Origin: Haliotis asinina
Taxonomy: Eukaryota; Mollusca; Gastropoda; Lepetellida; Haliotidae
DNA: 64,000 nucleotides
Reading direction: 5' to 3'
Assembly: GCF_037392515.1 (NCBI RefSeq)
Contig: NC_090290.1
Location: forward strand, 31,951,753-32,015,752
The notes under the pieces were generated by a model that saw nothing but the letters and a program-made list of their open reading frames with translations, had not been told where the DNA came from and made no database searches. Position numbers and translations under genes: made by a program. This document shows, piece by piece, positions 1 to 64,000 of the stretch (positions are counted from its first letter, which is position 1; each line of letters opens with the position of its first letter).

Positions 1-148
1 TATAAGACGTCTACATTGTGTGTCTTTACAACCCTTTATATTGTCCCAGCACAACATCTAAAGTGTTTCAAATGAGTCTCAGTTCCTTGATAAGCATCTG
101 GTGACCTCGTAATGAACACCAATCAAATATAACCCTGAGGCACTGTAA

Positions 149-395
149 CAGTGAGTGAGTGTGTGAGTTTAGTTTACGCCGCACTCAACAATATTCCAGC
201 TACCTTTAAATAAATGAGTCTGGACCAGACAATCCAGTGATCAACAGCAACAGCATCGATCTTGGCAATTTGTAACCGATGACATGTGTCAACCAAGTCA
301 GCGAGCCTTACCACCCGGTGTCGTTAGTCTCCTGTTACCACATGTATTGATTACTGAAGGCCAATATTATAATCCGGACCGTCACCATTTAGACC
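149..395 (-). repeat. SINE copy, abalone-type, with ACTC tail
   Basis: Read on the plus strand it opens with GTGAGTGAGTG, followed by a TTTACGCCGCACTCAACAAT block, then GGACCAGACAATCCAGTGAT and ACATGTGTCAACCAAGTCAG, and ends in a diverged form of the block seen again at 35,683-35,822. Because the ACTC repeat lies at the low-coordinate end and matches the 3' end of the LINE at 28,389, the element is best read on the minus strand with its tail at 149. The family is known to me from abalone non-coding DNA. The right edge is approximate. Confidence 0.75.
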
Positions 396-1989
396 TTGTA
401 ACAGGTTGTGTGGAATGGCATTACTATATTCCAACTATACAGTATGGTCCCGAGTGCAAGGCATGTAGGAAGGGAGATAATTTGTCTTTAAGGACAACGC
501 ACGTTTTCACCTCCCGCACTAACCGTCAAAGTTAACAAATATTTAGTGTTCACCTCAAACATCACAACACGCATAGCGGGCCAAAGTCACTGATGACCCG
601 ACACTTTCTCTTAAACACATACATCTGAGACACGATACGGAAATGTGTGAGACATCGTCATAGACCACTTACCACCTTGGCTGTACTTGGCTGCAAGAAT
701 CGTCACTTCCAGAAATTACCATTCTAAGGAATACAACTGAATATTTCACATATTTGACTTAATGTCCTATCGTACCCATATTATCCCTCACATCTGCTGT
801 CATTCTTCATTACTGGTTTGATATGATTCATTTTGTAAACACCAAGTAATCAATTGTCAGCTCACAAGTCAGTATTGGGTGAAAAAATCTTGACAAAGGA
901 ATCCAGATCATCGACAGAAGTGGGCGGATTGTGCGGCTCGCCAAGGCTGTCGCCACGCCTACGACTAAGTCGACGATGAAGAACCGCAGTCCGACTTCTT
1001 AATGTGTGTGACAGAGCGGGTCTCCACATCAGGAACATTGACCACTCGGTACCGATGTGCGTTCTGTCACATGTTTACCACTGTATGTACCATTTCGACC
1101 ATTATGCCTATACTGTCATTCGTCATTATTGGTTTGATGTGATACCAATTCAGTTCAATTCATTCTGTAAACACCAGGTAATCGGTTGTCAGCCCACAAG
1201 TCAGTATTGGGTGAAACAATGGTGTAGAAGGGCCGGTGGCATTCCAGACAAAAAATTCAGAGCGCTTTGGACATTCATGTGGACTGGATGGACCATAGAG
1301 CTACAGACATACCATATAATACCCATTTATTAATAGCTAATTTGGGGAAGTGAGCATAGCCTAAATCATTTCAATAAGTTTCTTTGAAACGATAATCAAA
1401 CGATCTATTTGGTAAAATGTATGTCCAAAGTCCACCGAAATTCTATTATCCCCTTTTTCTATGTATCGTCCTCACCAAATAGTACTTCTAATTCTAACAG
1501 ACATATTTTACTGCTTCTCTAATGAGGGCCAATGAGACTGATACGGGGATTCTTAAATACTCGTAACCATATATATTATAGATATTTATATTATATATAT
1601 CCTAACCATACAAAATTAACATACAGCAACCTGACGGTAAATTCTAGATTCAGTATTTTAGATTGAAGTAAGATGCTTTCATTGTTGAAGTATAGCAGCA
1701 CAGGTTTTAAGTTTAACCAAATGACAGGGCGACCATTTAGCGACATACCTTCAAAAACAAACAGAAAGGTTCCGAGGCAAAGCAGAAATGACCGTCAGAC
1801 CTCCTGTTGGAATCTGGAGGCAAGTCGTTGCCCCTAAAACATACCGGTCGTACTGCTCAAGTTTGTTGAAACAAACTAAGAGAAAATTAATTAACAGCCG
1901 ATCGTAAATGCTGCAGAAATGTTAAGTTCGTGTTGATTTCCATTGTTAATCGTTCTGCTGTGGTCAGCAGTGACTAGATCTGAGCGTCA
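396..1989. other. Unassigned stretch with a direct repeat and an AT-rich palindrome
   Basis: No gene recognised. Positions 798-893 and 1108-1219 are a diverged direct repeat of about 90-110 bases (shared GGTTTGAT, TTCTGTAAACACCA, CACAAGTCAGTATTGGGTGA), about 310 bases apart. Positions 1569-1600 form an imperfect AT-only palindrome. Short open frames here show no recognisable motifs. Confidence 0.5.
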
Positions 1990-2028
1990 AATGAATGAAT
2001 GAATGAATGAATGAATGAATGAATGAAT
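1990..2028. repeat. (GAAT)n microsatellite, probable LINE 3' tail
   Basis: About ten uninterrupted GAAT units. On the minus strand this is the (CATT)n tail following AAATAAAGA, as expected at the 3' end of a CR1/L2-type LINE. Confidence 0.85.
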
Positions 2029-2120
2029 GTCTTTATTTCCCCCAGGTAAGGTCCGAAGATCCTCAAAACATCATGATTATGTAACTTCGTAAATAAGTAA
2101 CAGAACACTCCACGAACATA

Positions 2121-2168
2121 GACACACACACACACACTAACACACACACACACACACAGACACACACA
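2121..2168. repeat. (CA)n microsatellite
   Basis: Interrupted CA dinucleotide run. Confidence 0.85.
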
Positions 2169-5100
2169 TTTTATATGTACATATGATATTATTACCACAA
2201 GTGATTGAGGATATCTTTTAGTTTACTTTGAGAATTCTATAATAGCAAAATGCCATGGCATTTCATCAATATCATTGTTATTGGCCCCAATAAACAGTAT
2301 CATCATGTAATGCTATTTCATCACCTCTACTTTGACAGACATTTCAACTTCAACATTATCGAATAGAGTTGAGAGGAAAACACATCTTTCTCCGAAAGTA
2401 GATATCACAGTTTAAGAAAACATGGTAACAGTAATCATTAGCAAAGGTATGACAGTTTCCACACTCGTTGACATTTGCTTCTGGATTCAATCCTTATGAC
2501 ATACTGCAATTCTTCTCTCAATTCTGGATATAACAATATCATGCTGTATAACACACGAGGTGAAAGTGCTGTATGGATTCCAGAATATCGAGACAGGTCA
2601 CCTCTACATGATAGTGTATATTTCCACGCTTCTTCCTCGTAGTTACTTATTACATTTACTGCAATCTTTCTCCACGTATTTTTGCCGAGACATCTCCTGA
2701 ACAGATACAGTGAAATACATGATCAAGTAGGATATATTCTTAGCTGATGGCAACACTCCACACAAACTGTCTAAGTTCTTGGTATGAGAATAATAGACTG
2801 ACACTGACACACAAAGAATGTTCTACAGCTTGGGACACGTGACATGTTACAGAGGAGCTGTAGTCTGCATTTATCGATATAGACAACTAAGCTCCACAGT
2901 CTCAGATTGACAATAGTGGCACAGTATTAGAGTGTTTATCAAACCTTGTAAATTCTGGCAGAGTAGATCCGAGTGCTTTCAGTTAATTGAAGATCTTCAC
3001 CATGGAGAGTGGGTAGTAATTTACAGCCATAAAAACTCGATGTTAATATCATTCTTTTCCGTATCTTAACGCTTGTATACTGATGTACATTTCTATTGTT
3101 TAGACCAACAGAGATGAGGGAATTAACAGAACACTACGGCTGTCCTCAATGCATATTTCAAAAGAAAGATTACTTTGGAGAAGAACAAGTGCGTACTATC
3201 CGACAGGGAAGTGTCATGATGTCCAATGCATCGGCATTCATATGCGTCAGTTGCTTCTTTTGATAAAACACCACAATGTTGCAATTAGATTAATCGTCAT
3301 TTGGGCAGGAAATAAGCAACTGTGTCTAAAAGCCAGTTTTAGACTTTCACGACTGTAACTAATAAGTCTGGTGTCTTCATCAAGTATTAAGCATGGCAAT
3401 CTAACGTTATATATACATGTTCCAGTGTCTACCCGCCGGAGCTCAGTTATGAGGTCATTATATATACACAAGAAATAGCCAAACTGAGATAACTCTACCC
3501 TGACCGAGGCCTTGTCTAACAGCATAAGTATCGGTCTGCCCACCCTCCTGCTGAACGCATGCATACATGGAAGTGTGGCAGTGGCCTAACAGAGACCACG
3601 TTTAACATAGAGACCCGATTGCCATATTTTGGTCAAAGTCCTTCTCGTTGTCTAGGAATCCTGTGTAGATACATGAACCCCTATTAAGGTAGTATTGCGC
3701 ACATTTAATATGGGTAACAGCGACTTGCAGCACATCGGGAAAGCTGTTTGTATTTTGTGAAGTCCACCTTTCTGGTCTTTCTAAGAGAATTTTCTCAAAA
3801 CGTTTACTTAAACAAGATGTAAGCATAATGCCTCTATAATTGACAGGGTCTGATTTATCTTTTTCACCTTTGTAGATGCGTATAATCTCCTGTGTCTATA
3901 CGGAGTGGGTGTGTACTGAAGTCTAAGAAAAGCAGTCAATAACAATAACATCATATATTCATTATCAATTTTGTCAGGGCCAGGCGGTTTGTTTCTGCTC
4001 AGTTTTTGTACATATTTTTCGTCATTTCGTGAAAGGACATGTCTACACATAGCACATTATCAACACATGAACTAGATCCATTGCCAGAGGCTAACTTGTA
4101 ATTTTCACGGTCAACGTACCTATCCCAGAGCTGAGAGATGTCAGTGGGAGATGTTTGCGCTTGAGTTATCATACGGAAGTCTATCAACTCTGATTTTGTG
4201 CCTCCGTAGCATGGACATAGAAAACGTACTCACATCGGTCTCAGAGGTATTTTCCAGGTCATTTTACAGATTCATAGTATAGGTCCGCATTGACTGTCTC
4301 GCTAGTCCCTCGGCTTATCCTCGCACAGCCATCGCCTCCTAGCAACGCACATGTTAAAGTCTTTTTTATGCATTCCATACTGCTTACAGAATGGTTTTTA
4401 ATGCGCTTTAAAACTACCAACTGGTAACGACTGACTACTGTCTTTGATCACACATTCGCTTATCACTCTGAACTAAATGATTCAATAGCATCCCGTGTAT
4501 GAAATCTCTGCATTGTCTAGCAGGTTATTAAGACAGTTCTTGTATGAAGAGATCCCAGTACTGGAAGCTTTGTCCCATTTAATAAAATGAGCTTCTTTAA
4601 CCTTTGCCTTTATTTTATCATTGTTTTGCATGGTAGTTACGCATGGTAACTGGTCAGACGTATCATAATTAGTCAATAACGCTTTACTTGATGTGATTTT
4701 ATTAAGTAATCCTGACGGAATCAGGATGTAGTCAAAGAGAGATTTGCACATGTTATCCTTGCTTCTGAAGTATGTGGACTGGTACATTGAATAACATTCG
4801 CTAAGTCACGAGTACTAACAAAATGAGACAGAAGTTTGTCACGTGTTGATGTAGAACGCTCACGTAGATCACTAAAGATAATTGTCTCGCCCTGAACACG
4901 CAACTCATCATATAAGTCACAAAGATCGTCAAGATATACGTAGAGTAAAGGGCACTGGTGGATGGACGGCGACATGCAATCACATACATGTCGGTTGAAC
5001 ATGTGTGAGCTAACTTAACAACAATGCAGCTGTTGGCAGACGAACGTACACACTGTGCATTCCATTAAGAGCGAGTGTTCTGCAGTAGAGCAAGACCACC

Positions 5101-5580
5101 GGAACCTCTTGCATATGTAGCTACATCATCACATATGTAGGACTGAAGTATATAGTATTTCAGATCTTTAAGACATTGAATATTGCTCGTTTTCAAGAAG
5201 TGTTCTTGTATAGCAATGACGTCGAGATAGTACGGTAAAACAATGTTCATTTTGTGGGTTTGGTGCAACAGGTCAACACACTTAGCGCAACCTTCATAGA
5301 CAGAAGTTAGTATGGTCAGATCCATTTTGTTAGCGCGTGTTTTCTCTGTATTGTTGCTGTTTCTAATCATATTGACGATGCCTCGGGACATACTACCGAC
5401 ACACAATGTGTTCAGGCCAGAAGTATTCGTCATTGATCTTGACGTCATAATCGTGTAGTGACAGCTTGACTTGTGCAGTTTATGATTTAGATTTATCGAA
5501 GTGTCCTTCATGACAAGGACATAAGTGACCTTCCTGTCCATACTGGGATATAACACTATTCTGTTCCTCAAAGGGCTTGT

Positions 5581-7370
5581 CTGCCTGATGGTACATAGAA
5601 CAATCCACTTCGTTCGAGCACACGGTATACCTTGGCTGTGAATACCGTACTGTTGAGAATAATTCTGCAGGTTCTATCAATAATTCTGCAGGTTCTATCA
5701 ATGATGTAACTTAACTGGATTTATGATGCACAAGTATAAGATCATGGAATATATTTTGAAATTTAGAAAAGCCTTAGAAAAATTGTAGCAATTCTAACAC
5801 TGTTTTAGAATGACGAACGATGAGCGATTGACTCACAGATAGGTATCCCGAAGGCAATCGTAGCTCTCAACTTTGAGCTAGGCTCACAACGAAGATGAAC
5901 ATATCCCCCGTGCAGTCGTATGTTAGTTTGAAATACGACGTGAAATACTACTTGAATATAGTAACTGTGCATTATGCATTGTGCTATATAATATCGGTAG
6001 TGTTATCCGCAAGATTCATTGCTTAACTGCTGACATGATGATATCGATATGGCTAGGAATCGTGACGTGCCTTTGAACACATGTTTTAAAAGTCGGTTCA
6101 GAAATTCAGTGTTGTGTGTTGATGTAGGCTTGAAAACGACGACTCTTAGACGACACTCGTTCTTACTGTTTCAGAAGCGAAGTAGTCATTATGTCTTTAT
6201 GTTGCTATTTCCACGATTAATGTGGGCTCTTCTGCATTTTCTGCACAGTGGGAAAACTTTCTTTGGTAGGCCTGAAATGGGTTTGCCGAATGTTGTTGTC
6301 TTACTGACGTGGCATCATGCGGGAAAACTCTCGTGTTCCCATTATGTTGAAAACATTATGTTGATATCATGTTTCAATGGACACCCAAATGTTTGGCCAC
6401 TTCATATTAGTGGAAACCCAAAGCATACTAACGAGCTGAGAAGTTTCGTAAACCGTGGCACGCATACGCGCAATCTGCGTCTCAATTAACGTGTTATCTA
6501 CAACATCCGTTGTGAATAATCAAATTTTCTTCAATTTTCAATATCAGATGTGCGAGCTTGAGGTGTGAAAAGCTGGTCTAACTTCATTGTGCGCAAAGTG
6601 CGATAGGTGACATCACTATTTCATGCAGAGTGCTTTGCTATGTGTTATATAAGGTTGTTTTATAAGTTTTCAATTAAATTGTCTCTTATGAAATCTTATA
6701 TCAACATGTTTCCGTCAATATATATTAGTTAGTTACCGCCGGTTCCATAACGACTGAAATAACATCACATTGGTGACACCAAACCGTTACTCCGAAATAT
6801 AGGTGTATGTCCGATTTGGAATAAAGAAAAGCTACTCTGTATTTCTTGCCTTGCTGTAAGTAACATGGGTATTGTAAATGTAACACTCTTCCTTACCTCT
6901 TTCCTTTGGGCAGTCAGCAACCGGTCTGGTGAGGGGCGACAACACGGGAATCTCCCACCTTTTCATCAGGGTAATTTGTATAATGTTTGCAATGAGGATT
7001 AAATGTGTTGTTGATTGCAATTCCCGCGGAGTATTACGTCACTGTATGAGGCCATCCGTTGCGATACATTGAACCATTTGTACCTCTCCCTCCAGTGGCG
7101 TAGAAACAGCAATGATAACGACTAATCGCTGTGCTCTGGAACCATTATTAAATTATTAATGTTCTAGGCTTGTACGATGCCCACTTCCGATTGTAGTACA
7201 CGTTCACCATTAGCTATGAGACGAGAGATCACAATATATCATCAATATTAATAATGTACCTGACCATAAGGACTCTACAACGTACTGTCCTCCATCAACC
7301 ATTGTTTGATCTTAGCGTATCGATTCAGCTCATACCGTGTATGTTCCAGATTACATTTAAATGCACATGC
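5581..7370. other. Unassigned stretch
   Basis: No gene recognised. At 5,657-5,700 a 22-base unit (AATAATTCTGCAGGTTCTATC plus one base) is present twice in tandem. A 146-codon open frame at 6,049-6,489 on the plus strand has no recognisable domain and no clear splice or promoter context; it is left unassigned. Confidence 0.5.
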
Positions 7371-7480
7371 TCCGATATACTGTTGAAATAACTGAGGGAA
7401 TCAACATCCATCGATATACCGCTAAAGACCGAACAAAATACACATACGCTGATAGACTTCTGGATAGTATACTGAAGTAC
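7371..7480. repeat. Degenerate left edge of the 39-bp minisatellite
   Basis: Diverged copies of the neighbouring 39-bp unit can be followed (CGATATACTGTTGAAATAAC, CATCGATATACCGCTA, CATACGCTGATAGA), indicating an older array from which the regular core expanded. Confidence 0.6.
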
Positions 7481-8298
7481 TGCTAGATTACATTACTGAA
7501 TACATATGCACTGATGTACACGTAGATTACATTACTGAATACATATGCACTGATGTGCAGCTACATTACATTACTGAATACATATGCACTGATGTTCACA
7601 TAGATTACATTACAAAATACATATGCACTAATGTACAGCTAGATTACATTACTGAATACATATGCACTAATGTACAGCTAGATTACATTACTGAATACAT
7701 ATGCACTGATGTACACGTAGATTACATTACTGAATACATATGCACTAATGTACAGCTAGATTACATTACTGAATACATATGCACTAATGTACAGCTAGAT
7801 TACATTAATGAATACATATGCACTAATGTACAGCTAGATTACATTCCTGAATACATATGCACTGATGTACACGTAGATTAAATTCCTGAATACATATGCA
7901 CTAATGTACAGCTAGATTACATTACAAAATACATATGCACTGATGTAATGCTAGATTACATTACTGAATACATCTCCACTGATGTACAGCTAGATTACAT
8001 TACTGAATGCATATGCATTGATGTACATGTAGATTACATTACTGTATACATCTCCACTGATGTACAGCTAGATTACATTACTGAATGCATATGCACTGAT
8101 GTACACGTAGATTACATTACTGAATACATATGCACTGATGTACAGCTACATTACATTACTGAATACATAGGCACTGATGTGCAGCTACATTACATTACAA
8201 AATACATATGCACTGATGTACAGCTAGATTACATTCCTGAATACATATGCACTAATGTACAGCTAGATTACATTACTGAATACATATGCACTGATGTA
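7481..8298. repeat. 39-bp minisatellite, about 21 copies
   Basis: Direct tandem repeat with a 39-base unit built around CTAGATTACATTACTGAAT and ACATATGCACTGATGTACA. Because 39 is three times 13, the plus strand stays open over long stretches and would spell a 13-residue repeat (YITEYICTDVQLD and variants). Unit variants fall into types ending CAGCTA or CACGTA, interleaved in short blocks. I see no promoter, signal peptide or non-repetitive coding flank, so I treat it as non-coding. Confidence 0.95.
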
Positions 8299-8505
8299 AG
8301 TTCTGAGAGACTGACTGATTGATACAGAATGCATATCCACCGATATACCCCAAGATTAGATTATAGAAATCATACCCATTGACATACTGCTAGATTACGT
8401 GACAGAATAGAGGTTCTTCTAGATTACCCAAGAAACAACAGCCAAGGTACTGCTAGACTGCACTGGGGAATCCACATTCATCGCTATGCTGCTGGATTAT
8501 ATTGC
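8299..8505. repeat. Degenerate right edge of the 39-bp minisatellite
   Basis: Decayed units continue (GAATGCATATCCACCGATAT, ACATACTGCTAGATTACGTG, GGTACTGCTAGACTGCACTG) before the sequence passes into a different degenerate array. Confidence 0.6.
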
Positions 8506-9145
8506 AACTGAATGATATTGCAACTGAACAAGAATTAGTTGAATGATATCGTAACTAGAAGAAGCTGAATGATATCATAACATAAACAAGGTTAGTGATA
8601 TCGTAACAATAACTAGTTGAATCAAATTATAACAAGGACTAGCTCAATGACACGGCAACGAGTGAGGTCATAACAAGAACTAGTAAGAAGAACTAACACA
8701 ACTTGCTGAATGACATCGTGACAAGCATCTACAGGGTGAGATCATAGCAAGAACTATCTTAGTGAGGTCGTAACAAAAACTATCTTGGTGAGACCGTACC
8801 AATTATTAACCGAATGACATTTTAACTAGCCCTAACTGAGCGAAATCGTAACAAACTATAGCTGTGTGTCTTCGCATGAAGCACCAACAGCATGTTATCA
8901 AAGTCTGCTTTGCTGTCATCATAACAAGCACTAACTGCGTGCCATTACTCACATAAACGAAAACGATATTGTGACAAAACCCACATGAATGACATTGTAC
9001 CCATGAGCACTGGATGTTATGGTAACATGAATCACATGAAGGGCATTGTAGCCAGGGGAACTTGATGTCAACGTGACAAAACCACATTAAAGTCATTGTA
9101 ACGGGGACTAGCTACATGTAGCTGTAACTAGGACTCGACGGATGC
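8506..9145. repeat. Degenerate tandem array, unit roughly 25-30 bp
   Basis: A loosely repeated motif close to TGAATGACATCGTAACAAGA followed by ACTAG recurs through the whole stretch with many substitutions and indels. It resembles an old decayed minisatellite. No gene recognised. Confidence 0.65.
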
Positions 9146-9786
9146 TGTTGAAGCAAGGGCTACTGGAAGTTGTTGTGCGAAATCAAACCTGAGTGTCACT
9201 GTCACTGGTCAATGTGTATGTTGAACGGCTTAAACATATTACTGTGAGATGGAGTTACACGCCGGGTCCATTTTACAGCATTCGCACCCAGCTGGACCCT
9301 TGTACAATACGTTTCAGAAGTCTTTTATACAACATCACACGTGAAGCGCAAGCATACTTTATTTCTTGCCATTTGTTGGAGAGGTTCAGATGAATGACAT
9401 GTGAATGCCATAAGAAATACTCGATAGGACGATCCACGAGACCACTGATAATCCTCTAATTATGTACTCATGAGGCGAAATATACGAATGATGAAGAGAG
9501 CATGGATACCTTATCGTATCAAAATGAGTCCATTAACGCAATTATATACGCATGCATGACCAGTGGAATATAAAAACAAATAAATCACCTTTATTCCGTA
9601 CACTAATGGTTCAAATGAACAAAACTGTACCCCGTTTAACAATTTATGCGTACTGGATATAGTTTTTCATTTTTCAGTCTATGTGCATAGATAGGAAGAT
9701 AGAATGGACATTGATTTCGCCTTATCTAATTTTAGTTTAATATAATCATTGCTCTTGTCTAGATCACCTAGCATTGCCAAATGCAG
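9146..9786. other. 3' flank of the GPCR gene
   Basis: No separate gene recognised. The minus-strand 3' UTR of the receptor gene should run into this interval; possible polyadenylation signals (TTTATT on the plus strand) occur near 9,590. Where the transcript ends cannot be decided from sequence alone. Confidence 0.4.
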
Positions 9787-10887
9787 TTACCGTCTGCAGC
9801 AGAACAAACATTTTTTAGTTAACACCCCTCGAAACTTCTGTCCAAAAAAACAGAAGAGAAGAAAATTGATTGAAGAGTTGATGACAACTGCCAGTTGTCC
9901 GATTCCACTTATGTAACCACAGATCTCCGAACACTCTTCCAAGACCATTGCCGAGTCGACTTCATACATGATGAGCTCCAGACAGGCTGCCGCCAGTGAC
10001 ACCAGGAAGACAACCACCACTGCAAGAACCATTGCTGTGAAACGCTCCTTTTCATTTCCTTTCCGCTCCTGTTTCTGAAGGTTGGGCTTTGTGCGGTAGA
10101 GCTTGCGGACCATGATCGTGTTTAGGACGACAAGGAGGACACCAGGGATGATAAATTTGACAATGACGTTGATGTAGACTAGGTAGACTGTCAAGTACCA
10201 ATAGGAGTACGCCATATCAGAATAGTCCACTACCAACATGGTTTGGTTGAACTCGGGCACCCAGTCCCATTTGAGGTACATTTCAAAATAGCGTGGAAAA
10301 CTGTATATGAGACAGACAATGAAGATGGCAACGCACGTCTTTATAGCTCTGGAGATGGTGCAAAATGATGCTGCTTTGAGAGGGTGGCACACGGCTATGT
10401 AACGTTCCACGGTGACGGCAACAACGGTATACGTGGACCCTGTGTGGGAGATGTTTGTTACGCCGTACATTATAGGGAGTGCAGGCTGCATGAAGTAATG
10501 GAAATATACAGAACTGTATGGTGAATAAAACAACAGCCACCTTGTGTTAGCAATAAGCATATTGATTAGCACACAACTGTCAAACATTGCCAGAACTATC
10601 AGAAAGATACTTGTGGAGCTTTTCATCTCAGGACTTGACAGAACCATCATTGTTATGGTATTTCCCCCAATTCCGACAAAAGAAAAAATGTTGCAGACTA
10701 CCCCTCCTAGGTAATGCCAGTAGATGTATACGCGAGCCATGTAATCATTTGCGATACCAGCTGCGAAAGGGAGAGGCGCTTCGTTGGAGTTATTTCCCTT
10801 GGATTGGACATGATGAGATCCTGCAGTGTTCATCAGTTCAGGCGCTGAATCGTTCCCACAGGCGATACTGCTTGAATTGTGCGACAT
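9787..10887 (-). CDS. FMRFamide-receptor-like class A G protein-coupled receptor
   Basis: A 366-residue seven-transmembrane receptor, uninterrupted in one exon. TM1 about 58-82 (GN at 75-76), TM2 92-113 (LAMFD), TM3 138-160 followed by ERY at 161-163 in place of DRY, TM4 181-198, TM5 232-257, TM6 284-307 and TM7 325-347 with NSSINFLLF where most class A receptors have NPxxY. The C-terminus KKCLFCCRR may be palmitoylated. N-glycosylation sites lie at N4, N12 and N32. The VERYIAVCHPLKA block, the PRYFE motif after TM4 and the NSSINF end of TM7 are typical of invertebrate FMRFamide/neuropeptide receptors, which signal at the plasma membrane through heterotrimeric G proteins; the ligand here is not known. 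The ATG at 10,887 is chosen; GTG precedes it. A likely splice acceptor (TTTTCCAG) lies about 20 bases upstream, so a 5' UTR exon probably exists. Confidence 0.85.
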   Translation of the reverse strand: MSHNSSSIACGNDSAPELMNTAGSHHVQSKGNNSNEAPLPFAAGIANDYMARVYIYWHYLGGVVCNIFSFVGIGGNTITMMVLSSPEMKSSTSIFLIVLAMFDSCVLINMLIANTRWLLFYSPYSSVYFHYFMQPALPIMYGVTNISHTGSTYTVVAVTVERYIAVCHPLKAASFCTISRAIKTCVAIFIVCLIYSFPRYFEMYLKWDWVPEFNQTMLVVDYSDMAYSYWYLTVYLVYINVIVKFIIPGVLLVVLNTIMVRKLYRTKPNLQKQERKGNEKERFTAMVLAVVVVFLVSLAAACLELIMYEVDSAMVLEECSEICGYISGIGQLAVVINSSINFLLFCFFGQKFRGVLTKKCLFCCRR

Positions 10888-11389
10888 CACGTCACCCTCT
10901 TGAGTCTGGAAAACGCAAACAAATCTATTTTAGGCGTATCTTAATTATATGGTAGAGGAGAACACATTTTCCCGTCAGATATAATTCTTAGACCTGACTT
11001 TGTGTAATGTTGAACGTTGTGTTCTCTCTTACTACCAATACATCCTCAAACATGCTGCCATGTCGGGCATAAACACAATTCTAACAGGATAGTACAGAAT
11101 GCTTAAATCAGATTATCTACAATGAAAATTTACCTCACTACTTGGGGTGGTATTTGGAATTGGTGTGATGAAGAAGTGAGAAAGATCTGTTTATATTGTT
11201 TATATAACGTAATCTCAATCACGTTATTTCCACATCATTAGATTCCTGGTTTACACATGTCTTGTTAATTCTGCATTGTGTAAACATCTACCACACTTTG
11301 TACAATAAATATAATCAGGTTATGTATAAACACTTTTACTGATTGTCCTAAACGTCACGTTAATATTGCTTTACCAGTATTCGATTACT
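10888..11389. other. Region upstream of the receptor exon
   Basis: The minus strand has GCGTTTTCCAG at about 10,907-10,917, a good splice acceptor 20 bases before the receptor start codon. Nothing else recognised; the upstream exon and promoter are not located. Confidence 0.4.
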
Positions 11390-13724
11390 CCGAGTACATG
11401 TGGAACAAATGTACTCCGAGCTGAGAACTTCTATCAGAGGTTACAAGTAGATGCTTTAAGAAATGGAGGTATGAGGGGTACAGAATAGTAACTTTCTTAG
11501 ATGATGGTATTCTTTCAGGTTCTACTCAGGACGAAGCTCAAATGTCAGGTGCTTCTGAGTGGTTAGGCTTTAGGATTGATACAGTATCCATGACCATGAG
11601 TGTTCCAGACAGAAAAAAGGGATAAGGTTTTGAAGGACAGTACAGTGTTATTGCAGTCTAAGCATATGCGTTTCCCGTTGAAATACATAGCTTCTGTTGG
11701 TGGTCAGAATATATCTATGAAACTTGTGATGGGTCCAATTTCTCATCCGATGACAAGTTCTGTGAGTATAGACGTGGTTGCAGCCCCGTCATGGCAGAGC
11801 GCTATTGAGTTGTCAGATTCGAACATCAAACACTTGAAGTTTTGGTCAGTCTGCATAAATAAGCATTGTTCCAGATATCTAGTGCAGAGAACAGTAGCGA
11901 AGAGACTTATATATTCAGATGCCAGTGATACTGGATTCGGTGGCTACTGCGTGGACCTGGATAATGTCCCTTCACATGGACAGTGGTCAGGGGATGAGGC
12001 ATTGTGTAGCTCGACGTGGCGGGAGCTGAAAGGAGTGCTTATGGTTTTGCAAAGTTTTGTGACTAGTCTGTCACACCAAAGCATTAAGTGGTTTACAGAC
12101 AACAAAATTGTTGCTACGATTGTTGAGAAAGGTAGCATGAAGGTTCACTTACAGTCCCTACCTTTGGAAATATTTGACTTATGTGTGAAGAATAGGATTG
12201 ACCTACAATTACAGTGGATCCCTCGTTACGAGAACCAGAAAACAGATTACTCTAGTCGGATGGTTGATTATGACGACTGGGGCATTGCCAACAACATGTT
12301 TGACAATGTAAACGCCAAGTGGGGTCCTCGTGAAGTTGATAGGTTTGCAACGTATTACAATATCAAACCAGAGCTATTTAACTCTCGTTATTGCAATCCC
12401 GGTTGTGTAGCTGTTGACTGCTTCACTGTGAAGTGGAAAGGAACAATGAACTGGATTGTGACCCCCTGTATGTCTGATTTCACAGACGATCAAGCATTTG
12501 GCACAGTGTGGTGCGATTGGAAAGCTTGTCCCTGATTGGCTTTCTGCTTGCTTCTGGCCTTTGTTAAGTTCAAATTCAATGTTTATCCCACAAGTTAAAG
12601 GTTGTATACATTTGTATACGGCAAGTAGGATTCCAGGGGAATGTTTGCAAAAACTGATCTGCACTTTGAAATGCTTGCTCTTCTTGTTGATTTTCGTTGA
12701 TTGAGGTTTTTCATTGTTACAGACGTGTTCCTGTGTACATATAAGAAGGAACATGATCAACTTCCTGTTTCCGTATGCCAGTTGGCTAGCACTCTGCCGG
12801 GGTCGAGAGCCGATCCCACTGTGAGGAAGTATATGTACGGTTTTGCTACTTGGCAGAGGTGGGCAAAACTGAATAATATGCGTTACCTATTTCGCCCCTA
12901 CATTGTGCCATTTATCTTTTATCTGTTGTCCAGCAGAGTGATTCAGTGTCGCCTGTCCTTTCAGCCTTTTATAGTATTAGGCATGCACATTGCAGTGTAG
13001 GAGCTGAGAGTCCGACTGAAAATAGTCTTGTACAAAATGTGTTGGAAGCAGCTAAACGGAAATTAGCAAAGACAGTAATTAAGAAGGAGCCAGTTACTGT
13101 TGCTGTTCTTGAGAAGTTGTATGATTCAAGAATTGTAAATGCATCCTTGTCTGATTTGAGAATACTAGCTATGTGTTTGTTGGCTTATGCCGGATTTTTA
13201 AGATCATCTGAGTTGATTAACATTTCTTGTTCTGATTTAATTTTTTATAAAACTCATATGGCTGTTTTCATTGAAAAGTCTAAAACAGATGTATACAGAG
13301 ACGCAGCTTGGCTTACTATAATCAGAACTCAATTAAAACTGTGTCCGGTGGATTGCTTGGAAAAATACCTAGAACTTGCATGCATTCCATCAGATTCTGA
13401 TCAGTATGTTTTCAGAAGTCTCAGCAAATGTGCATCTGGAGATGTGTTAAGAAAAGCAACAATCATCTATCTTACACAAGGTTAAGGGAACCGTTCTTGG
13501 ATGCATTGTCTCCATTCGTAGAAAATATAAACAGTTATGGTCTGCATAGTCTACGTAGTGGTGGTGATACAGCTGCAGCAAACAATGGGATAACAGACCG
13601 TATGTTTAAGAGACACGGAAGATGGAAAAGTGAGAATGCTAAGGACGGTTATATTAAAGATAGTATTGATAACAGAATGAAAGTTTCTCTTTCTCTTGGA
13701 TTTTGACTTTCTTTGTAGTTCTCG

Positions 13725-13795
13725 GCCGTGCAACGCACATTGTGTCCCACTGTCAAATGTGTTGTTATATTGCGTAACGGTTGGGTACAGGAGAA
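13725..13795 (+). repeat. First copy of split direct repeat of the DIRS/Ngaro-type fossil
   Basis: Begins GCCGTGCAACGCACA and ends GGTTGGGTACAGGAGAA. It matches 14,650-14,720 with about six differences over 71 bases. Confidence 0.85.
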
Positions 13796-14649
13796 ATGTA
13801 ATTTCTTTCGTTTGAAGGATGAATGAGAAAGAAATTAATTTCTCCTAGTGGTGTGGGGCTTTGTAAATAGAGTTGTCTGTGCCAGTAGGTGGCGCTAGAC
13901 AGGGGTATTTAAGGGGATTAAGATTTGAATTGTTCATTCTCGCTCTAGTGCAAGCACGGCCAACACGTCATATTCTTATGTAAACTGTGTAGTTTTCAGT
14001 ATTTAACATTGTTTTGTATGTTTGAGATTTGTGAGAGTGGGACTAAGAGCTGTTGCAATCACTGACGTGTTGCAGTTGCTAGGTTACAGAGCCAGTGAGA
14101 TAGTAATGTAAGCTGCAGTATTTGCAGACATACGGTGTATCTTGCTTTGGGGTGAAGAGCAGTTATTAAACGCAAAACTGCTGTGTGTGCAGTCATTCGA
14201 TGATGTATATCGTCTGGGCTGAAGAGCCGTTATAATACTAAATAAATGTAAACTGCTGTGTGTGCAGTTGGTATATAGTGTTTAGACTGGAAGCTGTTAA
14301 ATAGGGACGTTGTGTATTTATATTGCATATCCACGCATGTTGTTGTCAGTACAAACACTTGCTGTGGGTTATTAGTGATGTGATTAAGTGATGCAGCTTC
14401 TTAAATATACTTGTTTAGTACATTATGTTAGTTATTTGTGTACTGTGCATAAGACATTAATGTGTAGAATGTGTTTATTAGATCACATGTATACTGTAAA
14501 CCCTCAGGTAGTTGCTGTTTGCAACACGGTTCCAGAGTATTTTGTCTAAGAGAGATGTTTTCCTCTGGTTTTACGTTGCGGGCAGCAGCAAGATATTTTG
14601 ATCAGACGTATGTAACGAATATATGATGCAGTAGTGTGAATAAATATCA

Positions 14650-14720
14650 GCCGCGCAACGCACAGCGTGTCCCACTGTCAAATGTGTTGTTATGTTGCGT
14701 AACGGTTGGGTATAGGAGAA
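14650..14720 (+). repeat. Second copy of split direct repeat of the DIRS/Ngaro-type fossil
   Basis: Begins GCCGCGCAACGCACA and ends GGTTGGGTATAGGAGAA. It probably marks the 3' end of the fossil element. Confidence 0.85.
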
Positions 14721-14735
14721 CATGTGTGGTGATCG

Positions 14736-14875
14736 TTATTTACACACACGTGCGCCGGAGACTCCACAGTCTTTCCATTGGAAGACAGGAATGACAGGCA
14801 TGTACAGCAGGAATACACTGCATTGATGTGTCAGGAACTTCCAGTCACCCATAGGACACGATAAACATGAAGCTC
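14736..14875 (-). CDS. Candidate terminal exon of a small cysteine-rich protein
   Basis: Minus strand: a good acceptor (TTGTGTTTACAG) is followed by an open stretch of 46 codons, ASCLSCPMGDWKF through ending CGVSGARVCK and a TAA stop, with five cysteines. It needs a phase-1 upstream exon. The only nearby signal-peptide-like exon (15,114-15,172) ends in phase 0 at its best donor, so joining them is not straightforward; a weaker donor further on would give phase 1. The exon lies 15 bases from the end of the retroelement fossil. It could equally be a chance open frame. Confidence 0.25.
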
Positions 14876-14951
14876 CTGTAAACACAACTTGCATAAAACA
14901 ATGCCACTCTGTGGTATTATATGTTATTACATTATCTATTATAATATTAAA

Positions 14952-14999
14952 ATATTTCATTATCTAAACGAAGTATACTTCGTTTAGATAATGAAATAT
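14952..14999. repeat. Perfect 48-bp palindrome without spacer
   Basis: Every base from 14,952 to 14,999 pairs with its mirror position around a centre between 14,975 and 14,976 (AACGAAGTATACTTCGTT at the core). It can form a 24-bp hairpin or cruciform with no loop sequence. No known element recognised. Confidence 0.95.
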
Positions 15000-15113
15000 G
15001 TCATCCGTCGACAGAAAAACCATATACCCAGAAGAATTGCAACAGAGGAATAGCTTTGTGGCCTACCTGCACATTCGTGTTATAATTTGTTCCTGGGCTG
15101 TACGTTTGCTCAC

Positions 15114-15172
15114 CTTAACGACGGAGATAAGTACCAGGAGGAGACAGCACACAGCCTTCATGTTCACCGTAC
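15114..15172 (-). CDS. Candidate signal-peptide exon
   Basis: Minus strand: acceptor TATTTCAG, 11 bases of leader, then an ATG at 15,161 opening MKAVCCLLLVLISVVK and a consensus donor AAG|GTGAGC. A short basic start followed by a run of leucines and valines is typical of a secretory signal, and small separate signal exons occur in the three secreted genes of this window. The next exon is not identified with confidence (see 14,736-14,875). The ATG-to-donor coding part is 48 bases, phase 0. Confidence 0.4.
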
Positions 15173-15718
15173 CTGAAATACTAGTAGACACAAACGGTAT
15201 TAACATTATTACGTCTATGTCTTGCGCTAATACATGTTTCAAGAATCAACCTCTTTGTTTTCATTCACCTGGAACCATATATGTTTATTTGAATAGCCGC
15301 CTCATGCATATTTACAAGACATTGTTGTAATTTAGCAGGAGATAAGAACACCTGAATCAGAATATAGCTGGTGTTATCACAGTGTGTAAATCAAACACCT
15401 GCAGAAAATTCCTACCTCCTGAGATCATATAATCCACAACAATAAAGTTCACTATTCCCATCCAGCTGATGATTATTTGCACAACTGCATTGGACAAATT
15501 CTGTTTAATTTCAGAATTAATTGTATGATAAAAATATTCACACTGATTTTTGTTTCTGTGTATAACTTGTTAAACCTTGTTAAACAGAGCAACCTCACTC
15601 TCTGGCCCCGGTCGTATCGTCTTTGATACAGATGACAAAATGGCTTTCATTGTATCTCATTTGTGGCATTAATGGTATTGTGAATTATTCAAGGAGATGC
15701 AATTATCGCCGATTATTG
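15173..15718. other. Unassigned stretch
   Basis: Nothing recognised; ordinary AT-rich non-coding sequence. Confidence 0.4.
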
Positions 15719-15749
<31 letters not shown>

Positions 15750-15753
15750 AGAG

Positions 15754-15816
<63 letters not shown>
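15719..15816. repeat. (GA)n microsatellite with (GATA)n interruption
   Basis: GA dinucleotide run interrupted by a G-tract and four GATA units. Confidence 0.95.
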
Positions 15817-15820
<4 letters not shown>

Positions 15821-16394
15821 GCACTTCTACGGGCCTGAACACTAGGCTGGGAATTCAGATTTCGTCAGATTATAACTTTGTTCTTCTCTGGCCACAAGTG
15901 CCGCCACAATCCAGGGCGCTTCTTCCATAGTACGGATGAACTTCTCGGACGAAGTTTGACAAGTGTCGTTTTGCTGTACTAAGTGACATCGTTCCTTTAT
16001 CGACTTTCATCTGTAGAGAGTACTGTCTCCCAATCACGTCGCTGCCACCGATGTTCCGTTCGTAACCATTGCAGTTTGCGTTGCCTGTGTTGAAGGATCT
16101 GGTGCATTCCACGGAAGGGGCGGTAGGCTAGCATATACCATGTCGTTGAAGGACAGTTCGTCTGCTGATGGCGTTTCCTAGTGCTGTCGTGGTCGTCGCC
16201 GTCACGAATCTATTTGGGAGGTGGATCTGCCGGACGGCGTGTTGCCTCTTGGTTTTCCCGACCTTGGGTCCAGTGTTTTTTTGGTAGTGGTTTATCAGTC
16301 TGCTGGTGGTGGCCGGGCTGTAGCTGTAGGTTCCTGTCAGCTGTTGTTGTGAAGCCCTCATACTGGCCATACCGAGAGCCCTGTCTTGTTGCGC
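15817..16394. other. Unassigned stretch before the 34-bp minisatellite
   Basis: Somewhat GC-richer than its surroundings. Open frames occur on both strands, but I recognise no domain. Confidence 0.4.
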
Positions 16395-16554
16395 GTGCGT
16401 ACGCTTTGCCATATGCACGGTGAATGTCGTGCGTACGCTTTGCCATATGCACGGTGAATGTCGTGCGTACGCTTTGCCATATGCACGGTGAATGTCGTGC
16501 GTACGCTTTGCCATATGCACGGTGAATGTCGTGCGTACGCTTTGCCATATGCAC
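16395..16554. repeat. 34-bp minisatellite, 4.7 copies
   Basis: Five near-identical units start at 16,395, 16,429, 16,463, 16,497 and 16,531 (GTGCGTACGCTTTGCCATAT then GCACGGTGAATGTC). The period is not a multiple of three, so each unit is read in a different frame; overlapping open frames on both strands are by-products. Confidence 0.95.
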
Positions 16555-17307
16555 TGTCCAACAACGCTGTTTATGCCTCAGTCATGCACGCGTATGACCC
16601 ACAATTGCGTTTCTTCTCATCTTCAAACAAGCACGATTTGTACGGAGGTTTCAGCTGTGTTGTTGACGGGACTATGTTGCGTTTTGGCTAATGTTTTCTG
16701 CTTGGCTTCAAACCTGTACCACCACTTCTTTGTTTTTGTTAACGTGCTTTTGCCCGTAGAGTTTTATGAATAGTTATTTGTATTAAACAAGATTAAAAAA
16801 TGTACACCTCAATGAAGAGCTGGTACTTCCCGCCACTCAGTGAAATATCTAGGAAATGTTTGTTGTCTGAAGTCACGCAGCAAAGACCCATCCTAATACG
16901 CCAATAAACTGGTCATGTTGATAAACATACGCTAGCAGACTAAGTTTTAAAATGTGTACAATAAGTGACTTGTACTGTGGAAACATGAGAAGTACATGCA
17001 GATAATAATTCCGTTCGTGTGTGAGTCGGGCGGTGATGAAGTCTGCCCGAAATACTATTCCAAAGTCAGTTTGTCCACCCTGTTAGATATGCATGCATAC
17101 AACCTTTGGGGAGACAGTGGTTTCATTCCTTAGTTTGTCAGGGATTCACTGGGCTATTTGATTGGTCGTTCCCATAAAATAATTGCTTGTTCATGTATTC
17201 CCTGGTGCAGCCAGAATCCAAGTGTCTGTACACGGGCAGTTCCCAGAATTCTACAAGCAAGAACACGCTGTACATTTACAGTCTTAAAAATAGGGTATCA
17301 TGAAATA
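16555..17307. other. Unassigned stretch
   Basis: Nothing recognised. Confidence 0.4.
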
Positions 17308-17463
17308 TGAGCAAGTAAGTATGGTTTTACGCCGCTTGTTAGCAATATTCCAGCAATAATATTAGCAATGGGCCTCACATATTGTACCCATGTGGTGAAT
17401 TGAATCCGGCTCTTAGGCGTGTCGAACGAAAGCTTTAACCTCTAGGCTACTCTGCCGCCCCCA
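17308..17463 (-). repeat. tRNA-derived SINE
   Basis: On the minus strand the head GGCGGCAGAGTAGCCTAGAG contains a polymerase III A box (TAGCCTAGAGG) and, 31 bases on, a decayed B box (GGATTCAATTC), the layout of a tRNA-derived promoter. The 3' part GCTGGAATATTGCTAACAAG then GCGGCGTAAAACC is the tail shared with the other SINEs and related to the end of the LINE at 28,389. Confidence 0.8.
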
Positions 17464-18856
17464 TAAACTATGAATGCCGATACCAAGTACTACAATAACG
17501 CCCAGTGTTAAATGAACGTTGTGGATGTATATTTCACGTTGGTAAACATGTCAGAAGACTTTTGATTTTTAGCAGATGGGCGTAGTCGTGTTTGTGTAAG
17601 TAGAAGTTAACATCCTTCCTGTACAGACTTGGAGGTGTAGCAGTATTAACATGGATGACAGAACCCCGCTCCATACTGTACAAAGATCGGGAAGCTGAAG
17701 TATTATCCCAGCTATTTTACTTTGTTACAAGGTAGTCTGTGGACGTAAAGACGTACTTGCGTTGCCATAACGTTTTATCTAATAGTTGAATAGTTTTCAC
17801 AGCTGTGAGCAGTTCATAATACACAAACTAGAAATTTACTTTAATGATTATCCGTCGATTTTGTGTTGTTTCGATTGTGTGGTTTCTGAGCTATACCTGA
17901 ATCGCGAAGAAAGGATCTAAAAGTGAAGAACGTTTTACAGAAAACTCTATCGTGACAAGTTATAAGAAACGTTATTACGTTTTGACATAATGTTATAAAA
18001 TGACGTTATCCTAACTTGGTGACAATCTTAAACCAGCAACATTGCAAAAACCGTGTGTGTTAGCTGAGACAGAGACAGCATACTGATCCCCTTTGCTTTT
18101 CCGTCAGTGGGCGTCGAGAGTGGACGATGTCATTCCCTGCGATATGGCCTGTGCATGAATCTGCACTGTTAGCATGCGGTTGTCGAATTCAATCGACTGC
18201 AATGGTTATCAAGGCGCAAAGACTGCGTACCCAACACCCAGCCCCTGATACACACCAGCACGTTAGACCCTGCACGTGGGATATGTACAGTCAAGATGCT
18301 GCACTCACAGATGGACACACATTATAACGCTTGAAAAAAATATTTATTTTGAAAATCACTGAACAACATAAACAGCAGCAGCAACAACCGAATGATAATA
18401 ATAACTGATGTTTGATAACTGGTAACTGGATGACTAAACATGTGTATATTTTTCGTATATATTTCACACGCCGTACAGGAACTGATAAAGCCTCGACTGA
18501 AAGCTCACCAAACACACGGACATACCCCTGTTATAAGTACAGTGCGATGACAGCAAAGATGTTAAGTTGTCAGTCTGAGAAGAGAGGTTGTCACTCAAAT
18601 GAATAAGCACGACCGAAACTACACTCATCGACTTGATGAGAACCAACCACACCCTGGTTTATACCAAAGCATGCATTTTAAGTGACCCACAAGTGGCTCT
18701 TGAGCCGGGCTCTTGAGAAGCTTTTAGTAGAAGGCATATCAAAGATAACAAAACTGTATCCCTTGTTCAAACATAGAGCACACAGAGTGACACAAATGTG
18801 ACGGTATATACAGCTCCTGCGTTTATGTATCGAAACAGTGTATTTGTTCTTTTTCA
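17464..18856. other. Unassigned stretch
   Basis: No gene or repeat recognised. Short open frames at 18,127-18,327 and on the minus strand near 18,300-18,650 have no recognisable features. Confidence 0.4.
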
Positions 18857-18961
18857 GTATGTATGTATGTATGTATGTATGTATGTATGTATGTATGTAT
18901 GTATGTATGTATGTATGTATGTATGTATGTATGTATGTATGTATGTATGTATGTATGTATG

Positions 18962-18990
<29 letters not shown>
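18857..18990. repeat. (GTAT)n microsatellite, about 33 units
   Basis: A perfect tetranucleotide run of 134 bases, followed by an impure GT run. Its open frames (MYVC repeated) are not genes. Confidence 0.98.
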
Positions 18991-18992
<2 letters not shown>

Positions 18993-19321
18993 GAGTGTGT
19001 ATGTATGTGTGTGTGTCAGTATGAATTCTGAAATTGAGTGTCATTTACCACTGTTGTGAGCATTATTGCTTGTAATTATTCGACTTTTCAATGGGCGCAC
19101 TGAGCTAATCATATCTAAAGAAATGTAACTGCGATTTATTTTTCTACTGTCAATTGTAAATTACTATTTCGTGATGCTGTCGCCCCACGCCCACACTGGT
19201 GACAGGCTACAACGTATGTGTCTACACATATTTGCGCTTATTTTAATTTGGAAAAATATAAGTCACTTAAGAATAACCCACCAATATGCAAATCTGTATT
19301 GGATATAATATAAATTCTCAC

Positions 19322-19550
19322 CTGTAAATCTGGCTTCTACGTCTTCTCATCCACCGACACAGGAAATGAAACACTTGCCAAAGTCCTAACGCGTAGAATG
19401 GGGAACAACATGCAAAACATAGCACGGTGCACATGACGTTATAAATGTCCCAAGTGATGAAATACGAGTACAAATGATCTTCGACTTTGATTTTCCGACA
19501 GATAATAGCAGATGTGTATCTCAAGGGTCTCAGTAAAGGAAGGATAATGC
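19322..19550 (-). CDS. Candidate internal exon with a hydrophobic segment
   Basis: Minus strand: an open stretch of about 76 codons ending at a strong donor (TTTACAG|GTGAGAAT). It encodes LLRPLRYTSAIICRKIKVED, then a hydrophobic, cysteine-containing stretch (NVMCTVLCFACCSPFYALGL) and a basic end (RWMRRRRSQIYR), as in a single-pass membrane segment with a cytoplasmic positive cluster. The proposed acceptor GTTAG is weak and lacks a pyrimidine tract. No family recognised and no partner exon found. Confidence 0.3.
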
Positions 19551-21366
19551 CTAACGTACATTAATACACAGCACGAATCTAAGTCGTCATTTTGGGCCAT
19601 TGTTGCCAGATGATTAATCCATTATGTTTAAGGATATAATGGGGCTTGGTAATTATCAGAACTCTTAATCTGAATTGTTAATCAACGATTCTTTTGCATT
19701 GAGATCAGTACTTCCTCTAATATTTATGACGAATGATCCATTGTTGATGACGATCCCTGTTCTGTTATTTTTACCGACTTGATACTACGTGCTTACACAC
19801 AATCACATGCATACAAACTAACACAAATGAATCTTTCTTCATGCTTGTTGTTCTATTAAGATACTGCGATGCAGAAGGAAAAAGACACCAAGTGAAGTTT
19901 TTGCTGCCACTGTTATCAAAGCATCAAAATTAGAAGGCATACTTTGAAAGTAAATTAAAGACTAAAACTACTGACTTTCTTTAAATCCCCAAGGGAATGT
20001 ATTAGAGACCCTACAAATCATGAACTGAATATACAGTAGATTTGGATCACGTTGCATCTGTCACATTATATTAGTCAGTGTGTCCGTCAAGTATTGTACA
20101 GGGAAATACAAATAATAGTACACATGTTCATCTTCTCTGCACATTTGACATGACCCCGGGCTTGGCTTGTGGGTGTTACCGGCTAACTGGTTGTACCGGT
20201 CAGCGTATATGTAATCAAGTCACTACCAACAGTTTGTTGTCAGTACACTGGTGACCACTGCGGTTTATGGCCGAGGCTTTGCTCATATGTATGATTTAAC
20301 AACATGTAGATCAAAACGTCGTTTCACCTGCCATGCGCTAGCGTGAATTGCCACATACTGTAACTGTTTCGTCAGCGAGGATACACCGACGTTTATTGTG
20401 ATTAATTTGACCGTCTGGTGACTGGAAAATAGAAATGAGATTTTACCCCCAAACATGTAAAATTGCTATTTGAAGTATATAACAAATACAACAAAATGCG
20501 TTTGAGACTGAAATGTGAAGGACACAAATGGGAATTGAGTTGATACATTTAGCAGGAACTGCTTGTATTTGGAAGATTGACAATTCACTTCGTATACATT
20601 CATATGAATATTAATCTCGATATATCGACGTTGGAGCTTGATGCCAGTTCTCATTTGTACACTACTATCATAAACGAAAGTCTATCGAAGGTGACAGCAT
20701 ATAGGTCTCAACGGTAGTATTCAGTTACGAATGTGCAGGCCAACAAACTATTTCGATGACATTCTCACGCATATATTCTTGTTTGCCGGTGTTTTCAGAT
20801 AATTATCAAACGTCAAATGTTCGCCGTCCAGCGACCCTTGTGAATCCTGCATCCTTGTGGATGTTAAACAAGGCTTGACTGGGCGTAGCCTGTCCTGAAG
20901 TGCGGTGACATCCATGTAGACGCTCGGCATTGTTGCATTTGTCACCCCAATGGTCCTTCATGTTCACGCTGCAGACAGTCAGTCTTTGCCGCCATAATGC
21001 TTTGTAATGGGTAGCAGCGAGTGTTGAGAAATGTGTTTCGGCAATGGTTTCTACCCATGTGTGATTCTTGGCAGTTCATGTGCACTGTGTATTATGCAGC
21101 ATGTGCAACATCCCTCCTCAGTGGAGGTAGTGGCAAACAGTAGGGTGTGTGTGTGTGTGGCGGGGAGGGAGGGTGGGGAGGAAGGGGTGGTGGTATATGG
21201 CCATAATATGTCATGCCTGGATACCTTTCGCCCATTTTCAAAGCAGCATTCTGTGTCCTGATTTCATGAGAATTTCATGAGGTATCTTATGATCATGCGC
21301 TATGTGAAATGCGCTACAGGCGATTGTCAAAGATGAAACTAAAAGCAGCGTAAGCTAAACTCACTC
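19551..21366. other. Unassigned stretch with a G-rich tract
   Basis: No gene recognised. At 21,146-21,190 a short GT run passes into GGGGAGGGAGGGTGGGG (21,162-21,178). Confidence 0.4.
21162..21178 (+). other. G-quadruplex-forming motif
   Basis: GGGGAGGGAGGGTGGGG meets the four-G-tract rule with one-base loops, a sequence class that folds very stably in vitro. No promoter context seen. Confidence 0.7.
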
Positions 21367-21370
21367 ACTC

Positions 21371-21500
21371 ATGCTATTGCAACATAGCATTACGATAACG
21401 ATAGTGTAACACAGTATACCATTACGATAACGATAGTCTATTGCAGTGTACCATTACGATAGTTATAGTCTGTGGCAATATATCGTTACGATAGCGATAG
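21371..21500. repeat. 32-bp tandem array, left part (four units)
   Basis: Units resemble TCTATTGCAGTATACCATTA followed by CGATAACGATAG. The array resumes at 22,752 after the LINE insertion, and an inverted, decayed copy of related sequence is at 36,398-36,465. Confidence 0.85.
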
Positions 21501-22751
21501 CTATGAAGTGCCTGGAGAGGATCGTGCTAAATATTCTGATGTGTAATGTTGGACACCTTCTTGACCCTCTTCAGTTTGCATACAGAGTACAGCGGGGTGT
21601 CGAAGATGCCAAACTTGTTATTTTAAACAGTATCTACAAACATTTAGAAATTCCAAAATCTTATGTTAGACTACTTTTTATCGATTTTTCATCAGCCTTT
21701 AACACAATTCAACCTCACACTTTATTGCAAAAAATTTATCTATGAAAGTGAACAAGAATCTTCTCTGGATTGAACAGTTTCTGATCGACCGACCGCAATT
21801 TGTGCACGTGAACCAAGCAGATTCGTCAGTTGAGCACACTAACACTGGGGCACCCCAGGGCTGTGTCATCTCACCCGTGCTTTTCATTCTCTGTACTAAT
21901 GACTGTGTAAGCCGCAACCCTGATTGTCTGACTGTCAAATTAGCTGAAGACGCGGCTTTGGTTGGCCTGATTACAGAGACAGAAGCCCACTACAGAAAAG
22001 ACGTTGGTAACTGTGTTCAGTGGTGTGACGATAATTACCTTCAGTTAATTGTTTCGAAAACAAAAGAACTCATCATTGATTATTGAAGCAAGAAAACTGA
22101 CATTATTCCTGTTGAAATTAAAAATGAAACGTTGAAATTGTTACAGAGTACAAATACCTTGGTACTATTATTGACGACAAACTACAGCGGGGCCCAAATA
22201 CTGATTTCATTTTCAAGACGTGCCAACAAAGATTACATTTTTTGCGTAAATTGAGATCTTTCAATGTTAGCCAAAAAGTAATGTTGTTGTTTTATCGTTG
22301 TTTTGTTGAGAGTGGTTTAACCTTTTCAATTCAGTGTTGGTGCGGTTCTCTTAATCTCAAAAGCAAATCTCATCTTAACAAAATTGCTCTTATGGCAACC
22401 AAGATTTCTGGAATGTCTTTTTCATCTTTACAATCCCTCTTTAATGATCGTGCTGTTAATCTCGCTGAGAGAATTTTATCAGATTCAAGTCACATGTTAT
22501 TCCAAGAATACAATCTTTTACCTTCAGGCCGCGGTTACCAAATGCCCCGTTTTAAAACTAAAAGAGTTCAAAATTCTTTTATTCCATCAAGCATCCGCCT
22601 TTTAAAGGACTGTTGACTGTCAGTCTTTGTTGTCGTTTTACGTATCTTAATCTGTATGGAGTTATTTATGTTTTAACAATCTCATATGTGTTCACTTTCA
22701 AATGTAAAAAGAATTCCCCTCGGGGTAATAAAGTATTGTCATTGTCATTGT
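21501..22751 (+). mobile_element. 5'-truncated Rex1/CR1-like LINE
   Basis: Begins inside the reverse transcriptase: MKCLERIVLNI, DPLQFAYRVQRGVEDA, then FIDFSSAFNT, NTGAPQGCVISPVLF, a decayed active site (KLAEDAALVGL in place of the FADD form) and KTKELIIDY, then the C-terminal part to 22,616. At least two frame breaks are visible (near 21,743 and 22,085). The 3' end is GTAATAAAGTATTGTCATTG with TTGTCA repeats, as in Rex1/Babar-type tails. It sits inside a 32-bp tandem array, units of which flank both ends. Established families with the FDFSSAFNTIQP and NTGAPQG blocks are Rex1/CR1-like; the exact clade is inference. Confidence 0.85.
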
Positions 22752-22825
22752 CTATTGCAGTATACCATTACGATAACGATAGTCTATTACAGTATACCAT
22801 TACGATAGCGATAGTCTAATGCGAG
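22752..22825. repeat. 32-bp tandem array, right part (about 2.3 units)
   Basis: Two clear units (TCTATTGCAGTATACCATTA and so on) and a decayed third, continuing the array at 21,371-21,500 interrupted by the LINE. Confidence 0.85.
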
Positions 22826-22899
22826 CAACTATTGCAATGCTACTGCAACATTCATCGGCAAATCACTTCCATCTTCCATATTGCTGTTGCTTATACACA

Positions 22900-23280
22900 A
22901 CCTAATTGTCCTTAAAAGGCTGACTACATGGTACTTTACACCACCGTTCCAAAACATGGGTATACAGAATGTTACAATATGGACGTCGAGAATGGAGACT
23001 CTCCGCTCGCAACCGATTTCGAATGGTCTGTGAGGACAGTCGACCTCTAAACATCTCAGCCCTGGTTTATGTAGCCGGCAGAAGTCTGTGACGTAGGACG
23101 ATTTGACGGTCATCTGGACGTGGACGACCCGACCTTGGGCAATCAGAAGTGGTGCCAGTTTGTTGAAGACGACCTCGCAAGTCATACATAGTCCGACGGC
23201 TGCATCCCATTGCTCTTGCGACGTCAGTAACTTCCCGCTTGCAACATGCCAACGGCACGTTCACGTTGCACATTTGACAT
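22900..23280 (-). mobile_element. Tc1/mariner-like transposase remnant, N-terminal part
   Basis: On the minus strand the helix-turn-helix DNA-binding region is readable (VTDVARAMGCSRRTMYDL, GTTSDCPRSGRPR, DRQIVLRH), followed in another frame by SSQTIRNRLRAESLHSRRPY, the usual second DNA-binding block. The catalytic part is not readable. Several frame breaks; inactive. Confidence 0.8.
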
Positions 23281-23662
23281 TTAAAGTACCGTTAAAATTG
23301 AGGTTTATAAGTGTGGGTTTTTTTCAATTCTTGAGGCAAACTCGTGCAAATGAAGAAAACTTCGATGCGAAGATCACGTGATCGACTACACGTGCAAAAC
23401 CTGATTTGGCACTAACGTCATTTGCACAATGAATGGATGGGTTTGAGTGGGTTTTGTTTTTCTAGAATCGAAAGATAGGGATTCCATTTCGGATACATAG
23501 ATGTATCATCACAGAAATATTATTCATTAGTCTTACATTTTGAAGTTTCTTTTTTGACTCAGTATACATTCTAAAGTTGTGTGAGATGAATGTTGAGTTG
23601 AAGAGAACATTCAAGAGAAATAATGTCTGTGTTTGTTACAGACCACTTCTAGAGATTGTAGT
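23281..23662. other. Unassigned stretch
   Basis: Nothing recognised. Confidence 0.4.
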
Positions 23663-23985
23663 AGGGCTGGGACGTGTCCATATTTTTTTACCCGGGTACC
23701 CGACCCCCTATTACCCGATTTTATTACCCCTACTATAACACTAACTGCGTGTTATTAACTTTCAATAAACCAGTCACAGCTGAGATTAAAGGCGCCGTCT
23801 GGATATACATTGTATTTTGAATCAGGCACAACGCCAAAATGCATTTTGTGCTCAAAGCAGCCTTGTCACAAAGGAGGGGGCACGTCATCGATGTGGAAAT
23901 ATCTGAACAACAAACATCCCTCCGTAAGAAACAACGAGCTACAAACATCTACCGTTCCAACAACCTAAAATAAAACTGGTCGAAT
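23663..23985 (+). mobile_element. hAT-like DNA transposon fragment with BED zinc finger
   Basis: Starts AGGGCTGGGACG, like the terminal inverted repeats of many hAT elements. About 130 bases on, the plus strand encodes VWIYIVF and, after a one-base shift, ESGTTPKCILCSKQPCHKGG and SSMWKYLNNKHPS. This is the BED finger pattern (aromatic start, CxxC, then HLxxKHP) with the first histidine replaced by tyrosine. The rest of the transposase is absent. A domesticated ZBED-like gene is not supported because the finger is frameshifted. Confidence 0.6.
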
Positions 23986-25327
23986 AGATAAAATTGTGTA
24001 TACCATTGACATTACAAGTAACAAAGTAATGGAAACACCATCGTAATAAAGATACCATGTCATATCTTATTCTTTGGAAAGTGTACTGGTTTAAACGCAG
24101 AAAACAATGTTGACATCAGATTTACATCGGATAATTTTATCTTTTTCTTTATGTTCAGATTCCTTCTGTATGTGTAGACACACACATTGTCAGGAACTGA
24201 TGCTGACATCGCTATCGTCAACATTAATAAAATAAATTCAATGAAAAACACTTTCTAACACAATAACCGTTATTGCGGGGAGTATTAATTGGATAGGTCT
24301 GGTGATGAACTGGTGCTTTTTGGTAGTTTTTGATTTCGAACAAAATACTCTTTTTTGTATTTCCATGGCAACACGTTTTATTTTGACGGAACTTGGTGGC
24401 AGTATTCCTTTCTGAAGAGGAACATTTATACCTTCCAATGCCCTCCTTAAGGGTATTCATGAACCTAAAGGCACAAACCAATAGTAGCACTCTATTCCCA
24501 GTATCAACACTAGTGATGTACATGTAAATATGGAAGCACACGTGCAGTCTGTCGTTGCATATGGGTAGTTAACATAGGCAGGCTACCACATGAATAGTTT
24601 ACGCATGAATGGTTTTATTAGATCAGCGTGAAGAACAGTATTTTATTTGACATAGTCTTTCTCGTTGGAGTCTTCATATTCATTTCATGACATTCAACGT
24701 ACCATGTAAGCAACGGTGATTGGATGTTATGACAGTCAAGTATGCACATTTTCCCGTTAACCAATCACATCAAATAACACATCAAAAGACATCAGGTCAT
24801 TTGTAAAATTATTTCCCTAAACCCATTACAGCAGCAACCAGAAACAATCAAGTTATATTTGAAGCATGCAACATGGTTTCGTTTTCAATCCAGGTACGTT
24901 TACTGAACAATTCTATTGAACCTTATAACTGGATAATATTGAAAAAAATATATGTGACCCAACGGGTGGTTCTTCTGTTCGGACTCTACTTGGCGGGTAT
25001 CAGTTACCTGGAAACAGTTAACTACTTAGTAACACATGCTACACATGGCATGCTTGTCAACAGTAGATATCTTGTGACCTTTCAGTGCACGTTTTCTTCA
25101 CAATCTAAAACATAGACAACAATGACTGAACAATATCGTTGTAAAGAAACCAAACCCTAGCCCCCCCCCCCCCCCCCTTCAACATTTAATTAAATCTACA
25201 TTGATTAAATGCGTGATCAAAACGGTCTATCTATTACGTTATCTATCTACCTATCTATCTATTTATAAAGAAAATATAGCAACTGCAATTACTTCGAATA
25301 ACAACAGCACTTCTGTGGCGTCACATG
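23986..25327. other. Unassigned stretch with a poly-C tract
   Basis: No gene recognised. A run of 17 C residues lies at 25,161-25,177, just left of the inverted duplication. An ATG followed by a good donor (ATCCAG|GTACGT) near 24,873-24,893 is too short to call as an exon. Confidence 0.4.
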
Positions 25328-25634
25328 AGATATTTAACTCAACAGATCGGCACTACTGTATACATAGCAGTATACATTATGTAGGATACACAGACAGCAG
25401 GAAAACAACGGTCATAGTGTCGACCTCTGTCTCACCCCCATGGCATATGATGCTGTAACTAAATTACGTAATGATTTCTTACCAGCACATTCACTTGACA
25501 CATGTATCTTGTTCAAAGTCTTGTCCACTGTCCCTCATGGCAGATTTGAATGTGATGGACGGTGGCCAGATAATTAATGAATCCCTCTGTCACTGACAAT
25601 GGATTGTATTGAGACCACTTACATCCGACTTTGC

Positions 25635-25642
25635 TATATAAA
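25635..25642 (+). promoter_or_regulatory. TATA box of the first glycine/methionine-rich gene
   Basis: TATATAAA. A start about 30 bases downstream gives a non-coding first exon of about 25,668-25,712 ending at CAACAG|GTGAGT. The same elements are conserved in the inverted copy. Confidence 0.75.
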
Positions 25643-26035
25643 CCGCACATACACCTCTCTTCCATACACTGACCACTTGTCCACCATTGCCACATTGTCA
25701 GCCCAACAACAGGTGAGTTCGCTTCTACTGTATGATCAAGTAGTATCAACCATACATTCAGTATTTCCATCTTGCACCTTTCCTCTGGTGAACCTTTTCT
25801 CGCACCGTATAAATCCTTTATTTTATAAAAATTATGATGACTGTCATATACCGAGTAAGCGTTCTGTCACTGAAACTCCAAGGTATCTCATATCTTGCTT
25901 CAGACTGAACATTTGTCTTTATCCATTCAAATGACTGAACAGACATTTCACGATCGGGATATCCATTATAAGACGTTTCTTACTACATTTACAGCATTGC
26001 AATACCGTATGACATCTGTTTCAGAAGGCAACAAA

Positions 26036-27572
26036 ATGACAGCATTTAAGTTTGCTGTATTCGCTGTGGTTTGCGTCGCAACCTATGGTAAGACATTTTA
26101 TATTATTATTGACCTTTTCTTGATTCATCTCTTGTCTGTTCAATACAGTATCAAATTTAAATGGAGGAACGCGTCTCACTTATTTCACTAAATAATAATT
26201 CTAATTCTAATAACTCATAGTAGCAGGAAAAGTCTATTTCAAATTGCCTTTAATTGCTACCTACTGAAGGGATGGTGTAAATCCAGCTTGGGTCTGTGCA
26301 GGAAGCAAGAGTACTGTGCTGTGCTAGGTGTTGGCAATACATAGCCTGCTTTTATATTGTATGTTCATAAGTTAAAGTATATTGACGTTAATAATAGTTT
26401 TTGAATGCTGTGACTTACTAGTCGTTTTACTGTCCTGTGGATATTTTCTTTTATAATTTACCTTACTTTATTGTAAAATTATAACTTGTTTGTAAACACG
26501 ATATGGCGGAAACATTGCCGATGTGACTCACTCAAAACAATTGACTTTACATTTATTACCAATAATCGCGTTGGCATAAACGTAGCTTACCCTTATGATT
26601 ACAGACGGAATACATTGTTTAGTTACCTTGAATGAACCTAGGTTTCGGCTTTAAAGCATGATTTAATTATTTATGACTTCAACAACCGCTCAAGAATATT
26701 TTAAACATTCCTAGGTCTTATGTTATTCTTTCCTTCCAGCACAAACTCCAGACATGGGTACAGGAGTGACAAATCCCACAGGCAACACAGGCAGCATGTC
26801 ACAACCTGCAGGTGGTGCTGCAAATACAGTTGGAACGGGCGGAATGACAAATCAGATGGGCGGAATGACAAATCCAATGGGCGCAATGAATAATCCAATG
26901 GGCGGAATGAATAATCCAATGGGCGGAATGAATAATCCAATGGGTGGCATGAATACTCAGATGGGTGGCATGAGTAATCCAATGGGTGGCATGAGTAATC
27001 AGATGAGTGGAATGAATTACCCGATGTCTGGTCCCTTCGGTGGTCAGTATGGCGGTATGGGAAATCAGTTCGGGAACATGGGTATGGGACCAATGGGATC
27101 AGCATTTGGGAACATGGGTGGAATGATGGGGGACATGAGTGGTCAGGGGTCTGGACAGTCTCAACACTCTGCTAGTAGCTCTATGATGCTCCCTCTGATG
27201 ATGGGAGGTGACAAGGGAAGAAACATGTTTTTGATGTCTCAGTTGATGGGAAGACAGGGCGGCAACAGCATGCTTCCTTACTTCGCTCTTAATGGTGGAC
27301 TAGGAGACAACATGATGAACATGCTTCTCTTCAGCGGTATGGGTGGAATGGGAGGCGGCCGAGGATTTAACCCGATGATGGCCATGGCTCTGAGCGGTGG
27401 TGAGATGAACAACATGCTCCCGTGGATGTTCCTTAATCAAGGAAGAAACCAGGGACAACAAGGCGGTATGCAAGGTGGAATGCAGGGCGGTATGCAAGGT
27501 GGCATGCAAGGCGGTCAGTCATCAGGAATGGGTAGTGCTCTGCCTTTCTGGCTCCTTGGAGGACAATTCTAA
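26036..27572 (+). CDS. Secreted glycine/methionine-rich repeat protein, copy A
   Basis: Coding exons are 26,036-26,087 and 26,740-27,572 (294 residues); a non-coding exon precedes them, and the ATG exon begins at 26,025 after CTGTTTCAG. The donor is TATG|GTAAG and the acceptor CTTCCAG|CACAAAC; the phase-1 intron splits the final Ala codon of the signal peptide MTAFKFAVFAVVCVATYA, so the mature chain starts QTPDMGTG. The mature protein has a short Thr/Asn/Gly-rich start, nine units of a seven-residue repeat (MGGMNNP and variants), a Gly/Met/Phe stretch, a less repetitive core (RNMFLMSQLMGRQGGN, GGLGDNMMNMLLFSGMGGMG), four GGMQ units and the end ALPFWLLGGQF. It has no cysteine after the signal peptide. 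Such composition is found in secreted structural proteins, for example methionine-rich shell matrix proteins; the function is inferred. The intron holds a LINE 3' end. Confidence 0.9.
26190..26535 (+). mobile_element. 5'-truncated LINE 3' UTR in the intron of copy A
   Basis: Resembles the 3' UTR of the LINE at 28,389-34,642: ACTGAAGGGATGGTGTAAAT, TGCTTTTATATTGTA, ACACGATATGGCGG and AACATTGCCGATGTGACT, ending CTCACTC. The same insertion is in the intron of copy B at 39,430-39,760 in reverse, so it predates the gene duplication. Confidence 0.85.
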
Positions 27573-27819
27573 ATCAGACCGCTTCTGCCTTTACTGAACG
27601 CTTGTGAGCCATGCAACGATATTTGTATATTTGTATGAAGCAATCCCAGGTACAACACTTCAAAATGCAGAGCGTCTTTTGATGCTTCAACCCTTATCAG
27701 TGATTATGTAAATAGTTTTTGTACACTTCTAGTGCATGAAGCAAATTCATAAATGTCAAAATATGTTTCCTATCTTCTCTTGGAGACAGGGCAGTACATA
27801 AATCGCATCTATGTTCAGC

Positions 27820-27825
27820 AATAAA
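27820..27825 (+). promoter_or_regulatory. Polyadenylation signal of copy A
   Basis: AATAAA about 250 bases after the stop codon, conserved in copy B. Confidence 0.65.
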
Positions 27826-28005
27826 CCTACTTTTAAACTACATTCAAGGTTTGATTTTTTCTTTGAAAAATGCACACCACAAAGGTTTTAAGCTGTTTCC
27901 ATACTTTGCATCTTCAGAAGGCAGTGGTGCGAATATAACGCAGTGTTATGAACCTGCATCTGATCTCACCATATGTCTATTTGTATGATAGACACTTTGT
28001 TAACA

Positions 28006-28174
28006 GGCATTGACACCTTAATATGTCTTCTATCTGACTTTCTTGGAGGACAATTCTAAATTACGCTTATCAAGTGGACCTTGCCCGGCTCATCCGAGAT
28101 TCATCTGCCCAACACTACAAACCGTATCTGATACGGCATTGACACCTTAATATGTCTTCTATCTGACTTTCTTG
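28006..28174 (+). repeat. 129-bp tandem unit, 1.3 copies, carrying the gene's terminal codons
   Basis: Unit begins GGCATTGACACCTTAATATG. At 28,043-28,062 it contains CTTGGAGGACAATTCTAAAT, identical to the last codons, stop and first 3' UTR bases of the neighbouring gene (LGGQF stop). The unit repeats at 28,135 and is cut off at 28,174. Copy B has three full units. Confidence 0.9.
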
Positions 28175-28242
28175 CTCTCCAAAACTCACAAACAACATAT
28201 TGATTTAATGTAGTAATGATGTAATGCACTGACTCGAAAATA

Positions 28243-28378
28243 CAAACCACAGGCAAACTATAGCGCAAATGGGGGTGTGCAGCATAGAGAATATGACAAA
28301 TCTTACATGAGAGCGAAGCGAGCAAAGGTTGGCAACGTACTTTCCTCCCTTCAGTTCATGTCAAAATAAAATATTGCC
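28243..28378 (-). repeat. Inner inverted repeat X, left copy
   Basis: Its reverse complement (TATTTTATTTTGACA, GGAAAGTACGTTGCCAACCT, CATTTGCGCTATAGTTTGCC) matches 35,275-35,431 with scattered changes. It lies between the gene arm and the LINE. Confidence 0.75.
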
Positions 28379-28388
28379 ACCATCAAAG
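28376..28388. repeat. Target site duplication at the LINE 3' side
   Basis: GCCACCATCAAAG, identical to 34,643-34,655 on the other side of the LINE. Confidence 0.85.
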
Positions 28389-28939
28389 TGAGTGAGTGAG
28401 TTAAGATTTATAGTCATATCGGCAATATTTCAGCCATATCGTGTACGAGAACATGTAATACTGAAATGAAATATATGTCTACTATAAAAACCTTTTGACG
28501 AAGGACAATAAAACAACTAGAACATCACAATTATCATTAATACTAGCGAGGAAAGATAAAACTATTATAACTATGTGGACAATACAATATAAAAACAGGC
28601 TATTGATCGCCAGCAACTGAAGATAGATCACCACACTATGGGCCATGGGGACTTACAGTACCTTCGCTACCTGCATGGACTCTAATTGGATTTACACCAT
28701 CCCCTCAGCCGCTGGCGTTTGTGGGAAATTTTAGCTAAAATTAAAACAACAAATATACTACGCTTAAAAATTCTGGTAAGTTTATATTGACTTTGAACGT
28801 TTTGGGACTTACGTACCCTCTCAGGAGGACAATAATTTTACAATACTTCAACCCCTTTTGAGGGTATAGCCACTAACAATTCAAGTTACTAATCTAAACT
28901 ACCAATCATTAAAAAACATCTATTTACAGAACATATTAC

Positions 28940-31900
28940 TCAAAATTCAACCAAAAAATCAATTTCTTTTAAAAAACCAACAACTAAATGAGAACTAACA
29001 GTGGTAAAAAGATCCTTGATAGTTTTGACATTGAAAGATTTATCCCTTGTGATGGAGAATTCAACACAGTCAAGCAGGATATGTTTGACCGTGACACTCT
29101 CATCACAAGGGATACAAAACGGAGGATCCTTACCTTTTAACAGGTAGTTATGGGTATGTCTTGTATGGCCAATACGACATCGTCGCATGATCACCTCTTC
29201 AAATCTGGACTGACAACCCAAGTGGGTACAACCAATGTAGGGTTTTATTTCATGTAGTTTATTGATACCTACTTGGGTGTCCCACTTCTTCTACATCAGA
29301 TCACGGATATAAGATCTAATGGTACTTTATAATTAGTGTATGGAATAAGAAGTTTGTTGATAGCTGCTTTGGGAGCAAGATCGGCCAATGTGTTACCAGA
29401 AATGCCTACGTGGCCGGGTAACCAACAGAAGACGATGTCGCATTGACCAGTAGCAAGATTGAGAAAATGTTCTGGATCAATGACAGTGGCACAAGTCACT
29501 GCGCCATCGTCCTTGCCCCATCTGTAAATAACGATTTATAATTGCCATATTTATGTTTTAATTGATTGTATTCTTCTTCATATTGTAATTCATTAGTTTC
29601 TGATTTTTGAAATGTACTTAATTTTAGGTCAACTTGTGGCCTAACCAATTTCCAAGGAGGAGAAGAAAGAAGTCGGGAAGGAGCTATGTTTTCCAGCTCA
29701 ATGCCAGAAGCGGCAGAAGAATTCTGAGCCCAAGAGGCGGAACAAGAGAAGACTTTTTGTGACAAATCCTCATAAAAAGAATTAAAGATACAATTAGATG
29801 CAGGATTAGACTCATTAGGAGGTAATTTTGTAATGTATTGTAAAGATAGTTTAATACGACGCTGGTTGGAAGAAGGCTCATCAGCTTCGACATAAAGATT
29901 GTGGTGGACAGAATCAAGAGGTTTAAGGTTACTTTTACAGGCTCCACCATATACGATGGAGCCATAATCGAGTTTTGAACGGACCAGTGATCGGTATAGG
30001 TGTAAGAGGGTAGTTTGATCCCCTCCCCACTTTGAGTTGGAAACAACCTTCAACAAATCTAGTGCCTTTGGGCACTTAGCTTTAAGGGATTTAATATGGG
30101 ATAAGAAGGTTAAATGAGAATAGAAAATTAAACCCAAGAACTTGGCCTCCTTGACCACTTTGATGGGAATGCCATTTAAAGTTACTTCAGGGTCTTTACG
30201 CGGCATATATTTTCTACGAAAATGTATACAATTTGTTTTAGATTTAGAAAATTTAAAGCCGTTTTCAAGATACCATTTATTTATTTTGTTTAAACACAGC
30301 TGCAGTTGCCGTTCAATAGTATGCATATTTTTACCACGACAGGAAATATTATAATCATCCACAAATAACGATCCATCAATTAAATCGTTTAAAACTTTAG
30401 ATGAACTGTTGATCTTGATGCTAAAAAGAGTGACAGACAAAATACTTCCTTGTGGAACACCCTAATCCTGATTGTAATGATCATACTGGGTAGAACCCAC
30501 GCGGACCTGGAATTGCCTGTTATTTAAAAAGTTGGATATAAATTCAGACAAACGACCTTGCAAGCCGAAGTCATGTAAATCTCTTAAAATGCCGTATTTC
30601 CAGGTTGTGTCATATGCTTTTTCTAGATAAAAAAAGACAGACACAGCGCGTATATTTATTAATTAGTGCGTTTTTAACAAATGATTCCAAACGCACTAAG
30701 TGATCAACGGTACTTCTGTTTTTACGGAAACCACACTGAATATCTGTAATTAGATCATTGGTTTCCAAGTACCAAACAAGTCGATTATTTATCATGCACT
30801 CCATGGTTTTGCAAACACATCTCGTTAGCGATATAGACCGATAGTGCGAAGAATCGGTATGATCACGTCCAGGTTTAGGGATAGGGATAACTATAGCATC
30901 ATGCCATGAAGAAGGAAACTTGTCCAGATGTCCAGATGTCCAGATATCATCAAATATATGTTAAAGGGTCTCTAAACATGATTGCGGTAAATGTTTCAGA
31001 AGTTGATAATGGATGTTATCAGCTCCTGTAGCAGTATCATTGGCCTGGTCAAGAGCTGTATGGAGCTCATGAATCAAAAATACCTCGTTGTAATCTTCTC
31101 CGTTATCTGAAGTAAAATTAATAGCTTTCTTTTCTTGCTGTTTTTGATACTTTTGGAATTGAGGTACATAATTCGAGGAAGAAGAATGCTGTGCCAGTGT
31201 TTCGCCAAATTATTGGCTATATCTGCCTTATTAGTTAATAACTGGTTTCCGTCTTTGAGATGGTGAACACTAGATCTAGAGCGATTACCTTTGATTTTCT
31301 GGATCATATTCCATACCTCAGATATAGGTGTTCGCGAATTGATATCAGATACATAGTTTTGCCAAGATTTACGTTTACTTTGCTTGAAAGTACGCCGAGC
31401 ATTTTTTAGCATTTTGGATTTTAGATTTGTTCAAATGAACCAAAGGGTGATGACGGAAATAATGATCGGCCTTTTCCCGTGCCTTCCTAGCTTGTTTGCA
31501 ATCAGAGTTAAACCATAGTTTCCTTATCTGTGAAATTGTAGAGGACTTTGGGATACACTCATCAGCAATGGTGTTTAGTATGTCAGAGAAATCTTTTAGA
31601 GCATCTGGAACAGTTAGGTCTAAGTTTGTCAGCACACAGGGTTTCATATAAAGTCCAGTTGGCCTTTCTAAAATTCCATTGCAATGATGGCGGAACATCA
31701 GATGGGTTGACAGGTTTTAATATTGTTGGGAAGTGGTCACTTCCACATAGGTCATCATGGACTGACCACTCAAATTCACTAAATAGGGTGGAATCAGTAA
31801 TTGATAAATCGAGAGCTGAATATGTTCCCGTGCCAGGATGTAAATATGTCTTTGAACCATCATTATAAATGCATAGATCATTATTTGAGATCAAATCCTC

Positions 31901-32358
31901 CAGTAATTTACGTTTGGTATTTGTGTTAGTACCACCCCAGAGTGGGTTGTGGCCATATAAATCACCCATGATCAAACAGGGTTTAGGCAGTTGATCATAA
32001 AGAGCTTGCAAATCACTTAACTGAACAGCAGAAGATGGTGGAAGATACAATGAACAAAGGGTAAATGCAACATGTAATGTAAGTCGCACTGCCACGGCTT
32101 GGAGACTTGTTTTGAGCGTGCCTTGACTATGAATAACATTATTCCTCACCAGGATAGATGATCCACCAGCAGCCCTGCCGCCTGGGGGAGAAAAATAATG
32201 GTATGCATTAAAATGACGTAGATCAGATCAAAATTATTCGTCTGCTTTAGATAGGTTTCATGAATGCAGAATATTGACAGATTAAGATCTTGGACTAACC
32301 GTTGTAAGTCATTAAAATTAGTTCTGAGTCCTCTACAATTCCACTGAATTATAGACAT
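28940..32358 (-). pseudogene. LINE ORF2 (endonuclease, RT, RNase H) pseudogene
   Basis: Endonuclease 32,358-31,590, reverse transcriptase about 31,000-29,900, RNase H about 29,560-29,300 and C-terminal Cys/His region 29,221-28,940. It copies and inserts element RNA at nicked DNA in intact relatives. Multiple frame shifts and stops between these blocks; not functional. Confidence 0.88.
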
Positions 32359-33561
32359 TATTTCTTCCGAGGAGGATGTACAGGAGATCTGCCCAGCGCC
32401 TTCCTTGACGATGACAAGCTATGTGTCCTATCACTTTGGTTGATTTTGTTTAACTTTTGATTTCCTTTGACAGTTTGTTTAGCCAGAGCTTCATTTACCT
32501 TTTTGGACGAACACGAACCTGTTTTGTGTTTTAAAGAAGCATTTTCATTGTTAGTGTTTGTTTTATCCGATTGTGTCATAGGGCATGTAGAACCGTTTGG
32601 TGAAGAAGACACAGACCGAGATTGAGATGCCATCAGTCTGTGTAGCAAATCCTCCTCGTTCTAAAAGATCTTCAGGTGAGGTTGATTTTATCCATGTCAG
32701 TTCTGCCTGACATTCAACTGAGGCTGTAGTTGGAGATGGTCGTTTGGTAACTGAAGCATAAGACGCACTTTGATCAAAAGATGGAAAGAGTTCCTTCGCT
32801 TCAGCATAGCTAATGTTTTGAGTGTGCTTTAATTTAATCACCTCCATTTCCCTCTTCCACACTGGGCACTCTTTTGATGATGATGAATGTTTCCCAGAAC
32901 AGTTGACGCATTTTTTATAGTTGCTTTCACAATCTTCTGTCACGTGGGATTGCCCTCCGCAATGACCGCAAGTTATAGGATTTAAGCAAGAAGTTACCCC
33001 GTGACCAATTTTTTGACATTTAAAGCATTTAAGTGGATTTGGGATGTACTGTTCAACTTGCAGATTACAGTACCCTGCTTTGATAAATTTTGGTGCAGTT
33101 GGAGATACAAATGAGAACAGGTACGTATGCGTTGGAATTGAGTTCTGACGTCGAGTAAATCGTTTCACGTATGTGACACCTTGATCTTTAAGTTCGCACA
33201 CGATGTCAAGGTCTGTCATGTCCTCCAAAAGATGATCCCTATCCCTAACAATACCTTTACTTGAATTGAGGGTCCGGTGGATAGACAGGAGATCCAGCTA
33301 AACTATCTGCTAAATTTCTTGTCGTTTGCTGCATTCTATGAGCAACGATCCAGATCTCAGTCTTTTGATATTTTTGACATCACCAGCTATACCATAAACT
33401 GCTTTAGAAACAATAAACACAGGTTCATTTTGATTCGTTGTTTGTCCGGAGATTCCATAACCAGCAATCGTGGCCAGTAGTCTATTTGTTTGGATGTCCT
33501 GCAACTTTCAGTTGTACTTTATCGAGTTGACGTTTCTTTTTAAAGGGGTTTCAAGGTCCAT
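32358..33561 (-). pseudogene. LINE ORF1 (gag-like, zinc knuckle) pseudogene
   Basis: Starts MDLETPLKRNVN, continues with LLATIAGYGISGQTTNQ and RLRSGSLLIECSKRQ (RNA-binding N-terminal part as in I/Jockey ORF1), then LNSSKGIVRDRDHLLEDMTD, three CCHC knuckles (CFKCQKIGHGVTSC, CGHCGGQSHVTEDC, CVNCSGKHSSSSKEC) and a Ser/Lys/Asn-rich tail ending RKK. It is interrupted by an early stop and at least two frame shifts. Its TAA overlaps the ATG of ORF2. Confidence 0.85.
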
Positions 33562-33708
33562 GTTGTGCTGTATAGTTTCATCATCCGAGCTCCCCACCCG
33601 CCATGGAGTATCACAAGGACAATGCTGAAGCAAGCGGATCTCCAGCTTGCAACACCAAGGATACTCGGATGAAATACTCAAGTAGAATAATCACAAAGTA
33701 ATTACTCT

Positions 33709-34642
33709 ACCAGACTGGTCCATGAGCCACCGCCTTCTGGGCATTACAAAATTGAAGTGTCTCATTTGAAATTCAAATATATAATGATTTAGCCAAGACA
33801 TCTGATAAAACTTTAAAAAGTTTCGGAAATTTTTGCAGCAGAATATACATACTCAGGGCTTGGCATGACCAGCCGATTGGTTGAACCGGGCCCATTTAAC
33901 CACCCGTCTAGGCGAAGTCAGGGCCAACGTGGTGTATTGAGCAGCAGGAACAATGTTACAGGCCCCTATTGCTCTCAACCACCAGAATCCCTTTCTCCGC
34001 CGACACAGGGCCGCAACCCACGGCAAACGGGTTGGTGGACCAAATATCCCCCGGGTCCATTACGGGGGTGTCGGCGAGCTCTTGGCGTTACCCAGCACCC
34101 ACCACGAGGAGGTGGCTCGCCACGGGTGCCCCAGAGATACAGGTATGTTATACATCAGAGAATATGACATGAATAGCTGGTTCTGCCCGTGACAAGAAAT
34201 TGGAGACATACATCATTTAGAGGTCAACATCACTAGATTGGCCCATGAGCCACCGCCCTCTGGCATAGGACTTAAGGCAAGTTATCGTAATCAAATGTTG
34301 TACAGTGTAGATCAAAATAACCATGACCAATGATAACGTATTGTGCAAACATAATCACCATGCGCAGGGCTTGGCGTAACCAGCTGATTGATAGAACCGG
34401 GCCAGTTCTACCACCCATCTAGGTGAAATAAGGGTCAAAGGGATGTGTTGAGCAAAAGGAACACGGTTGGAGGTCCCCGATGTCCTCAACCCCTAGACTC
34501 CCGTCCTCCACCGACACAGGGCCGCAACCAACGGCAAACGGGTTGGTGGACCAAATATGACCCCGGGTCCACACACTGGGGGTTGGCGAGCACTTAGCGT
34601 TACCCAGCACCCACCAGGAGGAGGTGGCTCGCCACGGGTGCC
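33709..34642 (-). repeat. Tandem 5' UTR units of the LINE
   Basis: Two diverged units of about 527 bases: 33,709-34,235 and 34,236-34,642 (the outer one truncated). Shared blocks include CATGAGCCACCGCC, CAGGGCTTGGC, GACACAGGGCCGCAACC, GGCAAACGGGTTGGTGGACC and GGTGGCTCGCCACGGGTGCC. Repeated promoter monomers are known in the 5' UTRs of several LINE groups. Confidence 0.8.
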
Positions 34643-34655
34643 GCCACCATCAAAG
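34643..34655. repeat. Target site duplication at the LINE 5' side
   Basis: GCCACCATCAAAG, identical to 28,376-28,388. Confidence 0.85.
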
Positions 34656-35274
34656 GTTCACACTCCCATTTCCTCACTTGGTTGTGCTCTCAGATTTCCA
34701 TCCTCATATTTAGTAAGTACTCACGTGAAATATGTTTTATTCAACACTGTAAGCGCCGTGCGTGGTATTCGGATCGTTCTTCGTCTCCATTACCCCTGTC
34801 AACTTCCTGTTGAACTGAGTGACGGAAGAAGAATAAGCAGAAATTAAAAAGAAATACTAGTACCATATTGCCTAATTTTATCATGAACCCGTTGGAGTTT
34901 ATTTGTCGTATCTGGCGTCGCTATTGTTAGAATTTTCGTAACATTTGTTCTACACCTGATGTAATGGGCGAATGAAGCAGGAGAGGTAAGTGTTAGTATT
35001 CCATGTGTAATAATACCCTCTTGTAGCTTCACTCTGTTGGACCGGAAGCTGGAAGGGGAATGGGGGCTAACAACGGTCTGATATACCTAGTTCATATGAA
35101 TAAACTCTTATTCCAGCCAAGGCCTACACCGAGCACACCTTGGTATAGTGCCAAGTCGTCTAGTTATATGCTGGACTAGATATACCACGAGTTGCGCCTC
35201 ACATGTCGAATAAAAAATATTTCACGTGAGTAATTATTCAACATAGGACTGGACATGTGACAACACAACCCAGT

Positions 35275-35431
35275 GGTGCTGGTGATATTTTATTTTGACA
35301 CAAAATGTATTTTTCGAAACCAAAGCGAGGAAAGTACGCTGCCAACCTTTGCTCTCTTCGCGCGCATGTAAGAAGACTGGTCATTTTCTCTATGCTGCGC
35401 AACCCATTTGCGCTACAGTTTGCCTGCACAC
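35275..35431 (+). repeat. Inner inverted repeat X, right copy
   Basis: Matches the reverse complement of 28,243-28,378. About 2.1 kb separate it from the right gene arm, compared with about 70 bases on the left side. Confidence 0.75.
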
Positions 35432-35682
35432 AGACATGCCGATTGAAATTTTGCAACAAGAAAGCGCTCCCTTATATGTAAGTGGAATAAAATATGTTTT
35501 GTTTTTTTTAACACGCTAACCGTTACCTGGCTTAACTGACCATATTTCATTAAGCAGACTCGGTGTGGTCTTATTTAAAGTTTGTACTTCCTTTCAACGT
35601 TTCTACATTGTGTATCGATCAATGTTTATCAAGAAATCAGGTGGCTAAGGTTATTCCTGAAAGGATTTTTGTATTTGTCAGC

Positions 35683-35822
35683 AACTGGTGACCGTACGTC
35701 CCCATAATCCCCAGCGAGTCTGACCACCCGATCCCGTTAGTCGCCTCTTACGACAAGCATAGTCGCCTTTTGTGGCAAGCATGGGTTGCTGGATGTCTAT
35801 TCTACCCCGGACCTTCACGGGT
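35683..35822 (-). repeat. SINE head fragment
   Basis: Carries CTGACCACCCGATCCCGTTA, GACAAGCATAGTCGCCTTTT, CAAGCATGGGTTGCTG and GACCTTCACGGGTC, the non-tail part of the SINE family seen at 149-395. Confidence 0.8.
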
Positions 35823-36397
35823 CACTTCAGAAGAGCTAATATGACCCGTGTTTAGGTCATACTCCGTCAGATCACACACCTATGGCAATACTGTCATCAC
35901 CTGATCGCCAAATGCCCAATCTTTATAGAAAAACATGTTAATGCTGATAATACCTCAGCACAGACTGTTTGACATACGTGGTTAACCCCGACATTTGGCA
36001 GGGTTTACTTATTTTGTTGTTTGTATGCGAGTTGGGATGTAACGATGTATAGAACTATCCATGGATCGCAATTGTTGAGTCTCCAATAGCAATTAATCGA
36101 TTGCAGAAAAGAAGAAAAATATCGATGGATCGATAGCATATGTAAGTATAGATTGTTTAGAAATAACTTCCTCTGACAAATACGCAGAGCTAAATCTTTA
36201 TTGAATGTTTATGTTGTTTTGTATTAATTGAAGAGTTTGGATGCAGACTTGCAGCGTGATTGAGTTTAAGTTTTAATTGCTTACTGTGGGCTATAAGTTC
36301 CTTGTCAGTCATGAAATGAGACTGAAAATTCTTCATATTTCATATAAATTATACATTGGTTTTGGGAATGACTTGAAATAGGGCAAAGAGAAGAAAC

Positions 36398-36465
36398 TAT
36401 TGCAATAGTAGACTATCGTTATCGCAACTGCATGTTGCAATAGACTATCTCTGTCGCAGTAGTAG
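36398..36465 (-). repeat. Decayed inverted copy of the 32-bp tandem unit
   Basis: Reads ACTATTGCAATAG then ACTATCGTTATCGCAACTGC; its reverse complement resembles the array flanking the LINE at 21.5 kb. Confidence 0.55.
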
Positions 36466-37575
36466 TTTCCACCTCAATGGGTAACTTGTTCCAGTATGCA
36501 TCGTTTTGTTACTACTGTATGGATACAGTTGCCAAAGTGCATATTTAAATACTTTCTACCACATATAATTCGTTTTACTATTTGTCGTAATATCAACTAT
36601 TTTTGTTATGTTATGGATTAAAGATATGAATCTGAACGTTTTCAATGTTTTGTGATAAATACTCGAGTATTTTGTTATCAAAATGCCACTCCTTGAGTAA
36701 TGTCCTTAATTGCGGTTACCATAGAAATATTTGTTGAATATATCGGATGTTGTATTTCCTCAAAGACACTATCAATGTGAAACTGAAGGCAGTGACGTTT
36801 AGACATTCCCATAAGTAGGTATTGAAGTTGAACTTAAGCTTCAGCCAAGAATGATACCATTCAAGACTGGCCCTATAACGAATTCCTGTGTAATGATTTA
36901 CCTACCTGAACTAGACATTAAAGAAATCGATGACGTCATCTTCCATGAGATCGCTGGTCAAGATTGCTGGCTTCATCTTTCATGTGGCCATTTGTCCCTT
37001 TCATCTCATTTGGTATGCATACTTCTCAACGTTTGTGGTCTTCCCGAGTATGATATTTCTATGAAAAGTTCAAAAAGCCCACATGACTTCAAGACATCCG
37101 TAGGTTAGGCATTAGTGACACTTACGGTTACCACGTCTTTTGGTGTCATTCACAGGTGAAATATAACATCGGTTCATGTGATTGTGACCAGAACATCAGA
37201 GCTATTCCTGAAGAATAGATTCATGAAGGTACGTTCATGACTGAACATGATTTGAACAATGAACAAATGGACAAACTCCGTGTGGACACATTCAATCAGT
37301 CAATGATACGGTTTATATGTAGTTAGTGCAGGTATTCAGTCATTATACAGACCCGGCTTATTTCAGACATTTCACGTGTTTATTTAAGAACAGCCCTAAA
37401 GACACATCAATCAAATCGAAGAAAACAAATACTTGAACGTAGTGATATAGATTTTACTGCAGTACATACATGATGCAAACTGTTAGGAAGGTACTGTAGG
37501 TACCAGACGCACATGAACAGAACATGTACGCACTCGCTTCATGCTCAAGTAGTCTAGGTATTTACCAGTAAGTGC

Positions 37576-37962
37576 ATCAGATACGGTTTGTAGTGTTGGG
37601 CAGATGAATCTCGGATGAGCCGGGCAAGGTCCACTTGATAAGCGTAATTTAGAATTGTCCTCCAAGAAAGTCAGATAGAAGACATATTAAGGTGTCAATG
37701 CCGTATCAGATACGGTTTGTAGTGTTGGGCAGATGAATCTCGGATGAGCCGAGCAAGGTCCACTTGATAAGCGTAATTTAGAATTGTCCTCCAAGAAAGT
37801 CAGATAGAAGACATATTAAGGTGTCAATGCCGTATCAGATACGGTTTGTAGTGTTGGGCAGATGAATCTCGGATGAGCCGGGCAAGGTCCACTTGATAAG
37901 CGTAATTTAGAATTGTCCTCCAAGAAAGTCAGATAGAAGACATATTAAGGTGTCAATGCCTG
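37576..37962 (-). repeat. 129-bp tandem unit, three copies
   Basis: Units at 37,576, 37,705 and 37,834, almost identical to one another. Each contains ATTTAGAATTGTCCTCCAAG, the reverse complement of the last codons of the neighbouring gene. Unit junctions carry the 15-base palindrome CCGTATCAGATACGG. Confidence 0.95.
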
Positions 37963-38140
37963 TTAACAAAGTGTCTATCATACAAATAGACATATGGTGA
38001 GATCAGATGCAGGTTCATAACACTGCGTTATATTCGCACCACTGCCTTCTGAAGATGCAAAGCATGGAAACAGCTTAAAACCTTTGTGGTGTGCATTTTT
38101 CAAAGAAAAAATCAAACCTTGAATGTAGTTTAAAAGTAGG

Positions 38141-38146
38141 TTTATT
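38141..38146 (-). promoter_or_regulatory. Polyadenylation signal of copy B
   Basis: AATAAA on the minus strand, at the position equivalent to 27,820-27,825 in copy A. Confidence 0.65.
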
Positions 38147-38393
38147 GCTGAACATAGATGCGATTTATGTACTGCCCTGTCTCCAAGAGAAGATAGGAAA
38201 CATATTTTGACATTTATGAATTTGCTTCATGCACTAGAAGTGTACAAAAACTATTTACATAATCACTGATAAGGGTTGAAGCATCAAAAGACGCTCTGCA
38301 TTTTGAAGTGTTGTACCTGGGATTGCTTCATACAAATATACAAATATCGTTGCATGGCTCACAAGCGTTCAGTAAAGGCAGAAGCGGTCTGAT

Positions 38394-39938
38394 TTAGAAT
38401 TGTCCTCCAAGGAGCCAGAAAGGCAGAGCACTACCCATTCCTGATGACTGACCGCCTTGCATGCCACCTTGCATACCGCCCTGCATTCCACCTTGCATAC
38501 CGCCTTGTTGTCCCTGGTTTCTTCCTTGATTAAGGAACATCCACGGGAGCATGTTGTTCATCTCACCACCGCTCAGAGCCATGGCCATCATCGGGTTAAA
38601 TCCTCGGCCGCCTCCCATTCCACCCATACCGCTGAAGAGAAGCATGTTCATCATGTTGTCTCCTAGTCCACCATTAAGAGCGAAGTAAGGAAGCATGCTG
38701 TTGCCGCCCTGTCTTCCCATCAACTGAGACATCAAAAACATGTTTCTTCCCTTGTCACCTCCCATCATCAGAGGGAGCATCATAGAGCTACTAGCAGAGT
38801 GTTGAGACTGTCCAGACCCCTGACCACTCATGTCCCCCATCATTCCACCCATGTTCCCAAATGCTGATCCCATTGGTCCCATACCCATGTTCCCGAACTG
38901 ATTTCCCATACCGCCATACTGACCACCGAAGGGACCAGACATCGGGTAATTCATTCCACTCATCTGATTACTCATGCCACCCATTGGATTACTCATGCCA
39001 CCCATCTGAGTATTCATGCCACCCATTTGATTTGTCATTCCGCCCATTGAATTTGTCATTCCGCCCATTGGATTATTCATTCCGCCCATTGGATTATTCA
39101 TTGCGCCCATTGGATTTGTCATTCCGCCCATCTGATTTGTCATTCCGCCCGTTCCAACTGTGTTTGCAGCACCACCTGCAGGTTGTGACATGCTGCCTGT
39201 GTTGCCTATGGGATTTGTCATTCCTGTACCCATGTCTGGAGTTTGTGCTGGAAGGAAAGAATAACATAAGACCTAGGAATGTTTAAAATATTCTTGAGCG
39301 GTTGTTGAAGTCATAAATCATTAAATCATGCTTTAAAACTGAAGCCTAGGTTCATTCAAGGTAACTAAACAATGCATTCCGTATGTTATCATAAGGGTAA
39401 GCTACGTTTATGCCAACGCGATCATTGGTAATAAGGTGAGTGAGTTAAGATTTAAAGTCACATCGGCAATGTTTCCACCATATCATGTTTACAAACAAGT
39501 CATAAGTTTGCAATAAATAAAGGTAAATTATAAAAACCTGTCAGGAAAGGACAGTAAAACAAACAGTAAATCACAGAATTGAAATCAAAACTATTATTAA
39601 CATCAATATACTTTAACTGATGACTATACAATATAAAAGCAGGCTATATAACACCTAGTACAGCACAGTGCTCTTGCTTCCTGCACAGATCCAAGCTGGA
39701 TTTACACCATCCCTTCAGTAGGTAGCAATTAAAGGCAATTTGAAATAAACTTTTCCTGCTACAATGTGATGAGTTATTAGAATTAGTAAAATAAGTGAGA
39801 CGAATTCCTTCATTTAAATTTGATACTGTATTGAACAGACAAGAGATGGATCAAGAAAAGGTCAATAATAATATAAAATGTCTTACCATAGGTTGCGACG
39901 CAAACCACAGCGAATACAGCAAACTTAAATGCTGTCAT
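38394..39938 (-). CDS. Secreted glycine/methionine-rich repeat protein, copy B
   Basis: Coding exons are 39,938-39,887 and 39,247-38,394 (301 residues), with splice sites and phase-1 intron identical in position to copy A. A non-coding first exon is about 40,307-40,262. The signal peptide MTAFKFAVFAVVCVATYA is unchanged. The protein differs from copy A by a few substitutions near the start (GMTNPIG for GVTNPTG) and by one extra seven-residue unit: MGGMTNS-MGGMTNQ where A has a single MGGMNNP. From the MGGMNTQ unit to the C-terminus the two proteins are identical as far as I can read. Both copies look intact, with promoter and polyadenylation signal, so both may be expressed; their transcripts converge. 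Function inferred as for copy A. Confidence 0.9.
39430..39760 (-). mobile_element. 5'-truncated LINE 3' UTR in the intron of copy B
   Basis: Plus-strand reading starts GTGAGTGAGTTAAGATTTAA and runs through ATCGGCAATGTTTCCACCAT and TACAATATAAAAGCAGGCTA. It is the counterpart of 26,190-26,535, retaining more of the ACTC tail. Confidence 0.85.
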
Positions 39939-40331
39939 TTTGTTGTCTTCTGAAACAGATGCCATACGGTATTGCAATGCTGTAAATGTAGTAAGAAACG
40001 TCTTATCATGGATATCCCGATCGTGAAATGTCTGTTCAGTCATTTGAATGGATAAAGACAAATGTTCAGTCTGAAGCAAGATATGAGATACCTTGGAGTT
40101 TCAGTGACAGAACGCTTACTCGGTATATGACAGTCATCATAATTTTTATAAAATAAAGGATTTATACGGTGCGAGAAAAGGTTCACCAGAGGAAAGGTGC
40201 AAGATGGAAATACTGAATGTATGGTTGATACTACTTGATCATACAGTAGAAGCGAACTCACCTGTTGTTGGGCTGACAATGTGGCAATGGTGGACAAGTG
40301 GTCAGTGTATGGAAGAGAGGTGTATGTGCGG

Positions 40332-40339
40332 TTTATATA
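40332..40339 (-). promoter_or_regulatory. TATA box of copy B
   Basis: TATATAAA on the minus strand, about 30 bases before the inferred start of the non-coding exon (40,307-40,262, donor CAACAG|GTGAG). Confidence 0.75.
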
Positions 40340-40647
40340 GCAAAGTCGGATGTAAGTGGTCTCAATATAATCCATTGTCAGTGACAGAGGGATTCATTAA
40401 TTATCTGGCCACCGTCCATCACATTCAAATCTAGCATGAGCGACAGTAGACAAGACTTTGAACAAGATACATCTGTCAAGTGAATGTGCTGGTGAGAAAT
40501 CATTACGTAATTTAGTTACAGCATCATGTGCCACAGGGGTGAGACAGAGGTCGACACTATGAACGTTGTTTTCCTGCTGTCTGTGTATCCTACATAAAGT
40601 ATATCGCTATGTGTACAGTAGTGCTGATCTGTTGAGTTACATATTTC

Positions 40648-42640
40648 ATCGGAATAAATCCACGCCTACTTCTAAGCGTATTGTATTTTACACATTGCAC
40701 ATTCCCGGCACAGTAAATATTTCTCAAACACATGTTACGATCTAATATAACAATAAAGAGTTCACGTAAACATAAATTATTGGCTTATAGGGAAGCTGTC
40801 GGTTATCGGGACGACGTTGCTTAATGTATGTTCGTTACAATATATATTGTTTATACGAATTTGTTTTTTCATGTTTTTTGGTTGTCTTCTTTCTTCCGTG
40901 TGGTTTGTATTTTCAGTCCCTGTAAATACGACACCTAGACATATTTAATACATCTAGATCTGTGGGCTGTTGTATGTCGAATAAAAGTTGAAAAATGAAT
41001 GGCGCAGATATGCGATGTTATACCACAATGTATGGGCTTTGTCGTTCGTGTTTAATGTTATAAACATATTGCCATTCGCTCTGTCGCCACACATCATAGG
41101 AGTAAGACATACATAAACTTTACAATCACCTATTTTGTACTGGATATAAATCTAAACGAAAGCAACAGATGTCATAGGAACACACAATGTGTGCAGCTAC
41201 TTATCATTTTAAGAGATACAAGCAGTTATTACATGTGCTGGGGATGGGAGCATGATGACAATAATCAAATCATTCTGAACGGGGGGAAGATAACATACAG
41301 TCCTGCTATTCTTACTATGCTACTGCTGATTTATGATTGTTCACTGACATTGATTCATTGTCTTACTTACGGAGAAGTAAGTCATGGAAGTAAATCTAGA
41401 GTCATGCCCCAACTTATACGATGGGGTTTTTCTGTGGGTGTAAACATTCATATATCTATCTCGGGTTGTTATCTGGCATCGATTTCATCAGCATTCGATG
41501 TGAAATATTATCTCTACTTCAACATCTTGAAGAGCCCTGCAAATGCTAATTACCCATGGACTAAAATGCATTTAGTCCATTACACTGTTGCATTTCATAT
41601 GCAATTTTGATCGTTATAAAGACCAGTTTATGACATGTTAATCCATTGCATGTTCACTATACATACATTTTCCAATTAGGCTTTTGTCATATTTGCTGGC
41701 TTTAGTTAGCTTTAAGCCTGTAATACTTCAGTCATTATTACAGTGCATTACTATTATAGACGAACGAATTGACGTCATCTTAAACTTTAAATAAGGCACC
41801 TTTGAAATGTATAGGCTTACAGGCAGAGCATCCTGATTTCTCGTGGTCAGATTGTTGACGGTGCCGTGTCGGAGAATTTATCCACAGATCCATGTATTGT
41901 TTCCAGCATAGGTTGATATGTGTTATTCGAAAACTAAGTCACTTCAAACTATAATTTTTCAACCTAACTTTAGGTACGACATTTCGTGCCAATATTATTT
42001 TTGTTATTGATATTTAGTGTAAATTTAAACGTCTTTATATGTACCTTCAGGTGTCCTTATCGTTTAACAGGAATCTACATATAATGTCAATAAAAACGGA
42101 TACCTTTATGGCTATCATTATTTTCTCGTGATTGTTTCGATCAACGAATTCCGGGCGTGGTCTTAATTGATGTAATGTCTGACAGGTAACGTAAGCACGT
42201 GTTTCGCGTGCTTGACCTCAGGTCAAATTTCTCTTGTGTCTTGTGTGCTATATGAAACACTGATCCAGAGCGTACACGTGAACTGTGTTGTCCCACAATG
42301 CAAACACCAAGAATAAAATCATCTATGAGTTTAACAAGAATGAACTAGAAGTAGTGTCCCCATGTTATCAAAATTACAATTTACAAACAGTGCGTTGAAG
42401 GATGATCTCCCCTGATCTCTACTGGATCCGAAAAGCCGGGGTCCGTCTCAAGTTATACAGGTACGGACTGACCTGTCGGATTTCGTGGCAGGACTCTCTG
42501 AAGATGACCGAGTGTTGATTTTAGTTTTGAGTTGTTCCCTCAAGCTGTACAAACGACTCGACATCTCTAGTAAATCTGACCCGAGGTCATGCAGGTGAAA
42601 CACACGCATGTGTTACTTGTCAGAATTACATCATTGGGCG
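40648..42640. other. Unassigned stretch
   Basis: No gene recognised. A 139-codon open frame at 41,191-41,610 on the plus strand has some hydrophobic stretches but no recognised domain or splice context. Confidence 0.4.
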
Positions 42641-42780
42641 ATGTATGTATGTATGTATGTATGTATGTATGTATGTATGTATGTATGTATGTATGTATGT
42701 ATGTATGTATGTATGTATGTATGTATGTATGTATGTATGTATGTATGTATGTATGTATGTATGTATGTATGTATGTATGT
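42641..42780. repeat. (GTAT)n microsatellite, 35 units
   Basis: Perfect 140-base tetranucleotide run, followed by an impure GT run to about 42,835. Confidence 0.98.
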
Positions 42781-45700
42781 GTGTGTGTGTGAGTGTGTAT
42801 GTGTGTGTGTGTGTGTGTTTGTTTATGTGTGTGTCTTTGACAAAAGATGGTTTTGAATGAGTTGAATGAAATTTATGGACTGCAGCAGTCGTGCCCAACT
42901 TAAACAGACGGTGTTTGCCGTCGTAGTTCGCCGACATGCGTGGATATAAATTCGAGGATAAGAGAAGATCACAAGGATTGCGTGTAGCGTCTTCTGCAGT
43001 CGTATATTACGTGCTGGACTACATGACAATAATGGTGTGGAGGTCACGAACGGATGGGATGCTGTTGAGGTCACGGACGGATTACTATTGCAGGACGAAT
43101 GCACTTGTTGACTAATAATACAGGAAAAAGATCTCAACAGAAACCAAATGATTTATGTAAATCAATCAAAACAATCGTTGAAGATTAGCTCACTGAAACG
43201 TGTTTCTTGTTGTCTGTGTTATTGATCGCAGCCATTATGGAGAGTATTAATGAAACTAGACCAATATATACACTGTGTTAGATATGTACACAGCTCACTC
43301 TCCCTTTCACATGTCAAGCAGTCCAACAGTCCAGGTGTCGTTTAACCCGATTGTTTGGCTCTTCAGCTGCAGCCTTCGTTCACTTCAGTGACGCTTGCTC
43401 TCGCAACAAAATAGAGAATTCCATTTACGGATCTATGCAGCGATTCAAAACATACAACGTAAATGTAGATACAGCAAATTGCATCTAAGGTGGTAAGGTT
43501 CTTGAAGTTTTCATCAACCTTACACAAGATATTAATCTCACTGAGCGATTACATGATTTAATGTTATATGTGTCAAGCACATGTTCAAAATGGTCGATAG
43601 GCGAGTCTCCGTGTTTCACATCATTGATATTTACTACATAGATAATGGACGATGGCATCCATACTCCTAATAGTAAAGGTAAATATATATTTACATCACT
43701 GGCACTTACACTGTGTATTAATGCAATACATTACACGTGAAAAAAGCTAAAACATGAAACTCAAGAGACTTAGCAGTAGACGTCATGGTAAACAAGCATG
43801 CATTGCATTTTATGTTTTATTGAAAAGATTGTTTGATAAAAACAAAAACAGACACTTGCGTGGGCAACGGTTCTACTAATAAAGGTAAATAATATTTTAC
43901 ATAATTTGTACTTCCCACACCGATTATGACTGCGTGAGTGTAATTCTACACAGCTATATCTAGGCGTCACGCATCATACCCATATGGGAAATCGAATTAG
44001 GGTTGTTTGGAACGTTGTTGTTTGACCAGCCGGGACTTGCTTTGTCTGGAAACTACCTACTGAAGGACGGAATGGTGGGTTAACACTAAGTTATGCCATC
44101 TATAGATTGCATCGTGCAGGGCATGCACGAAGGGGGCCCTATCTACACTACCACCTAAATCTACCAGTCAAGTGCAGTCAGCATTGGGCCTACTGGGGAT
44201 GCTGAGAAAGCGTGCCAACCTAAACTAGCTGGGTTGCTGTAACAACCATCCTGACTGTACAATCAGGCCCTAGCATCGACACTACTCCATGTGTAGTCGG
44301 CGTGGGGAGCGGGCGTACTATGGAGCCACCATGAGACAAAAGCTCATCCCATCGGTCCCTCGGAAAGCCAGTGTACTGAGGCCTGTGTGGAAGAGTTTTG
44401 AGGGACACAACACCAAATCCAGAATGTGCAAGGGTTCCAGCGTCTGAAAGAAAAAGATTTATGCATAAGCATCAGGAATCACATTTCTCGCGTATGTTGA
44501 TTGGTTTGATAACATCGAGTAATTGTGGTTTTATGTCGCTATTAGCAATATTCCAACGGCGGGCATCAGAAGTTGTCATATGTTCACATATAATTAACAA
44601 AACACTTTGAAACTGATCATTATCATACGGGTAATACATATTCAGGTCAAACGAGTGATGAAGCCAATGACGAGTGGGATTAAGTAGTGACAAGAAACAG
44701 ACGCAATGCTTAGATAGTCACTGGTTTGATTATTTCTTCATAGGCCTATGGTATGTAGTGGTCTCTATTGATCAAAGGTGAAGGAGTTGGCAAATAGTCT
44801 CAAACACATCCTAGGTCATCCTGAAGTTTGGAAGCTATTGCTGATCATCTTAGATTTCTTGAACCTCTTGCCACCATCATCTGCTTAGAGATGGGTTGTT
44901 CTCTTGCAAATTACGATCCAACAGCAAGGACAATGGCCTGGATGAACTTAGCTCTCTCGCGACATCGTCTTAATCTGTCCCAAATTAGTGGGTGCATGTA
45001 AGCGCTACCAAAACGTGCCTTTTGCTCCTGGGGCTATATATACCCGCAAAGGAAAATATATCTATAGGTTGCCCTAAACATTGCTGAAACAAACAGTGCC
45101 TGACTTGACACCACTGACGTCGGGGTTGATACCAGAACGGCACCTGTCACAGGCAGCGGAGAGTAGGAGATGGTGGCACCAAAATACATGAGATGACGTT
45201 ACTAAGGGGGAATGTATCAAAGGACACGCCTGTTCCGAGTATAGTGTTCCAGTGGGATATTTGTGTTAATCTCCATTGTGCCATCAACATGAAACTCGTA
45301 GCTGTCTGATCCCGAACAAAGTACAACACAAATGAGCTTTCATATAAGTCAATGAAATAATCGTGATTGGTTTTACCTTTGTTTTGCTGCACATCCAACT
45401 TAAGTCAGCCCTGAGGCCTGCGTGAACAGACTTTCCCGTTAATGGAGCTCCAGCTGCTGCAAGCTGCCGGTGAGAATGCTATATGACTTTGCCGGAAATG
45501 TAGGTGTGTGCGGTGATATTAGGGAATTCTTGTATTGTGAGGTGGGTTTGATCTGAGACAGACGTGGGATGAATTGACTGAATTGATAGAGCCCGTGGTA
45601 GAATATAGAAGACCCTGACCCGACCTTGATTTCTTTGAGTAGCATATTAGAAATACAATATGTACAAACGTTATGGATGACAACTTATTATTTCGCGAGT

Positions 45701-46245
45701 GTATGGACTGGTATTTCCCAACGGAATTGGGAACCTGTGTCATTTTAATTTAGAATTCCAATTAAATTAGTAAATTAATGTCTACAAAATCACACCTTAC
45801 ACTTAGAGAGGCTTTCATGAATGGGAATATCACACAACTCTTCAGGAGTAATGCTGCTGCAATTAGTAGTCTCTCCTGTTCATGTTTTCTGTGTTGGACA
45901 TCACCTAACATTTGTATAAATGCTGAGTACATTTGCTGACTTAAAGTATGCTCAACAACTCAAAATATGTGACGTTTGATCGTTGCGACAGTTAAAACTC
46001 ATATAAATAACATTTTTGCTTATGTTCTGGTATGAAGTGCCTTCCTGGTTATTGGCTTGCCACACGTGCGACTAAACTAAGAGATCTTTACGTGAGAAGT
46101 AACTCGGAAGAGTTACTGGAATCAGTTCTACAACAGACACGAATCACATTTCACTGTCAGCAAGCAATCTTCAGTGTTTTTAGATACCCCTGTGAGGAGA
46201 AATAAGCCCAACAATAAGACAATTGTATGTAACACATTCGAGTTG
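42781..46245. other. Unassigned stretch
   Basis: GT-rich to 42,835, then no recognised gene. A SINE tail fragment lies at 44,512-44,575. The interval about 44,030-44,460 has higher GC than its surroundings and may be a repeat, but I cannot name it. Confidence 0.4.
44512..44575 (-). repeat. SINE tail fragment
   Basis: GGTTTTATGTCGCTATTAGC followed by AATATTCCAACGG, the tail block of the SINE family. Confidence 0.6.
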
Positions 46246-46251
46246 TTTATT
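46246..46251 (-). promoter_or_regulatory. Polyadenylation signal of copy C
   Basis: AATAAA on the minus strand about 390 bases after the stop codon of the third glycine/methionine-rich gene. Confidence 0.5.
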
Positions 46252-46638
46252 ACAAGACAACATGCGGTACACAACAGCGGTTTAAGCCAGAGAACCTGTA
46301 CATTTGTTTCTAAGTTTCTAGGGCCCACCGTCACTGCAGAAATACTAAAGTTGATTATGCACAGAGCAAAACACTTGAGTGCAAAATGTTTTGATTACAT
46401 TCGCAGCAGTAACATGCTTCTTCTGGATCTTCACAGTTGAAGTTGAAGTTATCGAACCTTCAAGATATGTCTTATTACTTCAGAAGGCTTTCAAGTGTAG
46501 ATCATACGTTCTTACCAAAACCTGAGCTATGAGTCAATATGTGACCAGGTTCATGATCACGTCTCAGGTTAACAGATAGTCAAAGTCTGGTCTCTGCCAC
46601 AACTGATTTGAACTCCCAGGAACAAAGCTGTGAACGAC

Positions 46639-48820
46639 TTAGAGGTTTCCACCAAGCAGCCAGAAAGGCAGAGCACTGTTGACTCCTCCCTGTTGTCGCT
46701 GACCGCCCTGCACACCCCTTCCTTGGCTTCCTTGTCCCTGATTCATGAAGAAATAGGGAAGCGCATTGTTGATCTCACCGCCGCCAAGAGCTAGTGCCAT
46801 GAGTGGATTCATACCACTCATCATTCCTTGACCACCTCGGCCGCCTCCCATTCCACCCATGCCACTGAAAAGAAGCATGTTCATCATGTTGTCTCCTAGT
46901 CCACCGTTCAAAAAGAGGTATGGAAGGATGCCGTTGCCGCCTTGTCTTCCCATCATTTGAGACAAGAAATACATGTTTCTTCCCGCGTCACTGCCCATGA
47001 ATGGAATGAATGACATTGGGTTTCCAAATCCTTGCTGCTGGCGCTGGTTTCTTCTCTTGCCATATTGGCCCATGCCAAAGCCTCCTCTTGGACCACCATA
47101 TCCTCCGTAAGGATTCATGTTTCCGTAACTGCCGCCCATTGCTCCGTATGGAGGAACCATGCCGCTCATCGGCCCACCCATACCCATTGGACCACTCATG
47201 GGTCCACCCATAGAACCACCCATTGGACCACTCATGGGACCACCCATAGGACCACCCATTGGACCACTCATGGGACCGCCCATACCCACTGGACCACTCA
47301 TGGGGCCGCCCACAGGACCACCCACTGGACCGTTCATAGGACCTCCCACTGGACCTGTCGGTGAACCTGTTGGGGCCCCCATGGATCCTCCAATAGCTCC
47401 AGTAGGCGGCCCACTGGTTGGAGCAGCTGTCGGGCCTGTCGGACCTTGTGCTGCAACAGAGTGGAGACGCATTATGTCTTGTTGGCGGAGAATCACCAAA
47501 CGTTACTATAACTGTAACCCCATGACATGACATCAGCGTTGTGAAAATGTCGTAAGAATTAGGGTCAATTATGTGGTCAGACAACTGGATTCGTCACAAG
47601 AGAAATTAGCATAATTCAAATGCTAATCGATTCCTCATATCTCTAGACATTTTTAAAAATCGAACTTTTCTGGAGTGAGTAAGTGAAAAGTTAAAATAGT
47701 GAATGAACCAATGTTCTCGTAAAGGTCAGCACGTGATGCTCCACTGGCACGTGTAATGCGGAACGAGCAATATACATACATGACTGTCCTTCCTATCATT
47801 ACCAGTGCCCCTCATATCCAAAATGGATGTCTTAGCCAATACTGGCATTCTAATATATAAACGATGTGTAACTTTGTTCATTACCAGCCTGATGCAATGA
47901 CAAAGGAGGGCATGATAACAACATAGACTTAATCCATAACAATCAGTGTAACTGATGATGCTTCCTTTTCTGTAGATGTACGCCTCTGTTTGGCATATCA
48001 TACATTATAAATAACTGCAGTTTAGGGGAAATAAGTTGTAATCTAAAAGCATGTTCGGTCAGATTATTAACTGAAATGTTTTAGGTTTCTATCATAGCAC
48101 TGAATTTTCTAAAACGCGCGGAGCACACATGGTAAACAAAAACAGGTAACTATTAAATTAAACATTAACTCACTCAGTCATGCCCTGGATTTACACCGTA
48201 CTCAGCAATATTCTTGCTATGAAACGACGAAATAGATTCAGAATTTTGTCCTAGCGCTACACAAAAGGTGTCCACAGTGTGGGATAATAAAAAAAAACGA
48301 AAAAAACCCAAAAAACAAACAAACCAAAAACCAGTAGGTTTGTGTCCTGAATCACCCATTCCATACACCCACACACACTCGTTCCCATACGCTGACCTCT
48401 TGCAACAAGCAAACCGTGAATAAGTGGGATCCCTTTTACGTTACGAATCTTAAACGACGTACTCGTTGTGGTTACGTTATTTCCATAAGTTGCTGGTAAG
48501 TAAAGGCGTCCAAAAGAAAACATCACCCGAGATCATTTAGTACCTTCTAACGTTGAAATGTCACATTTCGATTCTAAATCAAGAATCTCAATCAAGAATG
48601 GTTTAGACAAATTGAGGTGTTTTTATCGTGTAATATTTCCACGGATCTTTCACACAATGCATACAAAGCGCCTTCAACGAGATACAATGTACATTCAGTT
48701 TATGAAGAAATAGCCTACAAGTACATTTCAAAAGGTATTCAGTATTTCGATGGCATTTCGACACTTACCGTATATCGAGACGAAAACCAAAGCCAAAGTA
48801 GCACATCTGAATGCTGCCAT
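46639..48820 (-). CDS. Secreted glycine/methionine/proline-rich repeat protein, copy C
   Basis: Coding exons are 48,820-48,769 and 47,450-46,639 (287 residues). The first coding exon has the same 52 coding bases as in copies A and B and the same phase-1 split of the last signal codon (TACG|GTAAGT to TTGCAG|CACAAGG); the signal is MAAFRCATLALVFVSIYA and the mature chain begins QGPTGPTAAPTSG. The repeat region differs (MGGPMSGP-type units with much proline), followed by a Tyr/Gly part (YGNMNPYGGYGGPRGGFGMG). The C-terminal core is clearly homologous: GRNMYFLSQMMGRQGGN, GGLGDNMMNMLLFSGMGGMG, GGGEINNALPYFFMNQG and ALPFWLLGG. Its exon starts at 48,831 after a pyrimidine-rich acceptor, and a non-coding first exon is about 49,193-49,144. 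An older paralog of the A/B pair on the same strand as B; probably secreted and structural (inference). Confidence 0.9.
48187..48235 (-). repeat. SINE tail fragment inside the intron of copy C
   Basis: GGATTTACACCGTACTCAGC then AATATTCTTGCTAT matches the SINE tail block. Confidence 0.6.
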
Positions 48821-49220
48821 CTCGTTTGTAACTGCACAAAAGAGAAAAAAGAAGTGTATGCCTCAGTATTATCTATGAACGTCGTACAACGTCGTATATC
48901 TAACATTACTTTGCAGTTGATTTATGTAAATAGTGAGATAATTCCAAGTATTTACTTGTCTGAGTCATGGTGTAATTGTGTTTTTTCACGTGCCGGTTGA
49001 TTTAAAATCAAAGGATATCAAAAGTCTGAAACACCCACATGAAAATAAATGGAAATAAATAAAAACATACATGTACCGCATCTTTAGGGATGCAAAGATA
49101 CATTTTCAGGTATATGGACACAAAGTGCCTACAGCATGCCTACCTTTGACGCACTTGGGCCAACGGATTGTGTACTGGAGCATCCAAATTGGCTTGTGAG
49201 GGGGAAGTGGTGTCCTCTTG

Positions 49221-49227
49221 TTTTATA
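49221..49227 (-). promoter_or_regulatory. TATA box of copy C
   Basis: CCTATAAAAC on the minus strand, about 30 bases before the inferred non-coding exon (49,193-49,144, donor TCAAAG|GTAGGC). Confidence 0.75.
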
Positions 49228-52200
49228 GGCTGAGGGGACAGGTCGTTCACTGCCTCTGCTACTATCTATTGCTTTTGACAGGCACGTGTTGTCTCGGACG
49301 ACGTCGTTAATTCCACGGACAACGTCAGTTATACGTAGAAGGTGTCCTTATGCTGCCCGATTTCTCGACATCATACGGCCGACATGTGACACAAATTGTT
49401 TTCTAAATCAACCTCTTTGAGTTAGACTCTTGTTTTTTGTACATATTTAGTTATACGTTGACATGATGCATACTATTCAGCTGCAGTGTGGCGCTTTCTG
49501 TGCATATTACAGAATGTGTATTTTAAATTGTTAACTGAAGTCATAATAGAATGCTTTCTGTATGGTCGTATCTGAAAGAAGTATTAGTCAATGTGTAGAT
49601 ACGTGTATAGATGTTTTTAACTTTGATGCTTGTTACGTGTACAGTTTACATTATGTAACACTTTGTGTTCAGGTTTACTGTCAAGACCATTTCAAAAACT
49701 GCCATTATTTCTGTCTGTCACATCTCTGTTACCCTTCCATACATTAGGTATGCCATAATTGTTGTACTTTGTTACTGTTATGTTAAAAAAAAAGAAAACA
49801 TATCGTATGGTAGATTTGAACTATGAATGCTATTTAACATTTTAATATCCGTACATATTTGACCTAAGGAGTCATGTTCTTTGCTATGTAGTTTGTAAGG
49901 TTAATCGACACATTATTTGCCTGACTACAGGACATATAACACATTATCTCTTGTAATGTCTCAACATTATTTTCCCAGTATCCTGACATGACAGTCATTC
50001 TACATAATCCCCACTTTACACATGAACCCATCAACCATCAACATACATAACCGCCGTGTAAGTTGCGTGTAAGTGCTGATAGTTATTTGCTCTGTGACTA
50101 GTACTGATTCAAAACAAGGCATCACAGATACCATAGCAGCCTCGGAGCAATGCCATATATTCTGTTTTCAGAACATTTTACATAGATTGTTAAAACAGGC
50201 CTGCATGAAATATTACTGAATCTCTCCTATTTCATTTGCAGAGATAGTGAAAAGAACAGAGTGACGAAACGCTTGTGAAATGAAGACTTAACGGCTGTGT
50301 CAAGTGAAGAAAAAACAATGTTGTAAATGTGAAGGATGTAGTGGAAGAGACCAAAGTTTGTGTCATCGATGTAGCTAGTGTGACGTCAGCAGTGAACATG
50401 GTGGCCAACTAGCCTTTGAAAGCTGAGACATTAGAAATGTAAAAAATTAAACAATCTGACCCAGCCATACCGAATATTGCTAACAACAGGGTAAAACTAC
50501 TCACCCACCCATGTGCTCACTCTCCAAGTCATATTATTTTTTTATCAATCGTTTTATATGCACATGGAAGTGTACAATTATGGTCATGGTATTCTCAGCT
50601 GAAAAGGATGAACTTCCCCCCTATGTTTACCACATGTGACAGGGGGGTCAACAAGTAGGATGGTCACAAACCAGGAAGACTTTCAACAGCAACGTATTAC
50701 AGGGGAAATAGACAAAGACAATTTCGAATGTCTTTACAGTAGTCCATACTATAGAGTACTTTGTACAGTACATTTGACAAATATTACTACATTATCCTCG
50801 TGTTTATTAAATAACATGTCACCAGTCACGTTTGATTCATAGCTCACTATGCATGTCTGAAGTATGCATGTATAATTTTACCATGACGGCAAGTTGACGT
50901 GGACATTAATGTTTTAATGTCCTCACCGTAAACTTGATGTACATGGCAATGGCAGTTGTGCTGTATTACCTGCCTCTCATGACTTAGGAACAAGGAGACG
51001 TTTCCGTTTTACATCTATAATAACTAGTCTGTAAAACCGTGATGCGTGATGATGCGTCAGTATTCATGTTTTACGATGAAGGAATACATTTGAAGCAGGT
51101 TTAAGCAGAAGCTCAACCATCAGATTGTTTTGATAAGACTGTAGGCAGAATGAACTGTAAGCAGGATGGGACTGAATTGGCTAGCGACCTATTGTCGCCG
51201 CGTACCAGTTATCGCCAACACCTGGCTGTAGCGCTTGCGGAGACAGCTTGACTTGTACTCCCGTAGTATTTCGCACATTCACACGTCACAAAAGCGATAG
51301 GCTACAAGAGTTAAAAATCACTGTAAGTATTTTACTTTGTAGACGTTACAAATTTTAATCCTCCGGAAGACTTGACCCAAACACGTCGGGGGAATGTAAC
51401 GTGAACATTAGTGTGTTCACATGAAATTTCATAAATGATGAGAATAGAATGAAAATCATCATGGCTATGTTGGGAATCTATGAAATTACACTTCAGTCTG
51501 TACAATGTGTCTAAACTATCACGCAATCACTAGACTTTGAATTGACCTACACTTCCATCTCGACAGATACCCTACAGTCGACAGATACCCAACACAGAAT
51601 ACTGACAAGATGTAACTCTCAGTTTTCACCTTTACCTTTTCGTTTTACCCAAAGACAACAAACATTACCAGAAGTACAAGCAACTACTCAAAAAGTCAAG
51701 TTTGATACGTTCAACCGTGGGGCGACATCACCATATTTCCGTTAAGTTTCTCCAAATTCATATCAGCATCCGTCAGCATTCACGATGAGAACGAGTGTTC
51801 ACTTAAATTACTTTTTTCAAAAATAGATTCCAATAATGAAATTACTACCAAATTTACGTCATATTTGGTGAATAACATGAAAGATTCAGAAATGGTGATA
51901 ACTGGTCTTGTTACCAACTGAGTTGCCAATGTACCTCGCTTGTAAATGGGGTACATTGAAAATAACAGAAAAGAGCTTAGTCAGAAAACGACACTTGTGT
52001 GTGAGGTAAGATAATAAATGATAACTCTGTTATCACAACTCAAAACTTATTAACACGTGAAAGTTTTACCAATTACATGTGAAAACAGATAAACATACAT
52101 TGTTTATACGCAATTGCTGTTATTTCTGCCATCTTAAAGCATGATCAGGATGTGTATACATGTTCATTTACTAGGTACAAGAGTTAGTACTGATGAACCT

Positions 52201-54687
52201 GTTGGTGTACTGGAAGCTGACGATTATCCTGCATAAATTTATATTCATCGCCTGTTTACCTTTCACACTTGCACACTCTTCCACGGGCATGTGAACATTC
52301 ACTTCCAAGATGACGGACTTCCTCTTCAGGAGAGGACTATTTGTAATATTTAAACACAATCTGAATTGAAATACGAAACAAAACTTTCTATAGTTATTAC
52401 ATAATAATAATAATCTGAGGGCATTAGTCAGTTTCCTAGCCGCCTAAATTCATAAATTTCAGTTAAACCAGTACGATGGAGTAAACATACCCGAATGAAA
52501 GTTTATGCTCTCTCTGTAATTCAAATGGTATTGGGGATGAATTTCGCTTTCTGCTAAATTCCACAACCTGAGTCCAAGAAAACAAAAACACAACAGCAAT
52601 TACTGTAAATACCTGAATACGGACAAGAAGAATGAGTGTTTCTACTGCTATAAACCACGAACACTCAGAAAATGAGGAACATTTTGCAAAATAATAACGC
52701 CGAAAAATATCGTATGAACGTGATACAATTTGTTAACGTGGATAAATGCGTATACACATATAGTTTATTCTTGCAACCAACATATATAATTTGTACATAA
52801 TATTAATAATATACTTCTAATGCGACAGAGGAACGCGGCCCTTTTTAATCTGTATCTAGCTCGGGTCATAACTTGACAACGCGATGTCACGATGCCAGTA
52901 ACGATTAAAGCATGTTTTTTCCACAGAAGTAACTGTGATGTAAGTTTGCAGATATTCCATGTGATTCTCAGTACACGTCATGTCAATTTTACAGGCTGCA
53001 AGCTCATGTCATGTTCATGTCATGTGTCATGGTCCAAAACACACATACTGACCATGCCCAATCCATCACTATCCTCAGTAGGTGACTTGTAACTATACAT
53101 GAACTGACATCGCCATACATTCCACAGATGTATGCTGGTGTTTTTTTAAGCCAACCTAGGGACACATGTAGTGGAATGCATCGTAACCATTTTCCATTAG
53201 TCGAATGATAAATACCATTGGCTTTGTCATTTCGGTTAGTGTTGTTGTATTCATAAAATATTACTTATTACATGTGAGCGAAATGAGGTTTACCGATGCA
53301 AAGTTCGGACATGACTTTACATTTAACTAGACGATGTGATATGTGTAATGAAGTTTTGGAGTTATGATTAAAATACAAGGTAAAGAACATGCACTTTATA
53401 TCATGATCCTCATAACTTGGGTCTTGTGGACGGCGAGCGAAAGATGATGGTGAAAGGGATGGTCCTCCAGTGATTTATAGGTGGTTTTATGTCTAAGATG
53501 AGAGACCGCTGGAAGACAACAAACACCTATTAATACTCCTTAGAAACGTGTGTCCTAGTTTCAAAATTAGATTTTAAGTAATGTCGTGAATCGGGTCAGT
53601 GGCTGTGCGTTAGAAATGGAGGTTTTGAGAAGAGGAAGGAGAGCCAGGTACAAAGAGTCTCTCAAGTATATGTTTGGTTTAAAGTTTCTTGTTGCCAGCT
53701 TATGCTTCATAATAAAAGTGTCATAATATCTTCAACTGGTACTTGCCTCTACATAGAACACTAAACTATTTAGAACTACTCATGATATCATGGCCAACAG
53801 TCCCATCGTTGGCTGGTTCAAACATCTAACGAACACCAAGTATTTCCAGGCCTTTCATCGTGTTCTAGACAGGCGAGGTTTCAACAGACAATATTGCAGT
53901 TTTGTATGAAGTGAACAAAGCTGTTTTCTCTTGTTTGTGACGGACTGCACATTCTTTCTTGAAGGTTCTGACCTTATTTATAGTTCTTATATAGACGAAA
54001 GAAGCAGTGGCTGAGTGAGTGCTGACATAGTGTGTTGGCGATTAACCTGATAAAAATACTAGACTCGGCACATTAAGGAGAGAGCAATCCCACGTATATG
54101 ATATTATAAATATGAGCTGATTTCTCTTTTGAATCGTAATCTGAAAGGAATATAATTAACATAGAAGAAAATTAACATGGATCATAAAAGCAACTGTTTA
54201 CGTATATTCCCTATCTGAAATACAGTTTATGTGAGTGGGATAGTTGCTGTCCTTATCACCACGCGATACAATATTCATATTTCCCCCAAATCCTTATACA
54301 ACAAAGGTGTGAGTGCAATATTTTCAGGCCCTATTTTGTTGTTTCCTTGACAGCGTGGTATATGACCGTTATCCATCATCCCCTCAGTCGACATATTTGG
54401 GAACAATGAGACAACATCTCACGTCACGCATAAGACATACTGTGTCTGTAGTGGAACATAGGCGCAGATGTTGGGAGCACAGTGGCACATTATCTAAAGG
54501 ATGGGCAGTGGGGGGAAAACTATAGTAATGTGTACACTGTCAGGTCATGAAACACAACGAGCATGGTCAGAAGTCCGTTTGCTTTTTTTCGTGCTAGTGT
54601 CGCAGTTATATTACATTTATAAACTTAAAAAACACCCGAAAACAAACACAATTGCCGTAAATCAGCAAATATACAATACGCACCCTT
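49228..54687. other. Long unassigned stretch
   Basis: AT-rich, with many short open frames and none showing a recognisable domain or supported exon. One SINE tail lies at 50,455-50,510. Promoter-distal or regulatory function cannot be judged from sequence alone. Confidence 0.4.
50455..50510 (+). repeat. SINE tail fragment
   Basis: Plus strand CATACCGAATATTGCTAACA, then GGGTAAAACTACTCACCCAC, the tail block with its ACTC end, in the opposite orientation to the other copies. Confidence 0.65.
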
Positions 54688-55100
54688 CAATTGTGAACCC
54701 TGACCTGGAACCAACCACAGTTAAACTAAGTCTGCCATTGTGAATACTGATCTGAAACCGCCACAGCTACACTAAGTCTGCCACTGTGAACACTGACCTC
54801 AAATCAGCCACAGTTACATATAGTCTGCCACTGTAAACACTGACCTTAAGCCAACCACTGTTGCACACAGTCTACCACTGCGAACACTGACCTCAAGCAA
54901 ACCAGAGCTACATACAGTCTACCACTGTGAACATTGACCTCAAACCAACCACAATAACACACAGTTTGCCACTGTAAACCGTGACTTCAAACCAACCACA
55001 GTAACTGTTACACACAGTCTGCCACTGTAAACCATGACCTCAAACCAACCACAGTAACTCACAGTCTACCACTGTGAACAATGACCTCAAAATAATCACT
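54688..55100. repeat. Degenerate tandem repeat, unit about 47 bp, about nine copies
   Basis: Unit close to AGTCTGCCACTGTGAACACT, GACCTCAAACCAACCACAGT, then TACACAC, repeated with substitutions and small indels. No coding signal. Confidence 0.85.
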
Positions 55101-56859
55101 AAGAAAGTGAAATCCTAAATATGACATATGTTGCAGAGCCAAAGCTCTGCTTTAACTCTGCAAAACATTGGGTCAGGGGAGCAGGAATGGGGTTATTTTC
55201 TCTGCTTGCCTACGAAGAGACTGAAATACAAAACCCTGAATGGAACTTTCACCCCACAAGCAGACTTGCTCCTCCGGTAAACTGATACAAAGTGAAATTC
55301 AAATCTGGATTTCAAAAAGAAAAATATATTTTCTGAATGTATGTTTTGTACACTATCTGCATTAATACTGTATGTCATGCAGTGCGCCTTCATAACATAC
55401 TTCTTTTTAAAATGACTTAATTACATCATGAACCGGTTAGTCAATTTTGTGATATGTACTTGAATACATGTAATGCTTTCCTTTGCTTCGGAAGACAGTT
55501 GTAGCAAGGAAGGAAACCATTTGGGTATAAGCCACTAATGTAAGAATAAATAATTTAAAAGATAATTTCTAAATATAACAGATAACAGACTGGGTTCTGT
55601 ACTGTCCGCTTATCTAGACTTGCCTCTTCGAAGGATTGATACATGGTCTCAGCATTCTGTACAGCCTTGGGGCAAGGATAGTATTCGGATTGCAAGTACT
55701 TTAAAACTTGTGTGAACTTTTTTGACGTGTACGCATCCAGACTCAACACAGAAGTAGTGACAGTCCTTATGAAGCATTATTTTCATGAACAAGCATTGTT
55801 TATTGTACTCTTTAAGATGTCACGCGGCCCGCAATACGTCGTAAGCCGCAAGTCACGATCCAGAGGTCGTTTGTTTGAGAAATGTACCACATGTCTTGCT
55901 ACAAGAAAAGAAGACATGATGTACCATTTAAAAAATACTTAGACTGTGTACTTTATGTGTCATGAATCAATAGGAATCGCCTTTAAAAGATGAGTCGATG
56001 GATGTGCTGTGCCGTTTGCACTATGGGTTATTGGGGTTATTTTGTTTGTGTTTCGTATTTTTGTCTTTTGTACGCGGGCAGGTTTTCAGTTTTGAGTGAC
56101 GCTGATTTTCGAGCAAATCCGGAAAACATGTACAGTAGGCAGTTTACACATTCCAAACTGACTTGAACTTTTATTGATCTAACCAAAACTTGCATTGCAC
56201 ATCTAATAAATCCTGAGTGATCACGAAAAAGTTTGCTAAGTATTTGATAAATGACATTAGTCACTAGGAACAGTTTGCACAAGCACACGTGTTATGATAT
56301 AAAGTTAGATTCACAGGTTTGAAAATCTGATATAATACGACTAATGGATATACATAAGCAAAAGGTATGTTGGATGCTTTTAATGACAGGTTTTTGTTAA
56401 CTGCAGATAGGGAGAAAAACGACAGTTTGCATACTGGTTCCTGTACACAGGACTCTACGGACAGTAGCATTAACGCAACAACACCTACAGAGCAAATGTA
56501 TAGATTACTAGTATGCTAGTAAACATAAATCCTTGTTGGTACACTTATTCTATCCTCTGTATGTGGGTCGAAGGACATGTTTGGGTAAAGAGACAGCTGC
56601 AAAGAAAGATCCATGTGCCACAGACTCCAGACATGTAGGTACTATGTAGATTTGGGGTGTTCCAAAACGATTTGAATATATGACAAAGAGAGTAGACATC
56701 CCAGGTTTATGAATTTGAAAGAAATTTTTGGAATGGCATTCGAAACTGTCTCTAAAGATTTTATCAATCTGGCATTAAAAAGTTTGGTTTTGGTTCCCAT
56801 ATTATTAGCTTCTTATGAATGTTCAAAATAAGTAGAGTATCACAAAAGAGTTTAAACAA
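55101..56859. other. Unassigned stretch
   Basis: No gene recognised. A short frame at about 55,817-55,939 (CTTCLATRKEDMMYHL) has a faint zinc-finger look but lacks a complete pattern. Confidence 0.4.
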
Positions 56860-57150
56860 GATAGCATGTATTTTTAAAAGAACAAGACTATTTTAGACAA
56901 TACCATGTAAAAAAGGTATTGATCACAAACAACTGAAGGTAGGTCACCATACTAGGGCCTATGGGGACTTACAGTGCCTCTGCTACCTACATGGACCCTA
57001 GCTGGATTTGCCGCATCCTCCTTCAGCTGCTAGCAATTGTATGCAAGTTTAGCCACAAATTAAAATCACGAAAATACTACAGCTAAAAAGGTAGAAGATG
57101 AAATGTGACTTGGAAATGTTTTGGGACCTCGCAGGAGGGGTAACATGGAG
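56860..57150 (-). mobile_element. 5'-truncated LINE 3' UTR, same family as 28,389-34,642
   Basis: Plus-strand blocks ATTGATCACAAACAACTGAA, TATGGGGACTTACAGTGCCT, CTACATGGACCCTAGCTGGA and TTTTGGGACCTCGCAGGAGG correspond to 28,602-28,825 in the large LINE. Confidence 0.8.
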
Positions 57151-57159
57151 ATGGTACTG

Positions 57160-58230
57160 AGTTGTTTGTACAGAAAAATGTCTTTACTGTGCTGCTGATA
57201 AAGTTATACCTTCTATAAGATGTCAGGGTTAAAATAAATATTGATAAGACTAAAGCAATCTGGATTGGATAAAAATCAGTTCGTGGAGATAAACTGAGCC
57301 AGCATTTGAATATTGAATGGCAAAAACAATGAATTTGATGTTCTCATAATTATATTTAATGCCGAACTGGAGGATTTATGTATCATCAAGACAAAGAAAG
57401 ATGTATAGGAAAGTAACAGATTATTGGCTGTGTGGAAAAAAAGACATTTATCCATAATCGGCAAAAAGCAGTGTTATCCAGATTCTAGCTGGTTCAAAAT
57501 TAGTTCATATTTTAGTACTTTCCCAAACCCACCCCAAAATGTTTTGGAATACCAAAAGATATTTGTATACTTTAAGACTTTATGTAAGAAACATGATATC
57601 ATGAAATTTGGTGCTAATTTCTATTACACTATAACGGTGATGAAATTTTAGCACAGACATTATGTTTTAGTCATATTTCTAAAAACCGAAATCATTATAT
57701 CAGACATTGGGAAAATAAAGATCTATTTACCATCCAAGACATGTGTGATGAGGAGGGTCTGACGTGTTTTCGAATCTTCGAAAAGTAAATATTCAATACA
57801 AATGAAAGAATTAGATCGTAGATACCTTCTAAATATTTTACCCGACTCATGGGAAACTAAAATAACAAATCACAGGTGACAATAACTATAAACATTGAAT
57901 CTAAAGTATTATCAAAAGAATTGTATTAAATCATTACATGGATCAAGATTATTTTATGATATATTGTTATTTAACAATAAAACCCTCATGTCATAAATGG
58001 GAGAATGTGTTTGATGACAGTGATTTTGATTGGCAAATTACTCTTACGGACAAGACAATAATGATGTAAATCTCTTAGATTTCCGGTGTAAAATTTGTAT
58101 ATGGTATTATCTATACAAAAAGGAACTATCTATACAGAAAGAAAAATGAACCATATCCAAAGTGCCTCATGCAGTTTTTGTAAAGATGAGGATGTTGACT
58201 TGTGAAATGTTTACTGAGAATGTTGTGAAA
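57160..58230 (+). mobile_element. Decayed L1/Tx1-like LINE fragment
   Basis: Plus-strand frames show VKINIDKTKAIWIG (reverse transcriptase after the catalytic site), LLAVWKKRHLSIIGKK (usually WKKRxLTLxGKI in L1/Tx1 elements), TFPNPPQNVLE, and a Cys/His-like end CSFCKDEDVDL near 58,170. Many stops and shifts; the 5' portion is absent. The clade call rests on the WKKR..GK block. Confidence 0.65.
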
Positions 58231-58419
58231 GTAAAAGGTGTAGGAATGGTCCTGATGCTTGGATTAACACTTAACACCATGCAAAATTTGACAAACGTTT
58301 TGGTGCGCTTTGGTTCCCTAAGTAAAAACCCATTACTTAATCATATAATCGTTTCAAACATATTTATGTCTCGTCTTTGAAAAAACAACCTTCCAAAATG
58401 CAATAACATCACGTTCACC

Positions 58420-58620
58420 CGTCTTGTCTCCCATGGAGCACCTGTTCGACCATCTTGGTAGAGATCTAAGAAGACGTCCCAACCAGCCAACCAATCTTCG
58501 GGAGCTGGAGATGCCTTATACGATACGTGGCAGCAAACGTCATCAGACGTTTGACGTCATTTATGCGAAGAGGTTGCCAACAGTGCATTCTTGCCAAAGG
58601 AGGTCACACGAGGTACTGAT
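58420..58620 (+). mobile_element. Tc1-like transposase C-terminal remnant
   Basis: LSPMEHLFDHLGRDLRRRPN carries the last catalytic glutamate region of Tc1 transposases (SPIEHLWD), followed by QPTNLRELE and, in another frame, RGCQQCILAKGGHTRY and a stop, the normal C-terminus. The first two catalytic aspartates are not present. Confidence 0.8.
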
Positions 58621-59969
58621 GACGCCTGTCGAGCCCCAGTCACAGACATTGCCAACAGTTTTGTACTCCCAGTGTTTAATAGTAACGGTAAAAATGATTT
58701 TTCAAATGCATCACCTCCAAATTGTGCAAGAGTGATTACACGTTGATGACATATACATAGTTGTCGACATCAACATGGTGCGTGTGTTTGTTTTTAATCT
58801 AGAGATCACCAAAGCTACTGACAACTTTCTTTTGATCGTCAGATTACAATATGCTAATATGAAGCTATATCTCACACTGTATGCTGCAATACACAATATG
58901 TTTCTGCTCTATAAACAAGATATGTTGGATGAGGCACTACACACAACACTGTATACACCTTGATATTTCGGGGGTCTAACTATGTTACATCCTGGCATGC
59001 TGGATCGCTGTTGTGTCACGCATTTGTATATGTTATATGTCATCACAACGACCGTGATCATGTAAGACTTTGGTTTCATGAAAATAATGAAAAATCCAAA
59101 AACAACAACAAAATAGTGGCAACAAGACAGGACTTAAAGAAATGTTGTAGAGATACAATCCTATCTATATTATGAAACTCCGAATCAGTATAATAATTAG
59201 GTTTTCTTGTTTATCGGAGCTACTTGCTTGAACGTTAATGTTCTCAACCACGACATATTTCTTGGATAAACGGAATCCTGTTAAATGAAGCAATTACTGG
59301 CACTTTTGAAAACGTTTTGAAACTTCCACGTCTGTTTCAACAATGTCATCATTTGGAAGGATTGTCAGGTGACATTTTCTGTAAGTGATCTGTTGGTTTC
59401 ACTTCCTCAGTTTGTGGTTGTATTTCTAAACTCTGGTGTTGGCTTATGCATAATTTGAACTTGTTCAGATTCCTCATCAGCCCAGACTGTGACAAGCTTT
59501 CTATAATCTCCTTAGGCTTTCTCTAACATCGTTTGCATATAGGGCACAAACTATCCTGCCTCTTGCTTTGTCCGGCGTTTGTTCTTTACGGGACCTGGCG
59601 GCAAATTTATAACGTTTACAACGTTGCAAAACACACCTACCTTTTTACATTGTTTTTTTATGTTTGCGGCCCTTCGTTGTGTTAATCTCAAAAACAATTA
59701 TTCATTACACATAACACTGTTGACATATGCAGGAAAGTATGTCGTGATATTACCTTCCGGATGTGGCCAGTAAAGATGTAGACGACAATCAAACTGACAG
59801 GATATGACAAGTACTCCGTGTTTCAGGAAAACAGGTCAAGATGGGCTATATATTTGGTCTTAAGAGCTTAAGGTTTCCTCTGCCGAAAGGAATATTATGT
59901 GTGAACTCAGCGTCCAATTTAGGTTAAATGGGGTTCCATAAACACCATCCTTGTATGCTACTACATCCA
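58621..59969. other. Unassigned stretch
   Basis: Nothing recognised. Confidence 0.4.
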
Positions 59970-59971
59970 CC

Positions 59972-60007
<36 letters not shown>

Positions 60008-60008
60008 G

Positions 60009-60042
<34 letters not shown>

Positions 60043-60043
60043 C
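59970..60043. repeat. (CTA)n trinucleotide microsatellite
   Basis: CCA and CTA triplets, about 24 units with interruptions; the poly-leucine/serine frames are by-products. Confidence 0.95.
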
Positions 60044-61888
60044 CATGCTTCTATTACGAGTACTAATACAGATTCTTCTAGTAGCGCCGCAATATATCAC
60101 AGGTATTACCTTTGAGCTCCACACAAATCGTAGCAATGTAATACATGATGAAGTTATTGATCATAGTGTGGAAGATCAGGCCTACATTCATTTTGGAATG
60201 CAAGTTTGAGTCAAACCCCGGAATTTCCACACACAAGAACGTGAGGTCGTGTATAAAACTCGCTTACATTAAATCCGGAGCTGGGAGGTGAATGCCGTAA
60301 ACAGGTTTAAAAATTCTGTCCTTTCCTCTTCCATCGAAGTTTACTGGACAAAGCAAGACATCCAGTCTTGTCCGTGTGACTACAAGGATCATGTCTCATA
60401 ACGGAGCTGACCACCTTCCTTTCTCCCTCAGTCGTTTATATACAAATTAGTTCTGAATGCCGTGGTTTGTTTGACGTGAAGATGACACATGTATATTTAT
60501 CTGATGATCCTCTTGTGATACATGTCAAGACGCGCGATGAATGTTGTTGGACGTGCTATCAAATTGTATGAACTGAATTCTATGTTGTTGATGGCGATGG
60601 CGCTACCACAATGCATATGAAGTCACTCAGTACGTGCTCCGCTGTCGTAGAGGAAATGTTAACATTAAATGTGAACTATTCACTGAATCCACTGAAACTT
60701 TGCCCAATACCCTACCAGTGGATGTCCTTCATTGCCACGAATAGCGTACCATTAACGATATAGTGGCATGACTCGATGTTTATATCATAGTAATCATCAT
60801 GCTGTGAGTTTGTTTACATGGGTCAGTAACCCGGCATATAAACTCAGTGCACATCGATTTGATGTGGCACGTCGCTTGGTTGACATCAATGTCTATATCG
60901 TCCAACAGGACAGAACAAACGTCAAGAGCCATGTCCAGATTGTCAAGTATCCCCACAGTTTTGCTGCATTAAAATCTAAATTAATAATAACGCCACTGAG
61001 GCATTCATTAAACTAGTTTATAAAGACTATGTGCATATGCAGAAGCATAATTCCATTGCGACCATTTCTTTCACTTTGTTGGCTTCTTACAGAACGCCTC
61101 AATCAGCCATATACCACATAAATGCAGTCCCTAAATAACCGAATCTGGTTTAGGCAATACGTTTGACCTGCATCAGTCTACCGGTTTATAGTGGCATGGG
61201 CCAAGTCACCAAGACATATTGATTCTTAACTGTTTCAAGGATATCCTTGAATGCTAGTGATACATATCGCAGACTTCTCAGCCTTGAGGCAGCCGCGTTT
61301 TCAAATATTCCAGTGCATGTATCACGTTATTTGTTAGCTGCACACTCAGTTCGTTTACTATCTAGAAATGCCAGAAATGCAGTTGTATGTCTCCATACTG
61401 CTGTTCTAATTCTTTGTAGCTACTTTGTGAGAAACTATGACTTCATAAGCACACAGTATGCCAGTATCCGGCCGTGACGACAGAAGCAATTCCATGCATC
61501 AAGGATATATTTTACGCGAATCAGTTGTCACATTTTATAGCCGCTTCGATTTACTGTAATCGATGGTAAGAACAAATCCAGGACGTTCATCATTGTTTCA
61601 GCAGCATTACTCTCTAAAACTATTGAGAACGCGATTGCGTCCATTTGGAGCCGATACATCAGTCATGTTCCACCGTTTTGATAACAGCAACTGACCAGGC
61701 AAAGAAATTATTGAGTTACAATGACACTGAGCCAGGTCTCATATACTCATCCTCGCTAGAAGGCTACTATGTTGTTGTCCATCTCTAAGCCTCGGGATCG
61801 CCAGTGAAGGTGGCGGATGAGGTCAGCATCTTCTCATAATCATTCAAAGAGTTCGGAATCAGCGCATACACTATTTCTTTCGGACACG
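60044..61888. other. Unassigned stretch
   Basis: Nothing recognised. Open frames at 60,768-61,016 and 61,247-61,477 have no recognisable domain. Confidence 0.4.
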
Positions 61889-61993
61889 ATACATACATAC
61901 ATACATACATACATACATACATACATACATACATACATACATACATACATACATACATACATACATACATACATACATACATACATACATACA

Positions 61994-62023
<30 letters not shown>
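61889..62023. repeat. (ATAC)n microsatellite, about 33 units
   Basis: Perfect tetranucleotide run, reverse complement of the GTAT arrays at 18.9 and 42.7 kb, followed by GT and GA runs to about 62,067. Confidence 0.98.
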
Positions 62024-62024
<1 letters not shown>

Positions 62025-62938
62025 GTGTGTGTGTGAGAGAGAGAGAAAAAAGAGAGAGAGAGAGATTATAGATTATAGTAACAATTGTATTCTCCAGGTA
62101 CATTCTTCTTTCATCTGATGCATACAGTTGCCCTGACTTGCTCGACTGGCTAGTGAGACGTCATGTACGTAAGTTTACACTGAAAGAAGATAACAGTGAT
62201 ACCCACCTAAACTTTATCCGTGATGACTTGTATGAATGCGTCTTTATCTGTGTGTTTTCTCTTGCAGCGACAGCTGCCTATTATATCCTATGAGATATAT
62301 ACTGTCTGTGATCATGGTCTCCTCTACAGAGTTTCTAGTCTGATCCTAACCTATTCTTATTGGATGACACGTAATACAGCTATCGAAGGAGCGACCACAC
62401 TGGCTGCCTTGTACTGGACGCTACCGTGTGTGTCCTGGTTGTAGCTCATTCAAAACCCTGCATCCTAATATCCACAGTCACACACGGACGGAGCTTTTCC
62501 TGAACAACTGTCATAGAGGGTAGCGTGAAAATTTAGTCGGAGTCACTATGGCCTCAAAACTCATACTGGAGCATTTTGTAAGACCTGTAGGAATTTAAAG
62601 TAACAGTGGAGGCCACTATTTGACAGAAGAAGAAACTATAAAGGAACGTGGTTGGCCTCTGTGACGCGGTGCTTGGCTTTGTTTCAGTTTCGATTTGCCT
62701 GGTCCAGATTCGAATATTAAAGCTGAAGCATTGCCGAGACAGGCAACACAACACAAACCACGAACGTATTTTGTCATGCACACATATACTCATAGTCAGG
62801 AAATTCTAATAAATGATACGTGCACAAATTATCTTTCCTCACACATGAATGTCGTTTTCAGATTGCTCTTCTGCTATTTTCAATGTACCTCGCTTACATG
62901 AAAGAAACATTTTCTATATTCCACGCTGGGATTGCAAG
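62024..62938. other. Unassigned stretch
   Basis: Begins with GT and GA runs. No gene recognised. Confidence 0.4.
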
Positions 62939-63138
62939 ATTTATTTGGTACTTCTTTATCACGAATAGCATTGAATTATGTATGGGGCACGGAAATTACC
63001 GATGGTTTGCGAATGCAAATCGATGGAAGGGAAATACCTCTAAATCTGTTTTTCTTTTCGTCTGCAAAATCTAGCGATGGCTACAAAATGTTCTGTACCC
63101 GTGCTTCAAACAAACCAAAATTAACATTGAGGTGTTCG
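62939..63138 (+). CDS. Candidate exon of an unknown gene
   Basis: An open stretch of about 66 codons (LFGTSLSRIALNYVWGTEIT, GLRMQIDGREIPLNL, SSAKSSDGYKMFC, KPKLTLRCS) ends at a consensus donor TGTTCG|GTAAGA. The composition looks protein-like, with two cysteines as in an extracellular domain, but I recognise no family. The acceptor ATTGCAAG is only fair. No partner exon is found in the remaining 860 bases. Confidence 0.25.
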
Positions 63139-64000
63139 GTAAGATAAATACGTTGTTCACTGCTCTTTGCGGGCTGAAGGAACATAAATAAACATCAAGG
63201 GTACATCAACCTATGTTCCCCTCGTGTCGTGACCAGTGAACAACTCATATTGTAGTCCAGGAGGAGAATTTCAAAAGGGGCCTGGATTTCCTAGCCTCCC
63301 AAGTACTGATTTGGTTTGACACTATTTTCAGTTAGTATGATGTCTTGGGCTCATGAAAAGGCCTGCAATATACTCTCAGATTGTGGTATCAGTTTTTTTC
63401 CATAGGCAATTTTATGTGATGGGGGTCTGTGAGCATTTTCATGACATTTGGTTTGCTGCCCGACCATCTCAAAGTTAATCATTAATAGTTTTACTACTAT
63501 CAATCTGATCACTTTCATTTTGACGTTTGTGTATTGGTAAAGCATGTATATTTGTTTTACATATTTTTGCTTTTAAAAATAATCAAAATGGCCGCCATTT
63601 TGCCCGCCATTTCGAATTGTCGTGTGTTGCCTTCTCGGCAGTTAAACTTACATAAAAATTACCACCGAATGTGTCCATTTACATCCAATGTTGATACTTT
63701 TGACGTTTTGCACTCTTATCTCTTCTAGAGTGGTGGCTTGGGCACCAAACAAGTAGTTTTGTTGGTCATGTCGTGGTAATATAATGTTTTACAGCTTACT
63801 CTTTGAGACAGGGGAGTTTATATATATAATTAGCGATTCTCCGACTTTTCATGTAAATGTGTGGTGGTAGTTTACATTATTCTTGCAGTTAGAATCAGTT
63901 GTTTTTATTTCCTGTTTACTTCTAGAGTGACAACACGTTATATGGAATTATTTCATATTATCCAGAATTCAAAATTGTAGTTTTACTACTTATGCATAGC
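63139..64000. other. Unassigned right edge
   Basis: No gene recognised. AAAATGGCCGCCATTTTG at 63,586-63,603 contains two opposed YY1-like motifs in a locally AT-rich setting. Confidence 0.4.

Follow-up and report, generated by a model that had tools for sequence, protein, structure and literature searches.

MRNP34 of pearl oysters is reportedly a methionine-rich nacre protein; its likeness to the proteins described here lies in that name. In Haliotis laevigata, the uncharacterized nacre protein CLC_12027/idb_54497 contains more than 10% each of Gly, Met, and Pro and, in the part of its description consulted here, has a signal peptide, disorder, Gly/Met-rich repeats after the signal (motif written [GMPG/MXn]), and a predicted transmembrane segment (PMC6003135). 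It accounts for 5.30, 6.70, and 11.7% of three acid-soluble nacre fractions, according to the same part of that paper (PMC6003135). Three secreted shell proteins of H. asinina, ML5A7, ML6A10, and ML8B1, are presented in the sections used as Met- and Gln-rich (Met 7–11%), with Ala/Leu-, Ala/Pro-, or Gln-rich compositions and masses of 25, 12, and 11 kDa (PMC2989941). In yeast ataxin-2 (Pbp1), a Met-rich low-complexity region gives rise to droplets and hydrogels, and its condensates melt on oxidation, as given in the part of the study consulted (PMC8394241). A further molluscan protein, vdg3 (records named in papers: AAX11341 and ABB76764), is a small, very highly expressed, and developmentally regulated protein of the digestive gland with several similar genes; in one mussel, its transcripts measure 501 and 531 bases, and several variants occur.

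Results

Three Genes Share One Exon Plan

We analyzed a 64,000-nucleotide stretch of H. asinina DNA (the window). Checking on the DNA confirmed genes A, B, and C as real, and their models hold, with predicted transcription starts and splicing. Coordinates are those of the window.

25325..28174, plus strand: duplication arm 1, holding gene A; 95.6% identity to arm 2, with patchy divergence
25635..25712, plus strand: gene A TATA box (25635), then short exon 1 with no ATG; transcription start predicted, donor follows 25712
26025..26087, plus strand: gene A exon 2, encoding the signal peptide from the ATG at 26036; 63 bases, the last being the first of the split Ala codon
26740..27572, plus strand: gene A exon 3, coding for all of the mature protein; MGGMNNP-type arm, then Met-rich core (~27171–27569)
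27820..27825, plus strand: gene A AATAAA polyadenylation signal
37792..40649, minus strand: duplication arm 2, holding gene B; patchy divergence relative to arm 1
38141..38146, minus strand: gene B AATAAA polyadenylation signal
38394..39247, minus strand: gene B exon 3; core ~38397–38795
39887..39949, minus strand: gene B exon 2, 63 bases; ATG at 39938
40262..40339, minus strand: gene B TATA box (40339), then exon 1; donor follows 40262
46246..46251, minus strand: gene C AATAAA polyadenylation signal
46639..47450, minus strand: gene C exon 3; MGGPMSGP-type arm, tribasic KRR (47050–47058), Met-rich core (~46642–47016)
48769..48831, minus strand: gene C exon 2, 63 bases; ATG at 48820
49144..49227, minus strand: gene C TATA box (49227), then exon 1 with an upstream ATG (49183) in frame; donor follows 49144

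The fixed plan proposed in an earlier note on this DNA is present in all three genes: a TATA box, a short exon 1, a 63-base exon 2 with a GTAAG donor, and a single exon 3 for the mature protein. Exons 2 and 3 each follow an acceptor ending in CAG, and intron 2 is in phase 1 and splits the same Ala codon as G/CA. Judged by hydropathy and the cleavage site, the signal peptide would end at YA/Q in each. Secreted-protein genes commonly have an intron of this phase where the signal peptide ends. The same note had called exon 1 non-coding, and this stands for A, which has no ATG there, and for B, whose exon 1 is identical to that of A. Exon 1 of gene C may instead be coding: the ATG at 49183 is in frame with the main ATG, in a weak context, and could add a 17-residue extension, so the term holds with certainty for A and its copy B alone. 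Within the window and its 100-kb flanks, inspection by eye of the frames of at least 70 amino acids that passed Met/Gly limits showed no relatives beyond the three genes.

A and B are the arms of a recent inverted duplication with patchy homogenization. Their cores are identical over 402 aligned bases, stop included. Between the two genes, exon 3 differs by a single indel, of 21 bases, and intron 2 by indels of 13, 5, 6, 4, and 3 bases.

The Encoded Proteins Combine Unlike Arms with a Constrained Core

The precursors of A, B, and C have 294, 301, and 287 residues and the mature proteins 276, 283, and 269, with 26.8, 26.9, and 30.5% Gly, 18.8, 19.4, and 12.3% Met, and no Cys. In gene C, only Gly (30.5%), Met (12.3%), and Pro (11.5%) exceed 10%, Ser being next at 6.3%. 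Pro reaches 5.8% in A and 5.3% in B, which therefore lack this pattern; by the same threshold A would read Gly/Met/Asn and B Gly/Met. The earlier note was right that the repeat arms differ (MGGMNNP in A and B, MGGPMSGP in C) and the C-terminal core is held in common. Ahead of their MGGM units, A and B have a Gly/Thr/Asn/Ser sequence of ~30 residues. The arm of C contains GPMG and GPMS, and literal GMPG is absent. The best 19-residue mean in a hydropathy scan of mature C was only 0.95. The single PDB sequence match (6su9, E 0.0005) lies within the repeat arm and was attributed to composition.

Between the A and C cores, dN/dS is 0.30 when the proposed frame is used, and the five remaining frames give 0.5 to 1.7 (codons reading as stops dropped), which shows that the core is under protein-level constraint. 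Within it, silent-site conservation of a 25-residue block common to A and C lacks significance when set against the remainder of the core (p 0.28), with p 0.026 against all other codons. An AlphaFold model from three sequences had a mean pLDDT of 38.8 and no secondary structure; no folded core was seen in it.

The Core Extends to about 28 Loci

The three genes had been taken as the whole family, which proves a large undercount. Core queries of the same genome returned, on contig C7, ~24 loci in tandem and, on C9, one gene, and by these sequence matches ~28 loci carry the Met-rich core, A, B, and C being one branch. The core spans ~75 residues with the pattern LPxxMxGxDxGxxMAxxxMMM...NxMLPxxxMNxG...MNPxxMMxL. 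Queried with the core of gene C, the genome gave the C9 gene at E 2e-4 and twelve places on C7 (best E 0.006). Queries from two C7 members returned A and B at E 3.7e-6 and 6.9e-6 and did not return gene C, whose connection to the array comes from profiles and from the query with C itself. With profiles built without the tested subfamily, 12 of 12 representative held-out cores (B, L039–L043, and L047 left out as near-copies) scored above all 500 of their own shuffles. The link to the C9 gene is weak (1.2 bits in one profile scoring, 19.3 in held-out profile scoring). Seven other matches to full-length C, on C15, C2, C1, and C9 (at 32.28 Mb), were set aside, since their alignments are confined to query residues 18–123, outside the core; the one that was read, L004 on C15, proved to be an SGPV-type repeat.

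A candidate phase-1 signal exon was present in 15 of 15 C7 loci read (phases 0–2 scanned), 11 with a GTRAG donor; an A/Q acceptor was found in 12 of the 15 and not located in L046–L048. No signal exon was located for the C9 gene. Of the 24 scored array matches, four continue across a stop codon at which the member itself probably ends, and the copy at C7:45986884-45987116 is split between frames. Met makes up 11.5–18.1% and Asn 11.5–21.5% in the 12 tabulated array loci, whose mature proteins lack Cys. Nine of the ten array precursors with both exons joined have 133–147 residues, and L036 has 282. In part of the array, near-identical sequence recurs in steps that alternate between 4.6 and 4.8 kb. 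Arms of other types occur elsewhere, Asn/Met-rich in L036 and Gln/Pro/Ser-rich in the C9 gene. In a tree of 12 cores, one of nine inner branches passes both support limits, that joining A with C. No Pfam family scored above cut-off, no paper naming a Met-rich core family was found among the open-access papers searched, and the family is apparently unnamed so far.

Comparison with Described Proteins

Matched on described composition and repeats, CLC_12027/idb_54497 is the best published counterpart of gene C. As far as its description was consulted, it shares with A, B, and C a secretion signal followed by Gly/Met-rich repeats (in A and B after ~30 other residues) and, with gene C, exactly Gly, Met, and Pro above 10%, a composition absent from A, B, and the C7 array (PMC6003135). 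Its motif is written GMPG, where C has GPMG and GPMS, and a transmembrane segment is predicted for it (PMC6003135), against a highest 19-residue mean of 0.95 in mature C; that published prediction may refer to the signal. In both parts of Table 1 of that study, only the CLC_12027 row lists Met above 10%, and no row fits A, B, or the array (PMC6003135). The suggestion that these are structural shell proteins gains support for gene C, which has the same unusual composition as a nacre protein, but not for A and B; general shell use finds no support in this table.

Other candidates fit less well. A Gly-rich protein with short GMGA repeats is, in the portion of the source used, secreted and expressed in nacre-forming mantle, but it is Ala/Gln-rich with QQQV repeats, whereas Ala is below 4% in A, B, and C (PMC6003135). 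The same portion gives idb_20008 of H. laevigata GMGNPM/T repeats; it was rejected because it is Gln/Gly/Pro-rich with a run of ~24 Gln. Has-GRBP was rejected on composition, as were ML5A7, ML6A10, and ML8B1 on the compositions given in the sections consulted (PMC2989941), and vdg3 was set aside as the identity of A–C on size. Pbp1 is a functional analogue only, being intracellular and unrelated in the part of the study used, and no homology is claimed (PMC8394241). By analogy, its hydrogel behavior may be counted in favor of a Met-driven gel.

Discussion

We lean toward the view that A, B, C, and the array encode Met-rich cohesive extracellular matrix proteins, with gene C acting in nacre. 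After cleavage at YA/Q, the repeat arm would stay disordered, and the core, with short Met/Leu-rich stretches separated by Gly, would drive self-association into a cohesive, water-poor gel without disulfides. The differing arms could tune solubility and partners between members. Gene C would most likely be the counterpart of a major acid-soluble nacre protein. Extracellular material of the same kind, whether in shell or in another secreted structure, would be served by A, B, and the array. At least one branch of the family probably helps to build mother-of-pearl. More tentatively, and with a chance well short of even, the cysteine-free Met-rich LP core may be an unrecognized domain that was amplified within a single mollusc genome to ~28 genes and joined to chemically different low-complexity arms, forming modular secreted materials whose Met-based cohesion could be switched by oxidation.

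The family could instead serve mainly gut, mucus, or larval secretion, the shell use of C being a side branch or a coincidence of composition, which we consider possible but rather unlikely. Short precursors (133–147 residues in nine of the ten joined) and near-identical 4.6/4.8 kb steps, as expected for high dosage, fit such a role, as does the lack of an Asn/Met-rich row in either part of the H. laevigata Table 1 (PMC6003135); against it, C agrees with a nacre protein in three residues at once. As vdg3 is a short, highly expressed transcript with several variants, the array could include it, but the predicted A–C transcripts exceed 1 kb, and the array was compared with vdg3 by size and copy number only.

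Secreted scavengers of Cu(I) or other soft metals, bound through Met motifs with MxxM spacing, are improbable. MxxM spacing resembles that of copper transporters, and the MGGM units of A and B repeat it; however, neither C nor any of the array proteins read has MGGM as a repeat, and the tabulated mature proteins contain no Cys. We give still less credence to a sacrificial antioxidant, in which Met would scavenge peroxide from shell cross-linking. Peroxidase-like proteins and a predicted superoxide dismutase are described in the H. laevigata shell, and Met-rich condensates melt on oxidation, in the parts of the studies used (PMC8394241 for the latter), but in the core Met, Leu, Pro, and Gly follow one another in a conserved order, which points to more than Met content. 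Least probable, and hardly credible, is low-complexity DNA or decayed copies with no protein product: the repeat arms are open in antisense too and one array copy is split between frames, but the in-frame dN/dS of 0.30, the in-frame 21-base indel, the conserved splice sites, and a core common to ~28 loci argue against it.

Repeat-rich shell proteins often evolve too fast for tracing. Here, a conserved core unites proteins with unlike arms, so the spread of the family and the replacement of its arms can be followed. For one abundant, uncharacterized nacre protein, a gene with its exon plan may now be available, together with relatives. Met as the main cohesive residue, without Cys, would be a little-explored design for extracellular materials.

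Gene Plan of A, B, and C

When the gene models of A, B, and C were rebuilt from raw sequence, each feature proposed in an earlier note was recovered. All three genes have a TATA box, a 63-base second exon, and a phase-1 intron (donor GTAAG) that splits the same Ala codon, and, on sequence, a single exon encodes the whole mature protein. The first exon, described as non-coding, is present in each gene, but in C it carries an additional ATG that shares the reading frame of the main ATG and has a weak context. The mature proteins (276, 283, and 269 residues for A, B, and C, respectively) are rich in Gly (26.8%, 26.9%, and 30.5%) and Met (18.8%, 19.4%, and 12.3%) and contain no Cys. A and B have a pI of 6.8, and C has one of 10.3. 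In C, a tribasic KRR (47050-47058) that A and B do not have lies between the repeat arm and the C-terminal core; it is a possible protease site, at which cleavage would free the arm.

A, B, and C Belong to a Larger Family

The window sits on contig C11 of the 1.14 Gb genome. As a query against that genome, full-length C matched itself, A, B, and seven other places, with the seven alignments confined to parts outside the core. With the C core as query and an E limit of 1, 16 places matched: the three genes themselves, a single place on contig C9 (E 2e-4), and twelve on contig C7 (best E 0.006, most > 0.05). Queries from two C7 members widened this array to at least about 24 places in tandem on one strand (45.915-46.055 Mb); they also returned A and B (E 3.7e-6 and 6.9e-6) and did not return C. 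In the array, one copy is broken up across frames, and four matches run through a stop. We read 15 of the 24 places (L033-L044 and L046-L048); the searches covered the same genome, and the family size is a lower bound.

Twelve representative cores (A, C, nine from C7, and C9), chosen after exclusion of B, L039-L043, and L047 as near-copies, align across about 75 residues with the common pattern LP-G-D-MMM-LP-NxG-MNP. In a held-out profile test, all 12 outscored all 500 of their own shuffles, C9 scoring lowest (19.3 bits). A profile built from C7 alone gave core scores of 48.3 (A), 26.2 (C), and 1.2 bits (C9), against best scores among 1000 shuffles each of -0.4, 7.5, and -6.4; a longer C9 sequence scored -7.0. 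No Pfam match rose above the cut-offs, the weak match below them being Omp85 to L048 (E 0.038).

Each of the 15 C7 loci read has, upstream of its mature exon, a signal-like exon whose donor is in phase 1. The donor is GTRAG in 11 and weaker in four (GTGGG, GTACG, and GTACT twice), these weaker types having entered the scan only after being seen; three loci additionally carry a phase-0 candidate. An acceptor yielding an A/Q junction was found in 12 of the 15 and not in L046-L048. The signal ends in VYA/Q in eight of ten joined array precursors, in TYA/Q in A, and in IYA/Q in C. Cys is absent from the 15 mature proteins tabulated.

Constraint and Origin of A and B

For the A and C cores, the proposed frame gives dN 0.22 and dS 0.74, and each of the five other frames has a higher dN/dS. 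A and B differ by a single indel (21 bases) in exon 3 and by five in intron 2, three of which are not multiples of three. A and B lie on inverted arms with 95.6% identity. Features of the window, in order, are:

7471-8298, 39-base tandem repeat, 21 copies; one frame is open (137 and 146 aa flanking a stop)
9790-10929 (-), rhodopsin-type GPCR frame, 380 aa; outside the window, about 2.4-3.5 kb to the left of its start, is a 395-aa frame of similar appearance
25325-28174, inverted arm with gene A (+)
28006-28174 and 37576-37960, 129-base repeat (about 1.3 copies beside A, three beside B) that includes a 20-base copy of the coding-sequence end and stop codon
29499-33297 (-), LINE-type element between the arms; its endonuclease domain and its reverse transcriptase domain are in different frames
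40649-37792, inverted arm with gene B (-)

Divergence between the arms is patchy. Identity is 94.2% in the upstream part and 90.5% in intron 2, but almost complete in intron 1 (99.4%), in the repeat part (98.6%) and core (100%) of exon 3, and in the 3' region (100%, then 99.7%). The 88 mismatches were merged into 57 events and shuffled 20000 times: no shuffle reached the longest observed stretch of identity (965 bases), and six reached the longest such stretch in non-coding sequence (401 bases). Gene conversion between the arms is the simplest reading, although unequal mutation rates may have produced the pattern.

Possible Identity and Function

In the accessible parts of the Haliotis laevigata shell-proteome paper, the uncharacterised nacre protein CLC_12027/idb_54497 is a major entry, accounting for 5.30%, 6.70%, and 11.7% of acid-soluble nacre fractions and <1% elsewhere (PMC6003135). 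Its entry lists contents above 10% for G, M, and P, together with a signal, disorder, and a predicted transmembrane segment; the text places G/M-rich repeats directly after the signal peptide, and no other row of Table 1 lists Met (PMC6003135). C agrees exactly in this composition but differs in the order of residues in the motif as printed. C is probably its counterpart. The composition of A, B, and the C7 array fits no entry listed in those parts of the proteome, and none of six core/repeat strings was printed in the literature searched. Other abalone Met- or Gly-rich proteins, as described in the text available, did not fit and were rejected; the accessible portions of PMC1676022, PMC4660305, PMC3374290, PMC6007483, PMC4521380, and PMC5105077 held nothing closer.

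The strongest rival is that most family members act outside the shell. It is favoured by part of the C7 array, where two gene types alternate in steps of about 4.6 and 4.8 kb and alternate copies are 99.0-99.6% identical (three pairs compared), which suggests high dosage. The array may, on the excerpts available, include vdg3, a small digestive-gland protein of molluscs. Metal-binding and sacrificial antioxidant roles are weaker candidates.

The family combines a signal exon, unlike repeat arms, and a conserved Met-rich core. In the proposed Met-based gelling, Met and Leu faces would self-associate, and this would give a cohesive gel without disulphides; an AlphaFold model from three sequences was uninformative. 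An analogue, from the part of its paper available, is yeast ataxin-2 (Pbp1), whose Met-rich region makes droplets and gels; these dissolve in the presence of peroxide (PMC8394241). Peroxidase-like proteins, together with a predicted superoxide dismutase, are present in the H. laevigata shell according to the sections available (PMC6003135), and putative Met oxidation there is therefore plausible.
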